Of a stretch of 54,894 bases of DNA, positions 1-54,894 are shown in pieces. The DNA lies in IMG/VR virus record IMGVR_UViG_3300024313_000009, positions 1-54,894 of that record; one strand, given 5' to 3'. The notes under the pieces are model-generated. The model was not told the DNA's origin. It saw only the letters and a program-made list of their open reading frames with translations, and did no database searches. Both the position numbers and the translations under genes were made by a program. The stretch is from a virus. The first letter of the stretch is position 1. Each line of letters starts with the position of its first letter.

Positions 1-861
1 CCAGTCGTCGCACAATATGAAGTAACTGGTATTAATATCCAAACCGTAAATGGAATCTTATATGATGTTACATATATTTCTGGTTTTGATTTTAGTGTTG
101 GTGGTGATCCTTATGAAGTATGTCTTATACCTGTTGGGCCACAAGGACCACAAGGAGTAAGCGGACCACAAGGAGTAAGCGGACCACAAGGAGTAAGCGG
201 ACCAAGTGGTCCGAGTGGATCAGGTGATATTAACCCTCTTATTGTAAAGTCATCATTTAGTGTTCGTGATGGCTTACCTAGATACTTTATTTCTAACCCA
301 GCACTTAGTAGCTACCGCGTAGGACCACCACGAGGTACCGGTAGTTTGTCTGAAGGTGGCGGATGGAGTTCATCAACATGGCCAGGTGGTGGTGGTACTG
401 GTGGAATTTTAGATGGTACAAGTGGTACAGAAGATGCATTTACTCTACTAGGTAATGGTATTGTTTTAACAAGAAGTCTAGCTGCGGATTCAATAGTATC
501 AATCAGAGGTACTGTAGTAGGAGTTAAAACTAATGGCCTATATACGAATGATGCAACAAATTTTGGTATTCAATTATTTTCCCACGGTTGTGGTATGAAT
601 GGTCAAGGGGAACAGGACTGGGAGGCAATTTGTAATACTCAATTAGATTTTAATGTAACTTATGAAACATATGTTGATGGAGAAACCGGTAGGGCTGTCG
701 CATGTTTTAACGGAACGTTTTTACTTGCAAAAGGTGTCACTAGATGGAATGAAAGATTAATGGTAGGTTTTGCTTGTGATAGGGTAACCGCTGCTCACTT
801 AGGTGGAAATGATGTAATTATTACTTATGCTCTATTCGAAGGAGCTGATCCTCAGCCATAA
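1..861 (+). CDS. Collagen-like tail fibre protein, C-terminal part (5' end outside window)
   Basis: The frame is open from base 1 to the stop at 859-861, so this is the 3' end of a gene that begins upstream of the window. The visible 286 residues start with a beta-rich segment. A Gly-X-Y stretch ([16 protein letters not shown] type) follows at about residues 44-73, then a roughly 210-residue C-terminal domain rich in Gly, Ser and Thr. Collagen-like triple helices joined to a globular C-terminal tip are typical of phage tail fibres, with the tip usually binding the receptor. That role is inferred here. No start is given because the apparent start at 346 (TTG) is only an internal codon. The gene at the far end of the window has the same collagen vocabulary. 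Confidence 0.8.
145..198 (+). repeat. Three perfect 18-bp tandem repeats coding GPQGVS
   Basis: The unit ggaccacaaggagtaagc occurs three times in a row without mismatch at 145-162, 163-180 and 181-198. Each copy codes Gly-Pro-Gln-Gly-Val-Ser, so copy-number change would lengthen or shorten the collagen-like shaft in frame. Confidence 0.95.
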
Positions 862-912
862 TTTTAAACAATTTCTTTTTTCTAGGTATAATAACTATAA
901 AAGAATAATAGT

Positions 913-1404
913 ATGGAAAACACAGAGGAAAAGAAACTCCAGTGGATTAAGGGTGATAAGTTAGGTAATGTAGAAATAGTCAAGGGTGTTGATAATGAAT
1001 GGACTATATTTAATAGTGGTGGTAGGATAGCAACAAATTTACTTAGTGAATTTTTAGAACCTTTAGATGGTGAACCTTTAGATTTTAATCCACCTACACC
1101 AGCATCAACAAAGGCAGCCAAGGTATATAAAGAAAAATTACCACCACAAAAAGAAACCTCATCTCCAATAAGAACTCTTTTTGATAAGCAGAAAAAGAAT
1201 GATAAAGTAAAACTGAATCTTTCATTTCCAATAAACGTTCCTAAAAAAGCTATATATGAAATTATCAGCTCTTCGTTTGATACCGAAGAAGTAAATGATG
1301 AATTAGAATCCTTTATTAAAAATCAAATATCAGAAGACTTAATTTTAGATAGTCTTTTTGACAGCATTAAGGAATTAATTAAAACTAGATATAAAATTGA
1401 CTAA
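913..1404 (+). CDS. Unrecognised 163-aa protein
   Basis: I do not recognise this family. The N-terminal 50 residues look like a small beta domain (WIKGDKLGNVEIVKG, DNEWTIFNSGGR). A Pro-rich linker follows at about residues 55-80, and the C-terminal 90 residues are charged and predicted mainly helical. No catalytic motif or membrane segment is visible. The ATG at 913 follows an A/T-rich leader with no Shine-Dalgarno sequence. It is the first of five small genes between a fibre gene and the baseplate block. That position suggests a virion-related or late function but does not show one. Confidence 0.7.
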   Translation: MENTEEKKLQWIKGDKLGNVEIVKGVDNEWTIFNSGGRIATNLLSEFLEPLDGEPLDFNPPTPASTKAAKVYKEKLPPQKETSSPIRTLFDKQKKNDKVKLNLSFPINVPKKAIYEIISSSFDTEEVNDELESFIKNQISEDLILDSLFDSIKELIKTRYKID

Positions 1405-1414
1405 GCAATTTAAG

Positions 1415-1430
1415 GTATAATATATAATAA
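1415..1430 (+). promoter_or_regulatory. Late-promoter-like AT element
   Basis: The sequence gtataatatataataa contains taatatataa at 1418-1427, 13 bases before the ATG at 1441. It matches the element recurring at other gene starts in the window and resembles the T4 late promoter TATAAATA. Activity is inferred. Confidence 0.4.
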
Positions 1431-1440
1431 AATCAATCAT

Positions 1441-1815
1441 ATGACACAAGCACCAAATAGAAGACAGAGAAGATTAGCGATGAAGTACCAAGGACTTCTA
1501 AAAGCTAAAAGTAAATTACCATTTCATAAGTGGATGGAATTTACAAGAGAGAATATTGAAAGAGGTAAGGAAATACATGCAGCTAATGTTGATAGTGTTG
1601 ACAAAAAAATAGCATCTCAATTAGAAGCAGCAGAAGAAAGACAAATAGAAGTGTGGAGAGAAGTTGGTTATGATGAATCTGAAATTAAAATGTTAAGAGA
1701 AGCTAATGCCATCTTAATGGTTAAGAATAAAGAAACTTGGAAGGCTGATAAAAAGGAAGCTAGACAAATAATGAAAGATGCAAGAGAATCTTTAAATAAA
1801 AGATTAAATGGTTAA
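1441..1815 (+). CDS. Unrecognised basic helical protein, 124 aa
   Basis: The protein is short, strongly basic and almost entirely helical by composition. It opens with a basic patch (NRRQRRLAMKYQ, residues 6-17) and continues in Lys/Glu/Arg-rich segments able to form coiled coils. There are no cysteines and no membrane segment. The basic start could bind nucleic acid or an acidic partner, but nothing specific is visible. Its last bases overlap the next start at 1808, so the two genes are probably translationally coupled. No family assignment is possible from the sequence alone. Confidence 0.7.
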   Translation: MTQAPNRRQRRLAMKYQGLLKAKSKLPFHKWMEFTRENIERGKEIHAANVDSVDKKIASQLEAAEERQIEVWREVGYDESEIKMLREANAILMVKNKETWKADKKEARQIMKDARESLNKRLNG

Positions 1816-2137
1816 AATTGTTTTAGAGCCTGCAAGAAATGGTGTTATCAAAAGAGTGATTGACGATAATCATGGTGGAGGTAGAGAACAATGGACCTCG
1901 ACCGATGTATATGAATCAAATGATGAGCATAGAAATAAATATGAATACATCATGCGATTCTTTTGGGAACTTTGCGAAGACATAGGATTAGAGTGCGGTA
2001 ACAAATTTGAAAAAGATTGCTTACGGATCAAAACTGAATGGGGTACTCACTATGAACCTAACCAAAAAGAGGTGGATAGTAAAATAAGAGAACTCCAAGC
2101 AGAGATCGATTTATTGAAAGAATGGAAACAGAAATAG
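1808..2137 (+). CDS. Unrecognised 109-aa acidic protein
   Basis: The ATG lies inside the end of the preceding gene (8-base overlap), which supports coupled translation. The protein has a short beta-like start, a central aromatic and charged segment (EYIMRFFWELCEDIGLECG, about residues 46-64) and a C-terminal helix ending in a Lys/Glu-rich stretch. Three cysteines occur in the middle third, without a recognisable zinc-site spacing. I do not recognise the family. Confidence 0.65.
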   Translation: MVKIVLEPARNGVIKRVIDDNHGGGREQWTSTDVYESNDEHRNKYEYIMRFFWELCEDIGLECGNKFEKDCLRIKTEWGTHYEPNQKEVDSKIRELQAEIDLLKEWKQK

Positions 2138-2511
2138 AATTTAATTTTATATACTCTAAGGATGCAATAAAAGTAAAAAAGTTTTTAGGCAGTGTACCAA
2201 GAAATATTGAATGTATAAGTTATATGGATATTTTTAACAAGCTTACAAAAAATGACTTTTATCAATATGAACCGTCTGATGCCGTAGTATCATCTTACTT
2301 AATGAGGCAGTTACAGACAGTCTTAGGTAGGAACACTACAACTTCTATTTTTTATGTTTTAGGAAATCTTAATAAAGGAACTATAATTGGTGTAAAAAAA
2401 TATGTAGAATCTTTAACTGATAGGGCTATATATTATAACATATATCATTCACCTGATATTAATGTAAACGGTACGGCTGAATTATTTAAAGATGCTGTAG
2501 AGTTTGAATGA
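2122..2511 (+). CDS. Unrecognised 129-aa protein
   Basis: It overlaps the previous gene by 16 bases and overlaps the next start in an ATGA arrangement at 2508-2511. The protein alternates short beta and helical segments (for example SIFYVLGNLNKGTIIGVKKY, about residues 75-94) and looks like a small globular alpha/beta fold. I see no P-loop, metal-binding or catalytic signature. The chain of overlaps from 1808 to 3071 indicates a single transcription unit. Confidence 0.65.
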   Translation: METEIEFNFIYSKDAIKVKKFLGSVPRNIECISYMDIFNKLTKNDFYQYEPSDAVVSSYLMRQLQTVLGRNTTTSIFYVLGNLNKGTIIGVKKYVESLTDRAIYYNIYHSPDINVNGTAELFKDAVEFE

Positions 2512-3071
2512 AAGCCCATAGGATATTTACAAAAGGACAAACTGTTTACTGCCTGCTATCATCTTTTAGCAGGCCTAATGTTTTGTTGCCAATAAAAGGC
2601 CTTATAGTAGATACCCAATGGGATCCTGTGAATCCACTATACCAAATACGTATTATTAAGATGTATGATAATATGAAGTATCTTAAGTCTAATTTTTTTG
2701 ATATGAACTTTAAATATGAATTTGATAATAGAGCCAGAAAAATGCCTATTAAAAAAGAAGACTTTAAAAATAAAAGTTTATTAGAGGAAAGATTTAATGA
2801 AAGTGATAGGGAACGGTTTTATGTAATAGTAGAATCGGTTATGTGCAAAAAAACTAAAAATGATTTACAAGGTTTATTTGAAAAGGTTCAGTTTTATATA
2901 ATATCAAAAAATCTAAAAGAAATAAGAGACATATCATCAAGGCCTTTTTTTAAAGGTTCTCTTTCAACTGATAGTTCACAAGAGTTTAATATTAGGTTTA
3001 AAAAAGGCTGGAGCGATAAGTTTAAAAATGGAGATATTGACATTGATAAGTATCTCAACAGCTTAAGCTGA
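2508..3071 (+). CDS. Unrecognised basic 187-aa protein
   Basis: The start overlaps the previous stop (ATGA). The first 55 residues look like a small beta barrel (FTKGQTVYCLLSSF, LPIKGLIVDTQW, YQIRIIKMYD), reminiscent of an SH3-like or KOW-like fold. A Lys-rich helical remainder follows. The overall charge is positive. No enzyme motif is visible. The gene closes the small-gene run, and the baseplate block starts 25 bases later behind a promoter-like element. Confidence 0.65.
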   Translation: MKAHRIFTKGQTVYCLLSSFSRPNVLLPIKGLIVDTQWDPVNPLYQIRIIKMYDNMKYLKSNFFDMNFKYEFDNRARKMPIKKEDFKNKSLLEERFNESDRERFYVIVESVMCKKTKNDLQGLFEKVQFYIISKNLKEIRDISSRPFFKGSLSTDSSQEFNIRFKKGWSDKFKNGDIDIDKYLNSLS

Positions 3072-3083
3072 ATATATACTAAA
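3070..3083 (+). promoter_or_regulatory. Late-promoter-like AT element before the baseplate block
   Basis: gaatatatactaaa overlaps the stop codon of the preceding gene and lies 13 bases before the ATG at 3097. It is a variant of the recurring GAATATATAA element. Function is inferred. Confidence 0.35.
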
Positions 3084-3096
3084 AATAGACTATTAT

Positions 3097-4887
3097 ATGG
3101 GATTCTCTGATAAGATAGGAAAACTTAACGATGCATTATTTCCAACCAACCCAAGCAAAGAAACCGACCAAATAGTTGGGGCGTTTGGTGGCGAATCATT
3201 TGGGTTTGCACATGGGGTAGATACACTGTTTGCAAAAAACTTTTATACACAAGGTGCTGTGCCTGATGTATTTGGTGTAGCTGTAGGTATGAATTCTGTT
3301 ATTCCTAGATCTATTTTTAATAGATATGCTTTATTTAATTTTAGGGGATTGTATGGCGGTTTAACCGGAGGAGAAGTTTTTAATGGGTTTCATGATCAGC
3401 CAGATAATCCTGCTATGGGTGGTGCTGATGCTAGAAATGTATCTATTGCTAAACTCATAGATTACTTTAATACTAATTATCCTAGAATATCTTATACCGC
3501 GCAAGATTTTCTTTATTGTAAATATTATAAACAAGTTCCGGTTAATCATCTGATTACATTGAGAAGGTTCCCTACTCCGGTAAATGATAACATATTTGAT
3601 TTATCTGTTTCTCCTGGGTCTAAAGATCCTAAAGCACCTAAACCAGGTGAAGCTGTAGATGCTACACAGACTGCTGGTGTTACTGCTGTTACTTATATGG
3701 GTGAAGCGGCTGGAAATAAACTAGATGATATTTTAACAATGTCTTATGGATTAAACTATAAGGAAGTTAAATCTGAAATGGAAGATATTAGTAGTGGTGA
3801 TGGTGGTTATACGTCTCAACCTTTTTATTCCAAAATGGGTGGTGTTGGTAAAGCAACCGCTGATGCATTTAAAGGAATTAGTTCAAGACAAAAATTTGCT
3901 AAACAGAATATGTCTACTGGTGATAAGCTAGGAACTACTTATGCTAACTTTGTAATAGGACCAGTTAATGTTATTGATTCAACTAACGTTAGAGATCGTG
4001 GTATGAAATTTTCAAATGACTTAAAACTTAATTTTGAATATGAACTTAAATCTCTTAATTATGTTAATCCTAAAATTGCAATGATTGACATTATAAGTAA
4101 CATGTTAACTATGACTTATAATAATGGTCAATTCTTTGGAGGAGGACAGAGGTACTATGGTAGTGCTGGTGCAGTAGCTAGTCAGTTTGGAGATATTAAT
4201 AAATTAAAACAAGGTGATTTTAGTGGATATATTGGAAGTGTAGTTACTGATGTTGAAACTGGATTTAAAAATGTGTTTGGTGGTGGAACTGGTGAATTTA
4301 ATTTAGAAAATGGTGTAGAAGGATTACTTAAGGTTGGTAAGACTATGTTAGGTAATATGCTAGGTGGATTTTTAAGTGATAATGTTGGGGCAGTTTCTGG
4401 TACACAAGCATCTAAAGCTTTAATAAGTGCGGAACCTACTGGTGATTGGCACGTGACTGTTGGTAATCCATTAAATCCTATTGTTACTATGGGTAACATG
4501 TATTGTGATAATTCAACAATGACGTTAGGTCATGGCTTAGGATATGATGATTTCCCTATGGAAGTTAAATTTGAAATTGATCTTAAGCACGGTAAGCCTA
4601 GAGATAAAGGTGATATAGAAAACATGTTTAATGCTGGTCGTGGTAGAATTTACGCGTCTGCTCAAGGTGAAGAGGATATTTTAAATTTAGCCGGTGAAGA
4701 CATTGCAACATACGGATCAGTTAAGGCAGGTAATTATAAAAAAGGATTACAACCTACACAAGGTGGTTCAACATCTAATGTAAAGAATAGTAAAATAAGT
4801 AACATAAAAAGCAATCCTAATAAACAAGCTACTAGTGATAGTGCAGAATATATTTCTAATACAGTAAGTATGTTTATAGATTCATAA
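3097..4887 (+). CDS. Baseplate / tail-tube-cap-like structural protein, 596 aa
   Basis: Long Gly/Ser-rich and Asn-rich segments and the absence of catalytic motifs fit a virion structural protein. Two regions look like parts of large-phage tail proteins. Residues about 288-350 carry GPVNVIDSTNVRDRG followed by an NPK/AMIDIISNML segment. Residues about 451-525 contain WHVTVGNPLNPI and later DDFPMEVKFEIDLKHGKPRD and FNAGRGR. From memory this second block resembles the beta-sandwich repeats of baseplate hub or tube-cap proteins of the T4 gp48/gp54 group, but I could not align it. The gene directly precedes the gp53-like and gp27-like genes, which supports a central baseplate role. It could equally be another inner-baseplate protein. 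Confidence 0.5.
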   Translation: MGFSDKIGKLNDALFPTNPSKETDQIVGAFGGESFGFAHGVDTLFAKNFYTQGAVPDVFGVAVGMNSVIPRSIFNRYALFNFRGLYGGLTGGEVFNGFHDQPDNPAMGGADARNVSIAKLIDYFNTNYPRISYTAQDFLYCKYYKQVPVNHLITLRRFPTPVNDNIFDLSVSPGSKDPKAPKPGEAVDATQTAGVTAVTYMGEAAGNKLDDILTMSYGLNYKEVKSEMEDISSGDGGYTSQPFYSKMGGVGKATADAFKGISSRQKFAKQNMSTGDKLGTTYANFVIGPVNVIDSTNVRDRGMKFSNDLKLNFEYELKSLNYVNPKIAMIDIISNMLTMTYNNGQFFGGGQRYYGSAGAVASQFGDINKLKQGDFSGYIGSVVTDVETGFKNVFGGGTGEFNLENGVEGLLKVGKTMLGNMLGGFLSDNVGAVSGTQASKALISAEPTGDWHVTVGNPLNPIVTMGNMYCDNSTMTLGHGLGYDDFPMEVKFEIDLKHGKPRDKGDIENMFNAGRGRIYASAQGEEDILNLAGEDIATYGSVKAGNYKKGLQPTQGGSTSNVKNSKISNIKSNPNKQATSDSAEYISNTVSMFIDS

Positions 4888-4901
4888 TATATTGAAAAGA
4901 T

Positions 4902-5444
4902 ATGGATATAAAATCATTAACATTAAAGAATAAACTAATCATAGATAAGACGGGTGAAGGTTACTGGGATCTTACAGCACCATCTTTTATTTATGATTCT
5001 GATTTAGGTGTTAGGGCTTTGCATTATGTAATGCAAGATCAAATTGGTAGAATAGATAAAATTTCAAATATTTATTTTGGTAGTGGTGAATTTATAGATG
5101 CTATTTGTGTTGTTAATAATATCTTTAATCCTTTTAGCGTTAATGAAGGTGATATTTTAATTATTCCAAATTTAAGTAGAAAAGATCTTGTTTATAAAAG
5201 ACCTAATCCTGCATCAAGGCCTAATGCAGTACAAGAGGCTTATGTTGATACTGGGAGACAAAGTGAAAAAGATCAATCAAGAATTCAGAGACTAATTGAA
5301 AAAGCTAAAACGAAAGAGGCTGGTGTAAAACAACCAATGCCACCGAATATGCTACAACTTGGACAAGAATCTAAAACTTACGAAGGTGGAAAAATACAAT
5401 TAGGAACTAACCTACCAAGCAGAAATACTAAACAATCAAACTAA
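4902..5444 (+). CDS. LysM-like baseplate wedge/hub protein (gp53-like)
   Basis: This 180-residue protein has a LysM-like core at about residues 44-89 (GRIDKISNIYFGSGEFIDAI, then NIFNPFSVNEGDILIIPN). The order 'starts up, place-name, Asn, NPF, EGD, L-I-IP' is the usual LysM fold pattern. In contractile tails a LysM-bearing protein (T4 gp53 and its equivalents) clamps wedges around the hub. The C-terminal 80 residues are polar and probably disordered. It sits between the tube-cap-like gene and the gp27-like hub gene, and ends one base before the next start. The gp53 assignment rests on fold pattern and neighbourhood, not on a residue-by-residue match. Confidence 0.6.
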   Translation: MDIKSLTLKNKLIIDKTGEGYWDLTAPSFIYDSDLGVRALHYVMQDQIGRIDKISNIYFGSGEFIDAICVVNNIFNPFSVNEGDILIIPNLSRKDLVYKRPNPASRPNAVQEAYVDTGRQSEKDQSRIQRLIEKAKTKEAGVKQPMPPNMLQLGQESKTYEGGKIQLGTNLPSRNTKQSN

Positions 5445-5445
5445 T

Positions 5446-6942
5446 ATGTCAACGGTAGAAAGAAATATACTAACAGTTATAGAACCGACGATTGAGTTAG
5501 ATGAACTAGAAATGACTGATGTAGAAAGTGGTACTGAAAATTCCGATGGTGATACAATAAAAGAAAAACCTAGTAAGTTTTCTACAATGATACCACTCAT
5601 TAAAATTAATTCTTATGAAGTACAGGGTGATAGATTAGAAACGTTTGAGCTTAAGTCAGTTGGGTTTTATCCAACCTGTAAATTTAGCTTTTTTGATGTT
5701 GATGCTATGTTTACTGCTAGATTTTTTCCAAAGGATGGTGATATTATTCAATTGTATATTAGGTCCCAAGGAGAAGAGACTACATTTAAACCTATAAGAA
5801 TTGATTTTACTATTGAAAAAATAACACCGTTAGGTGGAGGTGGAGCATCAGATGAAGCTTCACAAATCATGGTAGATGGTAGAATGCATGTACCTAATTT
5901 ATTTACCGAGAAGGTTCAGTTTCAAGATAACACTAGTTGGAATTCTTTACTTGCTATTGCAGAAGAATTAAAATTAGGATATGCATCAAATGTTGAAGAT
6001 ACGACAGATCAACAAATATGGACAAATCCTTATGACACTGCACAGAGGTTTATAGAAGATATAACATCAAATTCATATATGAATGATGAGTCTTTTTTCA
6101 CTGCATATATTGACCCTTATTATTATTTAACCTTTGTTGATGCTAATAAGTTTTTTGGAATGGAGGATGATTTAGAAACTAGCCAAATGTTTTCACAAAA
6201 TGCAATAGATACTATGGGTACTGGTGATGACGCTGATAGTGAATTTAACTTTCCTAATATGTTAAGTAATAATTTATCATTGCAGGGTAGCGCTAGATAC
6301 ATATCAAAATATCAGCAAGTAAATAATAGTGGTAAGATAAGTAAAAACAACGGATATAAAAGATATACACAATATTGGGATTTAAATGCAAAAGAATTTA
6401 TAAGTGAATTTGTTGATCCTATAACTAGTGATACTCCAGGAATGGTGCCTGTCACTAAAGGTAGAACAATTAATGGAGAAGTAGAAGGGCCTGTTAATGA
6501 TCAAGTTAAATTTAAGTTTTTAGGTACACAAGGCGATAATGTACATGATAATTATTATTATGCATCTATACAAAATTTTCAAAACCTTGCAGAGATTAAT
6601 AAATTAGGAATGACTATTGAGTTAGATACGGTTAATCCTGCTATATTAAGGTATAGTAGAATTTATTGTTCAATAATGGAAACTGCTCAAATGGTAAAGG
6701 GTACTTTAACTGCTCCAGAAAACGATGAAAATGCGCCTAGTGATTCAGTAAGAAGGACTGAAACACCTGATAATTTAGGTAGTGATGTTAATAATGAATT
6801 TGGTGTTATTAATGAATACCTTTCAGGGTTTTATGTTATTACTGGTATAGAGTATTTTTTAATAAGTGGTGAAGAGGCCGGTGGCGCTGGGTTAAAGCAG
6901 AGGCTACATTTGCGTAGAAGAGAAGTAACTCCATCTACATAA
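5446..6942 (+). CDS. Baseplate hub protein, gp27/gpD-like
   Basis: At 498 residues it is near the size of gp27 and phage D/late-control proteins (about 390-500). After a polar acidic first 45 residues comes a beta-rich region (IPLIKINSYEV, KFSFFDVDAMFTARFFPKDG, DIIQLYIRS at about 48-107). This resembles the first tube-like domain of hub proteins. The central part has the ordered and aromatic features of the second hub domain (FIEDITSNSYMND, FFTAYIDPYYYLTF). The hub normally forms a trimer that carries the gp5 spike and adapts to the six-fold tube. The spike gene lies two genes downstream, as expected. No enzymatic motif is seen. Confidence 0.6.
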   Translation: MSTVERNILTVIEPTIELDELEMTDVESGTENSDGDTIKEKPSKFSTMIPLIKINSYEVQGDRLETFELKSVGFYPTCKFSFFDVDAMFTARFFPKDGDIIQLYIRSQGEETTFKPIRIDFTIEKITPLGGGGASDEASQIMVDGRMHVPNLFTEKVQFQDNTSWNSLLAIAEELKLGYASNVEDTTDQQIWTNPYDTAQRFIEDITSNSYMNDESFFTAYIDPYYYLTFVDANKFFGMEDDLETSQMFSQNAIDTMGTGDDADSEFNFPNMLSNNLSLQGSARYISKYQQVNNSGKISKNNGYKRYTQYWDLNAKEFISEFVDPITSDTPGMVPVTKGRTINGEVEGPVNDQVKFKFLGTQGDNVHDNYYYASIQNFQNLAEINKLGMTIELDTVNPAILRYSRIYCSIMETAQMVKGTLTAPENDENAPSDSVRRTETPDNLGSDVNNEFGVINEYLSGFYVITGIEYFLISGEEAGGAGLKQRLHLRRREVTPST

Positions 6943-6943
6943 T

Positions 6944-6958
6944 GAATAAATAAAAAAA
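6944..6958 (+). promoter_or_regulatory. AT-rich late-promoter-like element
   Basis: gaataaataaaaaaa lies 11 bases before the ATG at 6970. The same string stands before genes at 25665 and 50130. It resembles T4 late TATAAATA and also provides the A-rich leader typical of Bacteroidota start sites. Confidence 0.4.
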
Positions 6959-6969
6959 CAAAAGTATAC

Positions 6970-8331
6970 ATGGCAGATCCAGGTATTTGGAACCAAGAAC
7001 CACCAGAGGAGCTAGCTAACTTAGCTAAAAACTTTCAAAAATCATTTCCTAATAGTTATGACTTTGCAAAGACGTTTGTGCAAACTGCATCTTCTGCTGC
7101 TGGTGGTGGTAATGGTGTAACTAGTTTAGATGATCCAACATACCTAGGTTTTAATGTTAGGTTTGATCCTATGTCACCACTATTTGAAGGCGCACTAGAA
7201 GGTAGTCCTGCTATTCCTGCTGGTGTAGATCCATTAACATTTCAAGGAGGTGATGCTAATAATTTAGGTTCTCATCCTTCTGGTGAATCTGCTGTTGGGT
7301 ATCTGAATAATCTAGGTGAAGTTACAAGGGCTACATATTTGAAAGCTTTCTGCCAGGGTCTTAGAGAAATACAAACAAAAAGACCTTATTATTTTCAGAC
7401 AATAGAAGGATTACAAGAAGCTTTTAATAAAACGGTTAATATGACACCGTATGGTGGAAGCGCTGAAGGTGAAGGAATCACAGTAGGTTGCCTAGAGGCA
7501 ATAGATTTAAAAATGGCTGCAATATTTAATCTTTATAAAGCTGCATGTTATGATGTTAAATATAGAAGAAATCTTTTACCTGTAAATTTAATGTATTTTA
7601 CATGTTATGTTGATGTTGTGGAAGTAAGAAAATTTAAACAAGTTAGAAATTTTATAAATGCCCTCAATCCTCTTTCACCAGAACCAGAACTTAGTAAATT
7701 TGTAAATGAAAACTTTTCAAAGATAACTTTAAAATTTGATGAGTGTGTTTGGGACGCTACTGCCAGTGGGCAAGTTTTTGCAGATGTTACTAATGTACAA
7801 GGTAGTGGTGCTATGACTACGTCATCTATAAAATGGTCATACGGAAGAGTTGAAATACAATCACAATTTGCTGGTTATGATTCTGCATTAATTGATTCAG
7901 CAAATGTAAAACCTAAAACTTTTGGTGATTTAGCAAAAGCAGCAGGTAAAAAATTATTAGATAAAGCAATCCAAGGAGCAGAGAATGCAATCCAAAGAAA
8001 GGCTTTAAGTTTTGTACAAGGTTTAAAGTTTGGTAATGTATATGGCTTAAGAAACCAAGTTCTGAATACCATTAAAAATCCACAAGGTTTATTAAGTACT
8101 CTACAAGGTGCCTTGGCACAAGAAGAAACTACACCAGGATTTGTTGACCCACTTGGTGCTAATATATTTGAAGGAGAGGCTGAAAGAATTGGTGGTAGTA
8201 CACAAAGTATAGAAAGTAATAATATCTTTCCAGAAGAAGATGACGCTTTACCATTACAAAGCAGCAACATATTTGGAACTCAGCCATCAGGGCCTACTCC
8301 ATTACAGAGTAGTAATATATTTGAAGATTAA
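6970..8331 (+). CDS. Tail/baseplate structural protein with repeated NIF tail, 453 aa
   Basis: The most conserved-looking region, about residues 172-225, reads GCLEAIDLKMAAIFNLYKAA, then YRRNLLPVNLMYFTCYVDVVE. This helix followed by 'RR-LLP-N-L-F-Y-V' strands is a pattern I associate with tail and baseplate proteins of large myoviruses, though I cannot name the T4 counterpart. The last 70 residues are low complexity and contain four Asn-Ile-Phe peptides (GANIF, SNNIF, SSNIF, SSNIF). These look like short linear docking motifs on a disordered tail. The gene stands between the hub-like and spike-like genes and stops three bases before the spike start. Confidence 0.5.
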   Translation: MADPGIWNQEPPEELANLAKNFQKSFPNSYDFAKTFVQTASSAAGGGNGVTSLDDPTYLGFNVRFDPMSPLFEGALEGSPAIPAGVDPLTFQGGDANNLGSHPSGESAVGYLNNLGEVTRATYLKAFCQGLREIQTKRPYYFQTIEGLQEAFNKTVNMTPYGGSAEGEGITVGCLEAIDLKMAAIFNLYKAACYDVKYRRNLLPVNLMYFTCYVDVVEVRKFKQVRNFINALNPLSPEPELSKFVNENFSKITLKFDECVWDATASGQVFADVTNVQGSGAMTTSSIKWSYGRVEIQSQFAGYDSALIDSANVKPKTFGDLAKAAGKKLLDKAIQGAENAIQRKALSFVQGLKFGNVYGLRNQVLNTIKNPQGLLSTLQGALAQEETTPGFVDPLGANIFEGEAERIGGSTQSIESNNIFPEEDDALPLQSSNIFGTQPSGPTPLQSSNIFED

Positions 8332-8334
8332 TAT

Positions 8335-9240
8335 ATGGGAAAATTAACAACAAAGGATTTAAAAGATGATAATCTTAAAGGTACGCAATGGATTGGTATA
8401 GTTGAAAATACTGATGATGATATCTTTGAAGGCCGATGTAGGATTAGAGTTTTTGGTAAAATGGACCAGAGAGAAGATCCAGAAGATCCAAGTAGTGCTT
8501 ACATAATGCCAACTGAATCTTTACCTTGGGCAAGACCATCAGTAGCATCTTCAGGTGGAAGTAACAGTGGAAGTGGTACCTTTTCAGTACCTAAACTAGG
8601 CACGATATTAAGGATAACATTTGACAATGGTAATTATTATTCTCCTGTATACCATGAGTCACTATACCCTTCTGATGAGACTAAGGCGGAGATAGAGGCG
8701 GCTTATCCTAATTCACATGTATTAATATATGATACAGCATTTGGGTTAACAGGGGATCTACAATCTGGTGATCCTGAAGTTACTAACGAAAGGGAGGGGG
8801 AACATATTAAAGTTTTCTTTACAGAAGAAAAAGGCTTAATGATGGATTACACGACAACAGAAGGTCCAACAACAGTAAATATAAAACCTGATAATTCAGT
8901 TGAAATAATAAATGCAAATGGAGATTCAATTGTAATGCTTAATGATGGAAATATAACATTTACTCATTCTGCTCAGTTTACAATTAATAGTGGTGCTAAT
9001 ACTGAAATTAATTGTGAAGATGCAATAATTAATTGTACTAACACCGTTGTAAATCATGCCTCATCTATTGAATTAGGACAAGGTGCAGTTGAAAAGGTAG
9101 TACTAGGAGATACATTTATGGCTCTATTTAATAAGCATACTCACATTGGAAACTTAGGGGCACCGACATCTCCACCACCAGCAACCGGTAATGCAATGAC
9201 TGCAAAAGAATTAAGCCAAAAGCAAGTTAAAACTCTATAA
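8335..9240 (+). CDS. Baseplate central spike protein (gp5-like OB fold plus beta-helix, no lysozyme)
   Basis: Residues about 1-110 fit the gp5/VgrG OB-fold: a GTQWIGIVENTDD start, then GRCRIRVFGKMD, a PWARP segment and a VPKLGTILRITFDNGNYYSP strand pair. Residues about 180-262 show short beta repeats (VEIINANGDSIVMLND, GNITFTHSAQFTI, TEINCEDAIINCTN) as expected for a triple-stranded beta-helix. A HTHIGNLGAPTSPP tail follows. T4 gp5 carries a lysozyme domain between OB fold and helix, but here the two follow almost directly, so the spike is non-enzymatic. It trimerises on the hub and pierces the outer membrane on contraction. The start at 8335 leaves only three bases after the previous stop. 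Confidence 0.8.
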   Translation: MGKLTTKDLKDDNLKGTQWIGIVENTDDDIFEGRCRIRVFGKMDQREDPEDPSSAYIMPTESLPWARPSVASSGGSNSGSGTFSVPKLGTILRITFDNGNYYSPVYHESLYPSDETKAEIEAAYPNSHVLIYDTAFGLTGDLQSGDPEVTNEREGEHIKVFFTEEKGLMMDYTTTEGPTTVNIKPDNSVEIINANGDSIVMLNDGNITFTHSAQFTINSGANTEINCEDAIINCTNTVVNHASSIELGQGAVEKVVLGDTFMALFNKHTHIGNLGAPTSPPPATGNAMTAKELSQKQVKTL

Positions 9241-9266
9241 ATATATAAATTAATAAAACTAAAAAC

Positions 9267-9596
9267 ATGGCATTAGTAAAACCTGTATTAGATACCGCTC
9301 TAACAAATACATTAAATGCAGCATTTGCAGCAGCAATGACTGACTTCGTTACTGTTATTAAAGCTAGCCCTGCAACCGGAAACGATTCCGAGGCTATAAA
9401 TTTAACTGCTGCAATAGCATCATCGTCATTAGTATTTTCTAATTTAGCAGGACCCGGTATTTCTACTGCTGTCGATGCATACATAAGGTCACAAACATTA
9501 ATTGTGCCACCAGGTCAACTTGTAACAACCGCAGGTTCTGCTGTTGCTCAGGCTGGTGCAACATCCGCACCTTCACCACCAATTCCTGTTTTATAA
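9267..9596 (+). CDS. Small Ala-rich protein beside the spike gene, 109 aa
   Basis: I do not recognise this family by name. The first two thirds are Ala/Thr/Ser-rich and helical (LNAAFAAAMTDFVTVIK). The end is a short beta and Pro/Ser/Ala-rich tail (IVPPGQLVTTAGSAVAQAG). It follows the spike gene by 26 bases. The position suggests a spike accessory, possibly a tip or chaperone, but there is no PAAR metal site (no His or Cys). The A-rich leader (ataaaactaaaaac) precedes the ATG. Confidence 0.6.
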   Translation: MALVKPVLDTALTNTLNAAFAAAMTDFVTVIKASPATGNDSEAINLTAAIASSSLVFSNLAGPGISTAVDAYIRSQTLIVPPGQLVTTAGSAVAQAGATSAPSPPIPVL

Positions 9597-9644
9597 TCTT
9601 AAACTATTTAATATCTAAAGGTATAATAATTAAATCTAAACCGA

Positions 9645-9655
9645 GTAATATATAA
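9645..9655 (+). promoter_or_regulatory. Promoter-like AT element before the S1-like gene
   Basis: The 88-base gap 9597-9684 holds gtataataat near 9621 and gtaatatataa at 9645-9655, 29 bases before the ATG at 9685. I see no terminator in the gap. Promoter activity is inferred from recurrence of the motif. Confidence 0.35.
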
Positions 9656-9684
9656 TCTATAATAACACTCTTAATAAAAAAATA

Positions 9685-10857
9685 ATGAACGAACAAGAAA
9701 TCACCATCCAATTAAGTGATGATCCATTTGACACTAAAGTAATTAAAGTTAAAGTACCTAAGGGAACTAAGTTAATGTCAACCGAGGCATATTCTGCTGA
9801 TGTGTTGGATATGTATGATATGAGCGATGAAGATGCTAAAAAGCTTCAAATGTCAGAAGAGAATAATAATTATATTACTCAAGCCGAGATTGCTTATATT
9901 AAAAAAGAAATACAAATTGTTGAAGGTGAAGAAAGAGAGGTCAAAACAGAGGCACTGGTTGACATATCTAGAAAAAATACAGCTGTATGTATTTTATCAA
10001 AAGAAGATCCGGATATAGTAGAACAATTAGAGGTTGGGATGATAGTAGATATTAAAGTTAAACATTCTAAACAAGGTACCTTATATGCTTCTATTAGTGA
10101 TGCATTAGACGAAGTTAAACGTAATGAAATTTATAATGCCATTGGAAATAAAACTATTGGGTTTACTGGTAAAGTAAAAGAACTTATTCATGGTGGTTAC
10201 TGGGTAGAAGTAGGCGGTGTTGAATGTTTTATGCCAGGTTCATTAGGCGGTTTAAATAAACTGCATAACTTTGAAAAATTAGTAGGTAAAGAAATTATCG
10301 TTATGCCTATAACTTATTCTAATGAAAAACAAACCATTGTCGTTTCCCATAGAGAATATCTAAGAACTATGATACCTTCTGCTGTGGAAAATCTTAGAGA
10401 AAATATTAAAGAGCATGTAACTGGGTTTGTTACAGGTGCAACTAAATTTGGTATATTTGCTGAATTTAACGATTGCTTAACCGGATTAATTCCTAAAAAT
10501 GAATTAGATGAATCTACATTAGAGAAGTTTAATAATAGAGATATTAAACCAGGTGATGAAATTGATTTTTGGACTAAAGAAATAATTTCGGAAAGAAAAA
10601 TAATACTTAGCCAAACCGGACCTAAGATAGATTTATGGGATGGTGCTGATGAGAAATACAAACCTATGATGGTCACTGAAGGTAAAGTTACTAAAGTTAC
10701 TAAGTATGGCGCATTTGTCGAATTAGAAAAAGGTATCAGTGGTCTTATTCATAAAACTAAACTTAAGAATACTGAACTTACAAAAGGCGACCTTGTAAAT
10801 ATTAAAATTGGTAGTGTGAATGTTAGTGATCGCAAGATTACAATGAACTTAGTATAA
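9685..10857 (+). CDS. Ribosomal protein S1-like RNA-binding protein (three clear S1 domains)
   Basis: Three S1 (OB-fold) repeats are visible: about residues 158-226 (GFTGKVKELIHGGYWVEVGG), 241-312 (GFVTGATKFGIFAEF, then LTGLIPKNEL) and 328-390 (TEGKVTKVTKYGAFVELEKG, then GLIHKTKL). Residues 88-140 look like a degenerate fourth. The pattern 'G-V-x-x-(G)-F-V-E-G-L-H' is diagnostic. Cellular bS1 has six (or four to five) repeats and brings mRNA to the 30S subunit, so this 390-residue version is short and has an unrelated acidic N-terminus of about 85 residues. It lies alone among baseplate genes behind its own promoter-like element. It probably binds RNA. Whether it joins ribosomes, protects transcripts or regulates phage mRNA is open. 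Confidence 0.85.
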   Translation: MNEQEITIQLSDDPFDTKVIKVKVPKGTKLMSTEAYSADVLDMYDMSDEDAKKLQMSEENNNYITQAEIAYIKKEIQIVEGEEREVKTEALVDISRKNTAVCILSKEDPDIVEQLEVGMIVDIKVKHSKQGTLYASISDALDEVKRNEIYNAIGNKTIGFTGKVKELIHGGYWVEVGGVECFMPGSLGGLNKLHNFEKLVGKEIIVMPITYSNEKQTIVVSHREYLRTMIPSAVENLRENIKEHVTGFVTGATKFGIFAEFNDCLTGLIPKNELDESTLEKFNNRDIKPGDEIDFWTKEIISERKIILSQTGPKIDLWDGADEKYKPMMVTEGKVTKVTKYGAFVELEKGISGLIHKTKLKNTELTKGDLVNIKIGSVNVSDRKITMNLV

Positions 10858-10862
10858 CATCC

Positions 10863-10895
10863 ATCCTGGTTTGGAATATATAAACAAATCAGGAT
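10863..10895 (+). promoter_or_regulatory. Late-promoter-like element inside a 10-bp inverted repeat
   Basis: atcctggttt (10863-10872) pairs with aaatcaggat (10886-10895): nine Watson-Crick pairs and one G-T. The 13-base centre contains gaatatataaa at 10874-10884, five bases before the ATG-proximal arm ends and 15 bases before the ATG at 10900. It could be an operator over a promoter, or an RNA hairpin ending the S1-like transcript and masking the next start. There is no T-tract, so it is not a standard terminator. Confidence 0.5.
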
Positions 10896-10899
10896 AAAT

Positions 10900-12198
10900 A
10901 TGTATTCTAACGAACAACTAAATGCTATACATTCTTCAAAGATAGGTTTTGAATTTGAGTTCTTTTCAAACGAAAACCTTGATCTTACTAAAGATAGTTT
11001 AGCACAAACCTTAAACAAGTCAATTAGAGTAGAAGAAAAAGCACATAGTGACTTTATACCTACTCAAGATATTTTTAAATTAGAACCAGATAACTCCGGT
11101 GGTACTGGAATGATTGAGTTAGTAACCGGTCCACTACCTTTTGTTGAAGCCAAATTAGTTATGGCTAAAACTTTAAAATGGATTAGAGAAAACGGTAAGA
11201 CTAATGAAAGATGCTCTATTCATATAAACATTGCGTTTGATGGAAAAAAGTTAGGACCTATTGTTAATATGTCAAAATTAGACGTAGGTAAATTTGTACT
11301 TAACTTTGATGAAAACAAAGTATATGAAGCCTTCCCAAACAGAAGAGATTCTGTTTATGCAAAATCTATAAAGTTTATTGTACCTTTAAGTGGTATGACT
11401 CAACCTTCACCAGAAAAAAATCTTTGGAAAAACTATATGTTTGTCAAAGAGAAGTATTATGGTATTAATTTTGAAAAGCTACAAAAAGGTTATATTGAAT
11501 TTAGATATCTTGGTGGTGCTGATTATGAAAAGAGGTATTCTACAATACTTTCAATGACCGAACATTTTATTACTTCATTATATGAAACTTTAGTTAACCC
11601 AAAATATAATGAATCTGATTTAAAGGTTTTGGATAAGATTTTAGAAAAGCATAAAACTGTTATTGAATCTTACCGAACATATTCTTCATTTAAAGAAAAA
11701 TTTCCTAATGTTCATTTAATGGTTGATCTTCAAACATATGATCAGCTTATTGAAATGTATTACCCTAAAATTAGAGAAAAGATTTTTGATTTAATTACTA
11801 GGGCTGATATGAATGAAGGTTTAATCAATTACGATAGTGATACCGGTAGAATTCAGATTAAAGATGCTAAGTTAATGAGATGTTTTGAAATAAACGGTGT
11901 TGATATTGTTGATTCAGTTATCCAAGGAAATATAGTTAATTGTGATATCTTTGGTTGTGACCTTAAAAACGCGTCAGTATTTGAATCTAATTTATTTGGG
12001 GCTACTATAGCCGAAGATTGCAAAATAGAAGAATCATATGTTAGTAGAAATGTAATATGTGAAGATAGTTATGTATTTGGTAAAAGAGGCGTTTTTAGTG
12101 GTGAAATGGTTGGTGGTATTTTTAGACAAGGTAGAGCAACAGGGCTTGCGAGGTTTAGTGATAAAACTGAAGTAATTGAAATAGAAAAAATTAAATAA
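10900..12198 (+). CDS. Amidoligase-like enzyme (COOH-NH2 ligase fold) fused to pentapeptide-like repeats
   Basis: The order of motifs matches the Amidoligase_2 group: GFEFEFFS at residues 16-23 (acidic metal/ATP strand), EPDNSGG near 62-68, IELVTGPL at 72-79, CSIHINIAF at 105-113, an FPNRRDSVY loop near 145-153 and IEFRYLGG at 199-206. This glutamine-synthetase-related fold joins carboxylates to amines using ATP. Family members are thought to make peptide-like metabolites or modify proteins. Residues about 320-408 differ: repeats of the type DIFGCDLKNASVFESNLFGA form a right-handed beta-helix-like tail of pentapeptide character. The substrate is unknown. It sits among baseplate genes, four bases before the next gene, which suggests late expression. 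Confidence 0.65.
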   Translation: MYSNEQLNAIHSSKIGFEFEFFSNENLDLTKDSLAQTLNKSIRVEEKAHSDFIPTQDIFKLEPDNSGGTGMIELVTGPLPFVEAKLVMAKTLKWIRENGKTNERCSIHINIAFDGKKLGPIVNMSKLDVGKFVLNFDENKVYEAFPNRRDSVYAKSIKFIVPLSGMTQPSPEKNLWKNYMFVKEKYYGINFEKLQKGYIEFRYLGGADYEKRYSTILSMTEHFITSLYETLVNPKYNESDLKVLDKILEKHKTVIESYRTYSSFKEKFPNVHLMVDLQTYDQLIEMYYPKIREKIFDLITRADMNEGLINYDSDTGRIQIKDAKLMRCFEINGVDIVDSVIQGNIVNCDIFGCDLKNASVFESNLFGATIAEDCKIEESYVSRNVICEDSYVFGKRGVFSGEMVGGIFRQGRATGLARFSDKTEVIEIEKIK

Positions 12199-12202
12199 AG
12201 AT

Positions 12203-13054
12203 ATGTCAAATAAAAGTTGGTGTAACCCAGATTCACAGGAATGCTTAGACGCGCTAATCAAAGAAATTAATGATGACTTAACAGTAGGTTGCCAAATACC
12301 TTTTACAGTACCTAAAAAAGAGTTGGCTCATATTATTAATAGAGCCAAAGATTATTTTTATAAAATATATGAAGATAGTGTAGAAGAAATGTATATTGCA
12401 TTACCTAAGTCTGCTTGGTATGAAAAAGATTTTAGGCAAGGCGTTAGTCATAGTAACGGTAGTAATAAATTAACAGAGAAGGATGTAAACAATCCTAGGG
12501 GTGTTGTAAAAATGCCTTCAACCGTTTGGGCAGTTAATAATGTATTTCAAATAAATGGATTCTCTGGTGAAGATGGTGGCTTTGGTGATAACTCATTTTC
12601 TGCAGGTGATCCGGATTTTTCATTAGATAAGTTTATTTACTCTGATGTGTATGGTGCTGGTATTGGATCCGAAGAATTAATGTACTATGTAATTAATTCT
12701 AAATTTATAGATAATGCAAGACAAGTTTTACAGGCTCAGATATCATACAATTATAATAGACTAACTAAAAAGTTTAGATTTATGGGGGAGTTACCAAATA
12801 AAGGTGCATGCATATTTCAGGTTTATAATACTATTCCTGATTGTGATCTTTTTCAAGATGAGGCTTTTATAAGATACTGTATAGGTATGGCTAAAATACA
12901 ATTATCTAGAATATTAGGTACATTTCAATTTAACTTACCTGGTAATATTACTATTAATTATGATTTGATATCTAGTGAGGGTAGAGAAGAAGTTGATGCT
13001 ATCGTTGAAGAAATAAAAGGTGATGAAGGTGTTGATTATTTTTTCACAGGATAA
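12203..13054 (+). CDS. Probable neck or baseplate structural protein, 283 aa
   Basis: No enzymatic motif is visible. An N-terminal helix pair (ELAHIINRAKDYFYKIYEDS, about residues 34-53) is followed by beta-rich segments. The protein ends in a region (GMAKIQLSRILGTFQFNLPG, then YDLISSEGREEVDAIVEE) whose form 'K-x-x-L-x-R-x-x-G-x-F-x-LPG-x-I-N-x-x-x-I-x-x-EG' I have seen in tail or neck proteins of large phages. I cannot name its T4 counterpart. It lies four bases after the amidoligase-like gene and just before gp25 and gp6, so an adaptor in the tail or baseplate is likely. Confidence 0.5.
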   Translation: MSNKSWCNPDSQECLDALIKEINDDLTVGCQIPFTVPKKELAHIINRAKDYFYKIYEDSVEEMYIALPKSAWYEKDFRQGVSHSNGSNKLTEKDVNNPRGVVKMPSTVWAVNNVFQINGFSGEDGGFGDNSFSAGDPDFSLDKFIYSDVYGAGIGSEELMYYVINSKFIDNARQVLQAQISYNYNRLTKKFRFMGELPNKGACIFQVYNTIPDCDLFQDEAFIRYCIGMAKIQLSRILGTFQFNLPGNITINYDLISSEGREEVDAIVEEIKGDEGVDYFFTG

Positions 13055-13083
13055 TTTATAATCTAAGACCCTCAAAAAATGTA

Positions 13084-13110
13084 GAGAATATATAATAAAA
13101 GAATATTCTC
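13084..13110 (+). promoter_or_regulatory. Late-promoter-like element overlapping an 8-bp perfect inverted repeat
   Basis: gagaatat (13084-13091) is the exact reverse complement of atattctc (13103-13110). The recurring gaatatataa element occupies 13086-13095. The second arm ends one base before the ATG of the gp25 gene at 13112. It could be a regulator site on the promoter or a hairpin at the ribosome entry site. Confidence 0.5.
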
Positions 13111-13111
13111 C

Positions 13112-13477
13112 ATGATTAAAGAAATATACAGTAGAGACATAGATGCACCGAAGTACAATGATGACGTCATTGAGGTGACTGATCAATTACAACAGCTTAT
13201 CCTTAAGATAGAGAATTGTTTGTTTACAAGACAAGGTGATGTACTAGGTTCTCCTAATATGGGATGTAATTTAGATGATCTTGTCTTTTCTTTAGTTTTA
13301 AATGAATCTGTTATTTCACAAAAGATAAGTAGTCAGATTCAAACATATTGCTTAAATAGCAGCAGTTCACAGTTTGGAATTGATGTAAGAGTTCAATTTT
13401 TTAGTGTGACAGAGCGAAACGGTTGTTTGGTTGATATTTATGTAAATGAACAAAGGGTCATTGGGGCTTTGTTTTAA
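13112..13477 (+). CDS. gp25: Baseplate wedge protein gp25-like
   Basis: The 121-residue length fits the gp25/GPW family (about 110-135). The family signature is present at residues 38-59 (FTRQGDVLGSPNMGCNLDDL, then VF): a short turn with G-x-P-x-x-G-x-x-L-x-x-L-x-F. The protein then shows the expected amphipathic helix and C-terminal beta hairpin (IDVRVQFFSVTERNGCLVDI). gp25 forms the core bundle with gp6 that closes the inner ring of the baseplate and nucleates sheath assembly. The gp6-like gene follows after 19 bases, the usual order in contractile injection systems. Confidence 0.85.
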   Translation: MIKEIYSRDIDAPKYNDDVIEVTDQLQQLILKIENCLFTRQGDVLGSPNMGCNLDDLVFSLVLNESVISQKISSQIQTYCLNSSSSQFGIDVRVQFFSVTERNGCLVDIYVNEQRVIGALF

Positions 13478-13496
13478 AATAAAAATAAAATAGTTA

Positions 13497-15353
13497 ATGT
13501 CATTTTTCAGTAAAACAAGAATAAAAGCAACAGAGTTATTTTTTGATGCTTTTCAATATTTACAGCGCCAGTATGATCAAGCCGGTGAAGTGTTTACGCC
13601 TGCATCACCATTTGGGCAAATTCTTACCGTGGTTGCCAACTTAGGGGAACTTATTTTATTTTACATTGAAGCGGTTGGGACAGAGCTTAACATTAGCAGA
13701 GCAAGAAATATAGAATCAATATACGGTTTATCAAGACTAACTGGGCATGATCCTACTAGAGGAATATCTGCGCAAGGTATAATTGGACTAAGATTAAATA
13801 CATCTGCAGCCACATTAGTTGAAGGCGACTTTGTACAAATATTAAATTATGCTGAGCTAGAAATTGGACAAAATGGTCTAAGTTATTTTATTAAGTTTGA
13901 TAGTGATTATATAAGATTAGAAAAAACAACAAGGTCATTTGTTAATGTTCAATTAATACAAGGTATAATTGAAGATCAAAAATTTACCGGAACTGGTGAA
14001 CCTTTACAAAGCTACAATTTAACTACCAAAGACCCAACAGATCAATATATGGTTGATGTACATGTAGATGGTAAATTATGGAAAAATGTTAATTCTTTAT
14101 ATGACATGAATAATGGCGAAGAATGTGTTATGATAAAAACTAGTGTTAATGGTGGCTTAACTTGTTTCTTTGGAAATAATCAATTTGGCCAACCTCCTGC
14201 ATTAGGATCTATAATAAAAGTTACTTATGTAAAGACCAGAGGATCTGCTGGTAATATTGGTGGAAAGAATTTAGATATGAAATTTAAAACCCCAGGAACA
14301 GATTCTACAGGAGAAGAAATAGATCTTAATGAAGTGTTATCTTTAAACATTGTTCGTAATCCTATATTTGGTTCAGATAGCGAAGACCCTACATTTACAA
14401 GGTTAATTGCGCCATACCAAAGTAATTCATTTGTATTAGCTAATCCTAATAATTATATTTACTATCTAAGTAAGTATGATTACTTTTCTTTTGTAGACGC
14501 ATATAATACAAAGGATGATCAATATTTAGATGATGACAATATTATATACTTATTTTTAATACCGGATATTGCTAAAAAGATAACAAGTGATAAAGATTAT
14601 TTTAGTGTTCCTGTAGATGAATTCTCAATGACACCTGACGAAAAAGAAATGGTATATGAAATTCTAAATGAAAGTGGCCGACAGATAGTTACTGCTGAAG
14701 TTAGAATTAATGATCCTATAATTAAAAGGTATGCATTAAATATTGTTTTGAGATATGTTGAAGGATTTGATAAAGATGAAATTCATGCATCCATTAGAGA
14801 ACAACTTAGTACTTATTTTATATACATAAACAGGAGAGATAGAATTCCAAGATCCGACTTAATTTCAATTATTGAAAACGTAGATGGTGTAGATTCTGTT
14901 AATGTATTTTTTATATCCGAAGCTAATGAAAAGGCTATGGCCGATGGGTTTTATGAAATTCCTGTTTATGGCACAGATCCTGTAACAGATCAAAAAGTAT
15001 TAATAGAAACCAAGAAGGTAATGCTTAAAGGTGATGAGGATCCTCAAATAGGATTAGATGAATTTGGTGATGTAATTATTGGCCCTGAAGATTTGGCTAT
15101 TATAAGAGGTGGTTGGGATGATAGGAATGGAACTTTTTATGAAAGCATACCTAATAAGAATACAATAAGTTCTCTTAATATTTTCTTTAAAGGTACTATT
15201 CCAAATAACCTTTATAATAAAACTCAACAGTCTAAGTTTCAAGATTTAAAAAGAACTAGAGGAACAACTATTGCAACATCAGGAAACTCAAGAAGTACAA
15301 ATACTGGAAGGTTAAAAGATAACCCTACATTAAAAGCAATACAAGGAAAGTAA
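13497..15353 (+). CDS. gp6: Baseplate wedge protein gp6 / baseplate J-like
   Basis: The 618 residues compare with 660 for T4 gp6. The N-terminal helical part (about 41-86: FGQILTVVANLGELILFYIE, then RARNIESIYGLSRLTGH) matches the start of gp6/J-family proteins, where 'A-R-x-x-x-S-I-x-G-L-x-R-L-x-G' precedes the beta domains. The later region (about 400-470, VRINDPIIKRYALNIVLRY, then IREQLSTYF and RIPRSDLISIIENVDGVDSV) matches the J-type C-terminal module. gp6 dimers build the inner baseplate ring with gp25 and gp53. Adjacent to gp25 and followed by a short gene, it is the anchor point for reading this module. Confidence 0.85.
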   Translation: MSFFSKTRIKATELFFDAFQYLQRQYDQAGEVFTPASPFGQILTVVANLGELILFYIEAVGTELNISRARNIESIYGLSRLTGHDPTRGISAQGIIGLRLNTSAATLVEGDFVQILNYAELEIGQNGLSYFIKFDSDYIRLEKTTRSFVNVQLIQGIIEDQKFTGTGEPLQSYNLTTKDPTDQYMVDVHVDGKLWKNVNSLYDMNNGEECVMIKTSVNGGLTCFFGNNQFGQPPALGSIIKVTYVKTRGSAGNIGGKNLDMKFKTPGTDSTGEEIDLNEVLSLNIVRNPIFGSDSEDPTFTRLIAPYQSNSFVLANPNNYIYYLSKYDYFSFVDAYNTKDDQYLDDDNIIYLFLIPDIAKKITSDKDYFSVPVDEFSMTPDEKEMVYEILNESGRQIVTAEVRINDPIIKRYALNIVLRYVEGFDKDEIHASIREQLSTYFIYINRRDRIPRSDLISIIENVDGVDSVNVFFISEANEKAMADGFYEIPVYGTDPVTDQKVLIETKKVMLKGDEDPQIGLDEFGDVIIGPEDLAIIRGGWDDRNGTFYESIPNKNTISSLNIFFKGTIPNNLYNKTQQSKFQDLKRTRGTTIATSGNSRSTNTGRLKDNPTLKAIQGK

Positions 15354-15354
15354 T

Positions 15355-15624
15355 ATGAATAAATTTACAGAAAAAAGAAAAGGTATGCCTAGTGTTTATA
15401 AAGCAACATACGAAGAAGGATGGGAATTAAAAAACTTAGGTAATGACTATAATGAAAATTTAATGAGAAATTCATTTTCAAATTATATGTTCAGAAACGA
15501 GAGACTCTCAACCTTTTTAGATTCTTACTTAAAACCAATTATGACATTTTGGATTAATAAAGTAAAATATCTTAGAATTTATTATAACTTCGGTGTACCT
15601 AAAGATTACCAAAAAATAAATTAA
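15355..15624 (+). CDS. Small basic protein between gp6-like and gp7-like genes, 89 aa
   Basis: The start follows the previous stop by one base and the stop precedes the next start by one base, so this is a real gene in a tight operon. The protein is basic and aromatic (SNYMFRNERLSTFLDSYLKP, about residues 42-61) with no recognisable motif. Its position between two wedge proteins suggests a small wedge connector. I do not recognise the family. Confidence 0.7.
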   Translation: MNKFTEKRKGMPSVYKATYEEGWELKNLGNDYNENLMRNSFSNYMFRNERLSTFLDSYLKPIMTFWINKVKYLRIYYNFGVPKDYQKIN

Positions 15625-15625
15625 G

Positions 15626-18600
15626 ATGGCTAACAATTGGCAACATTTAAATTTCTTTGACAAGAACGGTAAGTATTACAATTTTGATTATGATACTTCT
15701 GCTGATAAGTGGTCAGGTACGGTTTACTTACCTGAAGTTTCTATCGGCCTGTTTGAAGTTGGTCAACTATTTATATTAGAGGAATTTATTGATAAAGATA
15801 CGAATATAAAAAAATTCGGTTTCCCACATGGGATAGAAGTTGTAACAGGAACTAGTGGATCTACCAATGGGATTTGTAATTGGGTTGCTGAATGGCAAAC
15901 ATCCGATCCTACTGAAATATTCTTATTTCAATTTAACATGGATTTTAATAGTGGAACACAAACATCTCTAGAAATAGAACCAGATGGACCACCATTAGAA
16001 ATCATATCAGAATTAGAAATACCTTTAGACTCAGATCCTAGTGAAACGGTTAGCCCAGAAGGTTATACGATTACCAATAAGATTACATCCGAAGCTTTAC
16101 AGGTTAATTTTGCGATTAGGTCAGAATCTGAGAATACATTTAAAAGAACTTTGTTAATTAAAGATGACTGCACAGGTAATGTTATTGCTGAGATTTTAGT
16201 ATGGGGAGAAACTGTTGGTGAAGATGAACGGTTAAAAGTTATGACCGAGAATATGGGTTATAATATTTTAGAGTCTGACAGTATGGTATTTAGAGATACA
16301 AATATAAAAGAGCTATTACCTGATTTTGAAACTGTGAATTTAAAGAGAAAGGAAATAATGTTAGAAGGATCTAATATTTATCCTTGGATAGGTTCGTATA
16401 AAGGTCTAATAAATGCTATTAAGTTTTTCGGATATGATACTTTGCAAGTGAAGGAGTTTTGGAAAAATGTAGATGCTAATTCCCCACAATTTGGAAAGTA
16501 TATACAAAGTAATAATATTGCTTTATTTGATCCTACTGTTCAATTTAACGATAAGTCAATTACACTTCCTAATAAAAGGTTTAGAAAAACTAGTTTATTC
16601 AGTTTAGTTTATAGAATCAATGAGATTGTACCAGACAGTTATGACTCTGAAGATTTACCTTTAACTGAAGAGAATTTTGATTTTACTATTGAAGAAATTT
16701 TAATTAAGTTATTTGGATTAAAGAAAAAATTAGAAAATGAATTTTTACCACTTAATGCCAGAATAAAAGATATAACAGGTGAAGCTGATTTTTTCGGTTT
16801 ATTGGAGGTTACAAATACATTAAGTAGAAATGATAAGGCAGAAATTGTAGCAGGAATAGATACTAGTTTTAAGTTGTCAACCGATGATTGTATTTATATG
16901 GAAGATCTTAGGTCTTTTAGTTCTTTTTGTGTATCATCCGAAGCTATAGTTAATCAAGCAATAGTCAATTACTGTAATGCATATATAGCACCACTAACAA
17001 CAGGTATTGGTATTGGTCGTAATTTAGTTGCAGGACCTATCACAGCCAGCACTATTTACCCACCGCCTCCAATTGGCCCAGATTTAAATGGAATTTATGG
17101 ATTACCTTTTGATGGTGGTAATGCAACGATAAATGATTTGGCTGATGCGTTTCTTGCATATTTTACAAGGTACTCGCCTGATCTTAAAAAGGTTGGTGCT
17201 TGGCCTGATGGTGAGTCATCTTATTATTTGCCAGATAAACCAGGTATTCCTGTTGGTGCTATGACAGTATTAGAAAACGATTCATTTAATAATATAACTT
17301 GGGATAATGTAGATTCAACATGGAATCAATTAAATGATGCTAATACCTTCTTTACTTTTGATATTGACCCACAAGGTGTGAATCCTGGTGATGTATTTAT
17401 TGTTAATGATCCGGATTCAAATACAGGTGCAACATACACTGCTATGGTTGGTGACACTGATACCGATGTGGTTAATGCTTTATTTAATCAATTAAAAACT
17501 CTTAAAGTTTCATTTATTGATCCTTGGGTATATTGGGATATTAGTAAAGAGAATGTTGTAACTGGGGACGTTGTTAGAATATTTGGACAAAATGTAGATA
17601 GATTAAAAGTTTCTTGTCAATCAGCGTTTGGTTCAGAACTTCTTTTTAATCAGCAGCCTGGAGAAACTTTATTTACATGGGACGGTATTGAAAGAGGAAA
17701 CTTTGATGAAATTGAATGGACTATTTATAAGGAAGAGACCGATATATCACCATCATATTATAAGGTATTCAGAGGACCTCTATCACAATATAATAAGTTG
17801 CCAATAATACTACCGTATGTTGGAACATATAGTGTTGAAATGAAGCTATTTGATTTATATAACAATATTTCATCTAACGTTAAACCTGATTTTATTTGTG
17901 TAGAGAGTAGAGAGGTTGAATATTCTGGGTGGTACCAATCAAGAAAGTTAAACTATAGTTGGAATAGTGAATCAAAATATATTTGGAATGATTATGGTTC
18001 ATTATGGGATTTGCCAATTACACCTGAAATTACATGGGATCAAGAAACTCCAAGTTTATATGAATCTCTTGATAGGGTAAATGCAATTTTAAATAACTTC
18101 GGTTTAGGTACATCTCCAAATTTTCAACTCTTAAACTATCAAGATGACGGTAAAGCTAGTTTTTCTGGTCCATATAGATGGGATAATTTAAATAGCGGTG
18201 GCTGGGATGACACTTATCACTTGTGGTGGGACATGACTAGTACGACTGGTGATACTCCAGCATTTTTCCAATTCAAAGAAGTTGTCCCTGAAACATATTT
18301 AAGAATAACAGACGTTCATGGAATTACCGCTGAGCATTATTTTGATTTAAGCATAACGACTTTAGCTCAAGCCGCATCCAGTTTAAATGTCAGCACAAAC
18401 AAAATTATTAATAAGTATGTTTATAATGTTGTTTATGATGCATCCAGTAATCAGAAGTTTATACAAGCAGTATGTAGATATTTTGGGGTTCATGGTGATT
18501 GGGAGTTTATTGATATGGTATATGCCAATGGTGATAGAGTATGCCCATCAGGTGTAACTGGTTCGCCTTTCCCAACAGGATTTACCGGTTGCCCTAGTTT

Positions 18601-18913
18601 AATTTATAGAAAAGGTTTGCATAAAGCAAGCAACCCAACATGGAACACCGCTAAATTTATAAATAATGGGAAAACATTACCTAAAATGAGTTGGCTTATG
18701 TTTGTGTATGATAAATGTAAGATTCCTGGTAAAGGTAATCCTAGATGGATAATTAAGAATACAACTAACTCTAAGATGGCTGATATATATTTTGAGAGTA
18801 AATACTTAACTTATCTGTTTAAGGAATCTGGTAAATACGAGATCACTCTTGAACTTACAGATACGAATGGGAATAAATATAAAAAGGGAAGAAATATCCT
18901 AGTAATAAAATAG
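15626..18913 (+). CDS. Large baseplate wedge protein, gp7-like, with C-terminal PKD-like domain
   Basis: The 1095 residues and the place directly after gp6 match T4 gp7 (1032 residues). The sequence is beta-rich with few repeats. A characteristic stretch lies near residues 235-300 (KRKEIMLEGSNIYPWIGSYK, then INAIKFFGYDTLQVKEFW), which I associate with wedge proteins of large T4-like phages. The central part has several small beta domains. The last 45 residues (SKYLTYLFKESGKYEITLEL, then TDTNGNKY) look like a PKD/Ig-like domain. gp7 links the inner ring to the outer baseplate. Assignment rests on length and order, and sequence identity to gp7 itself was not established. Confidence 0.55.
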   Translation: MANNWQHLNFFDKNGKYYNFDYDTSADKWSGTVYLPEVSIGLFEVGQLFILEEFIDKDTNIKKFGFPHGIEVVTGTSGSTNGICNWVAEWQTSDPTEIFLFQFNMDFNSGTQTSLEIEPDGPPLEIISELEIPLDSDPSETVSPEGYTITNKITSEALQVNFAIRSESENTFKRTLLIKDDCTGNVIAEILVWGETVGEDERLKVMTENMGYNILESDSMVFRDTNIKELLPDFETVNLKRKEIMLEGSNIYPWIGSYKGLINAIKFFGYDTLQVKEFWKNVDANSPQFGKYIQSNNIALFDPTVQFNDKSITLPNKRFRKTSLFSLVYRINEIVPDSYDSEDLPLTEENFDFTIEEILIKLFGLKKKLENEFLPLNARIKDITGEADFFGLLEVTNTLSRNDKAEIVAGIDTSFKLSTDDCIYMEDLRSFSSFCVSSEAIVNQAIVNYCNAYIAPLTTGIGIGRNLVAGPITASTIYPPPPIGPDLNGIYGLPFDGGNATINDLADAFLAYFTRYSPDLKKVGAWPDGESSYYLPDKPGIPVGAMTVLENDSFNNITWDNVDSTWNQLNDANTFFTFDIDPQGVNPGDVFIVNDPDSNTGATYTAMVGDTDTDVVNALFNQLKTLKVSFIDPWVYWDISKENVVTGDVVRIFGQNVDRLKVSCQSAFGSELLFNQQPGETLFTWDGIERGNFDEIEWTIYKEETDISPSYYKVFRGPLSQYNKLPIILPYVGTYSVEMKLFDLYNNISSNVKPDFICVESREVEYSGWYQSRKLNYSWNSESKYIWNDYGSLWDLPITPEITWDQETPSLYESLDRVNAILNNFGLGTSPNFQLLNYQDDGKASFSGPYRWDNLNSGGWDDTYHLWWDMTSTTGDTPAFFQFKEVVPETYLRITDVHGITAEHYFDLSITTLAQAASSLNVSTNKIINKYVYNVVYDASSNQKFIQAVCRYFGVHGDWEFIDMVYANGDRVCPSGVTGSPFPTGFTGCPSLIYRKGLHKASNPTWNTAKFINNGKTLPKMSWLMFVYDKCKIPGKGNPRWIIKNTTNSKMADIYFESKYLTYLFKESGKYEITLELTDTNGNKYKKGRNILVIK

Positions 18914-18920
18914 AAAAGAA

Positions 18921-19559
18921 ATGGCAATTAGCGTAACAGAAATTCTTGGAACAGATTCATTATCCGGATCCAGGCTTGTATTGAACGATAACTTCAATAT
19001 TTTGACCAGCGAAATTAATGCAATGGAGGTTTACTTTAACCCTACGGCTGGTACTATAACTAATCTTAACGATTTAAAAACAGAATCATTAAGAGTAGGT
19101 TTAAGTACTATCTTATTAGATGTTAATGCTTCCACATTTGATGTTTTAACAAACGTCAACATGACAGGTAATCTAAACTTAAATGGTGGTGGATTATTTA
19201 GAAACGACGTAGATCCACAAACCTTAAACGATACATTTGCAGGTGGATCACCAATCCCAATTGGGACTAGCACCGCAGTACCACCTTACACAGTAGAGCG
19301 TGTAGGAAACAGTTCAGGTACTACTGTAACCATTCAATTAAATGATGGTTCAATAGGCCAAGAAATATTCTTTGTTTATTCAGAGGCACAAACTGGTATT
19401 GTGGAAATAGGCGGGGCTGTAAATCCTATTGTTTTAGATGGGGGTAATAAAGTTCAATTAGCTGCACAAGGACAGTCGGTCCATTTATTATGTGTTGATA
19501 ATGGTACAGGAAATGGTGACTGGTATTTAGTAGGTGGTAAATATTCTGCAATAGTTTAA
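18921..19559 (+). CDS. Fibre- or baseplate-attachment protein, 212 aa
   Basis: Residues 1-35 (MAISVTEILGTDSLSGSRLV, then NDNFNILTSEINA) form a module with the same plan as the start of the fibre at 30307 (MAITIQDLIASDTISQ, then NFNFDQLL). It therefore probably docks the protein onto the baseplate. The rest is beta-rich with Gly/Thr loops. Residues about 105-212 look like a compact beta-sandwich (VTIQLNDGSIGQEIFFVYSE). It follows the gp7-like gene by 7 bases. A short peripheral baseplate or fibre-adaptor protein is the best reading. Confidence 0.5.
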   Translation: MAISVTEILGTDSLSGSRLVLNDNFNILTSEINAMEVYFNPTAGTITNLNDLKTESLRVGLSTILLDVNASTFDVLTNVNMTGNLNLNGGGLFRNDVDPQTLNDTFAGGSPIPIGTSTAVPPYTVERVGNSSGTTVTIQLNDGSIGQEIFFVYSEAQTGIVEIGGAVNPIVLDGGNKVQLAAQGQSVHLLCVDNGTGNGDWYLVGGKYSAIV

Positions 19560-19577
19560 TAAAAAGAAAAGAGATAC

Positions 19578-21701
19578 ATGGCAACGACGCCTTTAATTAA
19601 AACACCGCAGGCTGATGGAGGTACATTTTATACCTTCTCTTCATCTGCGAGAGATCTTTCAAAGACCCTTAACAATGATCAGCTTAAGTTGGTCTTTTCT
19701 AAGTTTGTGCTTTTAAATTTACCGGACTTTGATAAATTAGACCCAAATATAACAGGCTCTCTTGATTATGCTAACTATATGCAATTTGATACTATTGATG
19801 GTATGATTGCAAGTGGTGGCTTAAAAGGTGATCCTAATGTTAATTTTACTGAGAGTCTTCAGAATTACGCGCTGAACTTAGAGGAATTGATTATTAGTGA
19901 TGCTTCTTATGATAATACTATACAGAGATCTGTTGCTGAAAGAGTATTCTTTAAGTGGTTAAAGGAGACTGGTGCTATGAGGTTCCGTGCTGCTACTACT
20001 TTAGAAAAGAACCCAGGTGTGGCAAGGCCATTATTTGTGGAAGAAGATTCTATAAGTACTGCAACGGAAGAATATAACCGAGTAGTGAAATACGTAGGTG
20101 ATATTGATATTGTAAACAATGTAGATAAAGCAGGTGAAGCTTATACAGAACTTTACATTAATGTACCAACTGAAGTAGGAGGAACTCCAACTATTCTATT
20201 TGATTCTATATCGGATGCAAATTATCAACCTAGTTTAAAAATTCAAGGTAAAGACGAATTTATATTAGGTCGTAATGCAAGCACAATTCAACCACAAGGA
20301 TTAAGCATTAATGCATTTTATGATTACGATCAACCTTTATTAAACCCAACAGGGCCAGCTGGTTATACTGATCCTAATGCAAATTGGATGGATGAATCAA
20401 CTCCGCCAACGACAATAGATTCTTATTTTACTGAACCTAATACATTTACTAATCCTACTAGTGTTTTTATACAAAAATACCCTGCTGATTATGGCAGTCC
20501 TATAGGATATAATGGAACTGCATATATTAGATCAGAATTGGATGGTATTTCAGTTGACTTTACACCTAATGATTATGAGCAGATTATAACAGATCCTACT
20601 ATTTCTACCATTGCACAATTTAATGGAACTGATTTAGCAAGTACATTTGAATTTAATGCAGTATTGGTTTATTATGATTTAGTAGATACTAGCAATACCG
20701 CAAACACTGTAACAAATCTTTATGGTATTTTACTTGTAGACAATGTTACCCCAACAACAGATGGTGGCTATATTCAAAGATACCCAAAATATAAACCTAA
20801 TAAAGTTACTGGGCAAAATGGAAACAGTTATGGATTTAAAATTAATTTACGATTTGATGCTTCGCCAGGATCGGCCGGCATCGACACAATTGTTAATGAC
20901 TATAATACATTTTCAATGCAGCTCTTCAGTGAAGCAACTGCACAGTTACAGGAATCGGCTAAAATATTCCAAACACAGCAATTAGAAATATCTACAATAG
21001 ACCAAAAGGTTCAATCATTAGAAAATCAAATTACTAGTGTAGCGGATGTAACTTCACTCCAAGCGCAAATCACAAGTGTACAAAACCAATTGGACAATGC
21101 TAACTTGGCTTTTGCAAATGACACCGTTTTGTTAGATCTTATTGCAAAAAATTCGGATGAAATACAAGCATTGGCAAATGGCAATGTACCTATTACATTA
21201 CAATACAATACTGATGTATTAAGACAAGGTACAGGAATCATAGTAAATAATAATATACCTAATTTAGTAACCATATCATTAGCCACACAAGAATATAATT
21301 TTATGGTACCTTTTAATACTAGTGAAGTTCAGGTCACATCTGCAAACCCATTAAATTTAAATCAGGCTATACCGAGGGTGTTTGCTCAATTAGAGACTTA
21401 TACTAACATGCTGAGATTAGATACTGTTAATGAGGCTGGTGGAGATTTAAATATTTATATTAATGATACTGATATTCAATGGAGTACTGGACAAACATTA
21501 AGATTAACATTTAATAATGATTTAAATATAGGATCAAGAAACATTAGAGTATGGACCGATGCATCTGACAGATTAAATACTGGAGTTTATGGTGTATCTA
21601 TGGGAGTAATACCAAATGCTATTATTTCAACAAAACCCATTATTGAATTTATATGTACTGAGCAGGGTGTGTTAAGTTTTGTATATGACTGTATTAAATA
21701 A
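19578..21701 (+). CDS. Baseplate peripheral structural protein with central coiled coil, 707 aa
   Basis: The N-terminal 150 residues are helical and mixed (ARDLSKTLNNDQLKLVFSKF). The middle is beta-rich with Asn/Thr/Pro loops. Residues about 450-530 form a heptad-like coiled coil (QLEISTIDQKVQSLENQITS, then LQAQITSVQNQLDNANLAF). The end is again beta-rich. That arrangement suits a trimeric or dimeric peripheral baseplate or fibre-connector protein. In gene order it occupies the gp8 position after gp7, but it is twice the length of T4 gp8 and I see no convincing match. Confidence 0.5.
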   Translation: MATTPLIKTPQADGGTFYTFSSSARDLSKTLNNDQLKLVFSKFVLLNLPDFDKLDPNITGSLDYANYMQFDTIDGMIASGGLKGDPNVNFTESLQNYALNLEELIISDASYDNTIQRSVAERVFFKWLKETGAMRFRAATTLEKNPGVARPLFVEEDSISTATEEYNRVVKYVGDIDIVNNVDKAGEAYTELYINVPTEVGGTPTILFDSISDANYQPSLKIQGKDEFILGRNASTIQPQGLSINAFYDYDQPLLNPTGPAGYTDPNANWMDESTPPTTIDSYFTEPNTFTNPTSVFIQKYPADYGSPIGYNGTAYIRSELDGISVDFTPNDYEQIITDPTISTIAQFNGTDLASTFEFNAVLVYYDLVDTSNTANTVTNLYGILLVDNVTPTTDGGYIQRYPKYKPNKVTGQNGNSYGFKINLRFDASPGSAGIDTIVNDYNTFSMQLFSEATAQLQESAKIFQTQQLEISTIDQKVQSLENQITSVADVTSLQAQITSVQNQLDNANLAFANDTVLLDLIAKNSDEIQALANGNVPITLQYNTDVLRQGTGIIVNNNIPNLVTISLATQEYNFMVPFNTSEVQVTSANPLNLNQAIPRVFAQLETYTNMLRLDTVNEAGGDLNIYINDTDIQWSTGQTLRLTFNNDLNIGSRNIRVWTDASDRLNTGVYGVSMGVIPNAIISTKPIIEFICTEQGVLSFVYDCIK

Positions 21702-21725
21702 ATAATAAAAGAAAGAAGATAACTA

Positions 21726-24700
21726 ATGGCTGAAAATAATTCAATATCAACAATGTTACCAGAGCTTCTTAGACTTTTTAACAATTCTTTAGAGAGTTTT
21801 GAAAAGGTTAATCAAGCCATAACTTCCAGTAACGAGTCAGTTACAATTAACATTCAGAATAATGATGGTACTAATGCTAGAGTAACAATACCTAGCTTTG
21901 GGTATTTAAAAAATTCAGTAGATAGATTACAATCAAATATTGATACTATTACTAATTTAAATGGAGCTGATAGTTCTATAAGATTAGCTGATGGGACATT
22001 TAGAAAGTTGGTTTTAGCTAAACTACCTACAGAAGCACCAGACCTATCTTCTATTAATTCTATTAATACTTTTGATATTAAACCTAATTGGTTTTTTGAA
22101 GAATTAATTAATCCATTACTTTATGTATCTTTTGATTTAACTGGCCAAGTGCCTATTGATACTGAAAGAGCTATTATACAAAGATACATTTTAAATACCA
22201 ATACTCAGACTAAAATAAACTTTTTTAATAATTCATATGAAGGTAGGTCTGATATTTCATTTAACACCTTTTTACAAGATATTGTAGAAAAAAATATATC
22301 TTATGTATTAGATGAAGCCGTTGTTGATTTACCACCGAGAGATAAAAGATACTTTGGTAACTTTAGTGTATTGAGAATATCAGACGCCACTGTTACAGAG
22401 GAAATAAACGGTGTTAGTGTCACTTCACAAAGAAAACAATATAAACTAAATAAGATATTTTATACTGACACTGAAGCTGATTTTGATGATACTATACAGC
22501 TTGCGGTTGGTGATAGCTTAGAGGTAATTACAAATCCTATTAATACAAGATATAGAATTACTAAACTAGATTCTAGTACAAACACAGTTATTCTAGAATT
22601 AGTAGAAGGGTCTGCGCCAATAAGAATAGGTTCGGACATATTAAAAATATCCTCAGCATTAGAAGACAATATACAAGTTGATGTAACCGTTGGATTTAAT
22701 GAAAGGTGTGTTACTTTTGTAAAACCTATTGACCCAGAATCAAAAATACCTTCAGTGAACTGGTCACCAGGTAGTGCATTTTACACGAACACTTTAACCA
22801 CTATCAATTCAGGTGGAGTAGAACAGACATTATCAGAATTTTACCAACAGAGTGCAATAGATTTTGGATCTATGCTTCTTTCTTTTGCAAACGATAAGAT
22901 ACCTACAACAAGAGAAGGTGCTAAACCTAATCCGCCTACATTAGACGCAAGTGACTTTGGCGTCAAGTTAATAAATGGGCAGGTTAGTAATTCTCCGGCT
23001 ATTATAGAACTTACCGATTTAAGTAATCAAAAAAATACAATTGAAGCTACATTAAAAGAATTAGATGGCGCTATAGTACAGAGTAGAGCAAAAATACAAA
23101 CTACCAACTATTCAACTAACGTTGAGCGAGATGCTGATAAAAATGCTGCACAAGGTTTAATAACAGAGAGATCTTCACAGGCCGAATTATATGCATCTGT
23201 AGTTAAAGAAATAGATGCAAAAGGACAAGATAATTCTGTTGCTAGTATATCACCTAAATATAGGGTAAGAGGTTTTTGGGCAATGCCTGAGGAAAGATCC
23301 ACACCAGCAACTGGCCCACAAGCAGTCGTTAAATTTAAAACAAGATATCGCTATTTGTCTAGTGATGGTGCCGCTAACCCGGTAGACCAATTTACTTTTG
23401 TTGATGGATCAGGCAAGAGCCAAGGTGCATTTTCTAATTATAATATTGTAGATAGTACCTTAAGACCTAGAGAAAAGAATCCTATCAATGGTACTTATCA
23501 ATGGGTTGATATAAATGCTGATAATGCAGAAGCTGTAAATATTAATCAACTAGACATACCTATTAGAAAAGGTGAACAAGTAGAAATACAAGTTAAATCT
23601 GTCTCTGAGGCAGGATGGCCATCGAATCCGTTAGAGAGTGATTGGTCAACTCCAGTTATAATTGGATTCCCTGCTGATCTTAGTTCTGATAACGCGGTAG
23701 AATCAATTATTAATCAAAATCAACAAGATAGAGCAAAGGTTGCATTAGAGCAAGATTTAGGTGCTAAAGGAATAGATGAACATTTAAGTAGTTCGTTTAC
23801 TGCAAATGAAACTTATTTTGCTCATTCATCACCAGTAATAGCATCAGGGTTTTTATCAGAGAACCAAACCCCAATTGATTTGTTTACTAAATTAACTGAG
23901 ATGCAAAATCAATTAGATTTGTTTTCAGAAATACTAGCAAATGCAAAAGGGAACTTGGTGGTTACTTTAATTGATGATCAAGGAAATGTTACTAACCTAA
24001 AAAGAAATTCGGTAACTAAAATATTTGCTGGTTTTTATTCACAAGAAGTATCTAATCTTGATGATCCTAGAGGTGCAATTATATCAAAAACATTCTTTAT
24101 TAATTTAGCTAACAACGAACAAACAGGATTAAGAATAGTTTCTAGGATTGCTGGTAACAGAGGGAGAATGGTTAAACAATCAGAAAATCCTGGTTATACG
24201 GTGGTGGATGTTACTTCTGGTAATACCATATTACCTGCAACATATTCATGGCTAGATAATAGCGCGGCTAATCAATCAAACAGTAGAGCTACATATTCAT
24301 CAGATGATACTGATTATAATACAATTAGAAAATACGACTTAACGCCAGAGCTTTTAACAAATCCAACAGTTGATTCTTCATGGCCTTATGGTCAAACTGT
24401 ATCAACTCCGCCATTTCAATCTTCACAAAACAAAAACCAATTTATTTATAGTAGATTTAGTGATGTATCAAATGAAGGTAATTTTTATAACTACCAAAGA
24501 CCTAATGATGATTTTTACACTTTTAACTTAGATAGTATAGAAAATTTTTATGGTAGAACAAGTGATACTGGGGCGGTTGTATCTGGTGAATTTATTTGGG
24601 GTGGAGGTTTCGATAATGCTGGTGCACCTACTACAGCTACAGGATATCCACTAGGGGATCCTAATACATTAGAACTTCATACATCTCACCCATATTTAAC

Positions 24701-25610
24701 TAGTTATGCTACATACAAAAAGGCATATGAGAATACTACTGGTGATACAGTAACATTACCACTTGATGCAACGGGTGGGGTTGATTGTACTAATAGTGGA
24801 AATGGTACTGCGGATGTTTTATTTAGACATTCTAGATTTATACCTTTACAATCGGATCAAGATAAAGGTAAACAGCAAGCAATTTATTTAAATGAAAATA
24901 TTAATGATCTACAAGCACTAGGAACAACAGGGTTACTAAGTGGTGCAGCCTTTACCTCTACTGGTCAAACGATTCAAGCTAGCCCGTCATTATATAATAC
25001 TACTTTAGTAGAATTGCAGTCTGTTAATGGTGGTAAAGGTTATAGCAGAAATACTAAAACTTCCTTTGAAAATTTTGACCAATACTTATTAGGTGAACAG
25101 ACTTGCGGTTCATATTTATTTATGTCTTCTGATGATCACCAAAATATTCAAGTTAGTGGAGATTCTATACAGTCACAAAGAATAATACAGTTTGGGCAAC
25201 AGAATTCTATAAATATACCTTTGGTGTTTCAATATAGAATGACTGATTATTTCGGTACTGGTTCTGGTGCCGCTGGTGGGCTAGGTAATATTGGAGGTGA
25301 TTCGTCTGGTGCAACAGTAAACGTCACGTATGCTAAGAAAGTAGGATTTGATATATTTCCTAATAACACAGATGTATATCAATATGACATTGAGGTATTT
25401 TCTAAATATAGATCTGATAATCTTAATATTGATGTATTCCCTACACAAACAGTTACAAAAGGTCTAAACGACCTAGAAAAGGTATTAACTAAATTAAGTC
25501 CATCAGTTACTGCTACAAGAGTAAATGAAATTGTTAGAACAGGTGGAGTCAACTCCCGTGGATCTGGTGGAGTTGATCGAGGTTTTGTTAGTGTTGATGC
25601 TAATATTTAA
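21726..25610 (+). CDS. Very large tail/baseplate structural protein with FnIII-like region, 1294 aa
   Basis: The first 60 residues contain a short coiled-coil-like start (LPELLRLFNNSLESFEKV) and the remainder is mostly beta-rich. Around residues 510-650 there is a fibronectin-III-like layout (VRGFWAMPEERSTPATG, VVKFKTRYRYLSSDG, then EQVEIQVKSVSEAGWPSNPL and SDWSTPVIIGFP). Such domains in phage tail proteins are thought to bind surface sugars or to act as spacers. Polar coiled segments follow. No enzyme motif is visible. It lies in the gp9/gp10 zone of the operon, so an outer baseplate protein that carries fibres is plausible. Confidence 0.5.
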   Translation: MAENNSISTMLPELLRLFNNSLESFEKVNQAITSSNESVTINIQNNDGTNARVTIPSFGYLKNSVDRLQSNIDTITNLNGADSSIRLADGTFRKLVLAKLPTEAPDLSSINSINTFDIKPNWFFEELINPLLYVSFDLTGQVPIDTERAIIQRYILNTNTQTKINFFNNSYEGRSDISFNTFLQDIVEKNISYVLDEAVVDLPPRDKRYFGNFSVLRISDATVTEEINGVSVTSQRKQYKLNKIFYTDTEADFDDTIQLAVGDSLEVITNPINTRYRITKLDSSTNTVILELVEGSAPIRIGSDILKISSALEDNIQVDVTVGFNERCVTFVKPIDPESKIPSVNWSPGSAFYTNTLTTINSGGVEQTLSEFYQQSAIDFGSMLLSFANDKIPTTREGAKPNPPTLDASDFGVKLINGQVSNSPAIIELTDLSNQKNTIEATLKELDGAIVQSRAKIQTTNYSTNVERDADKNAAQGLITERSSQAELYASVVKEIDAKGQDNSVASISPKYRVRGFWAMPEERSTPATGPQAVVKFKTRYRYLSSDGAANPVDQFTFVDGSGKSQGAFSNYNIVDSTLRPREKNPINGTYQWVDINADNAEAVNINQLDIPIRKGEQVEIQVKSVSEAGWPSNPLESDWSTPVIIGFPADLSSDNAVESIINQNQQDRAKVALEQDLGAKGIDEHLSSSFTANETYFAHSSPVIASGFLSENQTPIDLFTKLTEMQNQLDLFSEILANAKGNLVVTLIDDQGNVTNLKRNSVTKIFAGFYSQEVSNLDDPRGAIISKTFFINLANNEQTGLRIVSRIAGNRGRMVKQSENPGYTVVDVTSGNTILPATYSWLDNSAANQSNSRATYSSDDTDYNTIRKYDLTPELLTNPTVDSSWPYGQTVSTPPFQSSQNKNQFIYSRFSDVSNEGNFYNYQRPNDDFYTFNLDSIENFYGRTSDTGAVVSGEFIWGGGFDNAGAPTTATGYPLGDPNTLELHTSHPYLTSYATYKKAYENTTGDTVTLPLDATGGVDCTNSGNGTADVLFRHSRFIPLQSDQDKGKQQAIYLNENINDLQALGTTGLLSGAAFTSTGQTIQASPSLYNTTLVELQSVNGGKGYSRNTKTSFENFDQYLLGEQTCGSYLFMSSDDHQNIQVSGDSIQSQRIIQFGQQNSINIPLVFQYRMTDYFGTGSGAAGGLGNIGGDSSGATVNVTYAKKVGFDIFPNNTDVYQYDIEVFSKYRSDNLNIDVFPTQTVTKGLNDLEKVLTKLSPSVTATRVNEIVRTGGVNSRGSGGVDRGFVSVDANI

Positions 25611-25636
25611 GCATTTAAATTTTCACAACCTTCATG

Positions 25637-25656
25637 GTGAATAAATAAAAAAAGTG
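25637..25656 (+). promoter_or_regulatory. AT-rich late-promoter-like element (20-mer repeated at 50107)
   Basis: The 20 bases gtgaataaataaaaaaagtg occur identically at 50107-50126, each time just before a gene start (here the ATG at 25665). The core matches the element at 6944. Exact identity outside coding DNA suggests selected function. Confidence 0.45.
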
Positions 25657-25664
25657 AAAATTAA

Positions 25665-28600
25665 ATGGCTGAAAAACTTTTTGATAAAGCGTCTTATAGT
25701 ATAATTAGAACTAATCCTAAATTAACAGGTAATGTTAAATTAGTTAGTAATGGTGAAGATTTATATCTAGAATCTTTTAGTGCTAATACTCAACTGGCAA
25801 CATCTACATTTAAAGCATTTAAGTTAAGTGGTAAAGAAACTTATGATACTGATGTATTTAAGTTCTTTCAGCTTGGTAAATTCCCAACAGATTTAGCATA
25901 TGAAGTATTTCAGGAATATCAAGATGTTTCTGTTTTGTCACAGTATCAAAATCAGTATGAAATGTTTTACTCAGCTGGTACTAGATCAGTAGCATCTGAA
26001 GCATATTCTGAAAACTTAGGTATGCTATCTCCACTTTGGCTAAATGAACAAATACCTAACAAGTTTGTTATATTTAGAATAGATAACCCAGCAGCAGTAA
26101 ATAACATAAACCAAAGTTTACAGAATGTTAATAGCGCAGATGCACAAACATCTATTGCATTTACTAAGAATGTCTTAGAGAACTGTACGGCAATTAAAAC
26201 ATTTGACCTGTCTTCTAATAGCTTATTAGGATCTTATATTAGAAATTATAGAAACCAAGATTCGTTTCCAACAACACCCCTTAATGTTAGCTGGAGGCAA
26301 GATGAGCCTATACAATGGAACGGCATAAATTATAATAGAGGAGGGTTTACTTCTTCTGGTAGTTTCTCGTATGATGATCTGGTGGTTAATGATGCTACCA
26401 TAATCCAAAACGAGCATTTTTTTACTGAAGGGTTTCAGCGTAATAATATTCTTTTAGCAAATTTAATAAATATGGAATTTTTGTTTTCTGATACTAATGC
26501 AAAGGATTATTCATTAAATAGGTATTTCGGTTTATATGTAAATGAAGTAGAGGAGGGGTTGTTTGATATTTCTGGAGAAGGTTTTTATAAGAATACCGAA
26601 AAGACACAACTACCAAAAATAAAAACAATTACACAAGTTTCTGAAGAACTTAATACTCCGTTTGAGATGACTAATGAAAATGGTTTATTAATATATTTAG
26701 ATCCTGCTAAAACAACTACAATAACAGGTTTACCTACACCACAAAGAGTTAATGAGGTTGAATCTATATTTTATATTAAGGATAAGAATGAACAGTTTCA
26801 TACTGTTAAAAAAGGATCTGTTTGGGGAGAAAATCAAATTAGGTTATTTGATACTATAATGGATATTTCAACTATAGCAGGATATAAACAACCTGATACT
26901 TTTGCTGATGCATCTATAATTTCAAGAAAAGGTAAAGCTATAAGTTATTTTAAAATCTTAGAGGAATTGACTGATGGGTTTAAAATTACATTTTATGATG
27001 GTTTAGATTTAGTAGGGGAAGTTGCTGCATCTACTGCAACAGTACCTATACCTGGCAATCATAAGTCACAATTTTTTAATCCTAATGGTACACCTGAAGA
27101 AATTGCTAAATCAATAGAAGGAGCTATCAATAATGGAATTTCATTAGAAAAAAGATTTTTTGAAGCTACTCATAATAATGATACTGTATATGTGCAGTCT
27201 AGGTTTTCTGGTAGCAGATTTAACAGATTAAATTTTGTTATAGATTATGCACAATATCCACTTATGGTTAATAATATTACTTCATACCCTATTACTTCTA
27301 TCATAGAACCAGGTAAACATTTTGTTGGTGGAAATGATGTTAATAATTCTTTATTAAAAGTTAATAATGGCGACCAAGAAAGATTTAAAAAAGGTAATTG
27401 GGTTCAATCAAAAAACGGTTTTGCTGAAATTGGCGACTGGGTTCCTTATTTAGATGAACCTATAACAAACCAAAACGGTACAGTGTTAGGCTATACAGGT
27501 GTAAATGAATATGCGATAATTACATTAGATGATAATCAAATAAATGTTACTAGGACTGGTCAAGTTGCATTATATTCTGATTATAGACCTTCGTTTGGTA
27601 GATTTTCAATTTTTCCAATAAAGGATTTTGATTATGACTTTTATAGTAAGCTATACAGTCAAATGGGAGAACTGGAATATGAAGAAGATCAATATAACCA
27701 AACCGATGCGAGTGGTAGTTTTACGGGTATAAGTGCTAACCCTGAGGTTAGAGAATTTTATAGGGATGGTGGATTTACTAGATTAATTGGTTTATTAAGA
27801 TCAGCAGACCCTGATGAAAGTTTTGACTCTATAATAGAATCAGAATATGATAGACTAGAAGAAAACTATTTAAAGCAACAGGCTGTAGCATCTAGAGTCA
27901 TACCTTATATAAATAAATGGTCTTGGGTTAATGATGGTAAAAATGTTAGGAATTTACCTTATGGATTAAACTTAAGTGAAGCGTTTAGTCAAAATAACTT
28001 TGCGCCTTCCAAGTATTCAATTGGGCAAGAGCCACTGGGCTTTTCACATGAGTGGTATTACTTATGTGAATTTCCTTATTACTTTAATAATGAAGCAATT
28101 AAGAGTTCATGGAGTTATATTGATAATGCACCAACTGATACCATTGAAGAAAATCCTTTTACTGGGGCTGTGTATACACCAGGAACATTCCAAAGAGTAG
28201 ATAAAGATTATTTTAATGATTATTTTATAGTGGATAAGTTTACGACAGGTGGTACTATTAATTTAGTTGATAGACAACTTAGATATGGTAGATTTAGTGG
28301 AGGCGATGAAAAGAATTTTGCTGAGGCGTTTTTGAGAGGAGTTAGAGTAATTGCTAAACCTAAAGCAGATGCTTTTGAAAAGCCTAATTTTAATGCTAGG
28401 TCAATTAAGTATGTTAATGACGGTAGGTTTAATGATTATAGATTTTCAGTTATGCTTGTTCCTAATGCACCAGATAAACCTGAAGTAGAGGTTAAGTTTA
28501 TAAAAAATGATAAGTGGAGAACCGTAGTAATGTTAATCTTTTTAGATTTAAGCAATGATTGTATAAATGGCCCTGGTGACCAGAGTATTGATCGTACAAC

Positions 28601-30299
28601 CTTATATTCATTTGGAAGTGATTACAAAACACAGTTACCGCCTAATGAGTGTGAACCTGAAATTAACCCTATTGATAATACTTTTATGTTTGAAGCCGGT
28701 GAAGTCCAAGGGGCAATAAATTTAGCTAATGTGTCATGGAATAGCACAGTTGGCGCTTATCTTTTTCAAGGGCAACCAGACGTAAATGGAATTCCTACAA
28801 GGTTTTTAAGAGATCTAACGAGAGGGGCAAACGGGCAGTTTAACAGAATTGAATTTACTATAGGGTCTGATGTATACCAAATTGGTGGAATAGTAAGAAT
28901 TGTTAGTGATACCGAATTCTTTGCAACTAGGATTACGGAAAACGGGTTGACTTTTATTCCAGGTGGACCTAACCCATCTCCGTTTTCACTGTTAACTGCA
29001 GATTATATTACTATTGGTGGTGGCTTTAACACTTATTCATCCAGGCTTTCTGATGTTGGTTTTGCTACATTATTTAAAAATATTAATCAAGGTAATCCAA
29101 CAATAATTTATGAAACTATAGATAAGGATGGGAATAGGGTTTTAGATAAAGATGGCAATCTAGGTCAAACGTTTTCAATAGAATTAAGAGCCCAGGCAGA
29201 TATATTAAAATCTGTGTATATAGGTGTATTACCTGACCCTGCAAAACCAACTGCATTTAACTTAACTGATATTATTGGATATGACTTGTCTTTGCAAACT
29301 AAACCAAGAATAACTCCTATAGGTAGGCATGCTGGTTATTATCAACCAACGGCCCTTGATGTTATATTTTTTAGAGATCCATATTTAAATATTGATTTTG
29401 ATAGTGTGACAGGTGGAACTGGAATAACTGGCGGTTCTATTAATGATGAACTATATAAGATAAAGGTTAAAGAATTATGTAGATATGAGAATACTCAATT
29501 TAATAGTAGTGATTATGAAAACTTTGGACAAATAAAGAATTTATTTTATCATAAAGTAAATGAAGAAGATCCATCTACTATACTTGAACTTTCCACAGAA
29601 AGTGCATTCTTAAGTTTATACCCTCTTATTAATGAGGTAGGTATTGCAAGTAGGGACTTTTACGCGTTTTCGTCTAATTGGGAACCTTCTTATTTTAGAA
29701 AAAGTATTGATAAGTCTAAGATTGAATCTATTATAGGTACTAGGGCAATGACTGAAAAGAAGTCGTTCTTTGGTTCAAAATATTTAAAGGTACCTCAACT
29801 AATAGAATTAGAAACATTTATACATTCTCCTTTTACTGAAGGTGCTATAAAGCAGCCTAGTTTAATTGATGGGACATTTATTACGCGAGAAAATGAAACT
29901 AATGTTAGATTTTATATGTTCATACAAAAAAGATTAGAAGAGTTTTTGTTTGATCCAATTAAAGAAGAGTTTAAAAAGTACATAAAACCTGAGTTTAGCT
30001 TTGGTGACATTGAAACGTTAGACGATGATGTGTTAAGGTATATTAGGCAAAATGTTTTACAATTATATAAAATAGAAAACGTAGATTTTTATGTTAAAAC
30101 TTCTAGAGAAATTTCATTGTTGGATTTTTCAACAGCCGAATTAACTAATTCTGAAAAGGTTTTGGCTGGCCTAACAGTAAACACTGCAATAGGATCGAAA
30201 TTATTAAATACTAATCCATTTGATCTAAGCCTAATATATAACAAAAGGAAAGGTTTTACTGAGTCTTTTGGTTTCAGTATAACCATAGTTAAAAAATAA
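25665..30299 (+). CDS. Giant tail/baseplate structural protein, 1544 aa
   Basis: This is the largest protein in the window. Its composition (many Asn, Tyr, Phe, Gly; very few Cys) and long beta-rich stretches without catalytic motifs mark it as a virion protein. Recognisable local features are LGMLSPLWLNEQIPNKFVIF (about residues 121-140), NRYFGLYVNEVEEG (about 285-298) and a WSWVNDGKNVRNLPYGLNL segment near residues 750-768. I do not know the family's named T4 counterpart. It follows an apparently independent promoter-like element and is followed after 7 bases by a fibre gene. It may form the periphery of the baseplate to which fibres attach. Confidence 0.5.
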   Translation: MAEKLFDKASYSIIRTNPKLTGNVKLVSNGEDLYLESFSANTQLATSTFKAFKLSGKETYDTDVFKFFQLGKFPTDLAYEVFQEYQDVSVLSQYQNQYEMFYSAGTRSVASEAYSENLGMLSPLWLNEQIPNKFVIFRIDNPAAVNNINQSLQNVNSADAQTSIAFTKNVLENCTAIKTFDLSSNSLLGSYIRNYRNQDSFPTTPLNVSWRQDEPIQWNGINYNRGGFTSSGSFSYDDLVVNDATIIQNEHFFTEGFQRNNILLANLINMEFLFSDTNAKDYSLNRYFGLYVNEVEEGLFDISGEGFYKNTEKTQLPKIKTITQVSEELNTPFEMTNENGLLIYLDPAKTTTITGLPTPQRVNEVESIFYIKDKNEQFHTVKKGSVWGENQIRLFDTIMDISTIAGYKQPDTFADASIISRKGKAISYFKILEELTDGFKITFYDGLDLVGEVAASTATVPIPGNHKSQFFNPNGTPEEIAKSIEGAINNGISLEKRFFEATHNNDTVYVQSRFSGSRFNRLNFVIDYAQYPLMVNNITSYPITSIIEPGKHFVGGNDVNNSLLKVNNGDQERFKKGNWVQSKNGFAEIGDWVPYLDEPITNQNGTVLGYTGVNEYAIITLDDNQINVTRTGQVALYSDYRPSFGRFSIFPIKDFDYDFYSKLYSQMGELEYEEDQYNQTDASGSFTGISANPEVREFYRDGGFTRLIGLLRSADPDESFDSIIESEYDRLEENYLKQQAVASRVIPYINKWSWVNDGKNVRNLPYGLNLSEAFSQNNFAPSKYSIGQEPLGFSHEWYYLCEFPYYFNNEAIKSSWSYIDNAPTDTIEENPFTGAVYTPGTFQRVDKDYFNDYFIVDKFTTGGTINLVDRQLRYGRFSGGDEKNFAEAFLRGVRVIAKPKADAFEKPNFNARSIKYVNDGRFNDYRFSVMLVPNAPDKPEVEVKFIKNDKWRTVVMLIFLDLSNDCINGPGDQSIDRTTLYSFGSDYKTQLPPNECEPEINPIDNTFMFEAGEVQGAINLANVSWNSTVGAYLFQGQPDVNGIPTRFLRDLTRGANGQFNRIEFTIGSDVYQIGGIVRIVSDTEFFATRITENGLTFIPGGPNPSPFSLLTADYITIGGGFNTYSSRLSDVGFATLFKNINQGNPTIIYETIDKDGNRVLDKDGNLGQTFSIELRAQADILKSVYIGVLPDPAKPTAFNLTDIIGYDLSLQTKPRITPIGRHAGYYQPTALDVIFFRDPYLNIDFDSVTGGTGITGGSINDELYKIKVKELCRYENTQFNSSDYENFGQIKNLFYHKVNEEDPSTILELSTESAFLSLYPLINEVGIASRDFYAFSSNWEPSYFRKSIDKSKIESIIGTRAMTEKKSFFGSKYLKVPQLIELETFIHSPFTEGAIKQPSLIDGTFITRENETNVRFYMFIQKRLEEFLFDPIKEEFKKYIKPEFSFGDIETLDDDVLRYIRQNVLQLYKIENVDFYVKTSREISLLDFSTAELTNSEKVLAGLTVNTAIGSKLLNTNPFDLSLIYNKRKGFTESFGFSITIVKK

Positions 30300-30306
30300 G
30301 AATATA

Positions 30307-33300
30307 ATGGCAATAACTATACAAGATTTGATAGCCTCTGATACTATCTCTCAAGCTGTTGATAAAATAAATTTTAATTTTGATCAGCTCTTGTTAAATG
30401 GTGGAGGGCCAGTAGGTCCTAGTGGCCCACAAGGTACACCTGGCCCAATCGGTGGTAGAGGGGAAAGAGGATCTGATTGGTATGATGGGACGGTTAATCC
30501 TAACACAATTATAGTATCACCTTCACTCTTACCTGGTGATTATTACTTACAGAGCGATGGTCAAGTATGGGAATATAATGGAACTACTTGGTTTACGACA
30601 CCAGTTAATTTAACAGGTCCTACTGGAACCCCAGGAACCTCTGATGGTTGGCTATATATCGGTAATGATGGATCTGGTAATGTAATTCCTGCAAACAAAA
30701 ATACATTATACCCTTCAGGTATGCCAGGTGGTGCTGGTGCTAATGCTTCTAACGAAGGTGTAGCTATGGTTTTAGTTGGAGGTGTTACTACACAAACCCC
30801 AACAGTAGGATATAGTTATTCAGCTGCATATGAATTAACTGATGATATGACAGCTTCTTTAGACTCATCAAGAGTTAGTATGCTCATACATCAGAAAAAC
30901 ACATCTGCTAGGGCTATTAAGTTTATGGGAGGTGATGCTCTTCCCGAAAATTTTGAACAAGATAATCTTGGTAACTTAGCCGAAATTTATTTAGGTGCCG
31001 ATGATGTACTTAACATAAACATACCTAAAGTAACTACACCAACCAGCACATCATCTGCAATTGGATTTAATTTATACAGTGGACCGCGCGGTATGAATTT
31101 TAGGTCTGGGAGAGGTGTTAAGTATGTAACTGGTGGAATAGGTAGTGGTTCTGGTGGATATGATATTGCGGATTATGAAATTGAAATAAATGAAGTTAAT
31201 GCTGCGTTACCTCCAGCATTTAGTGTTAATGTTCTAGGTAATAAATCTGGATTATTTCAATTAGGGCAGACTACCCCTCCTACAACTAATGCATTTAATG
31301 GTCTTGCTTATTTAGGGGCTGATGAAATTTTAATTGATGGTAGAACTTCAATAGAATTTAAATCTGATGCAAGTACATATATATTTGATGGATTAAGTAG
31401 TATTTCAACTGCACCGACAGGTTTAGTTGCATATACAGCTGGAGAATCTTTAACTAAAATTGGTTTTGATGGGGGTGTTGTACCAGTCGGTCAGATATCT
31501 TATAATACTGTAAACTCAAATTTGGAAGGCTCAACCGGTACTGATAATTATCTAGTCTCATGGGGTGCTCAGAATACATTACAAAACCAAAATTGGATAA
31601 TGTCTGGGGACGCAATATATCCTAATCAGACTGATACACAAAAATTAGGGTCGACTTACGGCGGAGGTATTAGAGCCCTCCATCTTTCAGGTGGAGATAG
31701 TACTGGTAATAGTCTCTTGTCTTTTTATGATGATCTTGGTACATATAATAGAAATACATTACAAATATCGGGTGGCAACTCACCTAGCACTGGGGTTGTG
31801 AGATTTGTACCAGGGGATGAGCTTTCCTTTCAACCACCACTCACTGGATCTACAAGGTCAAATACTAATACGCAATTTCAGCTTAATCTAACCTTTGCTG
31901 AACAAAATGAGGGAAGTAGTAGTGGTAGTTGGTATCAAGGAAAGCTTCCTGGTACCGTAATGGTGATTGGTAGTAGAACCGTAAGCGGGAAGCTAAGGAA
32001 TGGTACTACGAGCACAGTTAATTATGGTAAGATAGAAATTGCACCAAAGACCAATTCTGCTGGGCAATGTACCGGAAAGGAAATGGCTGGTATATGGGCC
32101 AGGCCAGAGGAGACATCAACTACTGCAGGTGGTACTACCAACAATTACTGGCAGAATAAACCAATAGTTTTTAAAGGCTCAGATGGCTCAGAGACAACTA
32201 CGTCTGGATCTAGACATTATGGTGGTGGTGCAGCTGTTCTTGGTGGTGATGGTGGAAATACATCAGGGCAAGCTGGTTGGGTTACTCTTTCACCAGGTGG
32301 TCAAAATCAGCTTGTCGCAACTGAATATGGTAAAGGTGTTCAAATTGGATATAATCCATACTATGACTTACCTAATGGTGCATCTACTAGCGAGGAAAAT
32401 GCTACTAGGAGATCTGCTGCCCAGATAACAATAGGACCGCCTCTTACTATGAATAGCACATCATGGAATCCTAATTATAAAAAGGATGAAATATTTTTAA
32501 AGATTCATCAGCCGCCATCTATAATTAACATCGGTAATACTGATGAGGAAAGAAGAAATGAATCTAGATATGTAATGATGGTTAAAAGTTGCTATTCCGA
32601 TGCGGATTCAGCTGGAGCAGTAGCTTTTTATAATAGAAACAATTCTAACGGTATAGAATTCTACCCACATTTAGGAGCAAACGATTTTAACCCGCATGTT
32701 GAAGAGAATGATACTTTAATAATGCACATGAATAATGGAACAAATGGAGCTGTGCAAGTAGGAGCTGGTGAAGGTGGTTTAGTTATTGGTGCTAAAGATG
32801 GTTATTGGGGAGCAATGAGGATTAATCAGGGTGGTGATTATGATGGGCGAGTCGTTAATAACCCAAATGAACCTAAACTACAGTTTTATGGACATGGAAA
32901 TTATTCTAGTGTAGACGACTTCCAAGATCTAGGATTCCAAGTTAGAAGTATTAACAGTATAGTCGATCATCCTAATGTACTTTCCTGTGATTCAACCAGA
33001 AGTATTTTTGCGTCTGGGTGGATGAAAGCTAAACAGGCTGGTGGTATTGCTATTAACGTTAATAATTCATATATACATTGGCAACGAATAGGTAACACAA
33101 TATCGTGTCATGGTAATATACAGTTTGGTAATGGTGTCGGTCAAAGAATTGTATATCTACCGGTTAAAGGAACAAGTGGTGGTGCCAATCTTGTTAGAGG
33201 ACACTGTGATATAGTAAAAGGAGGAACTTTAGATGATGTGACTGGCCATGTTGTTCAAGTTGGTAGTGACAGATTTAGTTTTAGAAGAAATGCTGCTTGG

Positions 33301-33354
33301 GTAAGTTTAGCCAACTCAAATGTACACTTCTCATTTGCTTATATAATGCTATAA
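30307..33354 (+). CDS. Collagen-like tail fibre protein, 1015 aa
   Basis: The first 32 residues (MAITIQDLIASDTISQAVDK, INFNFDQLLLNG) match the plan of the attachment module at 18921. A short Gly-X-Y stretch (GPVGPSGPQGTPGPIGGRG) is at 34-52. A long Gly/Thr/Ser/Asn-rich shaft follows, containing beta repeats and a GPRGMNFRSGRG stretch. The last 90 residues (YIHWQRIGNTISCHGNIQFG, then a series of short strands ending FAYIML) form a probable tip domain. It is a long tail fibre-type protein: N-terminus on the baseplate, collagen and beta shaft, receptor-binding C-terminus. Host target unknown. Confidence 0.75.
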   Translation: MAITIQDLIASDTISQAVDKINFNFDQLLLNGGGPVGPSGPQGTPGPIGGRGERGSDWYDGTVNPNTIIVSPSLLPGDYYLQSDGQVWEYNGTTWFTTPVNLTGPTGTPGTSDGWLYIGNDGSGNVIPANKNTLYPSGMPGGAGANASNEGVAMVLVGGVTTQTPTVGYSYSAAYELTDDMTASLDSSRVSMLIHQKNTSARAIKFMGGDALPENFEQDNLGNLAEIYLGADDVLNINIPKVTTPTSTSSAIGFNLYSGPRGMNFRSGRGVKYVTGGIGSGSGGYDIADYEIEINEVNAALPPAFSVNVLGNKSGLFQLGQTTPPTTNAFNGLAYLGADEILIDGRTSIEFKSDASTYIFDGLSSISTAPTGLVAYTAGESLTKIGFDGGVVPVGQISYNTVNSNLEGSTGTDNYLVSWGAQNTLQNQNWIMSGDAIYPNQTDTQKLGSTYGGGIRALHLSGGDSTGNSLLSFYDDLGTYNRNTLQISGGNSPSTGVVRFVPGDELSFQPPLTGSTRSNTNTQFQLNLTFAEQNEGSSSGSWYQGKLPGTVMVIGSRTVSGKLRNGTTSTVNYGKIEIAPKTNSAGQCTGKEMAGIWARPEETSTTAGGTTNNYWQNKPIVFKGSDGSETTTSGSRHYGGGAAVLGGDGGNTSGQAGWVTLSPGGQNQLVATEYGKGVQIGYNPYYDLPNGASTSEENATRRSAAQITIGPPLTMNSTSWNPNYKKDEIFLKIHQPPSIINIGNTDEERRNESRYVMMVKSCYSDADSAGAVAFYNRNNSNGIEFYPHLGANDFNPHVEENDTLIMHMNNGTNGAVQVGAGEGGLVIGAKDGYWGAMRINQGGDYDGRVVNNPNEPKLQFYGHGNYSSVDDFQDLGFQVRSINSIVDHPNVLSCDSTRSIFASGWMKAKQAGGIAINVNNSYIHWQRIGNTISCHGNIQFGNGVGQRIVYLPVKGTSGGANLVRGHCDIVKGGTLDDVTGHVVQVGSDRFSFRRNAAWVSLANSNVHFSFAYIML

Positions 33355-33376
33355 ACATAATATTAAATTTTTAAAA

Positions 33377-33619
33377 ATGACAAAAAAAGAAAAGAAAGAA
33401 TTAACTGAATTTATTGACAAATACAAACAGATTGAAACATCTATTGATCTTATGCAAAAAAGTATTCTTAGCTTAGCAGAAAAGAGAGATGATCTATTTA
33501 ATGATCTTGAAAAAATGAAAGTTAATGAAAAACAGTTTATGGATAAGCTAATAGAAAAATATGGAGAAAGTAATGTTACACCATATAAGTTATTACAGGT
33601 CTACGAAGAAGGATTATGA
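33377..33619 (+). CDS. Small coiled-coil protein, 80 aa
   Basis: It is almost entirely Lys/Glu-rich with heptad spacing (IDKYKQIETSIDLMQKSILS) and has no cysteine or membrane segment. It overlaps the next gene by four bases (ATGA at 33616-33619), so the two are probably co-translated. The coiled coil may pair with the periplasmic helix of the following membrane protein. Function is not known. Confidence 0.65.
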   Translation: MTKKEKKELTEFIDKYKQIETSIDLMQKSILSLAEKRDDLFNDLEKMKVNEKQFMDKLIEKYGESNVTPYKLLQVYEEGL

Positions 33620-34398
33620 TAATTATAAAAAACATAATACAAATACTAACTGATCCTAAAAATACAAGAATGTTTTTATTAGGTGGTATTGTAGTGTTAT
33701 TTATTTTATTATTTAGACAATGTGAACAAACAAATATAGCAAAAGGAGAAGCTGTTAAAATTAGCAATAATTGGAAAGCATCATTAGATACAATTGAAAA
33801 TTATATTGATAAGAATGGTAATGCTGCCGCTGAAATAAGAGCTCTTAATTTATCTATAGAAGAAATAGAAGGACAGTTAGAATTTGAAAAAGAAAAACCA
33901 CCTATAACTATTATTAAAACAGAAACGGTAATTAAAGAAGTTATAGTAGAAGTTCCGGTAGTTATATTAGATACAATTATAAATACCGTGGTTGGTGATT
34001 TTAATTCAGCCTTAACGTTTTCAGATAAAAAGGAATGGGGTAAAAGTTCTAGAATTATTGATGCTATAATACCTTATAAAACTTCTGATAGTCTTATATC
34101 ATTCGGTAATGCTAATATAGGATTAAAGCAAAATATATTTTTAACTGCATCATTAACAAGAGATGTTAAAACAAAAGAATTATTTGTAAATCTTTTAACC
34201 GATTATCCTGGTACTACATTTAATAGTGCCGAAGGAATATTAATTGATCAAAAGAGTAAAGCATTTAAAGGTTTACAATATGAAAACAGAAAAACCATAG
34301 GTCTAGGTTTACAATTAGGCGTAGGTTTAACTGGAAATCAAATTAGCCCATACATAGGTATAGGTTTAAATTATACACCAAAGTTTTTACAATGGTAA
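33616..34398 (+). CDS. Spanin-like inner-membrane protein with outer-membrane-type C-terminal end, 260 aa
   Basis: Residues about 18-34 (RMFLLGGIVVLFILLFR) form one membrane helix, followed by a charged helical region (about 40-120) and a beta-rich region. The last 30 residues alternate hydrophobic and polar or glycine positions (LGLQLGVGLTGNQISPYIGI, then GLNYTPKFLQW) and end in Trp, as outer-membrane beta-barrel C-termini do. An inner-membrane anchor, periplasmic coil and outer-membrane-seeking end are the parts of a one-piece spanin, which fuses the two membranes during lysis. No known spanin sequence was matched, and no endolysin or holin is visible nearby. It could instead be an envelope-modifying protein. 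Confidence 0.5.
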   Translation: MIIIKNIIQILTDPKNTRMFLLGGIVVLFILLFRQCEQTNIAKGEAVKISNNWKASLDTIENYIDKNGNAAAEIRALNLSIEEIEGQLEFEKEKPPITIIKTETVIKEVIVEVPVVILDTIINTVVGDFNSALTFSDKKEWGKSSRIIDAIIPYKTSDSLISFGNANIGLKQNIFLTASLTRDVKTKELFVNLLTDYPGTTFNSAEGILIDQKSKAFKGLQYENRKTIGLGLQLGVGLTGNQISPYIGIGLNYTPKFLQW

Positions 34399-34411
34399 AT
34401 AAATAAAAAGA

Positions 34412-35797
34412 ATGGAATCATCTAAATTTATACAACTATCAGACGGTATATTATTGGAGTATATTTATACTAGCCAATCAAACCCAACGGAGCTTAATAC
34501 AGGTACTTATCCTATTGAGATAATGAGGGATGGGCATACTGGTGGAAGTTTTCTTTTTAATACAGAAGCAGTATCACCAGAAATGGGGAACTATAGAGAT
34601 ATATCTGCAGTACCTATTAACGAGAACAAAACACAATACGCGTATTTAGATACCGACGTAGGTGTACCTTATAACGATTTTGATCCAGAATTAACTGATA
34701 GTGTAAATTTATTACAATCCTTTAGCCCACAGCAAAACATTGCATATGATAAAATAAGAATACATTTTATATCAGGATTTACATTCACTGGATATGACGG
34801 TATAATATTTGAAACTTTAATACCGAGAAGAGATGGTGTTTTGCTTAATCTTTCTTCTATTAATTTTTTAAAGAATGATACACCAGTATTTAACCCAGAC
34901 CCAGTATTAATAAACGATAAGTTATTTGCAAGTTACATAGAATGGAGAGTACCTTCATTGTTCTTTATGAATAACACCTTTAATACAGGAGATCCTAACG
35001 GATTAGGGTATAGGTTAACTGAAGGTCAAGGATTTTTAAGTACACCTACAATTACATTTAAAGCTACCGGTATATATGAAACTATAGTAGATAACGGATA
35101 TAGTTATTATAATGTTGAAGAGATAAACGCAGCAACATTTGCAAGTAGAGATATATACGATAATCTTTACGCAGAAGTTAAGGAGGCTGATGGTGGAGAC
35201 TATTTTGAATTGAGTGGTCAGGTTACCGGTTCAACTTTTGCTAATTTTATTGCTCAATTAAACTCTTCTTCTGGTGGTGCTGATAATATAGTATTTCATG
35301 AAATTAATGTAAGTGAACAAATAGGTACAAACTTTATAAAAACCAGCACACAAGTATTTACACAAACTACGAATTTTGATAACCCTATTTTATTTAGGCC
35401 TATTATTTTAAACAGTGCAGTTGCCGCGTCGTTTTCTATTAATTATATGTTAAGAATTTATAACCGAGCTGATAATACTCAAATAGTGAAAATTGCTAAA
35501 TTGACTTCATTTGATGTTAATAAGTATGGTCGAAGATTAATGAAAATAAATTTAGGTGTAGTACCAACTGTTGCTAATGTTTATAATCAAGTAGCAGAAG
35601 ATGATGGTAAAAACATAATTGTAAATAATGGCGGTGTTGGTAATAATCCAGGACAGACGTCAGATCAAATAGTAGAACAGCTGGTAGTAAAGACAAAATA
35701 TGTAACTTCATTTAGAGATAGAATAAATGTAAAGGCTGCAATTTCACCAGCAAAAATACAAACAATAACAGAAAACGATGGCAGCACAACAGAATAA
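34412..35797 (+). CDS. Virion structural protein of unknown role, 461 aa
   Basis: The protein is beta-rich and Asn/Thr/Gly-rich, with no catalytic motif or membrane segment. The N-terminus (SKFIQLSDGILLEYIYTSQS) and the C-terminal region (VVKTKYVTSFRDRINVKAAI) look like strands of globular domains. The next gene starts inside its last 20 bases, so translation is coupled. The pair precedes a tail-tube-fold gene, so a tail or baseplate part is likely. I do not recognise the family. Confidence 0.5.
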   Translation: MESSKFIQLSDGILLEYIYTSQSNPTELNTGTYPIEIMRDGHTGGSFLFNTEAVSPEMGNYRDISAVPINENKTQYAYLDTDVGVPYNDFDPELTDSVNLLQSFSPQQNIAYDKIRIHFISGFTFTGYDGIIFETLIPRRDGVLLNLSSINFLKNDTPVFNPDPVLINDKLFASYIEWRVPSLFFMNNTFNTGDPNGLGYRLTEGQGFLSTPTITFKATGIYETIVDNGYSYYNVEEINAATFASRDIYDNLYAEVKEADGGDYFELSGQVTGSTFANFIAQLNSSSGGADNIVFHEINVSEQIGTNFIKTSTQVFTQTTNFDNPILFRPIILNSAVAASFSINYMLRIYNRADNTQIVKIAKLTSFDVNKYGRRLMKINLGVVPTVANVYNQVAEDDGKNIIVNNGGVGNNPGQTSDQIVEQLVVKTKYVTSFRDRINVKAAISPAKIQTITENDGSTTE

Positions 35798-36791
35798 CGC
35801 GAAGACTACTTCAAATGCAAATACTAACATGCCGAATGAAACTACAACACCACTAGGAGTTCAAACTGATGTTGCAGTTACTGCTGAGAGTTATGAATAT
35901 TTTAAAAAATTTACTTCTTTAAATCCTGGTGCAGAACCTTTACCTGAAGGCGATGGGACTATTAGGATTTCCCCATTTGATGACTATATAATTTTTACAT
36001 TATTCGATGAAACAGGCAATGATGGTGAGCTAGCAGATACTCCAATTGACTTAAGTAATGTTGGAACTTTAACATTAGTTTTTATTGGTGAAACCGATGA
36101 AATAAGAATTCCTAACTGGACACAAGTACAAGAGGTTGACCTTTCGCAAGGACAGGTGTTATTTAGAATAAGTAAAGAAGATTCCAAAAAGATCTTAGCT
36201 TTAGATAATAATATTTTTTATGTATCTACAAGAATGGAGAATGAAAGTGGAGTTAGTGACGAAAGTGCAATTTATTCAGGTACCTTTTTAAGTTTGCAAG
36301 ATTCTGTACAAAAAAACATGACAGATAGATTAAATCGCCAAGCTGCAATATATGCTGCTGATATGGCAGGTAAGCAAAGAATCATAGATAATTATGAAAC
36401 TGAACTACGTGAAATGATTTCGTTAGATGAAGATCAAACTGCAACAATAGCTGGATTAGAAGCATCTAATTTACAATTAACAAATGAGTTAGCATTATTA
36501 TCAGAACAGTTAGGAAGTACTGAATCTGAATTGGCATTAAAGACTTCTCAGTTAATTGCACAGTCATTGGAAAGATTAAAAAGAAAAAGATCTCAGATAT
36601 TTGCCATACAAAAAAATGCTAAAGCACAGGCTTCTAAAGCAAAATCTATAAGCTTTTATAAACAGGCCGCTAAACTTAATGAAGACTTTGTTTCCACTGC
36701 TAACCCAGTGTATGACCCAGAGCCTGGTAAAGGGGTTCTTATTGATCCGGACTATAACCCAAACCAAGGCAGTGATTTTTTAAATAAATAA
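35778..36791 (+). CDS. Structural protein with long coiled coil, 337 aa
   Basis: The start lies 20 bases inside the preceding gene. Residues 1-40 are low complexity (Asn/Thr/Ala). About 45-165 is a beta domain with Ig-like spacing (GTIRISPFDDYIIFTLFDE, then LSNVGTLTLVFIGETDEI). About 170-270 is a strong coiled coil (MISLDEDQTATIAGLEASNL, then QLTNELALLSEQLG). The C-terminus is Pro/Asp/Asn-rich. The beta head with coiled-coil stalk fits a fibre- or whisker-like virion part, or a tail-length-related protein, but I cannot choose between them. Confidence 0.5.
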   Translation: MAAQQNNAKTTSNANTNMPNETTTPLGVQTDVAVTAESYEYFKKFTSLNPGAEPLPEGDGTIRISPFDDYIIFTLFDETGNDGELADTPIDLSNVGTLTLVFIGETDEIRIPNWTQVQEVDLSQGQVLFRISKEDSKKILALDNNIFYVSTRMENESGVSDESAIYSGTFLSLQDSVQKNMTDRLNRQAAIYAADMAGKQRIIDNYETELREMISLDEDQTATIAGLEASNLQLTNELALLSEQLGSTESELALKTSQLIAQSLERLKRKRSQIFAIQKNAKAQASKAKSISFYKQAAKLNEDFVSTANPVYDPEPGKGVLIDPDYNPNQGSDFLNK

Positions 36792-36794
36792 GAG

Positions 36795-37349
36795 ATGATA
36801 TTAAGCGCAAGAAATAATCAGTTTAAATTTGAATTTCCTAGAAATTTTATACCTAAGGAAATTTCAGATAAGTATAAGCCATACTTAAATAAGATGCCAG
36901 GCTCTATGATTAAAGAACCTATTGATTACTTTAATTATGGAATACAGTCAATGAATTTACCAGGTCCTTCATTTGATCCAATATCGCAAAATGATTTTCC
37001 TGGAAATACTAGAAAGTTTAGAACTAGTTTACCTAAACAAGAATTGTTTGATAAATCATTAACTATAACAATGCAAGCGTTTGATGGTTGGGTCAATTAT
37101 TGGATGGCTATCGAGGTGTTTGATTATTATTATAAACAAAGTGGAAAAAATCCGTTTGTACCAGAAGGAGTAGGATTACAAATGATTGATGGTAATGGCA
37201 ATATTTTTGTTACATGCCAATTAAAGGATATGATTTTTACTGGTGTTAGTGCATTGGATTTAAACTTCTCAAGTAACACGATAGAATTTCAAACATTTGA
37301 TATTGACTTTAGCTATAACTTATTAGAAACTGTAGTTAATCTTACTTAA
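36795..37349 (+). CDS. Tail-tube-fold protein (gp19/gp54-like), 184 aa
   Basis: At 184 residues it is close to tail-tube subunits (T4 gp19, 163). The start NQFKFEFPRNFIP, the SMNLPGPSF segment, the helix DGWVNYWMAIEVFDYYY and the C-terminal run LKDMIFTGVSALDLNFSSN then EFQTFDIDFSYNLLE follow the tube-fold order. The closing 'N-x-I-x-F-x-T-F-x-x-x-x-x-Y' matches the end of gp19-type proteins. It could be the tube itself or a tube-initiating baseplate protein with the same fold. It is the last structural gene before the replication block. Confidence 0.55.
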   Translation: MILSARNNQFKFEFPRNFIPKEISDKYKPYLNKMPGSMIKEPIDYFNYGIQSMNLPGPSFDPISQNDFPGNTRKFRTSLPKQELFDKSLTITMQAFDGWVNYWMAIEVFDYYYKQSGKNPFVPEGVGLQMIDGNGNIFVTCQLKDMIFTGVSALDLNFSSNTIEFQTFDIDFSYNLLETVVNLT

Positions 37350-37357
37350 TATATAAA
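37347..37357 (+). promoter_or_regulatory. Late-promoter-like AT element
   Basis: taatatataaa overlaps the preceding stop codon and ends 15 bases before the ATG at 37373, the same spacing as at 10874-10884. It would drive the gene with the T4-internal-protein-like N-terminus. Confidence 0.45.
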
Positions 37358-37372
37358 CAAATAGAAACAGCA

Positions 37373-37729
37373 ATGAAAACATTTAAAGATTACCTTACTG
37401 AAAGCCATAATGAATCTATAGATATCCAAAATCTATTAAACGAATCTTATGATTTAACAGAAGAGCAAGAAACTGCAATTGATAATGCAGTAGATAGAAT
37501 TATGGAGGAACATAATAACGGAAAAGACTTAGAGGTTATTATGGAGGAAATAATTAATGAAGGTATATTAGGATCTGTTTTAGGTGGTCTTACCGGTTTT
37601 GCTTTAGGTAAATCTGTAGGAAAGGCTATTGCAAAAGTACTAGGTATTCAAAAAGGAGCCTTGTATGATTTATTAACCAGTCGATTAATCGGTGCTGCAT
37701 TAGGAGCAGTATTAGGTAAAAGACTCTAA
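37373..37729 (+). CDS. Small protein with capsid-targeting-like N-terminus and glycine-zipper tail, 118 aa
   Basis: Residues 1-11 are MKTFKDYLTES. T4 internal head protein IPIII begins, as I recall it, MKTYQEFIAEA, so the pattern M-K-T-aromatic-x-acidic-aromatic-I/L-x-E is shared, and L-T-E fits the T4 prohead-protease site (L/I)-x-E. Residues 12-62 are acidic and helical, with further 'I-N-E' and 'L-N-E' tripeptides. Residues 64-118 are a glycine-zipper hydrophobic region (GILGSVLGGLTGFALGKSVG, then LIGAALGAVLGK) able to form membrane helices. A packaged, injected membrane-active protein is a fair hypothesis. A simple membrane protein with a chance leader is the alternative. Confidence 0.55.
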   Translation: MKTFKDYLTESHNESIDIQNLLNESYDLTEEQETAIDNAVDRIMEEHNNGKDLEVIMEEIINEGILGSVLGGLTGFALGKSVGKAIAKVLGIQKGALYDLLTSRLIGAALGAVLGKRL

Positions 37730-37739
37730 TCCATTATAA

Positions 37740-38414
37740 TTGATTTACTCAGGTATAGATTTTTCTCTTAATAGTCCAGGTACATGTACACAGGACCATA
37801 AAGGCAAATACACATTTATTACATTCTTTAATTACGGTAATAGAATATGGGATGAAGAAGGTAGAAAGATACCGAAGTCCTTTTCGGTTCATAAAGAATT
37901 AATGGACGATAAAACAATATTAGGGTTTCCTTATTATAGACAAGTAAAGGATAAGGACTTTTTACTTAGGGAAAGAGAAAAACTCACAGATGGTCAAAAC
38001 ATAGCCGACTTAATTTCAAATATTTTAATAACATTATATGGAACAGAAAACCATAAGATTGCACTAGAAGGTTTTTCGTATGGATCAAAAGGGAATTCAT
38101 TCATTGACATTGTTCAGTATAATACATTCTTAAGAAATGAAATTGTAAATTCTTGGGGTGTAGAAAATATTTCAATTTACCAGCCATCACATGTTAAGAA
38201 ATTAGCAGGTAAAGGTAATGCAAATAAACATTATATGGTTAAAGCATTCCAAGACGATGTTTTTAACGATAAAGATTTAAGGAAAACTAAATTATGGAAA
38301 TGGACTCAAGGTAAAGACTTTACAGAAAAGATCCCTAAACCAATAGATGACCTTGTAGATGCGTACTTTATATTAAATGCAAATAAAGAAAAAGGGTGGT
38401 CATTAAAAACTTAA
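37740..38414 (+). CDS. RuvC-like Holliday-junction nuclease
   Basis: The RNase-H-fold catalytic acids of RuvC-type resolvases are present in order: D7 in YSGIDFSLNSPG, E110 in IALEGFSYG, and D203/D204 with D207 in KPIDDLVDAYFI. The 224-residue length and the K-A-G-K-G-N-A-N-K segment (residues 153-163) before the last acids are typical. Such enzymes cut four-way junctions and branched DNA before packaging, the job of endonuclease VII in T4. The gene appears to start with TTG at 37740, since no in-frame ATG lies between the previous stop and the first conserved strand. It precedes the co-chaperonin and SSB genes. Confidence 0.75.
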   Translation: MIYSGIDFSLNSPGTCTQDHKGKYTFITFFNYGNRIWDEEGRKIPKSFSVHKELMDDKTILGFPYYRQVKDKDFLLREREKLTDGQNIADLISNILITLYGTENHKIALEGFSYGSKGNSFIDIVQYNTFLRNEIVNSWGVENISIYQPSHVKKLAGKGNANKHYMVKAFQDDVFNDKDLRKTKLWKWTQGKDFTEKIPKPIDDLVDAYFILNANKEKGWSLKT

Positions 38415-38520
38415 TACATAGAATACCACTAAATACTTTAATGACTAGTAATTACATACTTCTCTTTCTTTAATTTAGTATATTTTATATATAGAAACCA
38501 GAACTTAGTTTCAGAATATT

Positions 38521-38787
38521 ATGATAAAAGCGATAAAAAATAGAATATTTATTAAAAAAGATGAATTACCAGAAAAAATCGGTAACATATATGTCCCAAA
38601 AACAGAAGGTCAGTATGCACCACCATATTCAGGTACTATCATTTCTGTAGGCGGTGACATAGAAGATCCGGATTATAAAGTAGGATCACGAGTACTATTC
38701 CACGACTTAGCAGGCACAGAGTTTAAATATGATGGCAATACCATATTCAGCATCAGAGAAAATGATGTAACCGCTATTATACAATAA
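38521..38787 (+). CDS. GroES/gp31-like co-chaperonin
   Basis: The 88 residues match Cpn10 size (about 95-110). The fold order is clear: an IKAIKNRIFIKKDE start, an IYVPKTEGQYAPPYSG mobile loop zone (about residues 23-38), then GTIISVGG (39-46), KVGSRVLFHD (53-62), FKYDGNTIFSIRENDV (68-83) and a short end. T4 gp31 replaces host GroES so that GroEL can fold the large capsid protein, and this gene is the likely equivalent. No GroEL gene is visible, so it would use the host's. The 106-base gap before it (38415-38520) contains tattttatatatagaaacc, a variant of the promoter-like motif. Confidence 0.8.
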   Translation: MIKAIKNRIFIKKDELPEKIGNIYVPKTEGQYAPPYSGTIISVGGDIEDPDYKVGSRVLFHDLAGTEFKYDGNTIFSIRENDVTAIIQ

Positions 38788-38792
38788 AAAAG

Positions 38793-38819
38793 TTCTATTT
38801 AGACTGAAACTAAATAGAG
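38793..38819 (+). promoter_or_regulatory. RNA hairpin between the co-chaperonin and SSB genes
   Basis: tctatttag (38794-38802) pairs perfectly with ctaaataga (38810-38818) around a 7-base loop. Base 38793 and base 38819 allow one more T-G pair. No T-tract follows, so it is not a standard terminator. It may be a processing or stability element. Confidence 0.5.
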
Positions 38820-38823
38820 ATAT

Positions 38824-38833
38824 GAATATATAA
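38824..38833 (+). promoter_or_regulatory. Promoter-like AT element for the SSB gene
   Basis: gaatatataa stands five bases after the hairpin and 148 bases before the ATG at 38982, giving this gene the longest leader in the window if transcription starts here. Confidence 0.4.
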
Positions 38834-38981
38834 TAAACAAAGGAACTGATATTATTCAGCGACTTATAAACAGGCATATAACAAGGCAAAGTATATTGGC
38901 AATACCCGGGCAAATTAAAAATAGGCAGAGCTGCGTTATATCCACAATTAATAACAAAGTAAAAATAAAAAGGCAATTAAA
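38834..38981 (+). promoter_or_regulatory. Long 5' leader of the gp32-like gene, possible autoregulatory operator
   Basis: This 148-base stretch has no ORF worth calling and no tRNA fold. It contains atataac (38876-38882) able to pair with gttatat (38935-38941), a central acccgggc patch, and a final unstructured A-rich segment before the ATG. T4 gene 32 represses its own translation through a leader pseudoknot and an unstructured A/U-rich entry site. The layout here is compatible, but not shown to be the same. Confidence 0.4.
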
Positions 38982-39902
38982 ATGGCAAATGAATTCGACA
39001 TTTTCAGTGTAAGCGTCAAGGACCTTGACACTGGAGACAGACCCGCACCAAGTAGCGATCTGTACACACCAAAACCCGACCAGGGAACTGACGGTACTTA
39101 CCGTTCACTAATTAGGTTTCTTCCTAATGTAAAAAACCCACGTAAACCTTTCGTTCGTAAATATGTCTATTGGTTAGAAGATAGAGATGGCAACGGCTTC
39201 TACGTAGATTCACCTTCAACAGTTGGAGAGAAATGTGCAGTACAAGACATGTTCTTTAAACTTAGAAATTCTGAATCTGCTGTAGATAAAAAGATGTCAG
39301 AAGGACTGAAGCGTAGAGAAGTATTTTATGCATTAGTGCAAATCGTAAAAGATCCACAGAACAGAGATTTAGAAGGACAAGTTAAAATCATGAAATTTGG
39401 TTATAAGATTAAAACCAAAATTGATGAGGAATTAAATCCACAATTTGATGAACCTACTCAAGTATTCGATCCGTTTGAAGGAAAGAATTTTGAATTAGTA
39501 ATTTCTAAGAAAGGTGGTTATCCTAACTATGATTCTTGTAAATTTCAAGGAAGTAAATCCGCTATGACGATTAACGAAGAAGCAGTAACTTCTGATGACG
39601 CAGGTAGAACTGCAATTCTTGATTTTATTAAGGATGCACCAGAGTTAGCAAACTTTGATTACCGTCCTTGGAATGATGAACAGCGAAATAAAGTAATGGG
39701 TGTACTTTCTCAATTTAGTAACCCAGGATCTTCTATTGAAACTGTTACTAAAAAGCAAGACGCACCAGAACCAGTAAAAGTAGCAGCCGCTGTATCGGCG
39801 GTAAATGAAGCTGCAGGATCTGCTGCACCAACTGCAACTAAAACTGAAGATTCTTCTAAAGGAGATGATTTCGATGATTTCATTAATGGTTTAGATCTTT
39901 AA
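38982..39902 (+). CDS. gp32: Single-stranded-DNA-binding protein, gp32-like
   Basis: The 306 residues (T4 gp32: 301) show the gp32 order: RSLIRFLPNVKNPRKPF (about 41-57), VKDPQNRDLEGQVKIMKFGY (about 119-138) followed by KIKTKI, and FDPFEGKNFELVISKKGGYP, then NYDSCKF (about 162-188). The C-terminus is Ala-rich and then acidic (DDFDDFINGLDL), the tail through which gp32 contacts polymerase, primase and UvsY. The T4 zinc ligands (His and three Cys) are absent, because the corresponding region has no C-x-x-C. It coats ssDNA during replication, recombination and repair. The gene leads the block with primase, UvsY and UvsW, as expected. Confidence 0.85.
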   Translation: MANEFDIFSVSVKDLDTGDRPAPSSDLYTPKPDQGTDGTYRSLIRFLPNVKNPRKPFVRKYVYWLEDRDGNGFYVDSPSTVGEKCAVQDMFFKLRNSESAVDKKMSEGLKRREVFYALVQIVKDPQNRDLEGQVKIMKFGYKIKTKIDEELNPQFDEPTQVFDPFEGKNFELVISKKGGYPNYDSCKFQGSKSAMTINEEAVTSDDAGRTAILDFIKDAPELANFDYRPWNDEQRNKVMGVLSQFSNPGSSIETVTKKQDAPEPVKVAAAVSAVNEAAGSAAPTATKTEDSSKGDDFDDFINGLDL

Positions 39903-39906
39903 TAGT

Positions 39907-40980
39907 ATGGCAACAGAAGTAATAATATCTTCTGAAATGAAAGCTCGGATCATCGATAAGGTGGTCCGAGTTCTTCATACTAACCATTCTCATCCAGAAA
40001 AAAGAAGATTATTAGAAAGTAAAGAAAGATTAAATTTTGCATGTCCATATTGTGGAGATTCAACAGATAGTCCTAGAAAGAAAAGAGGAAATTTATACTG
40101 GAGCAATTTACAGTTTCATTGTTATAACTGCTCTGCTCATGAAAGTTTAGATGTTTTTCTTAAAGATCATAATGTAAACTTTGAAGGTGAAGATCGTATA
40201 GATGTAATTAATTTTATTAAAGAAAATAGAAAAAACTTTTCTTTAGGAGAAAGTTTAGAATTTCATTTATTTGAAATGGCTAATAAATTAGCATTAACAT
40301 TTGATGAGGTTGCTTTAGGCTTTAATGTGTATCCTATAAATAGTTTAACATACCGAGCATACCCTTATTTAAAAAGTAGATTACTTCATCATAAAACTGA
40401 AAGATTCGGTTATGACCCAAGAAGAAAAGAACTATATGTATTTAATCTTAATTCCAAAGGAAACATTATAGGTTTTCAAGTTAGAGCATTAGATGATAAT
40501 AGCGGTCCTAAATATAAAACATGGAATATAGAAAGAATATATGACAGGCTTAAAAAACCTTTAAATATAACTGAAGAAGAACTAGATTCTTTAAACAAAA
40601 TATCAATGATCTTCGGTATACTAACAACAGATTTGAGTAGACAGTTCACGGTATTTGAAGGTCCTATTGATTCATTCTTTATGTCAAATACCATTGGTCT
40701 TACTGGTGTTAAAAAACAAATATTGGATTTTGATGATATACCTACCGTTAGATATTTCTTTGATAATGATATTGAAGGTAAATCAAAAATGATCCAAAAA
40801 CTAAAAAGAGGTAATACTGTTTTTATGTGGCAAAAGTTTTTAAAGGATTTTAATATTCCTTCAAAAAAGGTAAAGGATTTAAATGACTTAGTTAAGTATG
40901 AATTTAAACATAGAACAGGGTGCTTGCATGAGTTGGATAAATATTTTACAAACAATCATTTAGATCTTATATTTATATGA
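39907..40980 (+). CDS. gp61: DNA primase, gp61-like
   Basis: A zinc ribbon is formed by C46-x-x-C49 and C72-x-x-C75 (ACPYCGD, FHCYNCSA). The Toprim core follows with the E251-G motif in FTVFEGPIDSFF and D286-x-D288 in RYFFDNDIEG. The 357 residues compare with 342 for T4 gp61. It synthesises RNA primers for the lagging strand, in T4 together with the gp41 helicase. No gp41-like helicase is in this window. It begins four bases after gp32 and its stop overlaps the next start (ATGA). The zinc and Toprim motifs make this assignment strong. Confidence 0.85.
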   Translation: MATEVIISSEMKARIIDKVVRVLHTNHSHPEKRRLLESKERLNFACPYCGDSTDSPRKKRGNLYWSNLQFHCYNCSAHESLDVFLKDHNVNFEGEDRIDVINFIKENRKNFSLGESLEFHLFEMANKLALTFDEVALGFNVYPINSLTYRAYPYLKSRLLHHKTERFGYDPRRKELYVFNLNSKGNIIGFQVRALDDNSGPKYKTWNIERIYDRLKKPLNITEEELDSLNKISMIFGILTTDLSRQFTVFEGPIDSFFMSNTIGLTGVKKQILDFDDIPTVRYFFDNDIEGKSKMIQKLKRGNTVFMWQKFLKDFNIPSKKVKDLNDLVKYEFKHRTGCLHELDKYFTNNHLDLIFI

Positions 40981-41192
40981 TAAAAAATTACAACAATTTT
41001 GTGACTGAACAATTTGATGATTTTTATAATGATTTAGCAATCTCTAAAAAGAAGCTTAAATTATTTACTAAATTTAAAAAGATTAAAACTGATGATGTAA
41101 AAACAACCTTTACATTACCGCAACCTAAGAAAAGGTTTCAGCCAAAGATTAAGCAGTACAAAAAGATTAATAACGATAAAGGAATATTTTAA
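40977..41192 (+). CDS. Small basic protein with FVTE leader, 71 aa
   Basis: The start overlaps the primase stop (ATGA), and its stop touches the next start. The N-terminus IKNYNNFVTEQFDDFY carries the recurring F-V-x-E motif, with V-T-E at residues 9-11. The rest is Lys-rich (about 25 percent Lys, with KKLKLFTKFKKIKTDDV). A small basic protein could bind DNA or fill the head. No family is recognised. Confidence 0.6.
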   Translation: MIKNYNNFVTEQFDDFYNDLAISKKKLKLFTKFKKIKTDDVKTTFTLPQPKKRFQPKIKQYKKINNDKGIF

Positions 41193-41641
41193 TGGCATTT
41201 GATGATACACAAATAAAAGAGGCTAATGAACAATTAGAACTTAGATTAGGTTCTGATAGGAATGATTGGAAAGCAAAAATCAAAGATCTTGTTTCTAAGC
41301 TAAAAAACATGAATGAATTAGCAGAGTGCCAAGTAAGAATGCTTTCATACCGGCAAATCTTATTAGACAAAGTAACTGATTTTAAGACCACCATATATAA
41401 AAGGAATGCTACTTGGGACAGGTATTATAAGAACCAATATCGAGAGTATTCAGTTAACTATGATGTTAAACTAACTAATGGCGAAAAGCATCAATTTATA
41501 AAAGCCGATCTGTCTTCTTTAAAAACTCAGATTGACATGTTACAATCACATATAGATTATTACTATGAATGTATTAAGACTTTAGATAACATGGCATTTG
41601 CAATAAGAAACAGAATAAACTTAGATGATAAGGAATTTTAA
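41192..41641 (+). CDS. uvsY: Recombination mediator, UvsY-like
   Basis: The 149 residues are close to T4 UvsY (137). The helical C-terminal half (LKTQIDMLQSHIDYYYECIK, then TLDNMAFAIRNRINLDDKEF) has the UvsY ending 'G/M-F-A-I-x-x-R/K-x'. The middle Y-R-Q/K-rich segment (YKRNATWDRYYKNQYREYSV) fits a DNA-binding region. UvsY loads the UvsX recombinase onto gp32-covered DNA. The gene order primase, small ORF, UvsY, UvsW with one-base overlaps mirrors the uvsY-uvsW neighbourhood in T4. Identity is moderate from sequence, stronger with context. Confidence 0.65.
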   Translation: MAFDDTQIKEANEQLELRLGSDRNDWKAKIKDLVSKLKNMNELAECQVRMLSYRQILLDKVTDFKTTIYKRNATWDRYYKNQYREYSVNYDVKLTNGEKHQFIKADLSSLKTQIDMLQSHIDYYYECIKTLDNMAFAIRNRINLDDKEF

Positions 41642-43143
41642 TGGAACTATCTCTGTCTGAAAATAAAAAGTTTTTAGTAATTGATTCATGTACCGAATTG
41701 GAATATGAACAGTTAAAATCTAGTCTTACTAAGAAAATAGAAGGTTGGCGGTTCCACCCTTTAGTAAAGAAAAAGGTATGGGATGGTAATATTTCGTTTA
41801 TTAAAAGAAATAAAATTCCGGCAGGGTTATGGAAAGAAGTTATAGACATCTGTAAACAATATGATTATCAATTTACACTAAATGGCATAACTGATATTTT
41901 TGATACTTCGATAGATGAAGATATGTTTAGAGGTTGGGTAGATGAATTTTTTGCAAAGTCTGAAATTAAACCTAGAGATTATCAGATTGATGCTGCAATT
42001 AAAATTTTAAAATATAGAAGGTGTTTAGCTGAATTGGCAACGTCTGCAGGTAAAACTTTAATTTCATTTATGGTGGTTGCTTATATGATGGAACAATTAG
42101 GCAAAAAGAAAATCTTAATGATCGTGCCTAATGTAAGTTTAGTAGTTCAGGCGAGTGGAGATTTTGAAGAATATAATAAAGGCAGAGTACCTATTAAGAT
42201 TCAACAAATTTATGCAGGAGTTAAACTAAGAAAGAGTTCTAATATAGTTATAGGTACTTATCAATCATTAACTAAAAAAGACGAGGAATACTTTAGCCAA
42301 TTTGATGCAGTATTTGTAGATGAAACTCATAAAGCAAAAGCAAATTCAATCCAAAAGATAATGGATAAATGTTGGCACTGTGATTATAGATTTGGTTTAA
42401 GTGGTACTATACCTAAAAGAGGAACTGTAAATAGACTTAGTTTAATGTCGGCAATGGGCCCACTAGTAACTCAAGTAAAGGCTGCTCATTTACAGGAAGA
42501 AGGTCATATTGCAAAATGTAAAGTTTTACAGATCCACATGGAATATGCAACCGATGCACAAAAAGAAGCATTCTCATCTCTGTCTAAAAATCCGTATGAT
42601 AGACAAAAGCTATTTAGTTTAGAACAAAACTTTATTAACGAAAGTGAAAAGAGACTAGACTTCGTTTGTCAGGTAATTAAAAAATCAACATCCAACTCAT
42701 TAGTCTTATTTCATAAAATAGCATACGGTGAAAAACTATATCAAAAGCTTAGAACAATAACAGATAAAAAAGTCTATTATGTTGACGGTTCTGTTAAGTC
42801 TGATTTTAGAGAAGAGTTTAAAAAGAGAATGGAAAAGAATGATGATGTTATTATTGTAGCATCATACGGAACATTCTCAACAGGTATTTCAATTAAAAAC
42901 ATTCATAACATTTTCTTTACTGAATCATTTAAATCAGAAGTAATTATCAGACAGTCAATAGGTAGAGGTTTAAGAAAACATGAAGCCAAAGATGTTGTAA
43001 AAATATATGACTTCATTGACGATTTTAGATATAAAGTAGATGATCATGACTGGGTAAATTATATCTATAGACACGGTATGGAAAGAAGAAAAATATACAA
43101 GGAAGAAAAGTTTCCTTTTGAGGTACAAAATGTAAGGTATTAA
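41641..43143 (+). CDS. uvsW: DNA/RNA helicase UvsW-like (SF2)
   Basis: The motifs are in order: ATSAGKT at 133-139 (Walker A), VDETHKAK at 226-233 (DEAH-type box), SGT at 254-256, and QSIGRGLRK near residue 440 (motif VI arginines). The 500 residues match T4 UvsW (503), including the separate N-terminal domain (about 1-90) before the helicase core that starts at KPRDYQIDAA. UvsW unwinds R-loops and branched DNA and switches T4 from origin-driven to recombination-driven replication. The start overlaps the UvsY stop by one base. Confidence 0.9.
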   Translation: MELSLSENKKFLVIDSCTELEYEQLKSSLTKKIEGWRFHPLVKKKVWDGNISFIKRNKIPAGLWKEVIDICKQYDYQFTLNGITDIFDTSIDEDMFRGWVDEFFAKSEIKPRDYQIDAAIKILKYRRCLAELATSAGKTLISFMVVAYMMEQLGKKKILMIVPNVSLVVQASGDFEEYNKGRVPIKIQQIYAGVKLRKSSNIVIGTYQSLTKKDEEYFSQFDAVFVDETHKAKANSIQKIMDKCWHCDYRFGLSGTIPKRGTVNRLSLMSAMGPLVTQVKAAHLQEEGHIAKCKVLQIHMEYATDAQKEAFSSLSKNPYDRQKLFSLEQNFINESEKRLDFVCQVIKKSTSNSLVLFHKIAYGEKLYQKLRTITDKKVYYVDGSVKSDFREEFKKRMEKNDDVIIVASYGTFSTGISIKNIHNIFFTESFKSEVIIRQSIGRGLRKHEAKDVVKIYDFIDDFRYKVDDHDWVNYIYRHGMERRKIYKEEKFPFEVQNVRY

Positions 43144-43169
43144 TATAGAATATCTTTCTCATGAGAGAT

Positions 43170-43180
43170 GGATATATAAA
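43170..43180 (+). promoter_or_regulatory. Late-promoter-like AT element
   Basis: ggatatataaa lies 26 bases before the ATG at 43207. A 10-base palindrome tctcatgaga (43157-43166) precedes it. This element would separate the putative packaged-protein module from the uvsW gene. Confidence 0.4.
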
Positions 43181-43206
43181 AAAAGAATCAAAAAAAGATA
43201 ATTATA

Positions 43207-44739
43207 ATGAAACCAATTAAAAAGTTTTCACTGATGGCTAAAGCTGATGATTCAATTAATGAATCGGCTGACCCAAATCATGATGCTGTAATGGATCTAG
43301 TTAAAAAGATGGGTTACGAAAGTGTCGAAGAATTAAAGAAAGAAAAAAATCTTTTAACTAAATTAGAAGGTTTATTAAAAGATGTTTCACCAAAGGACGA
43401 TATTTCTGAGGATGAACTTGAAGAAGATAGAGCCGAAGATATAGCTGATGAAGTTAAAAAGAAAGGTGAACCTAAATCATTAGAATCTGAAGAAGATAAA
43501 GATGAAGATAAAGTTGGTACCGATGGTGAAGTTGCTGAAACTGATGAAGTTGAAGAAGACTCTGCAAAAGATATTGAAGATGAAGTATTAGCTAAAGGCG
43601 AACCTAAAGATGTAGAAGATAAGGCAGGTGATAAGGTATCTGATGATCCTGAAATTACCGCTGAGGTTCCTGCTGAAGCTGATGAAGTTGAAGATGAGGA
43701 AGGTGTTGAGGTTGCTGCTGAAGAAGAGGAAACTCCGGCTGCTACAAAAAGAATTATGGCTTTCGAAGATTTCATTAAAGAAAAAGAAGTTACAATAAAT
43801 AAGAATGTCAAATATCACGATGATGATGAAGAGAAAGAAGACTATTCTGTTGTTGCTGCATCTGCCGATGCTATTTCTGAGGATGATGAAGATAAAGGAA
43901 TGGAAGATGAAAAAGAAGGAGATGAGTTAGAAGACAAAGGTGATAAGAAAGTTGATTCTGAAGATGACAAAGAAAAGGCTGACCATTATAAAGGAGCTGT
44001 AAAATCTGATGACTCCGAAATTGATGCATTAAAGAAAGATGCTGAATATGATGAAGAAGAAGAAAAGAAAGATGAATCAAGAATTATGTCTTTTTCAAAT
44101 TTTGTAACTGAATCGTATGATGAAGAAGAAGTAGAAGAAGAAGAAGAAATAGAGGCTGAAGAAGAAGCTGTAGAAGAAGCGGTAGGTGAAGTAATTACTA
44201 AAGTTACCGGTGATGAAATTGCTGATGAAGAAGCTGGTGATGATGGCCTTGCTATTCCTGCAGAAAAAGGCGACGGTTCTGAAACTGCTGCTGGTATTGC
44301 TGGTGATATAATGGATATGGGTAAAGTAAAAGTACAACCTGAATCAAAAGGCGAAGAATTAGTTACTAAAGACCAAAAGATTACAACTGAAGTAAAAGGT
44401 GAAGCTGATGATCTTAAGGATGCTACTGAAGTTCCTGCAAAAATGGGAGATGGTTCTGAATCTGCCGCAGGTATTGCTGGAGACATAATGAATATGGGTA
44501 AAGTAAAAGTTCAGCCTGAAGCAAAAGGTGCTGCATTAGTTGGAGAAGCTAAGATTACAGAAAAAGAAATTACTTCTGCTGATGAATTTAAAGAATATGC
44601 AATGGCAATTCTAAAAGATGCATTCGGAGATGATTTTGATGAAACTAAAGCAACTGAAACTGCTGATGGATTAATTAAGAAGTATGGTGAAGATTACGGC
44701 GCAATGGTCGGAGCTTTACAATCTACTATGGGATCATAA
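43207..44739 (+). CDS. Highly acidic, internally repeated protein (possible head-interior protein), 510 aa
   Basis: Asp and Glu dominate residues 50-390, so this is a disordered polyanion. Three kinds of repeat are visible: D-I-A/E-D-E-V-x-x-K-G-E-P-K (about residues 79-91 and 118-130); IMAFEDFIKEKE (Met184) with IMSFSNFVTESY (Met294); and a 33-residue unit (see the repeat entry). The N-terminus MKPIKKFSLM, then DDSINES, and both internal units carry (I/V)-x-E tripeptides like prohead-protease sites. The C-terminal 55 residues (SADEFKEYAMAILKDAFGDD) are a small helical domain. T4 fills its prohead with acidic core proteins and peptides, and this protein may be of that kind, but no homology to gp22 or gp67 was seen. 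Confidence 0.55.
   Translation: MKPIKKFSLMAKADDSINESADPNHDAVMDLVKKMGYESVEELKKEKNLLTKLEGLLKDVSPKDDISEDELEEDRAEDIADEVKKKGEPKSLESEEDKDEDKVGTDGEVAETDEVEEDSAKDIEDEVLAKGEPKDVEDKAGDKVSDDPEITAEVPAEADEVEDEEGVEVAAEEEETPAATKRIMAFEDFIKEKEVTINKNVKYHDDDEEKEDYSVVAASADAISEDDEDKGMEDEKEGDELEDKGDKKVDSEDDKEKADHYKGAVKSDDSEIDALKKDAEYDEEEEKKDESRIMSFSNFVTESYDEEEVEEEEEIEAEEEAVEEAVGEVITKVTGDEIADEEAGDDGLAIPAEKGDGSETAAGIAGDIMDMGKVKVQPESKGEELVTKDQKITTEVKGEADDLKDATEVPAKMGDGSESAAGIAGDIMNMGKVKVQPEAKGAALVGEAKITEKEITSADEFKEYAMAILKDAFGDDFDETKATETADGLIKKYGEDYGAMVGALQSTMGS
44254..44529 (+). repeat. Two 99-bp direct repeats coding a 33-residue unit
   Basis: 44254-44352 and 44431-44529 encode near-identical 33-residue units (core GDGSETAAGIAGDIMDMG against GDGSESAAGIAGDIMNMG, then KVKVQPE). 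The DNA differs mainly at third codon positions, so the duplication is old enough to have drifted while protein sequence was kept. Confidence 0.9.
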
Positions 44740-44759
44740 TAAAAACAAGAACTAAAGAT

Positions 44760-45194
44760 ATGAGTAATATAAAAAAGTTTGCAGAATTTGTAAATGAATC
44801 ACTTAATGAAGCTGAATTACCATCATGGGTTGAAGGCGGTCCTTATGACTCCCTCAAAGATATGACAGGTAATATTGATCTTGATGGAATGACAGTAGCG
44901 GATATTAATAAAAATTACCAACCAGCTTTAAAATATTTAGGAGTAAAATCTATTGCTGATATGGGATATCTTTCAAGTACTGCTAATGATGATGAATTGT
45001 ATGATATTGTTTCGCCTCAAATGAAAGGTTCCAACCTTCTTGGTAATGATAGAGGGAAAGGAATGGATCCATCACCATACACAGCTGCTTATAAAGGAAT
45101 GCTAGGAGACGTAAAAATAATTATAGTACAAGATATTAATCAAGAAAATAGTTATGCATACGCTGCGGTTGATTCTAGAGGAAACCTTAAATAA
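44760..45194 (+). CDS. Unrecognised 144-aa protein with VNES/LNEA leader
   Basis: The N-terminus MSNIKKFAEFVNESLNEAEL is one of the clearest copies of the recurring leader, with V-N-E and L-N-E tripeptides that would fit cleavage at residue 13 or 17. The remaining mature part is a small alpha/beta domain (LPSWVEGGPYDSLKDMTGNI, then DVKIIIVQDI near the end) without a catalytic motif. It follows the acidic protein by 20 bases and precedes the first ligase-like gene by 8. I do not recognise the domain. Confidence 0.6.
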   Translation: MSNIKKFAEFVNESLNEAELPSWVEGGPYDSLKDMTGNIDLDGMTVADINKNYQPALKYLGVKSIADMGYLSSTANDDELYDIVSPQMKGSNLLGNDRGKGMDPSPYTAAYKGMLGDVKIIIVQDINQENSYAYAAVDSRGNLK

Positions 45195-45202
45195 ACATAA
45201 AC

Positions 45203-46474
45203 ATGAAACATATAAAATTGTTTGAACAATGGCTGGCCGACAAAAGCCAGCCATTTCTTTTTGAAGGAGGTGCCGCTGGTCACATGGCCCATCCATTTGA
45301 CGATAAAGATTTAACCTTTGGTGATTTTAAGGCAATGATAGATGCTGGTCTTAGAGGTGAATTAAACTTTGAAGAAGATGCTACTGAAAAGACCGATGGC
45401 CAAAATGCATTTGCTACTATCCAAGACGGTGAAGTTAAATTTGCAAGAAACAAAACAGAGTTAAAGAATCCAATGACTCTTTCTGAATTTAAGAATAAAT
45501 TTGAAGGGCATCCTAGTAAATTAGTACAAGATACTTTTCAATTTGCTGCACAGGATTTAGCTAGGTTGCTAATGGCTCTTTCTCCAGCTGACCAAGAAAA
45601 ATATTTTAAGAATGGAAAAGACTTTATGAACATGGAGTTAATCTATTCACAAAACCCTAATGTTATTCATTATGATACAGATGTAATTCAATTTCACGGG
45701 ATAAAGGAAACTGATGGTAACGGTAACATTACAGGCACTAATAATAAACCTGCAAAAGAAATTGCAGATATACTTAAAAAGGTACAATCAGATATTGGTA
45801 AAACTTTTAAAATAATTCCACCTAGAGTTATTAAATTACAAAAAGATTTGGATTTTACCACAAACAAGAAAAGATTTATAAACCAAGTTAACGCATTAGA
45901 AAAAAGATACGGTTTAACTGATAGCGATGAAGTTGCTAAATATCACGAAATGTGGTGGAGAGAATTAATTGATAAACAATTCCCTACATTATCTCAAGAT
46001 GTAAAAGAAGGTTTACTTAAGAGATGGGCGTACGGCGATAAGAAGAGTTTAAATATGAGATCTCTTGCTAAACAAATTGGACCTAAAGAAGCTGCACTAG
46101 TTAAAAAGTTTGACAAAGAAGATGTTGCTAAAAAGTATAAAGAAAACATTAGACCTTTTGAAGATCTGTTCTTAGAATTAGGATCTGTGATTCTTAAAAA
46201 CGCATCTGACTTTTTAGCAGCTAATCCATCCGATGAAGCACAAAGGCTAAGAGCTCAAATACAAACAGCAGGAAGTAAAATTAAAAAGACTGGTGGGGCT
46301 GATCAAGTAAGAAAGGTAGAAGCTGAACTAGCAAGGCTTGATAGAATTGGTGGAATAGAATCTATATTTCCAACTGAAGGAATAGTATTTAAATACAAAG
46401 GAAAGATTTATAAACTTACTGGTACATTTGCTGCAATCAATCAATTGTTAGGTATCATTAAGTTCGGTAGGTAA
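45203..46474 (+). CDS. Ligase-fold nucleotidyltransferase-like protein with KTDG motif, 423 aa
   Basis: The five ligase/capping-enzyme motifs can be placed: motif I EKTDGQNAF with K63-T-D-G66; a conserved RNK at 82-84; motif III FMNMELIYSQ with E145; motif IV TEGIVFKY with E392 and K397; motif V YKLTG with K404. These residues adenylylate Lys63 in ATP-dependent DNA and RNA ligases. The spacing between motifs III and IV (about 245 residues) is unusually long and holds a helical insertion. The N-terminus MKHIKLFEQWLADKSQPFLF (then E-G-G) resembles the recurring leader with L-F-E as a possible cleavage site. Substrate (DNA, RNA or protein) is unknown. Downstream lie a terminator and a second ligase-like gene. 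Confidence 0.6.
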   Translation: MKHIKLFEQWLADKSQPFLFEGGAAGHMAHPFDDKDLTFGDFKAMIDAGLRGELNFEEDATEKTDGQNAFATIQDGEVKFARNKTELKNPMTLSEFKNKFEGHPSKLVQDTFQFAAQDLARLLMALSPADQEKYFKNGKDFMNMELIYSQNPNVIHYDTDVIQFHGIKETDGNGNITGTNNKPAKEIADILKKVQSDIGKTFKIIPPRVIKLQKDLDFTTNKKRFINQVNALEKRYGLTDSDEVAKYHEMWWRELIDKQFPTLSQDVKEGLLKRWAYGDKKSLNMRSLAKQIGPKEAALVKKFDKEDVAKKYKENIRPFEDLFLELGSVILKNASDFLAANPSDEAQRLRAQIQTAGSKIKKTGGADQVRKVEAELARLDRIGGIESIFPTEGIVFKYKGKIYKLTGTFAAINQLLGIIKFGR

Positions 46475-46534
46475 ATAGTAGATACACCTATACAGCTCAC
46501 CTGTATTAAGAGATAACATTTACGGTATTTGTAT

Positions 46535-46557
46535 ATACTCTGATTAGTACAGAGTAT
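46535..46557 (+). promoter_or_regulatory. 8-bp perfect hairpin upstream of the terminator
   Basis: atactctg (46535-46542) pairs with cagagtat (46550-46557) around the loop attagta. It stands four bases before the terminator stem, so the two hairpins are stacked in the 166-base gap 46475-46640. Confidence 0.65.
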
Positions 46558-46560
46558 GAT

Positions 46561-46589
46561 AAAGGATAGGTATATACTATCCTTTTTTT
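46561..46589 (+). terminator. Rho-independent terminator after the ligase-like gene
   Basis: aaaggatag (46561-46569) pairs perfectly with ctatccttt (46577-46585) around gtatata, followed at once by further T residues to 46589. This is the only textbook terminator I found in the window. It ends the unit that contains the acidic protein and the first ligase-like gene. Confidence 0.85.
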
Positions 46590-46608
46590 ATATAGCTATT
46601 TAATCAAA

Positions 46609-46619
46609 GAATATATAAA
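46609..46619 (+). promoter_or_regulatory. Late-promoter-like AT element
   Basis: gaatatataaa lies 21 bases before the ATG at 46641 and 20 bases after the terminator, the arrangement expected of a fresh transcription start. Confidence 0.5.
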
Positions 46620-46640
46620 TTGACAATATAAAATAAGCAA

Positions 46641-49600
46641 ATGAAAGAGTTAACTCAAATTTATAAAGATGCAGGCCAACAATTAATAGAAGATCTTTTT
46701 AAGGATTATCTTATAGTATCCGAAAAACTATCAGGTTCTTCATTTTCATTTAAAAAAGACGGTGAAGGAATTACTTTTTATAAAGGTGGAAACCAAAAAC
46801 CTATTAACTTAATTGATAGGACTATAATGGTTTATTATGAAAAGCCTATTAATTTTATAAAATCTGTAACCAGCAAAAATCTTTCTTCCATTCCTGAGAA
46901 TTGGAAGTTCTGTTTTCAATATTTTGTAAATACTAATCCTGGTATTATTACTTATGATAGGCTACCTAAAAATAATTTAGTACTTACTCATATTAAAGTA
47001 ATGACACCAGCTGGTAAAGTTACAAAGGTTATAGAAGATCCTAGGGTAATTAGAGACTGGGCAAACGCACTAGGTGTTACTCCACTACTTCCATTATTTA
47101 AAGGTTACTTAACAGAAGATCAAAAGAAAAAGATTAAAGAATTTTTAGAAACGCCAAAAGAAGATCATGCTGAGATTTTTAGTACTAATTCATTTGCTGA
47201 ATATTTACTTAGAATTCTAAATCCTAATATTCAATCAACGACTTTACAAAACGATCTTAAGAAGCCTATAGAATCTATTGTATTTAAATTTTACAAATCT
47301 GGTACTAAACAAGTTATTGCTGCTAAGTTAATAGATCCTTATACAATTAATTTAATGAAAGAAAAGGAACCTATAGATATGAGAAAGGCTCCTGCTGATA
47401 TTAATGAAATTATTTTATTGGATCTTTTAGCATTTATAGAAGAAAGAGGAATTAAGAAGCATGAGATTTTAGGGGATGGTGAAGATATGAGATACATAGA
47501 ATTAGTTTCAAATATATTTAATGACTATGTAACTAAAAGAGGGAAAGATATTGCAAAGATTGATATTGAAAAAGCTGAGTTTGCTAAAGGTAAAGAATTT
47601 GATTTAAATGTAGAATTAATACCAAGCCAAAGAACTAAAGATATCCTTAACAGTAACCCTAAGCTAAAAGACTTGTTTAAAATAATGTTAGGCTCTTTAA
47701 AAAAGAAAAGAAAGAACACTGGTAATATTATGACGCCATCAGTTGTTGAAGATTTTAATAAAATGGTAGATAAAGTAACCGATGTAATTCAAACAAAAGA
47801 TGATGGTAAATTTAAAACCTTTGATGATTACTTAAAAATCAAATCAACCAATGAATCTCTTTTACCTAACGCTGAAGAACTATTAATTGAAGATAAAGTT
47901 TTAGACTATAACAACTTTATTAATTTAGGTAAAGTTATTGTAGAAGATAATAGAAAGAGTGGTGAAATTTGGAAAACCTCAACAGGGTTTAGAGGACAGG
48001 ATGCTAACGGTGATAGAAAAACATTTAAGTCTAAAGAACAGACTCAATCGTGGATAAAAACCGGAAGAGAGGATGTTGATAAAGAACCTACTGAGAAAAC
48101 TGAAGATTTTGATATTTCTAAAATTGATAAAAAGAAAAGTCCTGCTGCTTTTGATATAGCAAAAGACATAGATAAAATTGAAGATCCAAAACAAAGAGAA
48201 GAGGCTAAATCATTTGTTAAGAATTTAACAGATTATGAAATGGCTGAACCGGGTTCACCTGAAAGAAAAAAGGCTTTAGAGAAATTCTTTGAAGAAGGTG
48301 GTATTAATAGAAATGCGTTAGGAACTGATACAAATAAATTTTATGTAGGCCAATCTGATGAGTATGAAGGTTCAGGTAGAGGTAATAGGTTTAATAAGAA
48401 AACAGGTTTATCATATAGTAAAGCTTTTACTAAAGGCCAAACTGCTAAGATGATGGCTGATGCTGAAGAACTAGGAGTTTTAATTCCTATGCAAAATGGA
48501 ATACCAAGAACTAATGGAAAAAGATTAGCACCTACAAATGTTCATACTGATTCAAAAGGAAAAAAACCTAAAGCAGTTGCTGTAAAGGTTTCTAAAATAG
48601 AACCTAAAGGAAAACCCGGTGATAAAGACTATGATCCAGGTGGTGTTAAGATTGGTGGTGAGAATGGTGTAGAGATGAAAAACACTCCTCCTATGACTGA
48701 AGGCCAAAGGGCTGACCTAAAAGAAAAATTTAAAAAGGCAAAACCTAATGCAACAGAAGAAGAGATTAATAGATATGTTGCTATTAATGAAACTTTTAGA
48801 GAACAAAATAATCAAAAGATTAAAGACATACAAGAAAAAGAATTAACTATAATTCCTATTTTGGACGAAAATGATCAAGAGATAGATGTTTTTACAAAGG
48901 ACGGTCAAAAGAAAGCGGTTAAGGCTGTTTCTAAAAATGTAACAGGTAAGGTTAAAGAAATATTAAATTCTCCACCAAAGATAACACCGTCACCAGATTT
49001 ACAAAAAGCTTTGGATGATTTTGATACAGCTGCATCTGATTTTGCAGATGGTAAAATAACACAAAAAGAATTTAAAAAACAAATGGATGATACTTTATTA
49101 GAAATGATAAATGATCCTCATACTAGGCCAGGTATGCCAGACTTAGTAGAAACATTTGCTATGATGGAAGATTTGAGCGAAGGTAGAGCATCAGTTTCTC
49201 CAGATGCTGCAAACTTTGCATTAGCTGATATAATAACATTTGATCCTGCTGAACTACCACCAAACGCCACACCTGAAGAAGTAAACAAACATATTAATGT
49301 TATGACAACTTCAAGTGGTAGTCGTTCAATTAAATTTGAAGCAGGTGGAGCTAGCCAATCAAGTAATAAAATAGATGCAACAGAATATGCTGACTTTAAT
49401 GATAAGATTAAAGGCGCAGAAATAAAATCAGATTTACAAGATTTAACAAATAAGCAATATGATGACATTTACAATGTACAAGAAGAGCCGCCGTTTAAAA
49501 CATTAGAAGGAGTAACTAATAATGCCAAAAGCTTAGCTAAAAAATATGATGTAGATTTAGAAGGTTTAGATCCACTTAGTGATAAGAAGAGGGCGGTTTA

Positions 49601-50090
49601 TGAAAAGCGTGCTGATAAGAAAATGGTAGGTAATGTTATTAAAGAATATAAAGAAAAAGGTATTGACTTAAGTGAAGATGATGCTAAAGATTTATTAGTT
49701 AGGAGATGGACTGCAATGGATATGAATGGTAAAATAATGCAAGAGGTTAATAACAAACAACAGATGTCTCAATCATTTACCAACCGTTCTTATAATACTG
49801 ATCCTGCTGATGCAGGTACATCTAATCCTGATAATCCAGAAGTTATGAAAGATGAAGATGGTAAGCCAATAGTAATTTTAGACATGGAAGGTAATCCTAA
49901 GTTAAAGAATGGAAAGAAACAGTATAGGAGAAAACAGAAAATGAAAATAAAAGAAACAAATGGAGTTTCTGATATGGCTTGTATGAATTATGCTGATAAC
50001 CCAGGCTTTAGTAAAACAGGAAAGCCTACAAATAAAATGCCAGCCAGAGTTGTTAATTGTAAAGATAGCAATAAGTGGCTAGGTTCTTAA
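46641..50090 (+). CDS. Multidomain protein with N-terminal ligase-fold nucleotidyltransferase-like domain, 1149 aa
   Basis: Residues 1-235 fit a second, divergent ligase fold: motif I VSEKLSGSSF with K29-L-S-G32, a motif III-like WKFCFQYFVNTNPG at 88-101, motif IV ESIVFKFY with E211, and motif V AAKLIDP with K229. The usual motif III Glu appears replaced by Gln93. At about 390-430 lies an FKTFDDYLKIKSTNES, then LLIEDKVLDYNNFINLGK leader-like segment. Residues about 440-475 contain a SGEIWKTSTGFRGQDANGDR motif. The rest is charged, Lys/Glu/Asp-rich and mostly unrecognised, with two small ordered-looking parts near the C-terminus. Large size and helical linkers suggest a virion or head-interior protein with an enzymatic domain. 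Catalytic competence is uncertain. Confidence 0.55.
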   Translation: MKELTQIYKDAGQQLIEDLFKDYLIVSEKLSGSSFSFKKDGEGITFYKGGNQKPINLIDRTIMVYYEKPINFIKSVTSKNLSSIPENWKFCFQYFVNTNPGIITYDRLPKNNLVLTHIKVMTPAGKVTKVIEDPRVIRDWANALGVTPLLPLFKGYLTEDQKKKIKEFLETPKEDHAEIFSTNSFAEYLLRILNPNIQSTTLQNDLKKPIESIVFKFYKSGTKQVIAAKLIDPYTINLMKEKEPIDMRKAPADINEIILLDLLAFIEERGIKKHEILGDGEDMRYIELVSNIFNDYVTKRGKDIAKIDIEKAEFAKGKEFDLNVELIPSQRTKDILNSNPKLKDLFKIMLGSLKKKRKNTGNIMTPSVVEDFNKMVDKVTDVIQTKDDGKFKTFDDYLKIKSTNESLLPNAEELLIEDKVLDYNNFINLGKVIVEDNRKSGEIWKTSTGFRGQDANGDRKTFKSKEQTQSWIKTGREDVDKEPTEKTEDFDISKIDKKKSPAAFDIAKDIDKIEDPKQREEAKSFVKNLTDYEMAEPGSPERKKALEKFFEEGGINRNALGTDTNKFYVGQSDEYEGSGRGNRFNKKTGLSYSKAFTKGQTAKMMADAEELGVLIPMQNGIPRTNGKRLAPTNVHTDSKGKKPKAVAVKVSKIEPKGKPGDKDYDPGGVKIGGENGVEMKNTPPMTEGQRADLKEKFKKAKPNATEEEINRYVAINETFREQNNQKIKDIQEKELTIIPILDENDQEIDVFTKDGQKKAVKAVSKNVTGKVKEILNSPPKITPSPDLQKALDDFDTAASDFADGKITQKEFKKQMDDTLLEMINDPHTRPGMPDLVETFAMMEDLSEGRASVSPDAANFALADIITFDPAELPPNATPEEVNKHINVMTTSSGSRSIKFEAGGASQSSNKIDATEYADFNDKIKGAEIKSDLQDLTNKQYDDIYNVQEEPPFKTLEGVTNNAKSLAKKYDVDLEGLDPLSDKKRAVYEKRADKKMVGNVIKEYKEKGIDLSEDDAKDLLVRRWTAMDMNGKIMQEVNNKQQMSQSFTNRSYNTDPADAGTSNPDNPEVMKDEDGKPIVILDMEGNPKLKNGKKQYRRKQKMKIKETNGVSDMACMNYADNPGFSKTGKPTNKMPARVVNCKDSNKWLGS

Positions 50091-50106
50091 TATTAATTTA
50101 ATAAGA

Positions 50107-50126
50107 GTGAATAAATAAAAAAAGTG
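50107..50126 (+). promoter_or_regulatory. AT-rich late-promoter-like element (20-mer repeated at 25637)
   Basis: gtgaataaataaaaaaagtg is identical to 25637-25656. Its last three bases form the GTG at 50124, which could be read as a start two codons before the ATG. Because this GTG belongs to a repeated non-coding element, the ATG at 50130 is preferred. Confidence 0.45.
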
Positions 50127-50129
50127 TAC

Positions 50130-51500
50130 ATGGATAATCTAAAAAATATACAAGATTTTATAACAGAAAAAAGAGTTACTGTTAAGAGGAGATATACTGA
50201 AAAGCATCCAGCTAAAAATGTATCTACTGCTGCCAGGGTTCGTTCTGCTATTTTAGATGCTGTTGCTGATGGACATTTAACTGAAGATGAGGTTAACAAT
50301 ATCTTATCTGAAATAAAGGCTCACAAAAGATGGCTTAAAAGAAATGTAGGATTATTTAATATCAGTGAAGATGAGACTGGGATTAAGAGATATTCCTTAT
50401 CTCCTTATGGTCATAGAGTAAGAACTGCAACTGCTCCACTTAATGAAGCTTTAAAAGTTCCTCATAAAGAACAAGGTAAGAAAAAGGTTAATATGTTTGT
50501 TGGTAGATTCCAACCTTTTACATTAGGTCATGTTAAAGTATTTGAAAAAATGTATAAAGAAAATGGAAAACCTGTAGTTGTATTTTTAGTTAGAGGAAAA
50601 AACAACGATCCTGAGAAAAGACCGTTTGATGAAGAAATGCAACAAGCAATGTTTGCTAAGATGGCAAAACAATATCCATTTTTAGAAACTGCTATTGTAG
50701 TTCCTAATGGTTCAATTGACACGATGTTTGCAGCAGCAAGGCCAGCATATGAACCTGTGATGTGGGGATATGGAACGGATAGAAAAAAATCATACGGTGC
50801 AATGATTGACAAACAATCATACCGAGATCAATTAGGAGTAGATCCTGATTTTAAAGGTTTTGAGATTTTTAGAACTGATGATAACATTTCAGCATCTAAA
50901 GTTCGTAATGCATTAAAGATAGATGATGAAAAGACTTTTAAGAAAATGACTCCTAAAAGCATACATAGTTTTTATAAACCATTACAAAATATATTAGAAC
51001 CAATAAAAGAAAATAACAATATGAAAAATTTAAAATCACTAACAAGTTTTAGCATTGACGAATCTTTGAATGAAGGTAAAAAAGCTAAAGCAAAAAACCC
51101 TAATAAAGTAAACACTATAGATGTTGATTTATCTGGAGACGATTCAGATATAATGGATGCAATTAAATCATTTAATCTAAAGGTTAAATCTAACGGAGCC
51201 AATAAAGGAACTGGGTATGATATGACAGGTAAAAATAAAGATATTCTTGATTATTTACAAAGTGACTATTATGCATTAGATGCTAGAGATATTGAGGATA
51301 TGTTTCCAGAATTATTAGAAGGTGAAATCAATGAAGAGTATATTGAATTAATGCCTGGGATGGAAGAAGGGTTAGAACAAATAGTAGAAGGTTGGATAGA
51401 ATGGAAAGGCGGCCCTGCAACAGAAAAGACTGACATTGCTCCAGCAAGAAAAGAATTATTAAACTTTTGTACAACTTATTTAAAAAAGAATATTAAGTAA
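50130..51500 (+). CDS. NMN-adenylyltransferase-like nucleotidyltransferase with leader peptide and C-terminal extension
   Basis: From the ATG at 50130 the protein has 456 residues. The HIGH-superfamily signature GRFQPFTLGH is at 125-134 (Thr instead of the first His, as often in phage versions). The second signature ISASKVRNAL is near 252-261. These residues bind the nucleotide and catalyse transfer of AMP to NMN or a similar phosphate ester. The N-terminus MDNLKNIQDFITEKRV carries the recurring leader with I-T-E. About residues 15-110 are basic and helical. At Met298 an internal MKNLKSLTSFSIDESLNEG unit looks like the leader of another gene fused in frame; 159 residues follow that I do not recognise. 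It may rebuild NAD in infected cells, but substrate specificity is inferred. Confidence 0.7.
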   Translation: MDNLKNIQDFITEKRVTVKRRYTEKHPAKNVSTAARVRSAILDAVADGHLTEDEVNNILSEIKAHKRWLKRNVGLFNISEDETGIKRYSLSPYGHRVRTATAPLNEALKVPHKEQGKKKVNMFVGRFQPFTLGHVKVFEKMYKENGKPVVVFLVRGKNNDPEKRPFDEEMQQAMFAKMAKQYPFLETAIVVPNGSIDTMFAAARPAYEPVMWGYGTDRKKSYGAMIDKQSYRDQLGVDPDFKGFEIFRTDDNISASKVRNALKIDDEKTFKKMTPKSIHSFYKPLQNILEPIKENNNMKNLKSLTSFSIDESLNEGKKAKAKNPNKVNTIDVDLSGDDSDIMDAIKSFNLKVKSNGANKGTGYDMTGKNKDILDYLQSDYYALDARDIEDMFPELLEGEINEEYIELMPGMEEGLEQIVEGWIEWKGGPATEKTDIAPARKELLNFCTTYLKKNIK

Positions 51501-51727
51501 TGTCTAAAGACGTAAAGGAAAATGAAGCAGGTACTGTTGGCCTAAATCCTAATATGAATGTACAGGGCATGGGAGCAGTTGAGCTTCCTGGCGATCCTGG
51601 TTCTGCAAATTCTTTTGCTACACAAAAGGTTGGCAGTGGTGATGATCCTGAAGGAAAAAAGAAAAAGAAAAAGAAAATGTTACTTCTATCATTTGATAAG
51701 TACATGGAACTTTTAAAATCAAAATAA
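51500..51727 (+). CDS. Small Gly/Lys-rich protein with SFDKYMEL end, 75 aa
   Basis: The ATG overlaps the previous stop by one base (TAATG), so translation is coupled. Residues 1-50 are Gly/Pro/Asn/Asp-rich and probably disordered. Residues about 54-60 are seven consecutive lysines. The end MLLLSFDKYMELLKSK has the aromatic and hydrophobic spacing of the recurring F-x-x-F/Y leader, now at the C-terminus. I do not recognise a family. A small packaged or scaffold peptide is one possibility. Confidence 0.6.
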   Translation: MSKDVKENEAGTVGLNPNMNVQGMGAVELPGDPGSANSFATQKVGSGDDPEGKKKKKKKMLLLSFDKYMELLKSK

Positions 51728-51737
51728 ATAAGGTATA

Positions 51738-53972
51738 ATGGCAATACTACCAAAATATCAATTAGAGGCTCTTTTTGAAGCTGGTGATTTAATGACTGAA
51801 ACCACCTTAGGCGACTTTATTGATTCGGCATATAATCCTGTTCTTCAAGCAGGTGCAAACATAATATTAACTACCGTATCTACCTCATCTGGTGATACTA
51901 TAACAATATCATCAACTGGTGGCGGTGGAGGTTCCCCAATTATAGAAGGCCCAGGTATAGACATTACAACAGTAGGCTCTGATGAGAAGGTATCTGTTGA
52001 TTTAGATAATAGCCAGACTAATTTAATATTTAATGGTAGCAATAAATTAACATTTGCAGGTATTCATATAAAAGACGAAGGTTCAGTAGTAGGTACTTAC
52101 CCAACAATTAATTTTATAGGTATTGATGTATTAGCTGAAGATAGCGGCAGTCCAGGCCAGGTAAATGTTTATATACCAACACCAACATTCGCTTCTCACT
52201 TTAATACTACAGATGGTACTACAAATGGTATTGTTGCAGAGAGTGGCTTCACAAGAAGTATAGTAAGAATAAGTGACCCAACAGACGAAGCTAACGGTAT
52301 TCCATTTAAAACAGGTGGTTGGGCAGGTACTAATCGATCTTCATATAATAATACAACAACAGCAGTTAATACATTTCAAACTGCACAACAGGTTACTGGC
52401 TTTAGTGTTGATGCTACTGGTGATGCAACAATAACAGTTGCAGTACTCGATGCAGATGGTAGTACAGCGATGCAGTCATTTACAACAGGAACTATTTTTG
52501 CCGATGGAACTCAATCATTAAATGACATAAGTGTAAATATTTCTAGTTATGCTAATGATACTTCTAAAAGAAAAGGTGTTGTTACAGTTAATGTAAACAT
52601 GGCATCTCTTTTTTCTAATGCAGGTAGGAGCGGTGGTAGATATCATGTCGTTGTAAGAATGGACACTGATACTGCAACTGATGGTGGTAATATTTACGTA
52701 TATACACAATCAGATGTATTTTGGGATATTAATAATGAAGGTGGGTATCCAGCAACTCCTATAATTAACGGAATTGTAGCAATACAAGAATCTGCAGTAC
52801 CTGCAAATATAAAAACTAAACATTTAAGTGGTATTGAGTATTACATATTAGATTCAGAGTTCGAAATTGATGTTACTGATATAGATAATCTTAATGCAAA
52901 TACACAAGGTAGAAGCTTAGGTGCTGGTTATAATTTCTTAGCACAAGCTAGTGACTATGGTTTAACTGATTTACAGCAATCTGCATGGAGTCCTACGTTA
53001 GGTACTTTTGCAGGTTGGACTAATTTATGGAATTGTAATGATATTAATTATTCTTATGATAATTGGGATATAACTAATACTTTTTACAGGTTTAGGGGCG
53101 ATGATGCAGTATGCACATCAACTGTTTTTGATCCATGGAATTCATCATTACAAGAATTATCAGGTACTAATTCTATTTTAATTGATACTTACCCTAGTAG
53201 ATCTACTAATTTAGGAGAGGCATTTGCTGATGAGACTGAAAGGCTTTATAGAGATACTGTAACTAGTTCATATGTTGCATGGGATTCTACTAAATCATTA
53301 TCTGATGTATCACAACCGCCTAACGGAACAGGGCCTGCCGGTACATTTAATAATGGGTGTATAGTAGGTAGCTATTTAGTACAAGGTTCTCAATTCTTTA
53401 AGGATAATGGTGATTCTCCATTAATAGGTTCTTTAATACCTAACCTGGCACCATACAAACCAGACAAATCAGGTACTAATCCTAATTATTCAACATTAAC
53501 CAATATACCGGTATATCATAGAAGTTTTTATACGGCATCACCTCTAGCTATATCCAATGTAGTTTTAGATTTTAGCGGTTCGTTTGGTGTTAGTGGTAAT
53601 GCAACAACAGCATTATCAAATTCTCAAATGAAAATTTATATAAGGAGAGAGGGTACTAATTCAGTTGGTGATACTGGCTTTAGTGCTAATCCATTAGCTG
53701 TACATGGAGGATTATATAATTCAGGCTCACCAGGTAGTCCATTTGATGATGGTATAAGTGGTGTTGATTCACTAGGATCATTAATAAGAACTGGTGCAAG
53801 TTCAGGAAATAGTGTAGAATTTACATTTGGTCCTGGTACTTATTTATGCACAGGTGGTTTCTGGATAGAAATACAATTAGTTGCAACAGATATTAAATTA
53901 GATACTATTAATGCGACTCTAAAATTTAGTAACGGAACAAGTGAGACTGTGAATGCATCCACTCCAAACTAG
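51738..53972 (+). CDS. Tail fibre-type structural protein, 744 aa
   Basis: The N-terminus (MAILPKYQLEALFEAGDLMT, then TLGDFIDSAYNPV) looks like a fibre docking module. A Gly/Ser stretch and beta repeats follow (ANIILTTVSTSSGDTITISS; then IEGPGIDITTVGSDEKVSVD). Such 'GPGIDI' repeats are common in phage fibres. Residues about 195-330 have carbohydrate-binding-like beta-sandwich features. The rest is Asn/Ser/Thr-rich. No catalytic motif is seen. It begins 10 bases after the small Lys-rich gene and is followed by a collagen-like fibre gene, so it starts a second fibre module. Confidence 0.65.
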   Translation: MAILPKYQLEALFEAGDLMTETTLGDFIDSAYNPVLQAGANIILTTVSTSSGDTITISSTGGGGGSPIIEGPGIDITTVGSDEKVSVDLDNSQTNLIFNGSNKLTFAGIHIKDEGSVVGTYPTINFIGIDVLAEDSGSPGQVNVYIPTPTFASHFNTTDGTTNGIVAESGFTRSIVRISDPTDEANGIPFKTGGWAGTNRSSYNNTTTAVNTFQTAQQVTGFSVDATGDATITVAVLDADGSTAMQSFTTGTIFADGTQSLNDISVNISSYANDTSKRKGVVTVNVNMASLFSNAGRSGGRYHVVVRMDTDTATDGGNIYVYTQSDVFWDINNEGGYPATPIINGIVAIQESAVPANIKTKHLSGIEYYILDSEFEIDVTDIDNLNANTQGRSLGAGYNFLAQASDYGLTDLQQSAWSPTLGTFAGWTNLWNCNDINYSYDNWDITNTFYRFRGDDAVCTSTVFDPWNSSLQELSGTNSILIDTYPSRSTNLGEAFADETERLYRDTVTSSYVAWDSTKSLSDVSQPPNGTGPAGTFNNGCIVGSYLVQGSQFFKDNGDSPLIGSLIPNLAPYKPDKSGTNPNYSTLTNIPVYHRSFYTASPLAISNVVLDFSGSFGVSGNATTALSNSQMKIYIRREGTNSVGDTGFSANPLAVHGGLYNSGSPGSPFDDGISGVDSLGSLIRTGASSGNSVEFTFGPGTYLCTGGFWIEIQLVATDIKLDTINATLKFSNGTSETVNASTPN

Positions 53973-53982
53973 AATATATAAA
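53972..53982 (+). promoter_or_regulatory. Late-promoter-like AT element
   Basis: gaatatataaa begins at the last base of the preceding stop codon and ends 21 bases before the ATG at 54004. Confidence 0.45.
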
Positions 53983-54003
53983 ACAGTAAAAGAAAATTAA
54001 ATA

Positions 54004-54894
54004 ATGGGATTTACTAAAGAAGAAGTAAGGAAGTTAAATTTTAAGGTACAGGCTGGTAATGTTATTGATGCAGACTCAGGTAATTTCTGGTATCAGTCTA
54101 GGCTTGAAAATCAACCTGCAGTAAAACCATCAAGAATACTAAATCAATATTCTACTGTAACAGCCAATCCACCAACTAGCCTTGCTAACTTAATTACAAT
54201 GACACAAGGTGGTGGTGCACTAAGTGGAATAGTAGGTGATGAGTATACTGGAATTTCTACAAGACTAAATAGATTAACTCCAGGTTTAGATAATACATGG
54301 ATTTCTTATGATAATTATGCAACTGGGGCATCATCTGGTAGAAAAGATTTATGGATAAATCCTTCAAGTGTACCTGATTCAAATGGGGATCCTTCAACTT
54401 CATATACTATTTCATTATATAGTGGAGATCCTGCGGCTGGTGGTGTTTTTATATCAACCTCAACTGGGCAAGGCTCAGGTGCTGATGCAGAAGTCGGCTG
54501 GGTATGGAATTATGACCAAGGTTTATTATTTTTAGCAAATGACCTTGTTTCAACTATTGACGGTAATCTTGCAACATATCCTGATGGTTTAGATTTTTAT
54601 GTACAGGGTTTTAGATATATTGGAACTACAGGTGGTGGTGGTGGCGGTGGCGTCCAAGGAGAACAAGGACCACAAGGACCAACTGGTGCGGCATCAACCG
54701 TATCTGGACCACAAGGACCACAAGGACCAAGTGGGCCTGCTGGTACTGGAGCACAAGGACATCAAGGACCACAAGGACCACAAGGGGAACAAGGCCCTAG
54801 CGGACCTGCTGGTAATACTGGTATACAAGGACCGCAAGGTAATACTGGTGCCGTTGGGCCACAAGGTATACAAGGTGAACAAGGACCACAAGGT
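54004..54894 (+). CDS. Collagen-like tail fibre protein, N-terminal part (3' end outside window)
   Basis: The ATG follows an A-rich leader (aaaacagtaaaagaaaattaaata). The first 215 residues (297 visible) are a beta-rich head ([20 protein letters not shown] start; [20 protein letters not shown] near 99-118). A poly-Gly hinge at about residues 212-219 leads into a Gly-X-Y stretch from about residue 220 ([12 protein letters not shown] onward) that still runs at the window edge. The reading frame is open at base 54894. Together with the partial gene at 1-861 it has the same collagen vocabulary, so the two may be halves of one gene if the contig is circular, or two paralogous fibres. Receptor binding is inferred. 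Confidence 0.8.
54655..54894 (+). repeat. Collagen-like Gly-X-Y repeat tract
   Basis: About 80 triplets of the type [12 protein letters not shown] are coded by near-identical 9-base units (ggaccacaa, ggacca). DNA units are shared with 121-198 at the other end of the window, which makes recombination or misassembly across this tract easy. Confidence 0.9.

Follow-up and report, generated by a model that had tools for sequence, protein, structure and literature searches.

N-terminal leaders in the window

The question raised by this locus is whether the short peptides recurring on proteins encoded between positions 37,373 and 51,727 are capsid-targeting leaders of the T4 type. The first-pass annotation of the window, by which we mean the entire stretch of 54,894 nucleotides analysed, had proposed such leaders for up to eight proteins, enzymes among them. 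All of the peptides it quoted are present where it placed them, and five proteins, named here by the position of their first base (37373, 40977, 44760, 45203 and 50130), carry a T4-type peptide at the N-terminus; the total was set too high, with 46641 having no supported leader. Our tally is five copies at the N-terminus and four elsewhere, internal or terminal, spread over three proteins. In T4 IPIII, positions 4 and 7 have been mapped to targeting and positions 8 and 10 to processing, as given in the accessible part of PMC9026906. The motif positions observed here are the same ones and rank among the best conserved. The N-terminal register (aromatic residues at 4 and 7, an aliphatic residue at 8, Glu at 10) is satisfied if shifted forms are included: 37373 matches exactly, 40977, 44760 and 50130 are offset by one to three residues, and 45203 has Asp replacing Glu.

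The loose motif [FYI]xx[FYW][ILVM]x[ED] occurred within the first 25 residues of 5 of 44 window proteins versus 0.54 expected, a count equal to the maximum reached in 2,000 shuffles, and 17 times over the full-length proteins versus 8.6 expected. The strict motif [FY]xx[FYW][ILVM]xE was found within the first 20 residues of 3 of 48 ORFs, versus 0.35 expected from the internal rate (p = 0.0055) and 0.20 expected from shuffling. Being derived from T4, this expression serves as an independent test, because the PSSM had been built from 15 leaders of the genomes it then scored. On its own, the motif excess in the window is only moderately significant, and the reality of the leaders is therefore settled by conservation among orthologs.

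Such conservation was observed for the leader MKTFKDYLTE (37373..37402; this and all other window features lie on the plus strand), which shows the exact IPIII spacing (4, 7, 8, 10) and starts a protein of 118 amino acids (37373-37729) with a glycine-zipper-like C-terminal half. The protein was matched in 91 loci or records, and 54 distinct orthologs retain K2, T3, F4, Y7, L8 and E10 at 96, 100, 98, 91, 74 and 93%, respectively, with the 12 residues after the leader averaging 41% conservation. The leader MIKNYNNFVTE (40977..41009) of the 71-residue protein 40977-41192 is supported by its motif match and by 32 orthologs keeping the four key positions at 94, 100, 94 and 97%. Leader MSNIKKFAEFVNE (44760..44798) of protein 44760-45194 lies in an insertion slot upstream of 45203, which contains an extra gene in 21 of 80 loci; these genes belong to six body clusters, and all 21 carry the leader, compared with just 5 of 20 genes inserted downstream of 45203 (the best inner start within 60 residues was taken in this analysis). 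The leader MDNLKNIQDFITE (50130..50168) belongs to the cytidylyltransferase-family protein 50130-51500; the first position of its motif is occupied by Ile or Leu, and by Ile in the window protein. Taken as a whole, the leaders of 45203 and 50130 are less conserved than the bodies (0.61 and 0.65 vs. 0.73).

Internal and terminal copies

The acidic protein of 510 amino acids at 43207..44739 contains two internal copies, MAFEDFIKE at Met184 (43756..43782) and MSFSNFVTE at Met294 (44086..44112), as annotated before, and its N-terminus, which had also been counted, fails to match the motif. Two internal strict motifs were present in 34 of 35 near orthologs and one in the remaining protein, compared with 0.025 per protein after shuffling. 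These 35 were taken from 76 distinct matched proteins because they start with MK[PSR]IK; the 41 excluded matches are more distant and mostly alike in the last 65 residues only, and 26 of them lack a strict motif. We regard 43207 as scaffold-like or cut at multiple sites.

The copy at Met298 of 50130 (51021..51074) is internal: a second protein has been fused to the end of 50130, and this copy is its leader. Stand-alone homologs of that second protein begin with a complete leader in L165, L149 and L160. In the 75-residue protein 51500 (51500..51727), the C-terminal peptide noted previously exists merely as a leader remnant (51680-51715), preceded by a copy of the mature capsid N-arm (51542-51643) and a poly-Lys stretch (51656-51676). 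As a side observation, the N-terminal arm of the capsid protein is copied in 51500 as it is in T4 gene 61.1. Both share three modules, namely a leader, a piece resembling the mature capsid N-arm and a Lys-rich part, arranged as leader-arm-Lys in T4 and, in contrast, as arm-Lys-leader(-payload) in the window.

Enzymes carrying the leader

The claim that enzymes carry the leader holds for 45203 and 50130. Leader MKHIKLFEQWLAD of 45203 (45203..45241), supported by motif and orthologs, ends in Asp, as does the motif in 18 of 50 distinct N-termini. Since Asp at this site of a T4 leader blocks cutting and leaves targeting intact (PMC9026906, accessible part), cutting of 45203 would need a second conserved [LIV]-x-E site, LFE|GG (45257..45265), just ahead of the folded domain. 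An [LIV]xE immediately precedes GGA in 67 of 68 distinct full-length orthologs, and the structure model has low confidence exactly over leader residues 1-26 and is ordered from about residue 27. The protein (45203..46474) carries the RNA ligase superfamily signatures KxDG (KTDG, residues 63-66) and EGxVF (EGIVFKY, from residue 392), which we take to be motifs I and IV of that superfamily; E62, K63, T64, D65, G66, E392, G393 and F396 are invariant in 29 sequences. In the fold comparison, the best 13 rows were all RNA or tRNA ligases, several of them representing one protein (Z 9.3 to 8.0, 176-203 residues, rmsd 3.8-5.0), and the best Foldseek E value was only 5e-3. Because these Z scores barely exceed the 7-8 typical without a clear match, the assignment leans on the motifs. 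An RNA-ligase fold is predicted for this leader-bearing protein, and ligase or adenylylation activity is inferred only.

The neighbouring protein 46641 (46641..50090; 1149 amino acids) has an N-terminal domain (residues 1 to about 240) for which an RNA-ligase fold is likewise predicted from the model (Z 11.2, 184 residues, rmsd 3.5; Foldseek E 2.7e-7 against T4 Rnl2), any ligase or adenylylation activity again being inferred. It was rejected as a leader protein: the N-terminus is folded, the strict match at residue 153 lies inside the fold, and the peptide FDDYLKIKSTNES lacks the [ILV]-x-E part. Profile homology between 45203 and 46641 was also rejected (hhalign probability 0.5%), so they have only the fold in common, and sequence-profile searches of the PDB with both proteins found no ligase. 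If they are packaged, enzymes with an RNA-ligase fold would add a new class to the virion enzymes of T4-like phages; we know of no earlier case.

Protein 50130 has the nucleotidyltransferase signature GRFQPFTLGH (50493..50531) within a PF01467 domain (residues 122-192). An assignment as NMN adenylyltransferase was not retained, as no PDB sequence match was found. The stand-alone enzyme of L210 gave weak matches to four chains (E 0.0014-0.0053), MJ0541 and three phosphopantetheine adenylyltransferases, which do not fix the substrate.

The leader in related phages

Among relatives, the leader was present on 384 proteins from 168 loci and records, falling into 137 body clusters not linked by BLAST. 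The consensus over 136 body representatives is MKHIKLFExFxNE, with hardly any consensus beyond it; one minus-strand ORF of L070, probably false, was left out, and the motif itself was part of the selection. The leader is thus independent of the body behind it. One record (G002) contains 13 leaders. The ORFs were called by a simple custom script, so some starts may be wrong, and G019, G023 and G025 look near-identical.

Tagged bodies include Tad3 (anti-Thoeris), an Acb1-like phosphoesterase, a zeta-toxin-like kinase, a cytidylyltransferase and a lysozyme. Tad3 (PF25185, above the curated cut-off) was detected in 6 of 46 records, with the leader on five of the six homologs. A second Tad3 search gave nine records, seven with the leader (one with Asp); its patterns included the leader stretch, and five records were shared with the set of 46. 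Matches to PF23474 (Acb1) were obtained in 16 of the 46 records, 11 of them above the curated cut-off, and 12 of the 16 proteins carry the leader. The Acb1-like sequence used as a query had its leader trimmed off. The L177 protein scored 28.5 versus a cut-off of 27 and equally as a 2'-5' RNA ligase. The leader is missing from some Acb1-like and Tad3 homologs of S77-bearing phages. A second leader type (LNEQ..KIK..MG) was discarded: among the 258 ORFs of G058 it occurs on a single one, which encodes the Acb1-like protein.

The first-pass annotation had held that a motif equally common in unrelated cytoplasmic phage proteins would refute its reading. A DNA pattern of the leader gave at least 120 matches in IMG/VR and its codon-scrambled version none, and four phages without S77 showed no clear motif excess. 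The motif is not a general one, and none of the refuting conditions that could be checked by computation spoke against the reading. The exact register was enriched in pT24 (8 vs. 0.34 expected), Mel-JY01 (5 vs. 0.18) and G063 (7 vs. 0.38; 200 of 287 kb read), using a pattern widened to Leu and Ile after the head-region results had been inspected. In T4 itself, four ORFs including gene 61.1 match the exact register versus 0.32 expected, the other three presumably being IPII, IPIII and gp24; the strict expression alone gave 4 versus 1.54 (p = 0.07). PAU and PTm1 have S77 without a motif excess, and a leader universal to T4-like heads is unsupported for these two.

Protease, scaffold and capsid genes

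No prohead protease was found in the window, which is a fragment. The protease that the first-pass annotation had asked to look for is present as S77 in 4 of 12 long relatives, and also, among the matches listed, in 18 of 43 further leader-bearing records, including 12 of the 15 that reach at least 100 kb. These 43 records came from 50 of the at least 120 pattern loci, with long contigs preferred and a few near-duplicates among them. The relatives with S77 include G001, which is 84% identical at 45203 and has the same gene order. We parsed 16 of 18 head regions and 53 of 54 Acb1-like loci (L421, L393 and L399 were left out); some head regions look near-identical. The order portal, small gene, protease was observed in all 16, and the small gene carries the leader in eight and at an inner start in one more, with an aromatic pair and no clean [ILV]-x-E in the other seven. 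In L384 and L391, leader genes are inserted between the gene for the protease and that for the capsid protein. The cut site LYE|D is present in 14 of 14 capsid proteins of relatives (one non-capsid ORF of L389 excluded) and LNE|S in that of G001, both recognised from sequence only.

In the relatives, the scaffold part of the protease-scaffold protein contains three to seven strict heptads Y-x-x-Y-[LIV]-x-E in 18 of 18 cases versus 0.06-0.15 expected by chance, often spaced by 14 residues. Because the scaffold thus repeats the core heptad of the leader, the tag looks like one scaffold repeat placed on cargo. No such heptads were seen in T4, PTm1, PAU and MA9V-1, so this part of the proposed mechanism is restricted to the clade.

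Proposed function and alternative explanations

The sequence evidence for a tag is strong, and we consider it very probable that the peptide is a T4-type capsid-targeting leader, although virion and processing data are lacking. Two leader aromatics (i, i+3) would dock the protein onto the prohead core, probably by posing as one scaffold repeat, since the scaffold of this lineage consists of copies of the leader's core heptad. At head maturation, the S77 prohead protease would cut [ILV]-x-E in scaffold, capsid protein and cargo alike, and the freed cargo would remain in the head and enter the host with the DNA. The tag is modular: it is found on core or scaffold-like proteins (43207, the pre-protease gene), on small proteins without a known function and on the enzymes 45203 and 50130. 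What each cargo does is inferred, as are docking, cutting, packaging and injection; the motif, its conservation, its independence of the body, the scaffold repeats, the link to protease and head genes and the predicted enzyme folds were established directly.

The leader might alternatively be a core-binding element only, recruiting proteins to the scaffold, where many would act or be degraded without being injected. Its presence on the pre-protease gene, inside the acidic 43207 and repeatedly in the scaffold is compatible with this, as is the fragmentation by cutting of T4 gp22, gp67 and gp68, core proteins described in the accessible part of PMC5694885. We nevertheless regard it as unlikely, given that Tad3, Acb1-like proteins, a zeta-toxin-like kinase and a lysozyme are implausible as degraded scaffold, and that T4 IP1-3, which bear a leader of this kind, are injected to inhibit restriction (PMC12373910, as far as available).

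It is very improbable that the leader addresses another late structure, such as the tail or a membrane assembly site, or a different protease, with a convergent likeness to T4: the spacing and [ILV]-x-E are those of T4 head proteins, the heptad is shared with the scaffold, and both L384 and L391 have leader genes between those for protease and capsid, even if the window genes adjoin baseplate and tail genes and no virion location is on record. Common descent alone, with the leader as a recombination joint or duplicated gene start devoid of targeting function, could draw on ten leader genes of G002 being 69% identical over the first 39 bases and only 30% over the next 60, on three of the five Mel-JY01 matches looking like paralogs, and on the help that conserved starts could give to gene shuffling. 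Conservation is, however, highest at the motif positions, and other lineages (pT24, Mel-JY01, G063) keep the same register with different residues, leaving this explanation next to no credence.

Returning to the capsid-targeting leader, its occurrence on Tad3 and Acb1-like families implies that a large part of the cargo is likely to target the host ahead of phage gene expression. Its presence on many unrelated proteins, RNA-ligase-like enzymes and relatives of immune-system blockers among them, points to a ready-made toolkit that these phages would inject with the DNA. We lean towards a broader reading, in which T4-like heads use the leader as a general delivery code working via scaffold imitation, and lineages keep the register, use their own residues and swap host-directed cargo. 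As the swapped stock includes CBASS and Thoeris inhibitors and RNA- or nucleotide-processing enzymes, immune suppression would be pre-loaded in the virion. If this is true, the proteins that uncultured phages inject could be listed directly by scanning for the code. CBASS and Thoeris inhibitors are usually regarded as products made once infection has begun; should Tad3- and Acb1-like proteins enter together with the DNA, both systems could be blocked ahead of any phage transcription. A search for literature on Tad3 together with Thoeris gave no match, and packaged anti-CBASS or anti-Thoeris proteins are not stated in the titles and abstract openings of the matching literature. The leader offers a simple rule to pick out injected proteins in uncultured T4-like phages, whose genes are mostly unannotated, and supplies more than 100 candidates. 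The heptad common to scaffold and leader would account for the loading of unrelated cargo.

Comparison with known systems

In SPN3US and phiKZ, many head proteins are processed after Glu and then injected; unlike the leaders described here, these ejection proteins mostly have long propeptides with the cut motifs A-x-E or S-x-E, and the accessible part of PMC5694885 describes no short leader shared this widely. The same source, to the extent available, describes T4 Alt as a head-packaged enzyme trimmed after ITE. Alt has an N-terminal propeptide of 6 residues plus C-terminal trimming, whereas the enzymes here are RNA-ligase-fold and cytidylyltransferase-family proteins. Internal proteins number three in T4 and at least 10 kinds in related phages (PMC12373910, available part). 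T4 IPI-IPIII share with the proteins here a short N-terminal peptide of the same spacing on unrelated bodies, which the prohead protease removes in T4. The present set differs in comprising 137 body clusters, including enzymes and anti-CBASS and anti-Thoeris families, in a leader often offset by three residues (MKHIKLFEEFINE), and in the repetition of the leader core in the scaffold. We regard the leaders and their cargo as a new and large-scale variant of the internal-protein system of T4.

Leader peptides on window proteins

The first-pass annotation had proposed that several window proteins share a T4-type capsid-targeting peptide with common F/Y-I/V/L-x-E spacing. This leader, in which aromatic residues at positions i and i+3 are followed by [ILV]-x-E, is real, as supported by a motif excess in the window and by conservation in orthologs. 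The loose motif [FYI]xx[FYW][ILVM]x[ED] occurred within the first 25 residues of 5 of 44 window proteins compared to 0.54 in shuffles, and the strict T4-derived motif [FY]xx[FYW][ILVM]xE in 3 of 48 ORFs (0.35 expected). The peptide is firmly established because of the ortholog conservation. Among 54 distinct orthologs of protein 37373 (named, like the others, by start coordinate), F4, Y7, L8 and E10 were conserved to 98, 91, 74 and 93%, K2 and T3 to 96 and 100%, and the 12 residues after the leader to 41% on average. The four motif positions reached 94, 100, 94 and 97% in 32 orthologs of 40977, and the motif F and E 100% in 20 orthologs of 50130, where Ile or Leu was the first motif position in the orthologs seen. 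The whole leader was less conserved than the body in 45203 and 50130. According to the available part of a review (PMC9026906), residues 4 and 7 of the T4 IPIII leader serve targeting and residues 8 and 10 processing, and Asp at position 10 blocks processing without affecting targeting; these positions are also conserved in the leader of this phage.

Regarding the further copies claimed, those inside 43207 and 50130 and a C-terminal remnant in 51500 were upheld, whereas 46641 was rejected as a leader protein, having a folded N-terminus without leader. Protein 43207 contains two internal copies, at Met184 and Met294, and 34 of 35 distinct orthologs starting with MK[PSR]IK showed two strict motifs and the remaining one a single motif (shuffle expectation 0.025 per protein). 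This count excluded 41 more distant matches, most of them similar over just the last 65 residues; 15 of the 41 had one or more strict motifs and 26 had none. The Met298 copy inside 50130 marks where a second protein begins, since at loci L165, L149 and L160 this domain forms a protein of its own with a complete leader.

Prohead protease, scaffold and head genes

The window is a linear fragment and a complete IMG/VR record of 54,894 bases, whose genes include baseplate and tail genes, a RuvC-like gene and one for a gp32-type single-strand-binding protein (PF08804, E 8e-20). Fibre-like genes with GPQGP collagen-like repeats lie at both ends (1-346 and 53973-54894), and these repeats probably caused the assembly break. 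No prohead protease of family S77 was found in this fragment, but 4 of 12 long relatives encode one, as do 18 of another 43 records bearing the leader; 12 of these 18 are among the 15 records that reach at least 100 kb. Of 11 public records, 7 contained S77, and phages MaF61, T5, SPO1 and crAss001 did not. Three apparently near-identical records (G019, G023, G025) showed a second, shorter S77 match beside the main protease (132-aa frame, E 1.7e-8), possibly a paralog.

While gp21 and gp22 are separate proteins in T4, protease and scaffold are fused in this clade, forming a single open frame of about 570-750 aa where complete (relatives G001-G004, loci L384-L398). All 18 of these proteins, from G001-G004 and 14 head regions including some near-duplicates, contained the strict motif 3-7 times (0.06-0.15 expected), mostly as Y-x-x-Y-[LIV]-x-E and often spaced by 14 residues, as at residues 313, 327, 341 and 355 in G001. 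The same comparison gave one strict motif in pT24 and none in T4 gp21 and the next ORF, which we take to be gp22, in PTm1, PAU (two ORFs) and MA9V-1, or in the Mel-JY01 protease. Because the scaffold repeats the strict motif in 18 of 18 cases, the tag in this clade is, at the sequence level, equal to one scaffold unit, and every unit ends in a potential S77 site. We infer that cargo may join the prohead core by imitating one scaffold unit, which, if true, would also account for the wide use of the leader in this clade.

The gene order portal, small gene, protease-scaffold was found in all 16 head regions parsed (of 18). The small gene product carried an N-terminal leader in 8 of 16; in L384 a canonical leader follows an inner start, and in the other 7 the aromatic pair is present without a clean [ILV]-x-E. 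In L384 and L391, a leader-bearing gene also separates the protease gene from that of the capsid protein. An LYE|D site was seen in 14 of 14 capsid proteins, usually at residue 44. Using the G001 capsid protein as query, we matched 104 phage records, of which 65 were Synechococcus phages, those listed being weaker matches. The named hosts of the top-scoring matches were mostly Bacteroidota (Prevotella, Tenacibaculum, Chryseobacterium, Flavobacterium), the others being Sphingomonas phage PAU and uncultured phages, and we infer a member of Bacteroidota as host of the window phage.

Predicted enzymes encoded in the window

The predicted model of 45203 (mean pLDDT 88.6) fell below 50 for residues 1-26, comprising the leader and the linker up to LFE|GG. 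Its top fold matches were RNA and tRNA ligases (Z 9.3 to 8.0), with a best Foldseek match of only E 5e-3, and EKTDG and EG..F were invariant across 29 sequences. Among 50 distinct N-termini, the cut position of the leader itself was occupied by E in 27 and by D in 18, and [LIV]xE immediately preceded GGA in 67 of 68 full-length orthologs; for these reasons, the inferred cleavage of 45203 likely occurs at LFE|GG. The conservation of [LIV]xE-GGA could also reflect the enzyme itself. Residues 1-430 of the leaderless 46641 have a predicted RNA-ligase fold (Z 11.2; T4 Rnl2 match E 2.7e-7), and 50130 belongs to the cytidylyltransferase family (PF01467, 2.8e-7). Because a Mel-JY01 protein annotated as cytidylyltransferase-like contains a 45203-like domain, and 46641-like and cytidylyltransferase domains are fused in one protein of another clade, the three proteins probably act together; as to their role, we guess that they repair RNA or nucleotides immediately after an attack by the host.

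Putative anti-defence proteins and other lineages

Among 46 leader-bearing records, the leader was present on 5 of 6 homologs of anti-Thoeris Tad3 (with Asp in one of them). Of 16 homologs resembling anti-CBASS Acb1, 12 reached a PSSM score of at least 15, three of these 12 being near-duplicates. Searching with an Acb1-like query trimmed of its leader yielded 54 loci, with a leader in all of the 15 best and none on 21 short versions starting at or near the domain. The remaining 18, one of which was not parsed, included a nearly canonical start (L427) and several with a Leu version. S77 was present in 3 of 3 tested records of the short kind. On these results, the tag is optional and lineage-bound. 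In large phages (L417, L422, L424, L432), the N-terminus of Acb1-like proteins reads M-[IL]-[KR]-L-x-[DN]-L-[IL]-x-E, a Leu version of the leader register.

In G063, a record of another lineage, the Acb1-like protein starts in the exact T4 register with Leu for the first aromatic residue, as does a 1615-aa protein with a GRFQPFHKGH stretch recognized by eye; 7 of 281 ORFs had this register with Leu or a similar residue (0.38 expected). The exact T4 register was found 8 times in pT24 (0.34 expected), 5 times in Mel-JY01 (0.18 expected), once each in PAU and T5, and not in MaF61, SPO1, crAss001 or PTm1. Leader proteins at pT24 132904-133521 and Mel-JY01 60276-62718 contain YHGT- or WHLTT-like stretches, which presumably resemble ADP-ribosyltransferase motifs; judging from this likeness alone, they are possible counterparts of T4 Alt.

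Capsid-arm proteins

Residues 4-50 of protein 51500 (51500-51727) match the mature N-arm of the G001 capsid protein (57% across 47 residues, E 1e-12). Behind this stretch come seven lysines and then the C-terminal leader remnant, after which many relatives carry a payload. We compared capsid arms with the other ORFs of their own genomes, using the maximum of 20 shuffles as control and excluding G001, whose record stops before the gene, and pT24, whose arm was not located by the script. The best other ORF was gene 61.1 in T4 (score 69 vs. 47) and an arm-like one in PTm1 (108 vs. 51) and G003 (62 vs. 47), with a marginal case in G002 (49 vs. 48) and no arm-like ORF in MA9V-1. Among 40 listed matches of gene 61.1, two were labelled major capsid domain-containing protein and two major capsid protein, so the resemblance had already been noticed by annotation; our literature search found no stated function for this gene. 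We can only guess that the 51500-type protein lines capsid-arm sites or acts as their decoy and binds DNA through its tail.

Small arm-copy proteins were seen in the window, in L001-L080 downstream of the cytidylyltransferase gene, in T4 (61.1) and in PTm1 (216794-217627). Most add a leader and a Lys-rich stretch, with the modules in varying order, and in many of those from relatives an extra domain (MPAxSKAQRR...) precedes these modules and a payload follows them. The 61-aa protein at pT24 71192-71377, with a leader, a GMGS...TGSD stretch and a poly-Lys end, looks like a counterpart of T4 61.1.

Diversity of leader-bearing proteins

A collection of 168 loci and records, made up of 163 loci plus the window and G001-G004, contained 384 leader proteins in 137 body clusters without BLAST links. 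It had been selected for the motif and, in part, for a DNA pattern of the leader; a codon-scrambled version of this pattern matched nothing in IMG/VR. Most of 136 body representatives matched no Pfam family, and the others fell into 15 families with one member each, including Tad3 (4.8e-22), DUF5824, phage lysozyme, zeta toxin, PAP2, cytidylyltransferase, Acb1, 2'-5' RNA ligase and ATP-grasp. Directly upstream of 45203, a 43207-type gene adjoins in 59 of 80 loci. At the 21 remaining loci another gene is inserted, with six different bodies among them and the leader on all 21. A different gene follows downstream in 20 of 71 loci, with a leader in just 5 of the 20.

Comparison with T-even internal proteins

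According to the accessible parts of two reports (PMC12373910; PMC9391042), T-even phages inject internal proteins with a common leader, at least 10 kinds of which are described, and T4 IP1-3 each block a different GmrSD enzyme. Packaging of the tagged proteins has not been directly shown here, and the leader system is an extension of this T-even kind rather than a new category. It differs from the T-even internal proteins by its occurrence in other lineages, its many more bodies, its enzymes and anti-CBASS and anti-Thoeris families, and a scaffold built of the same heptad.
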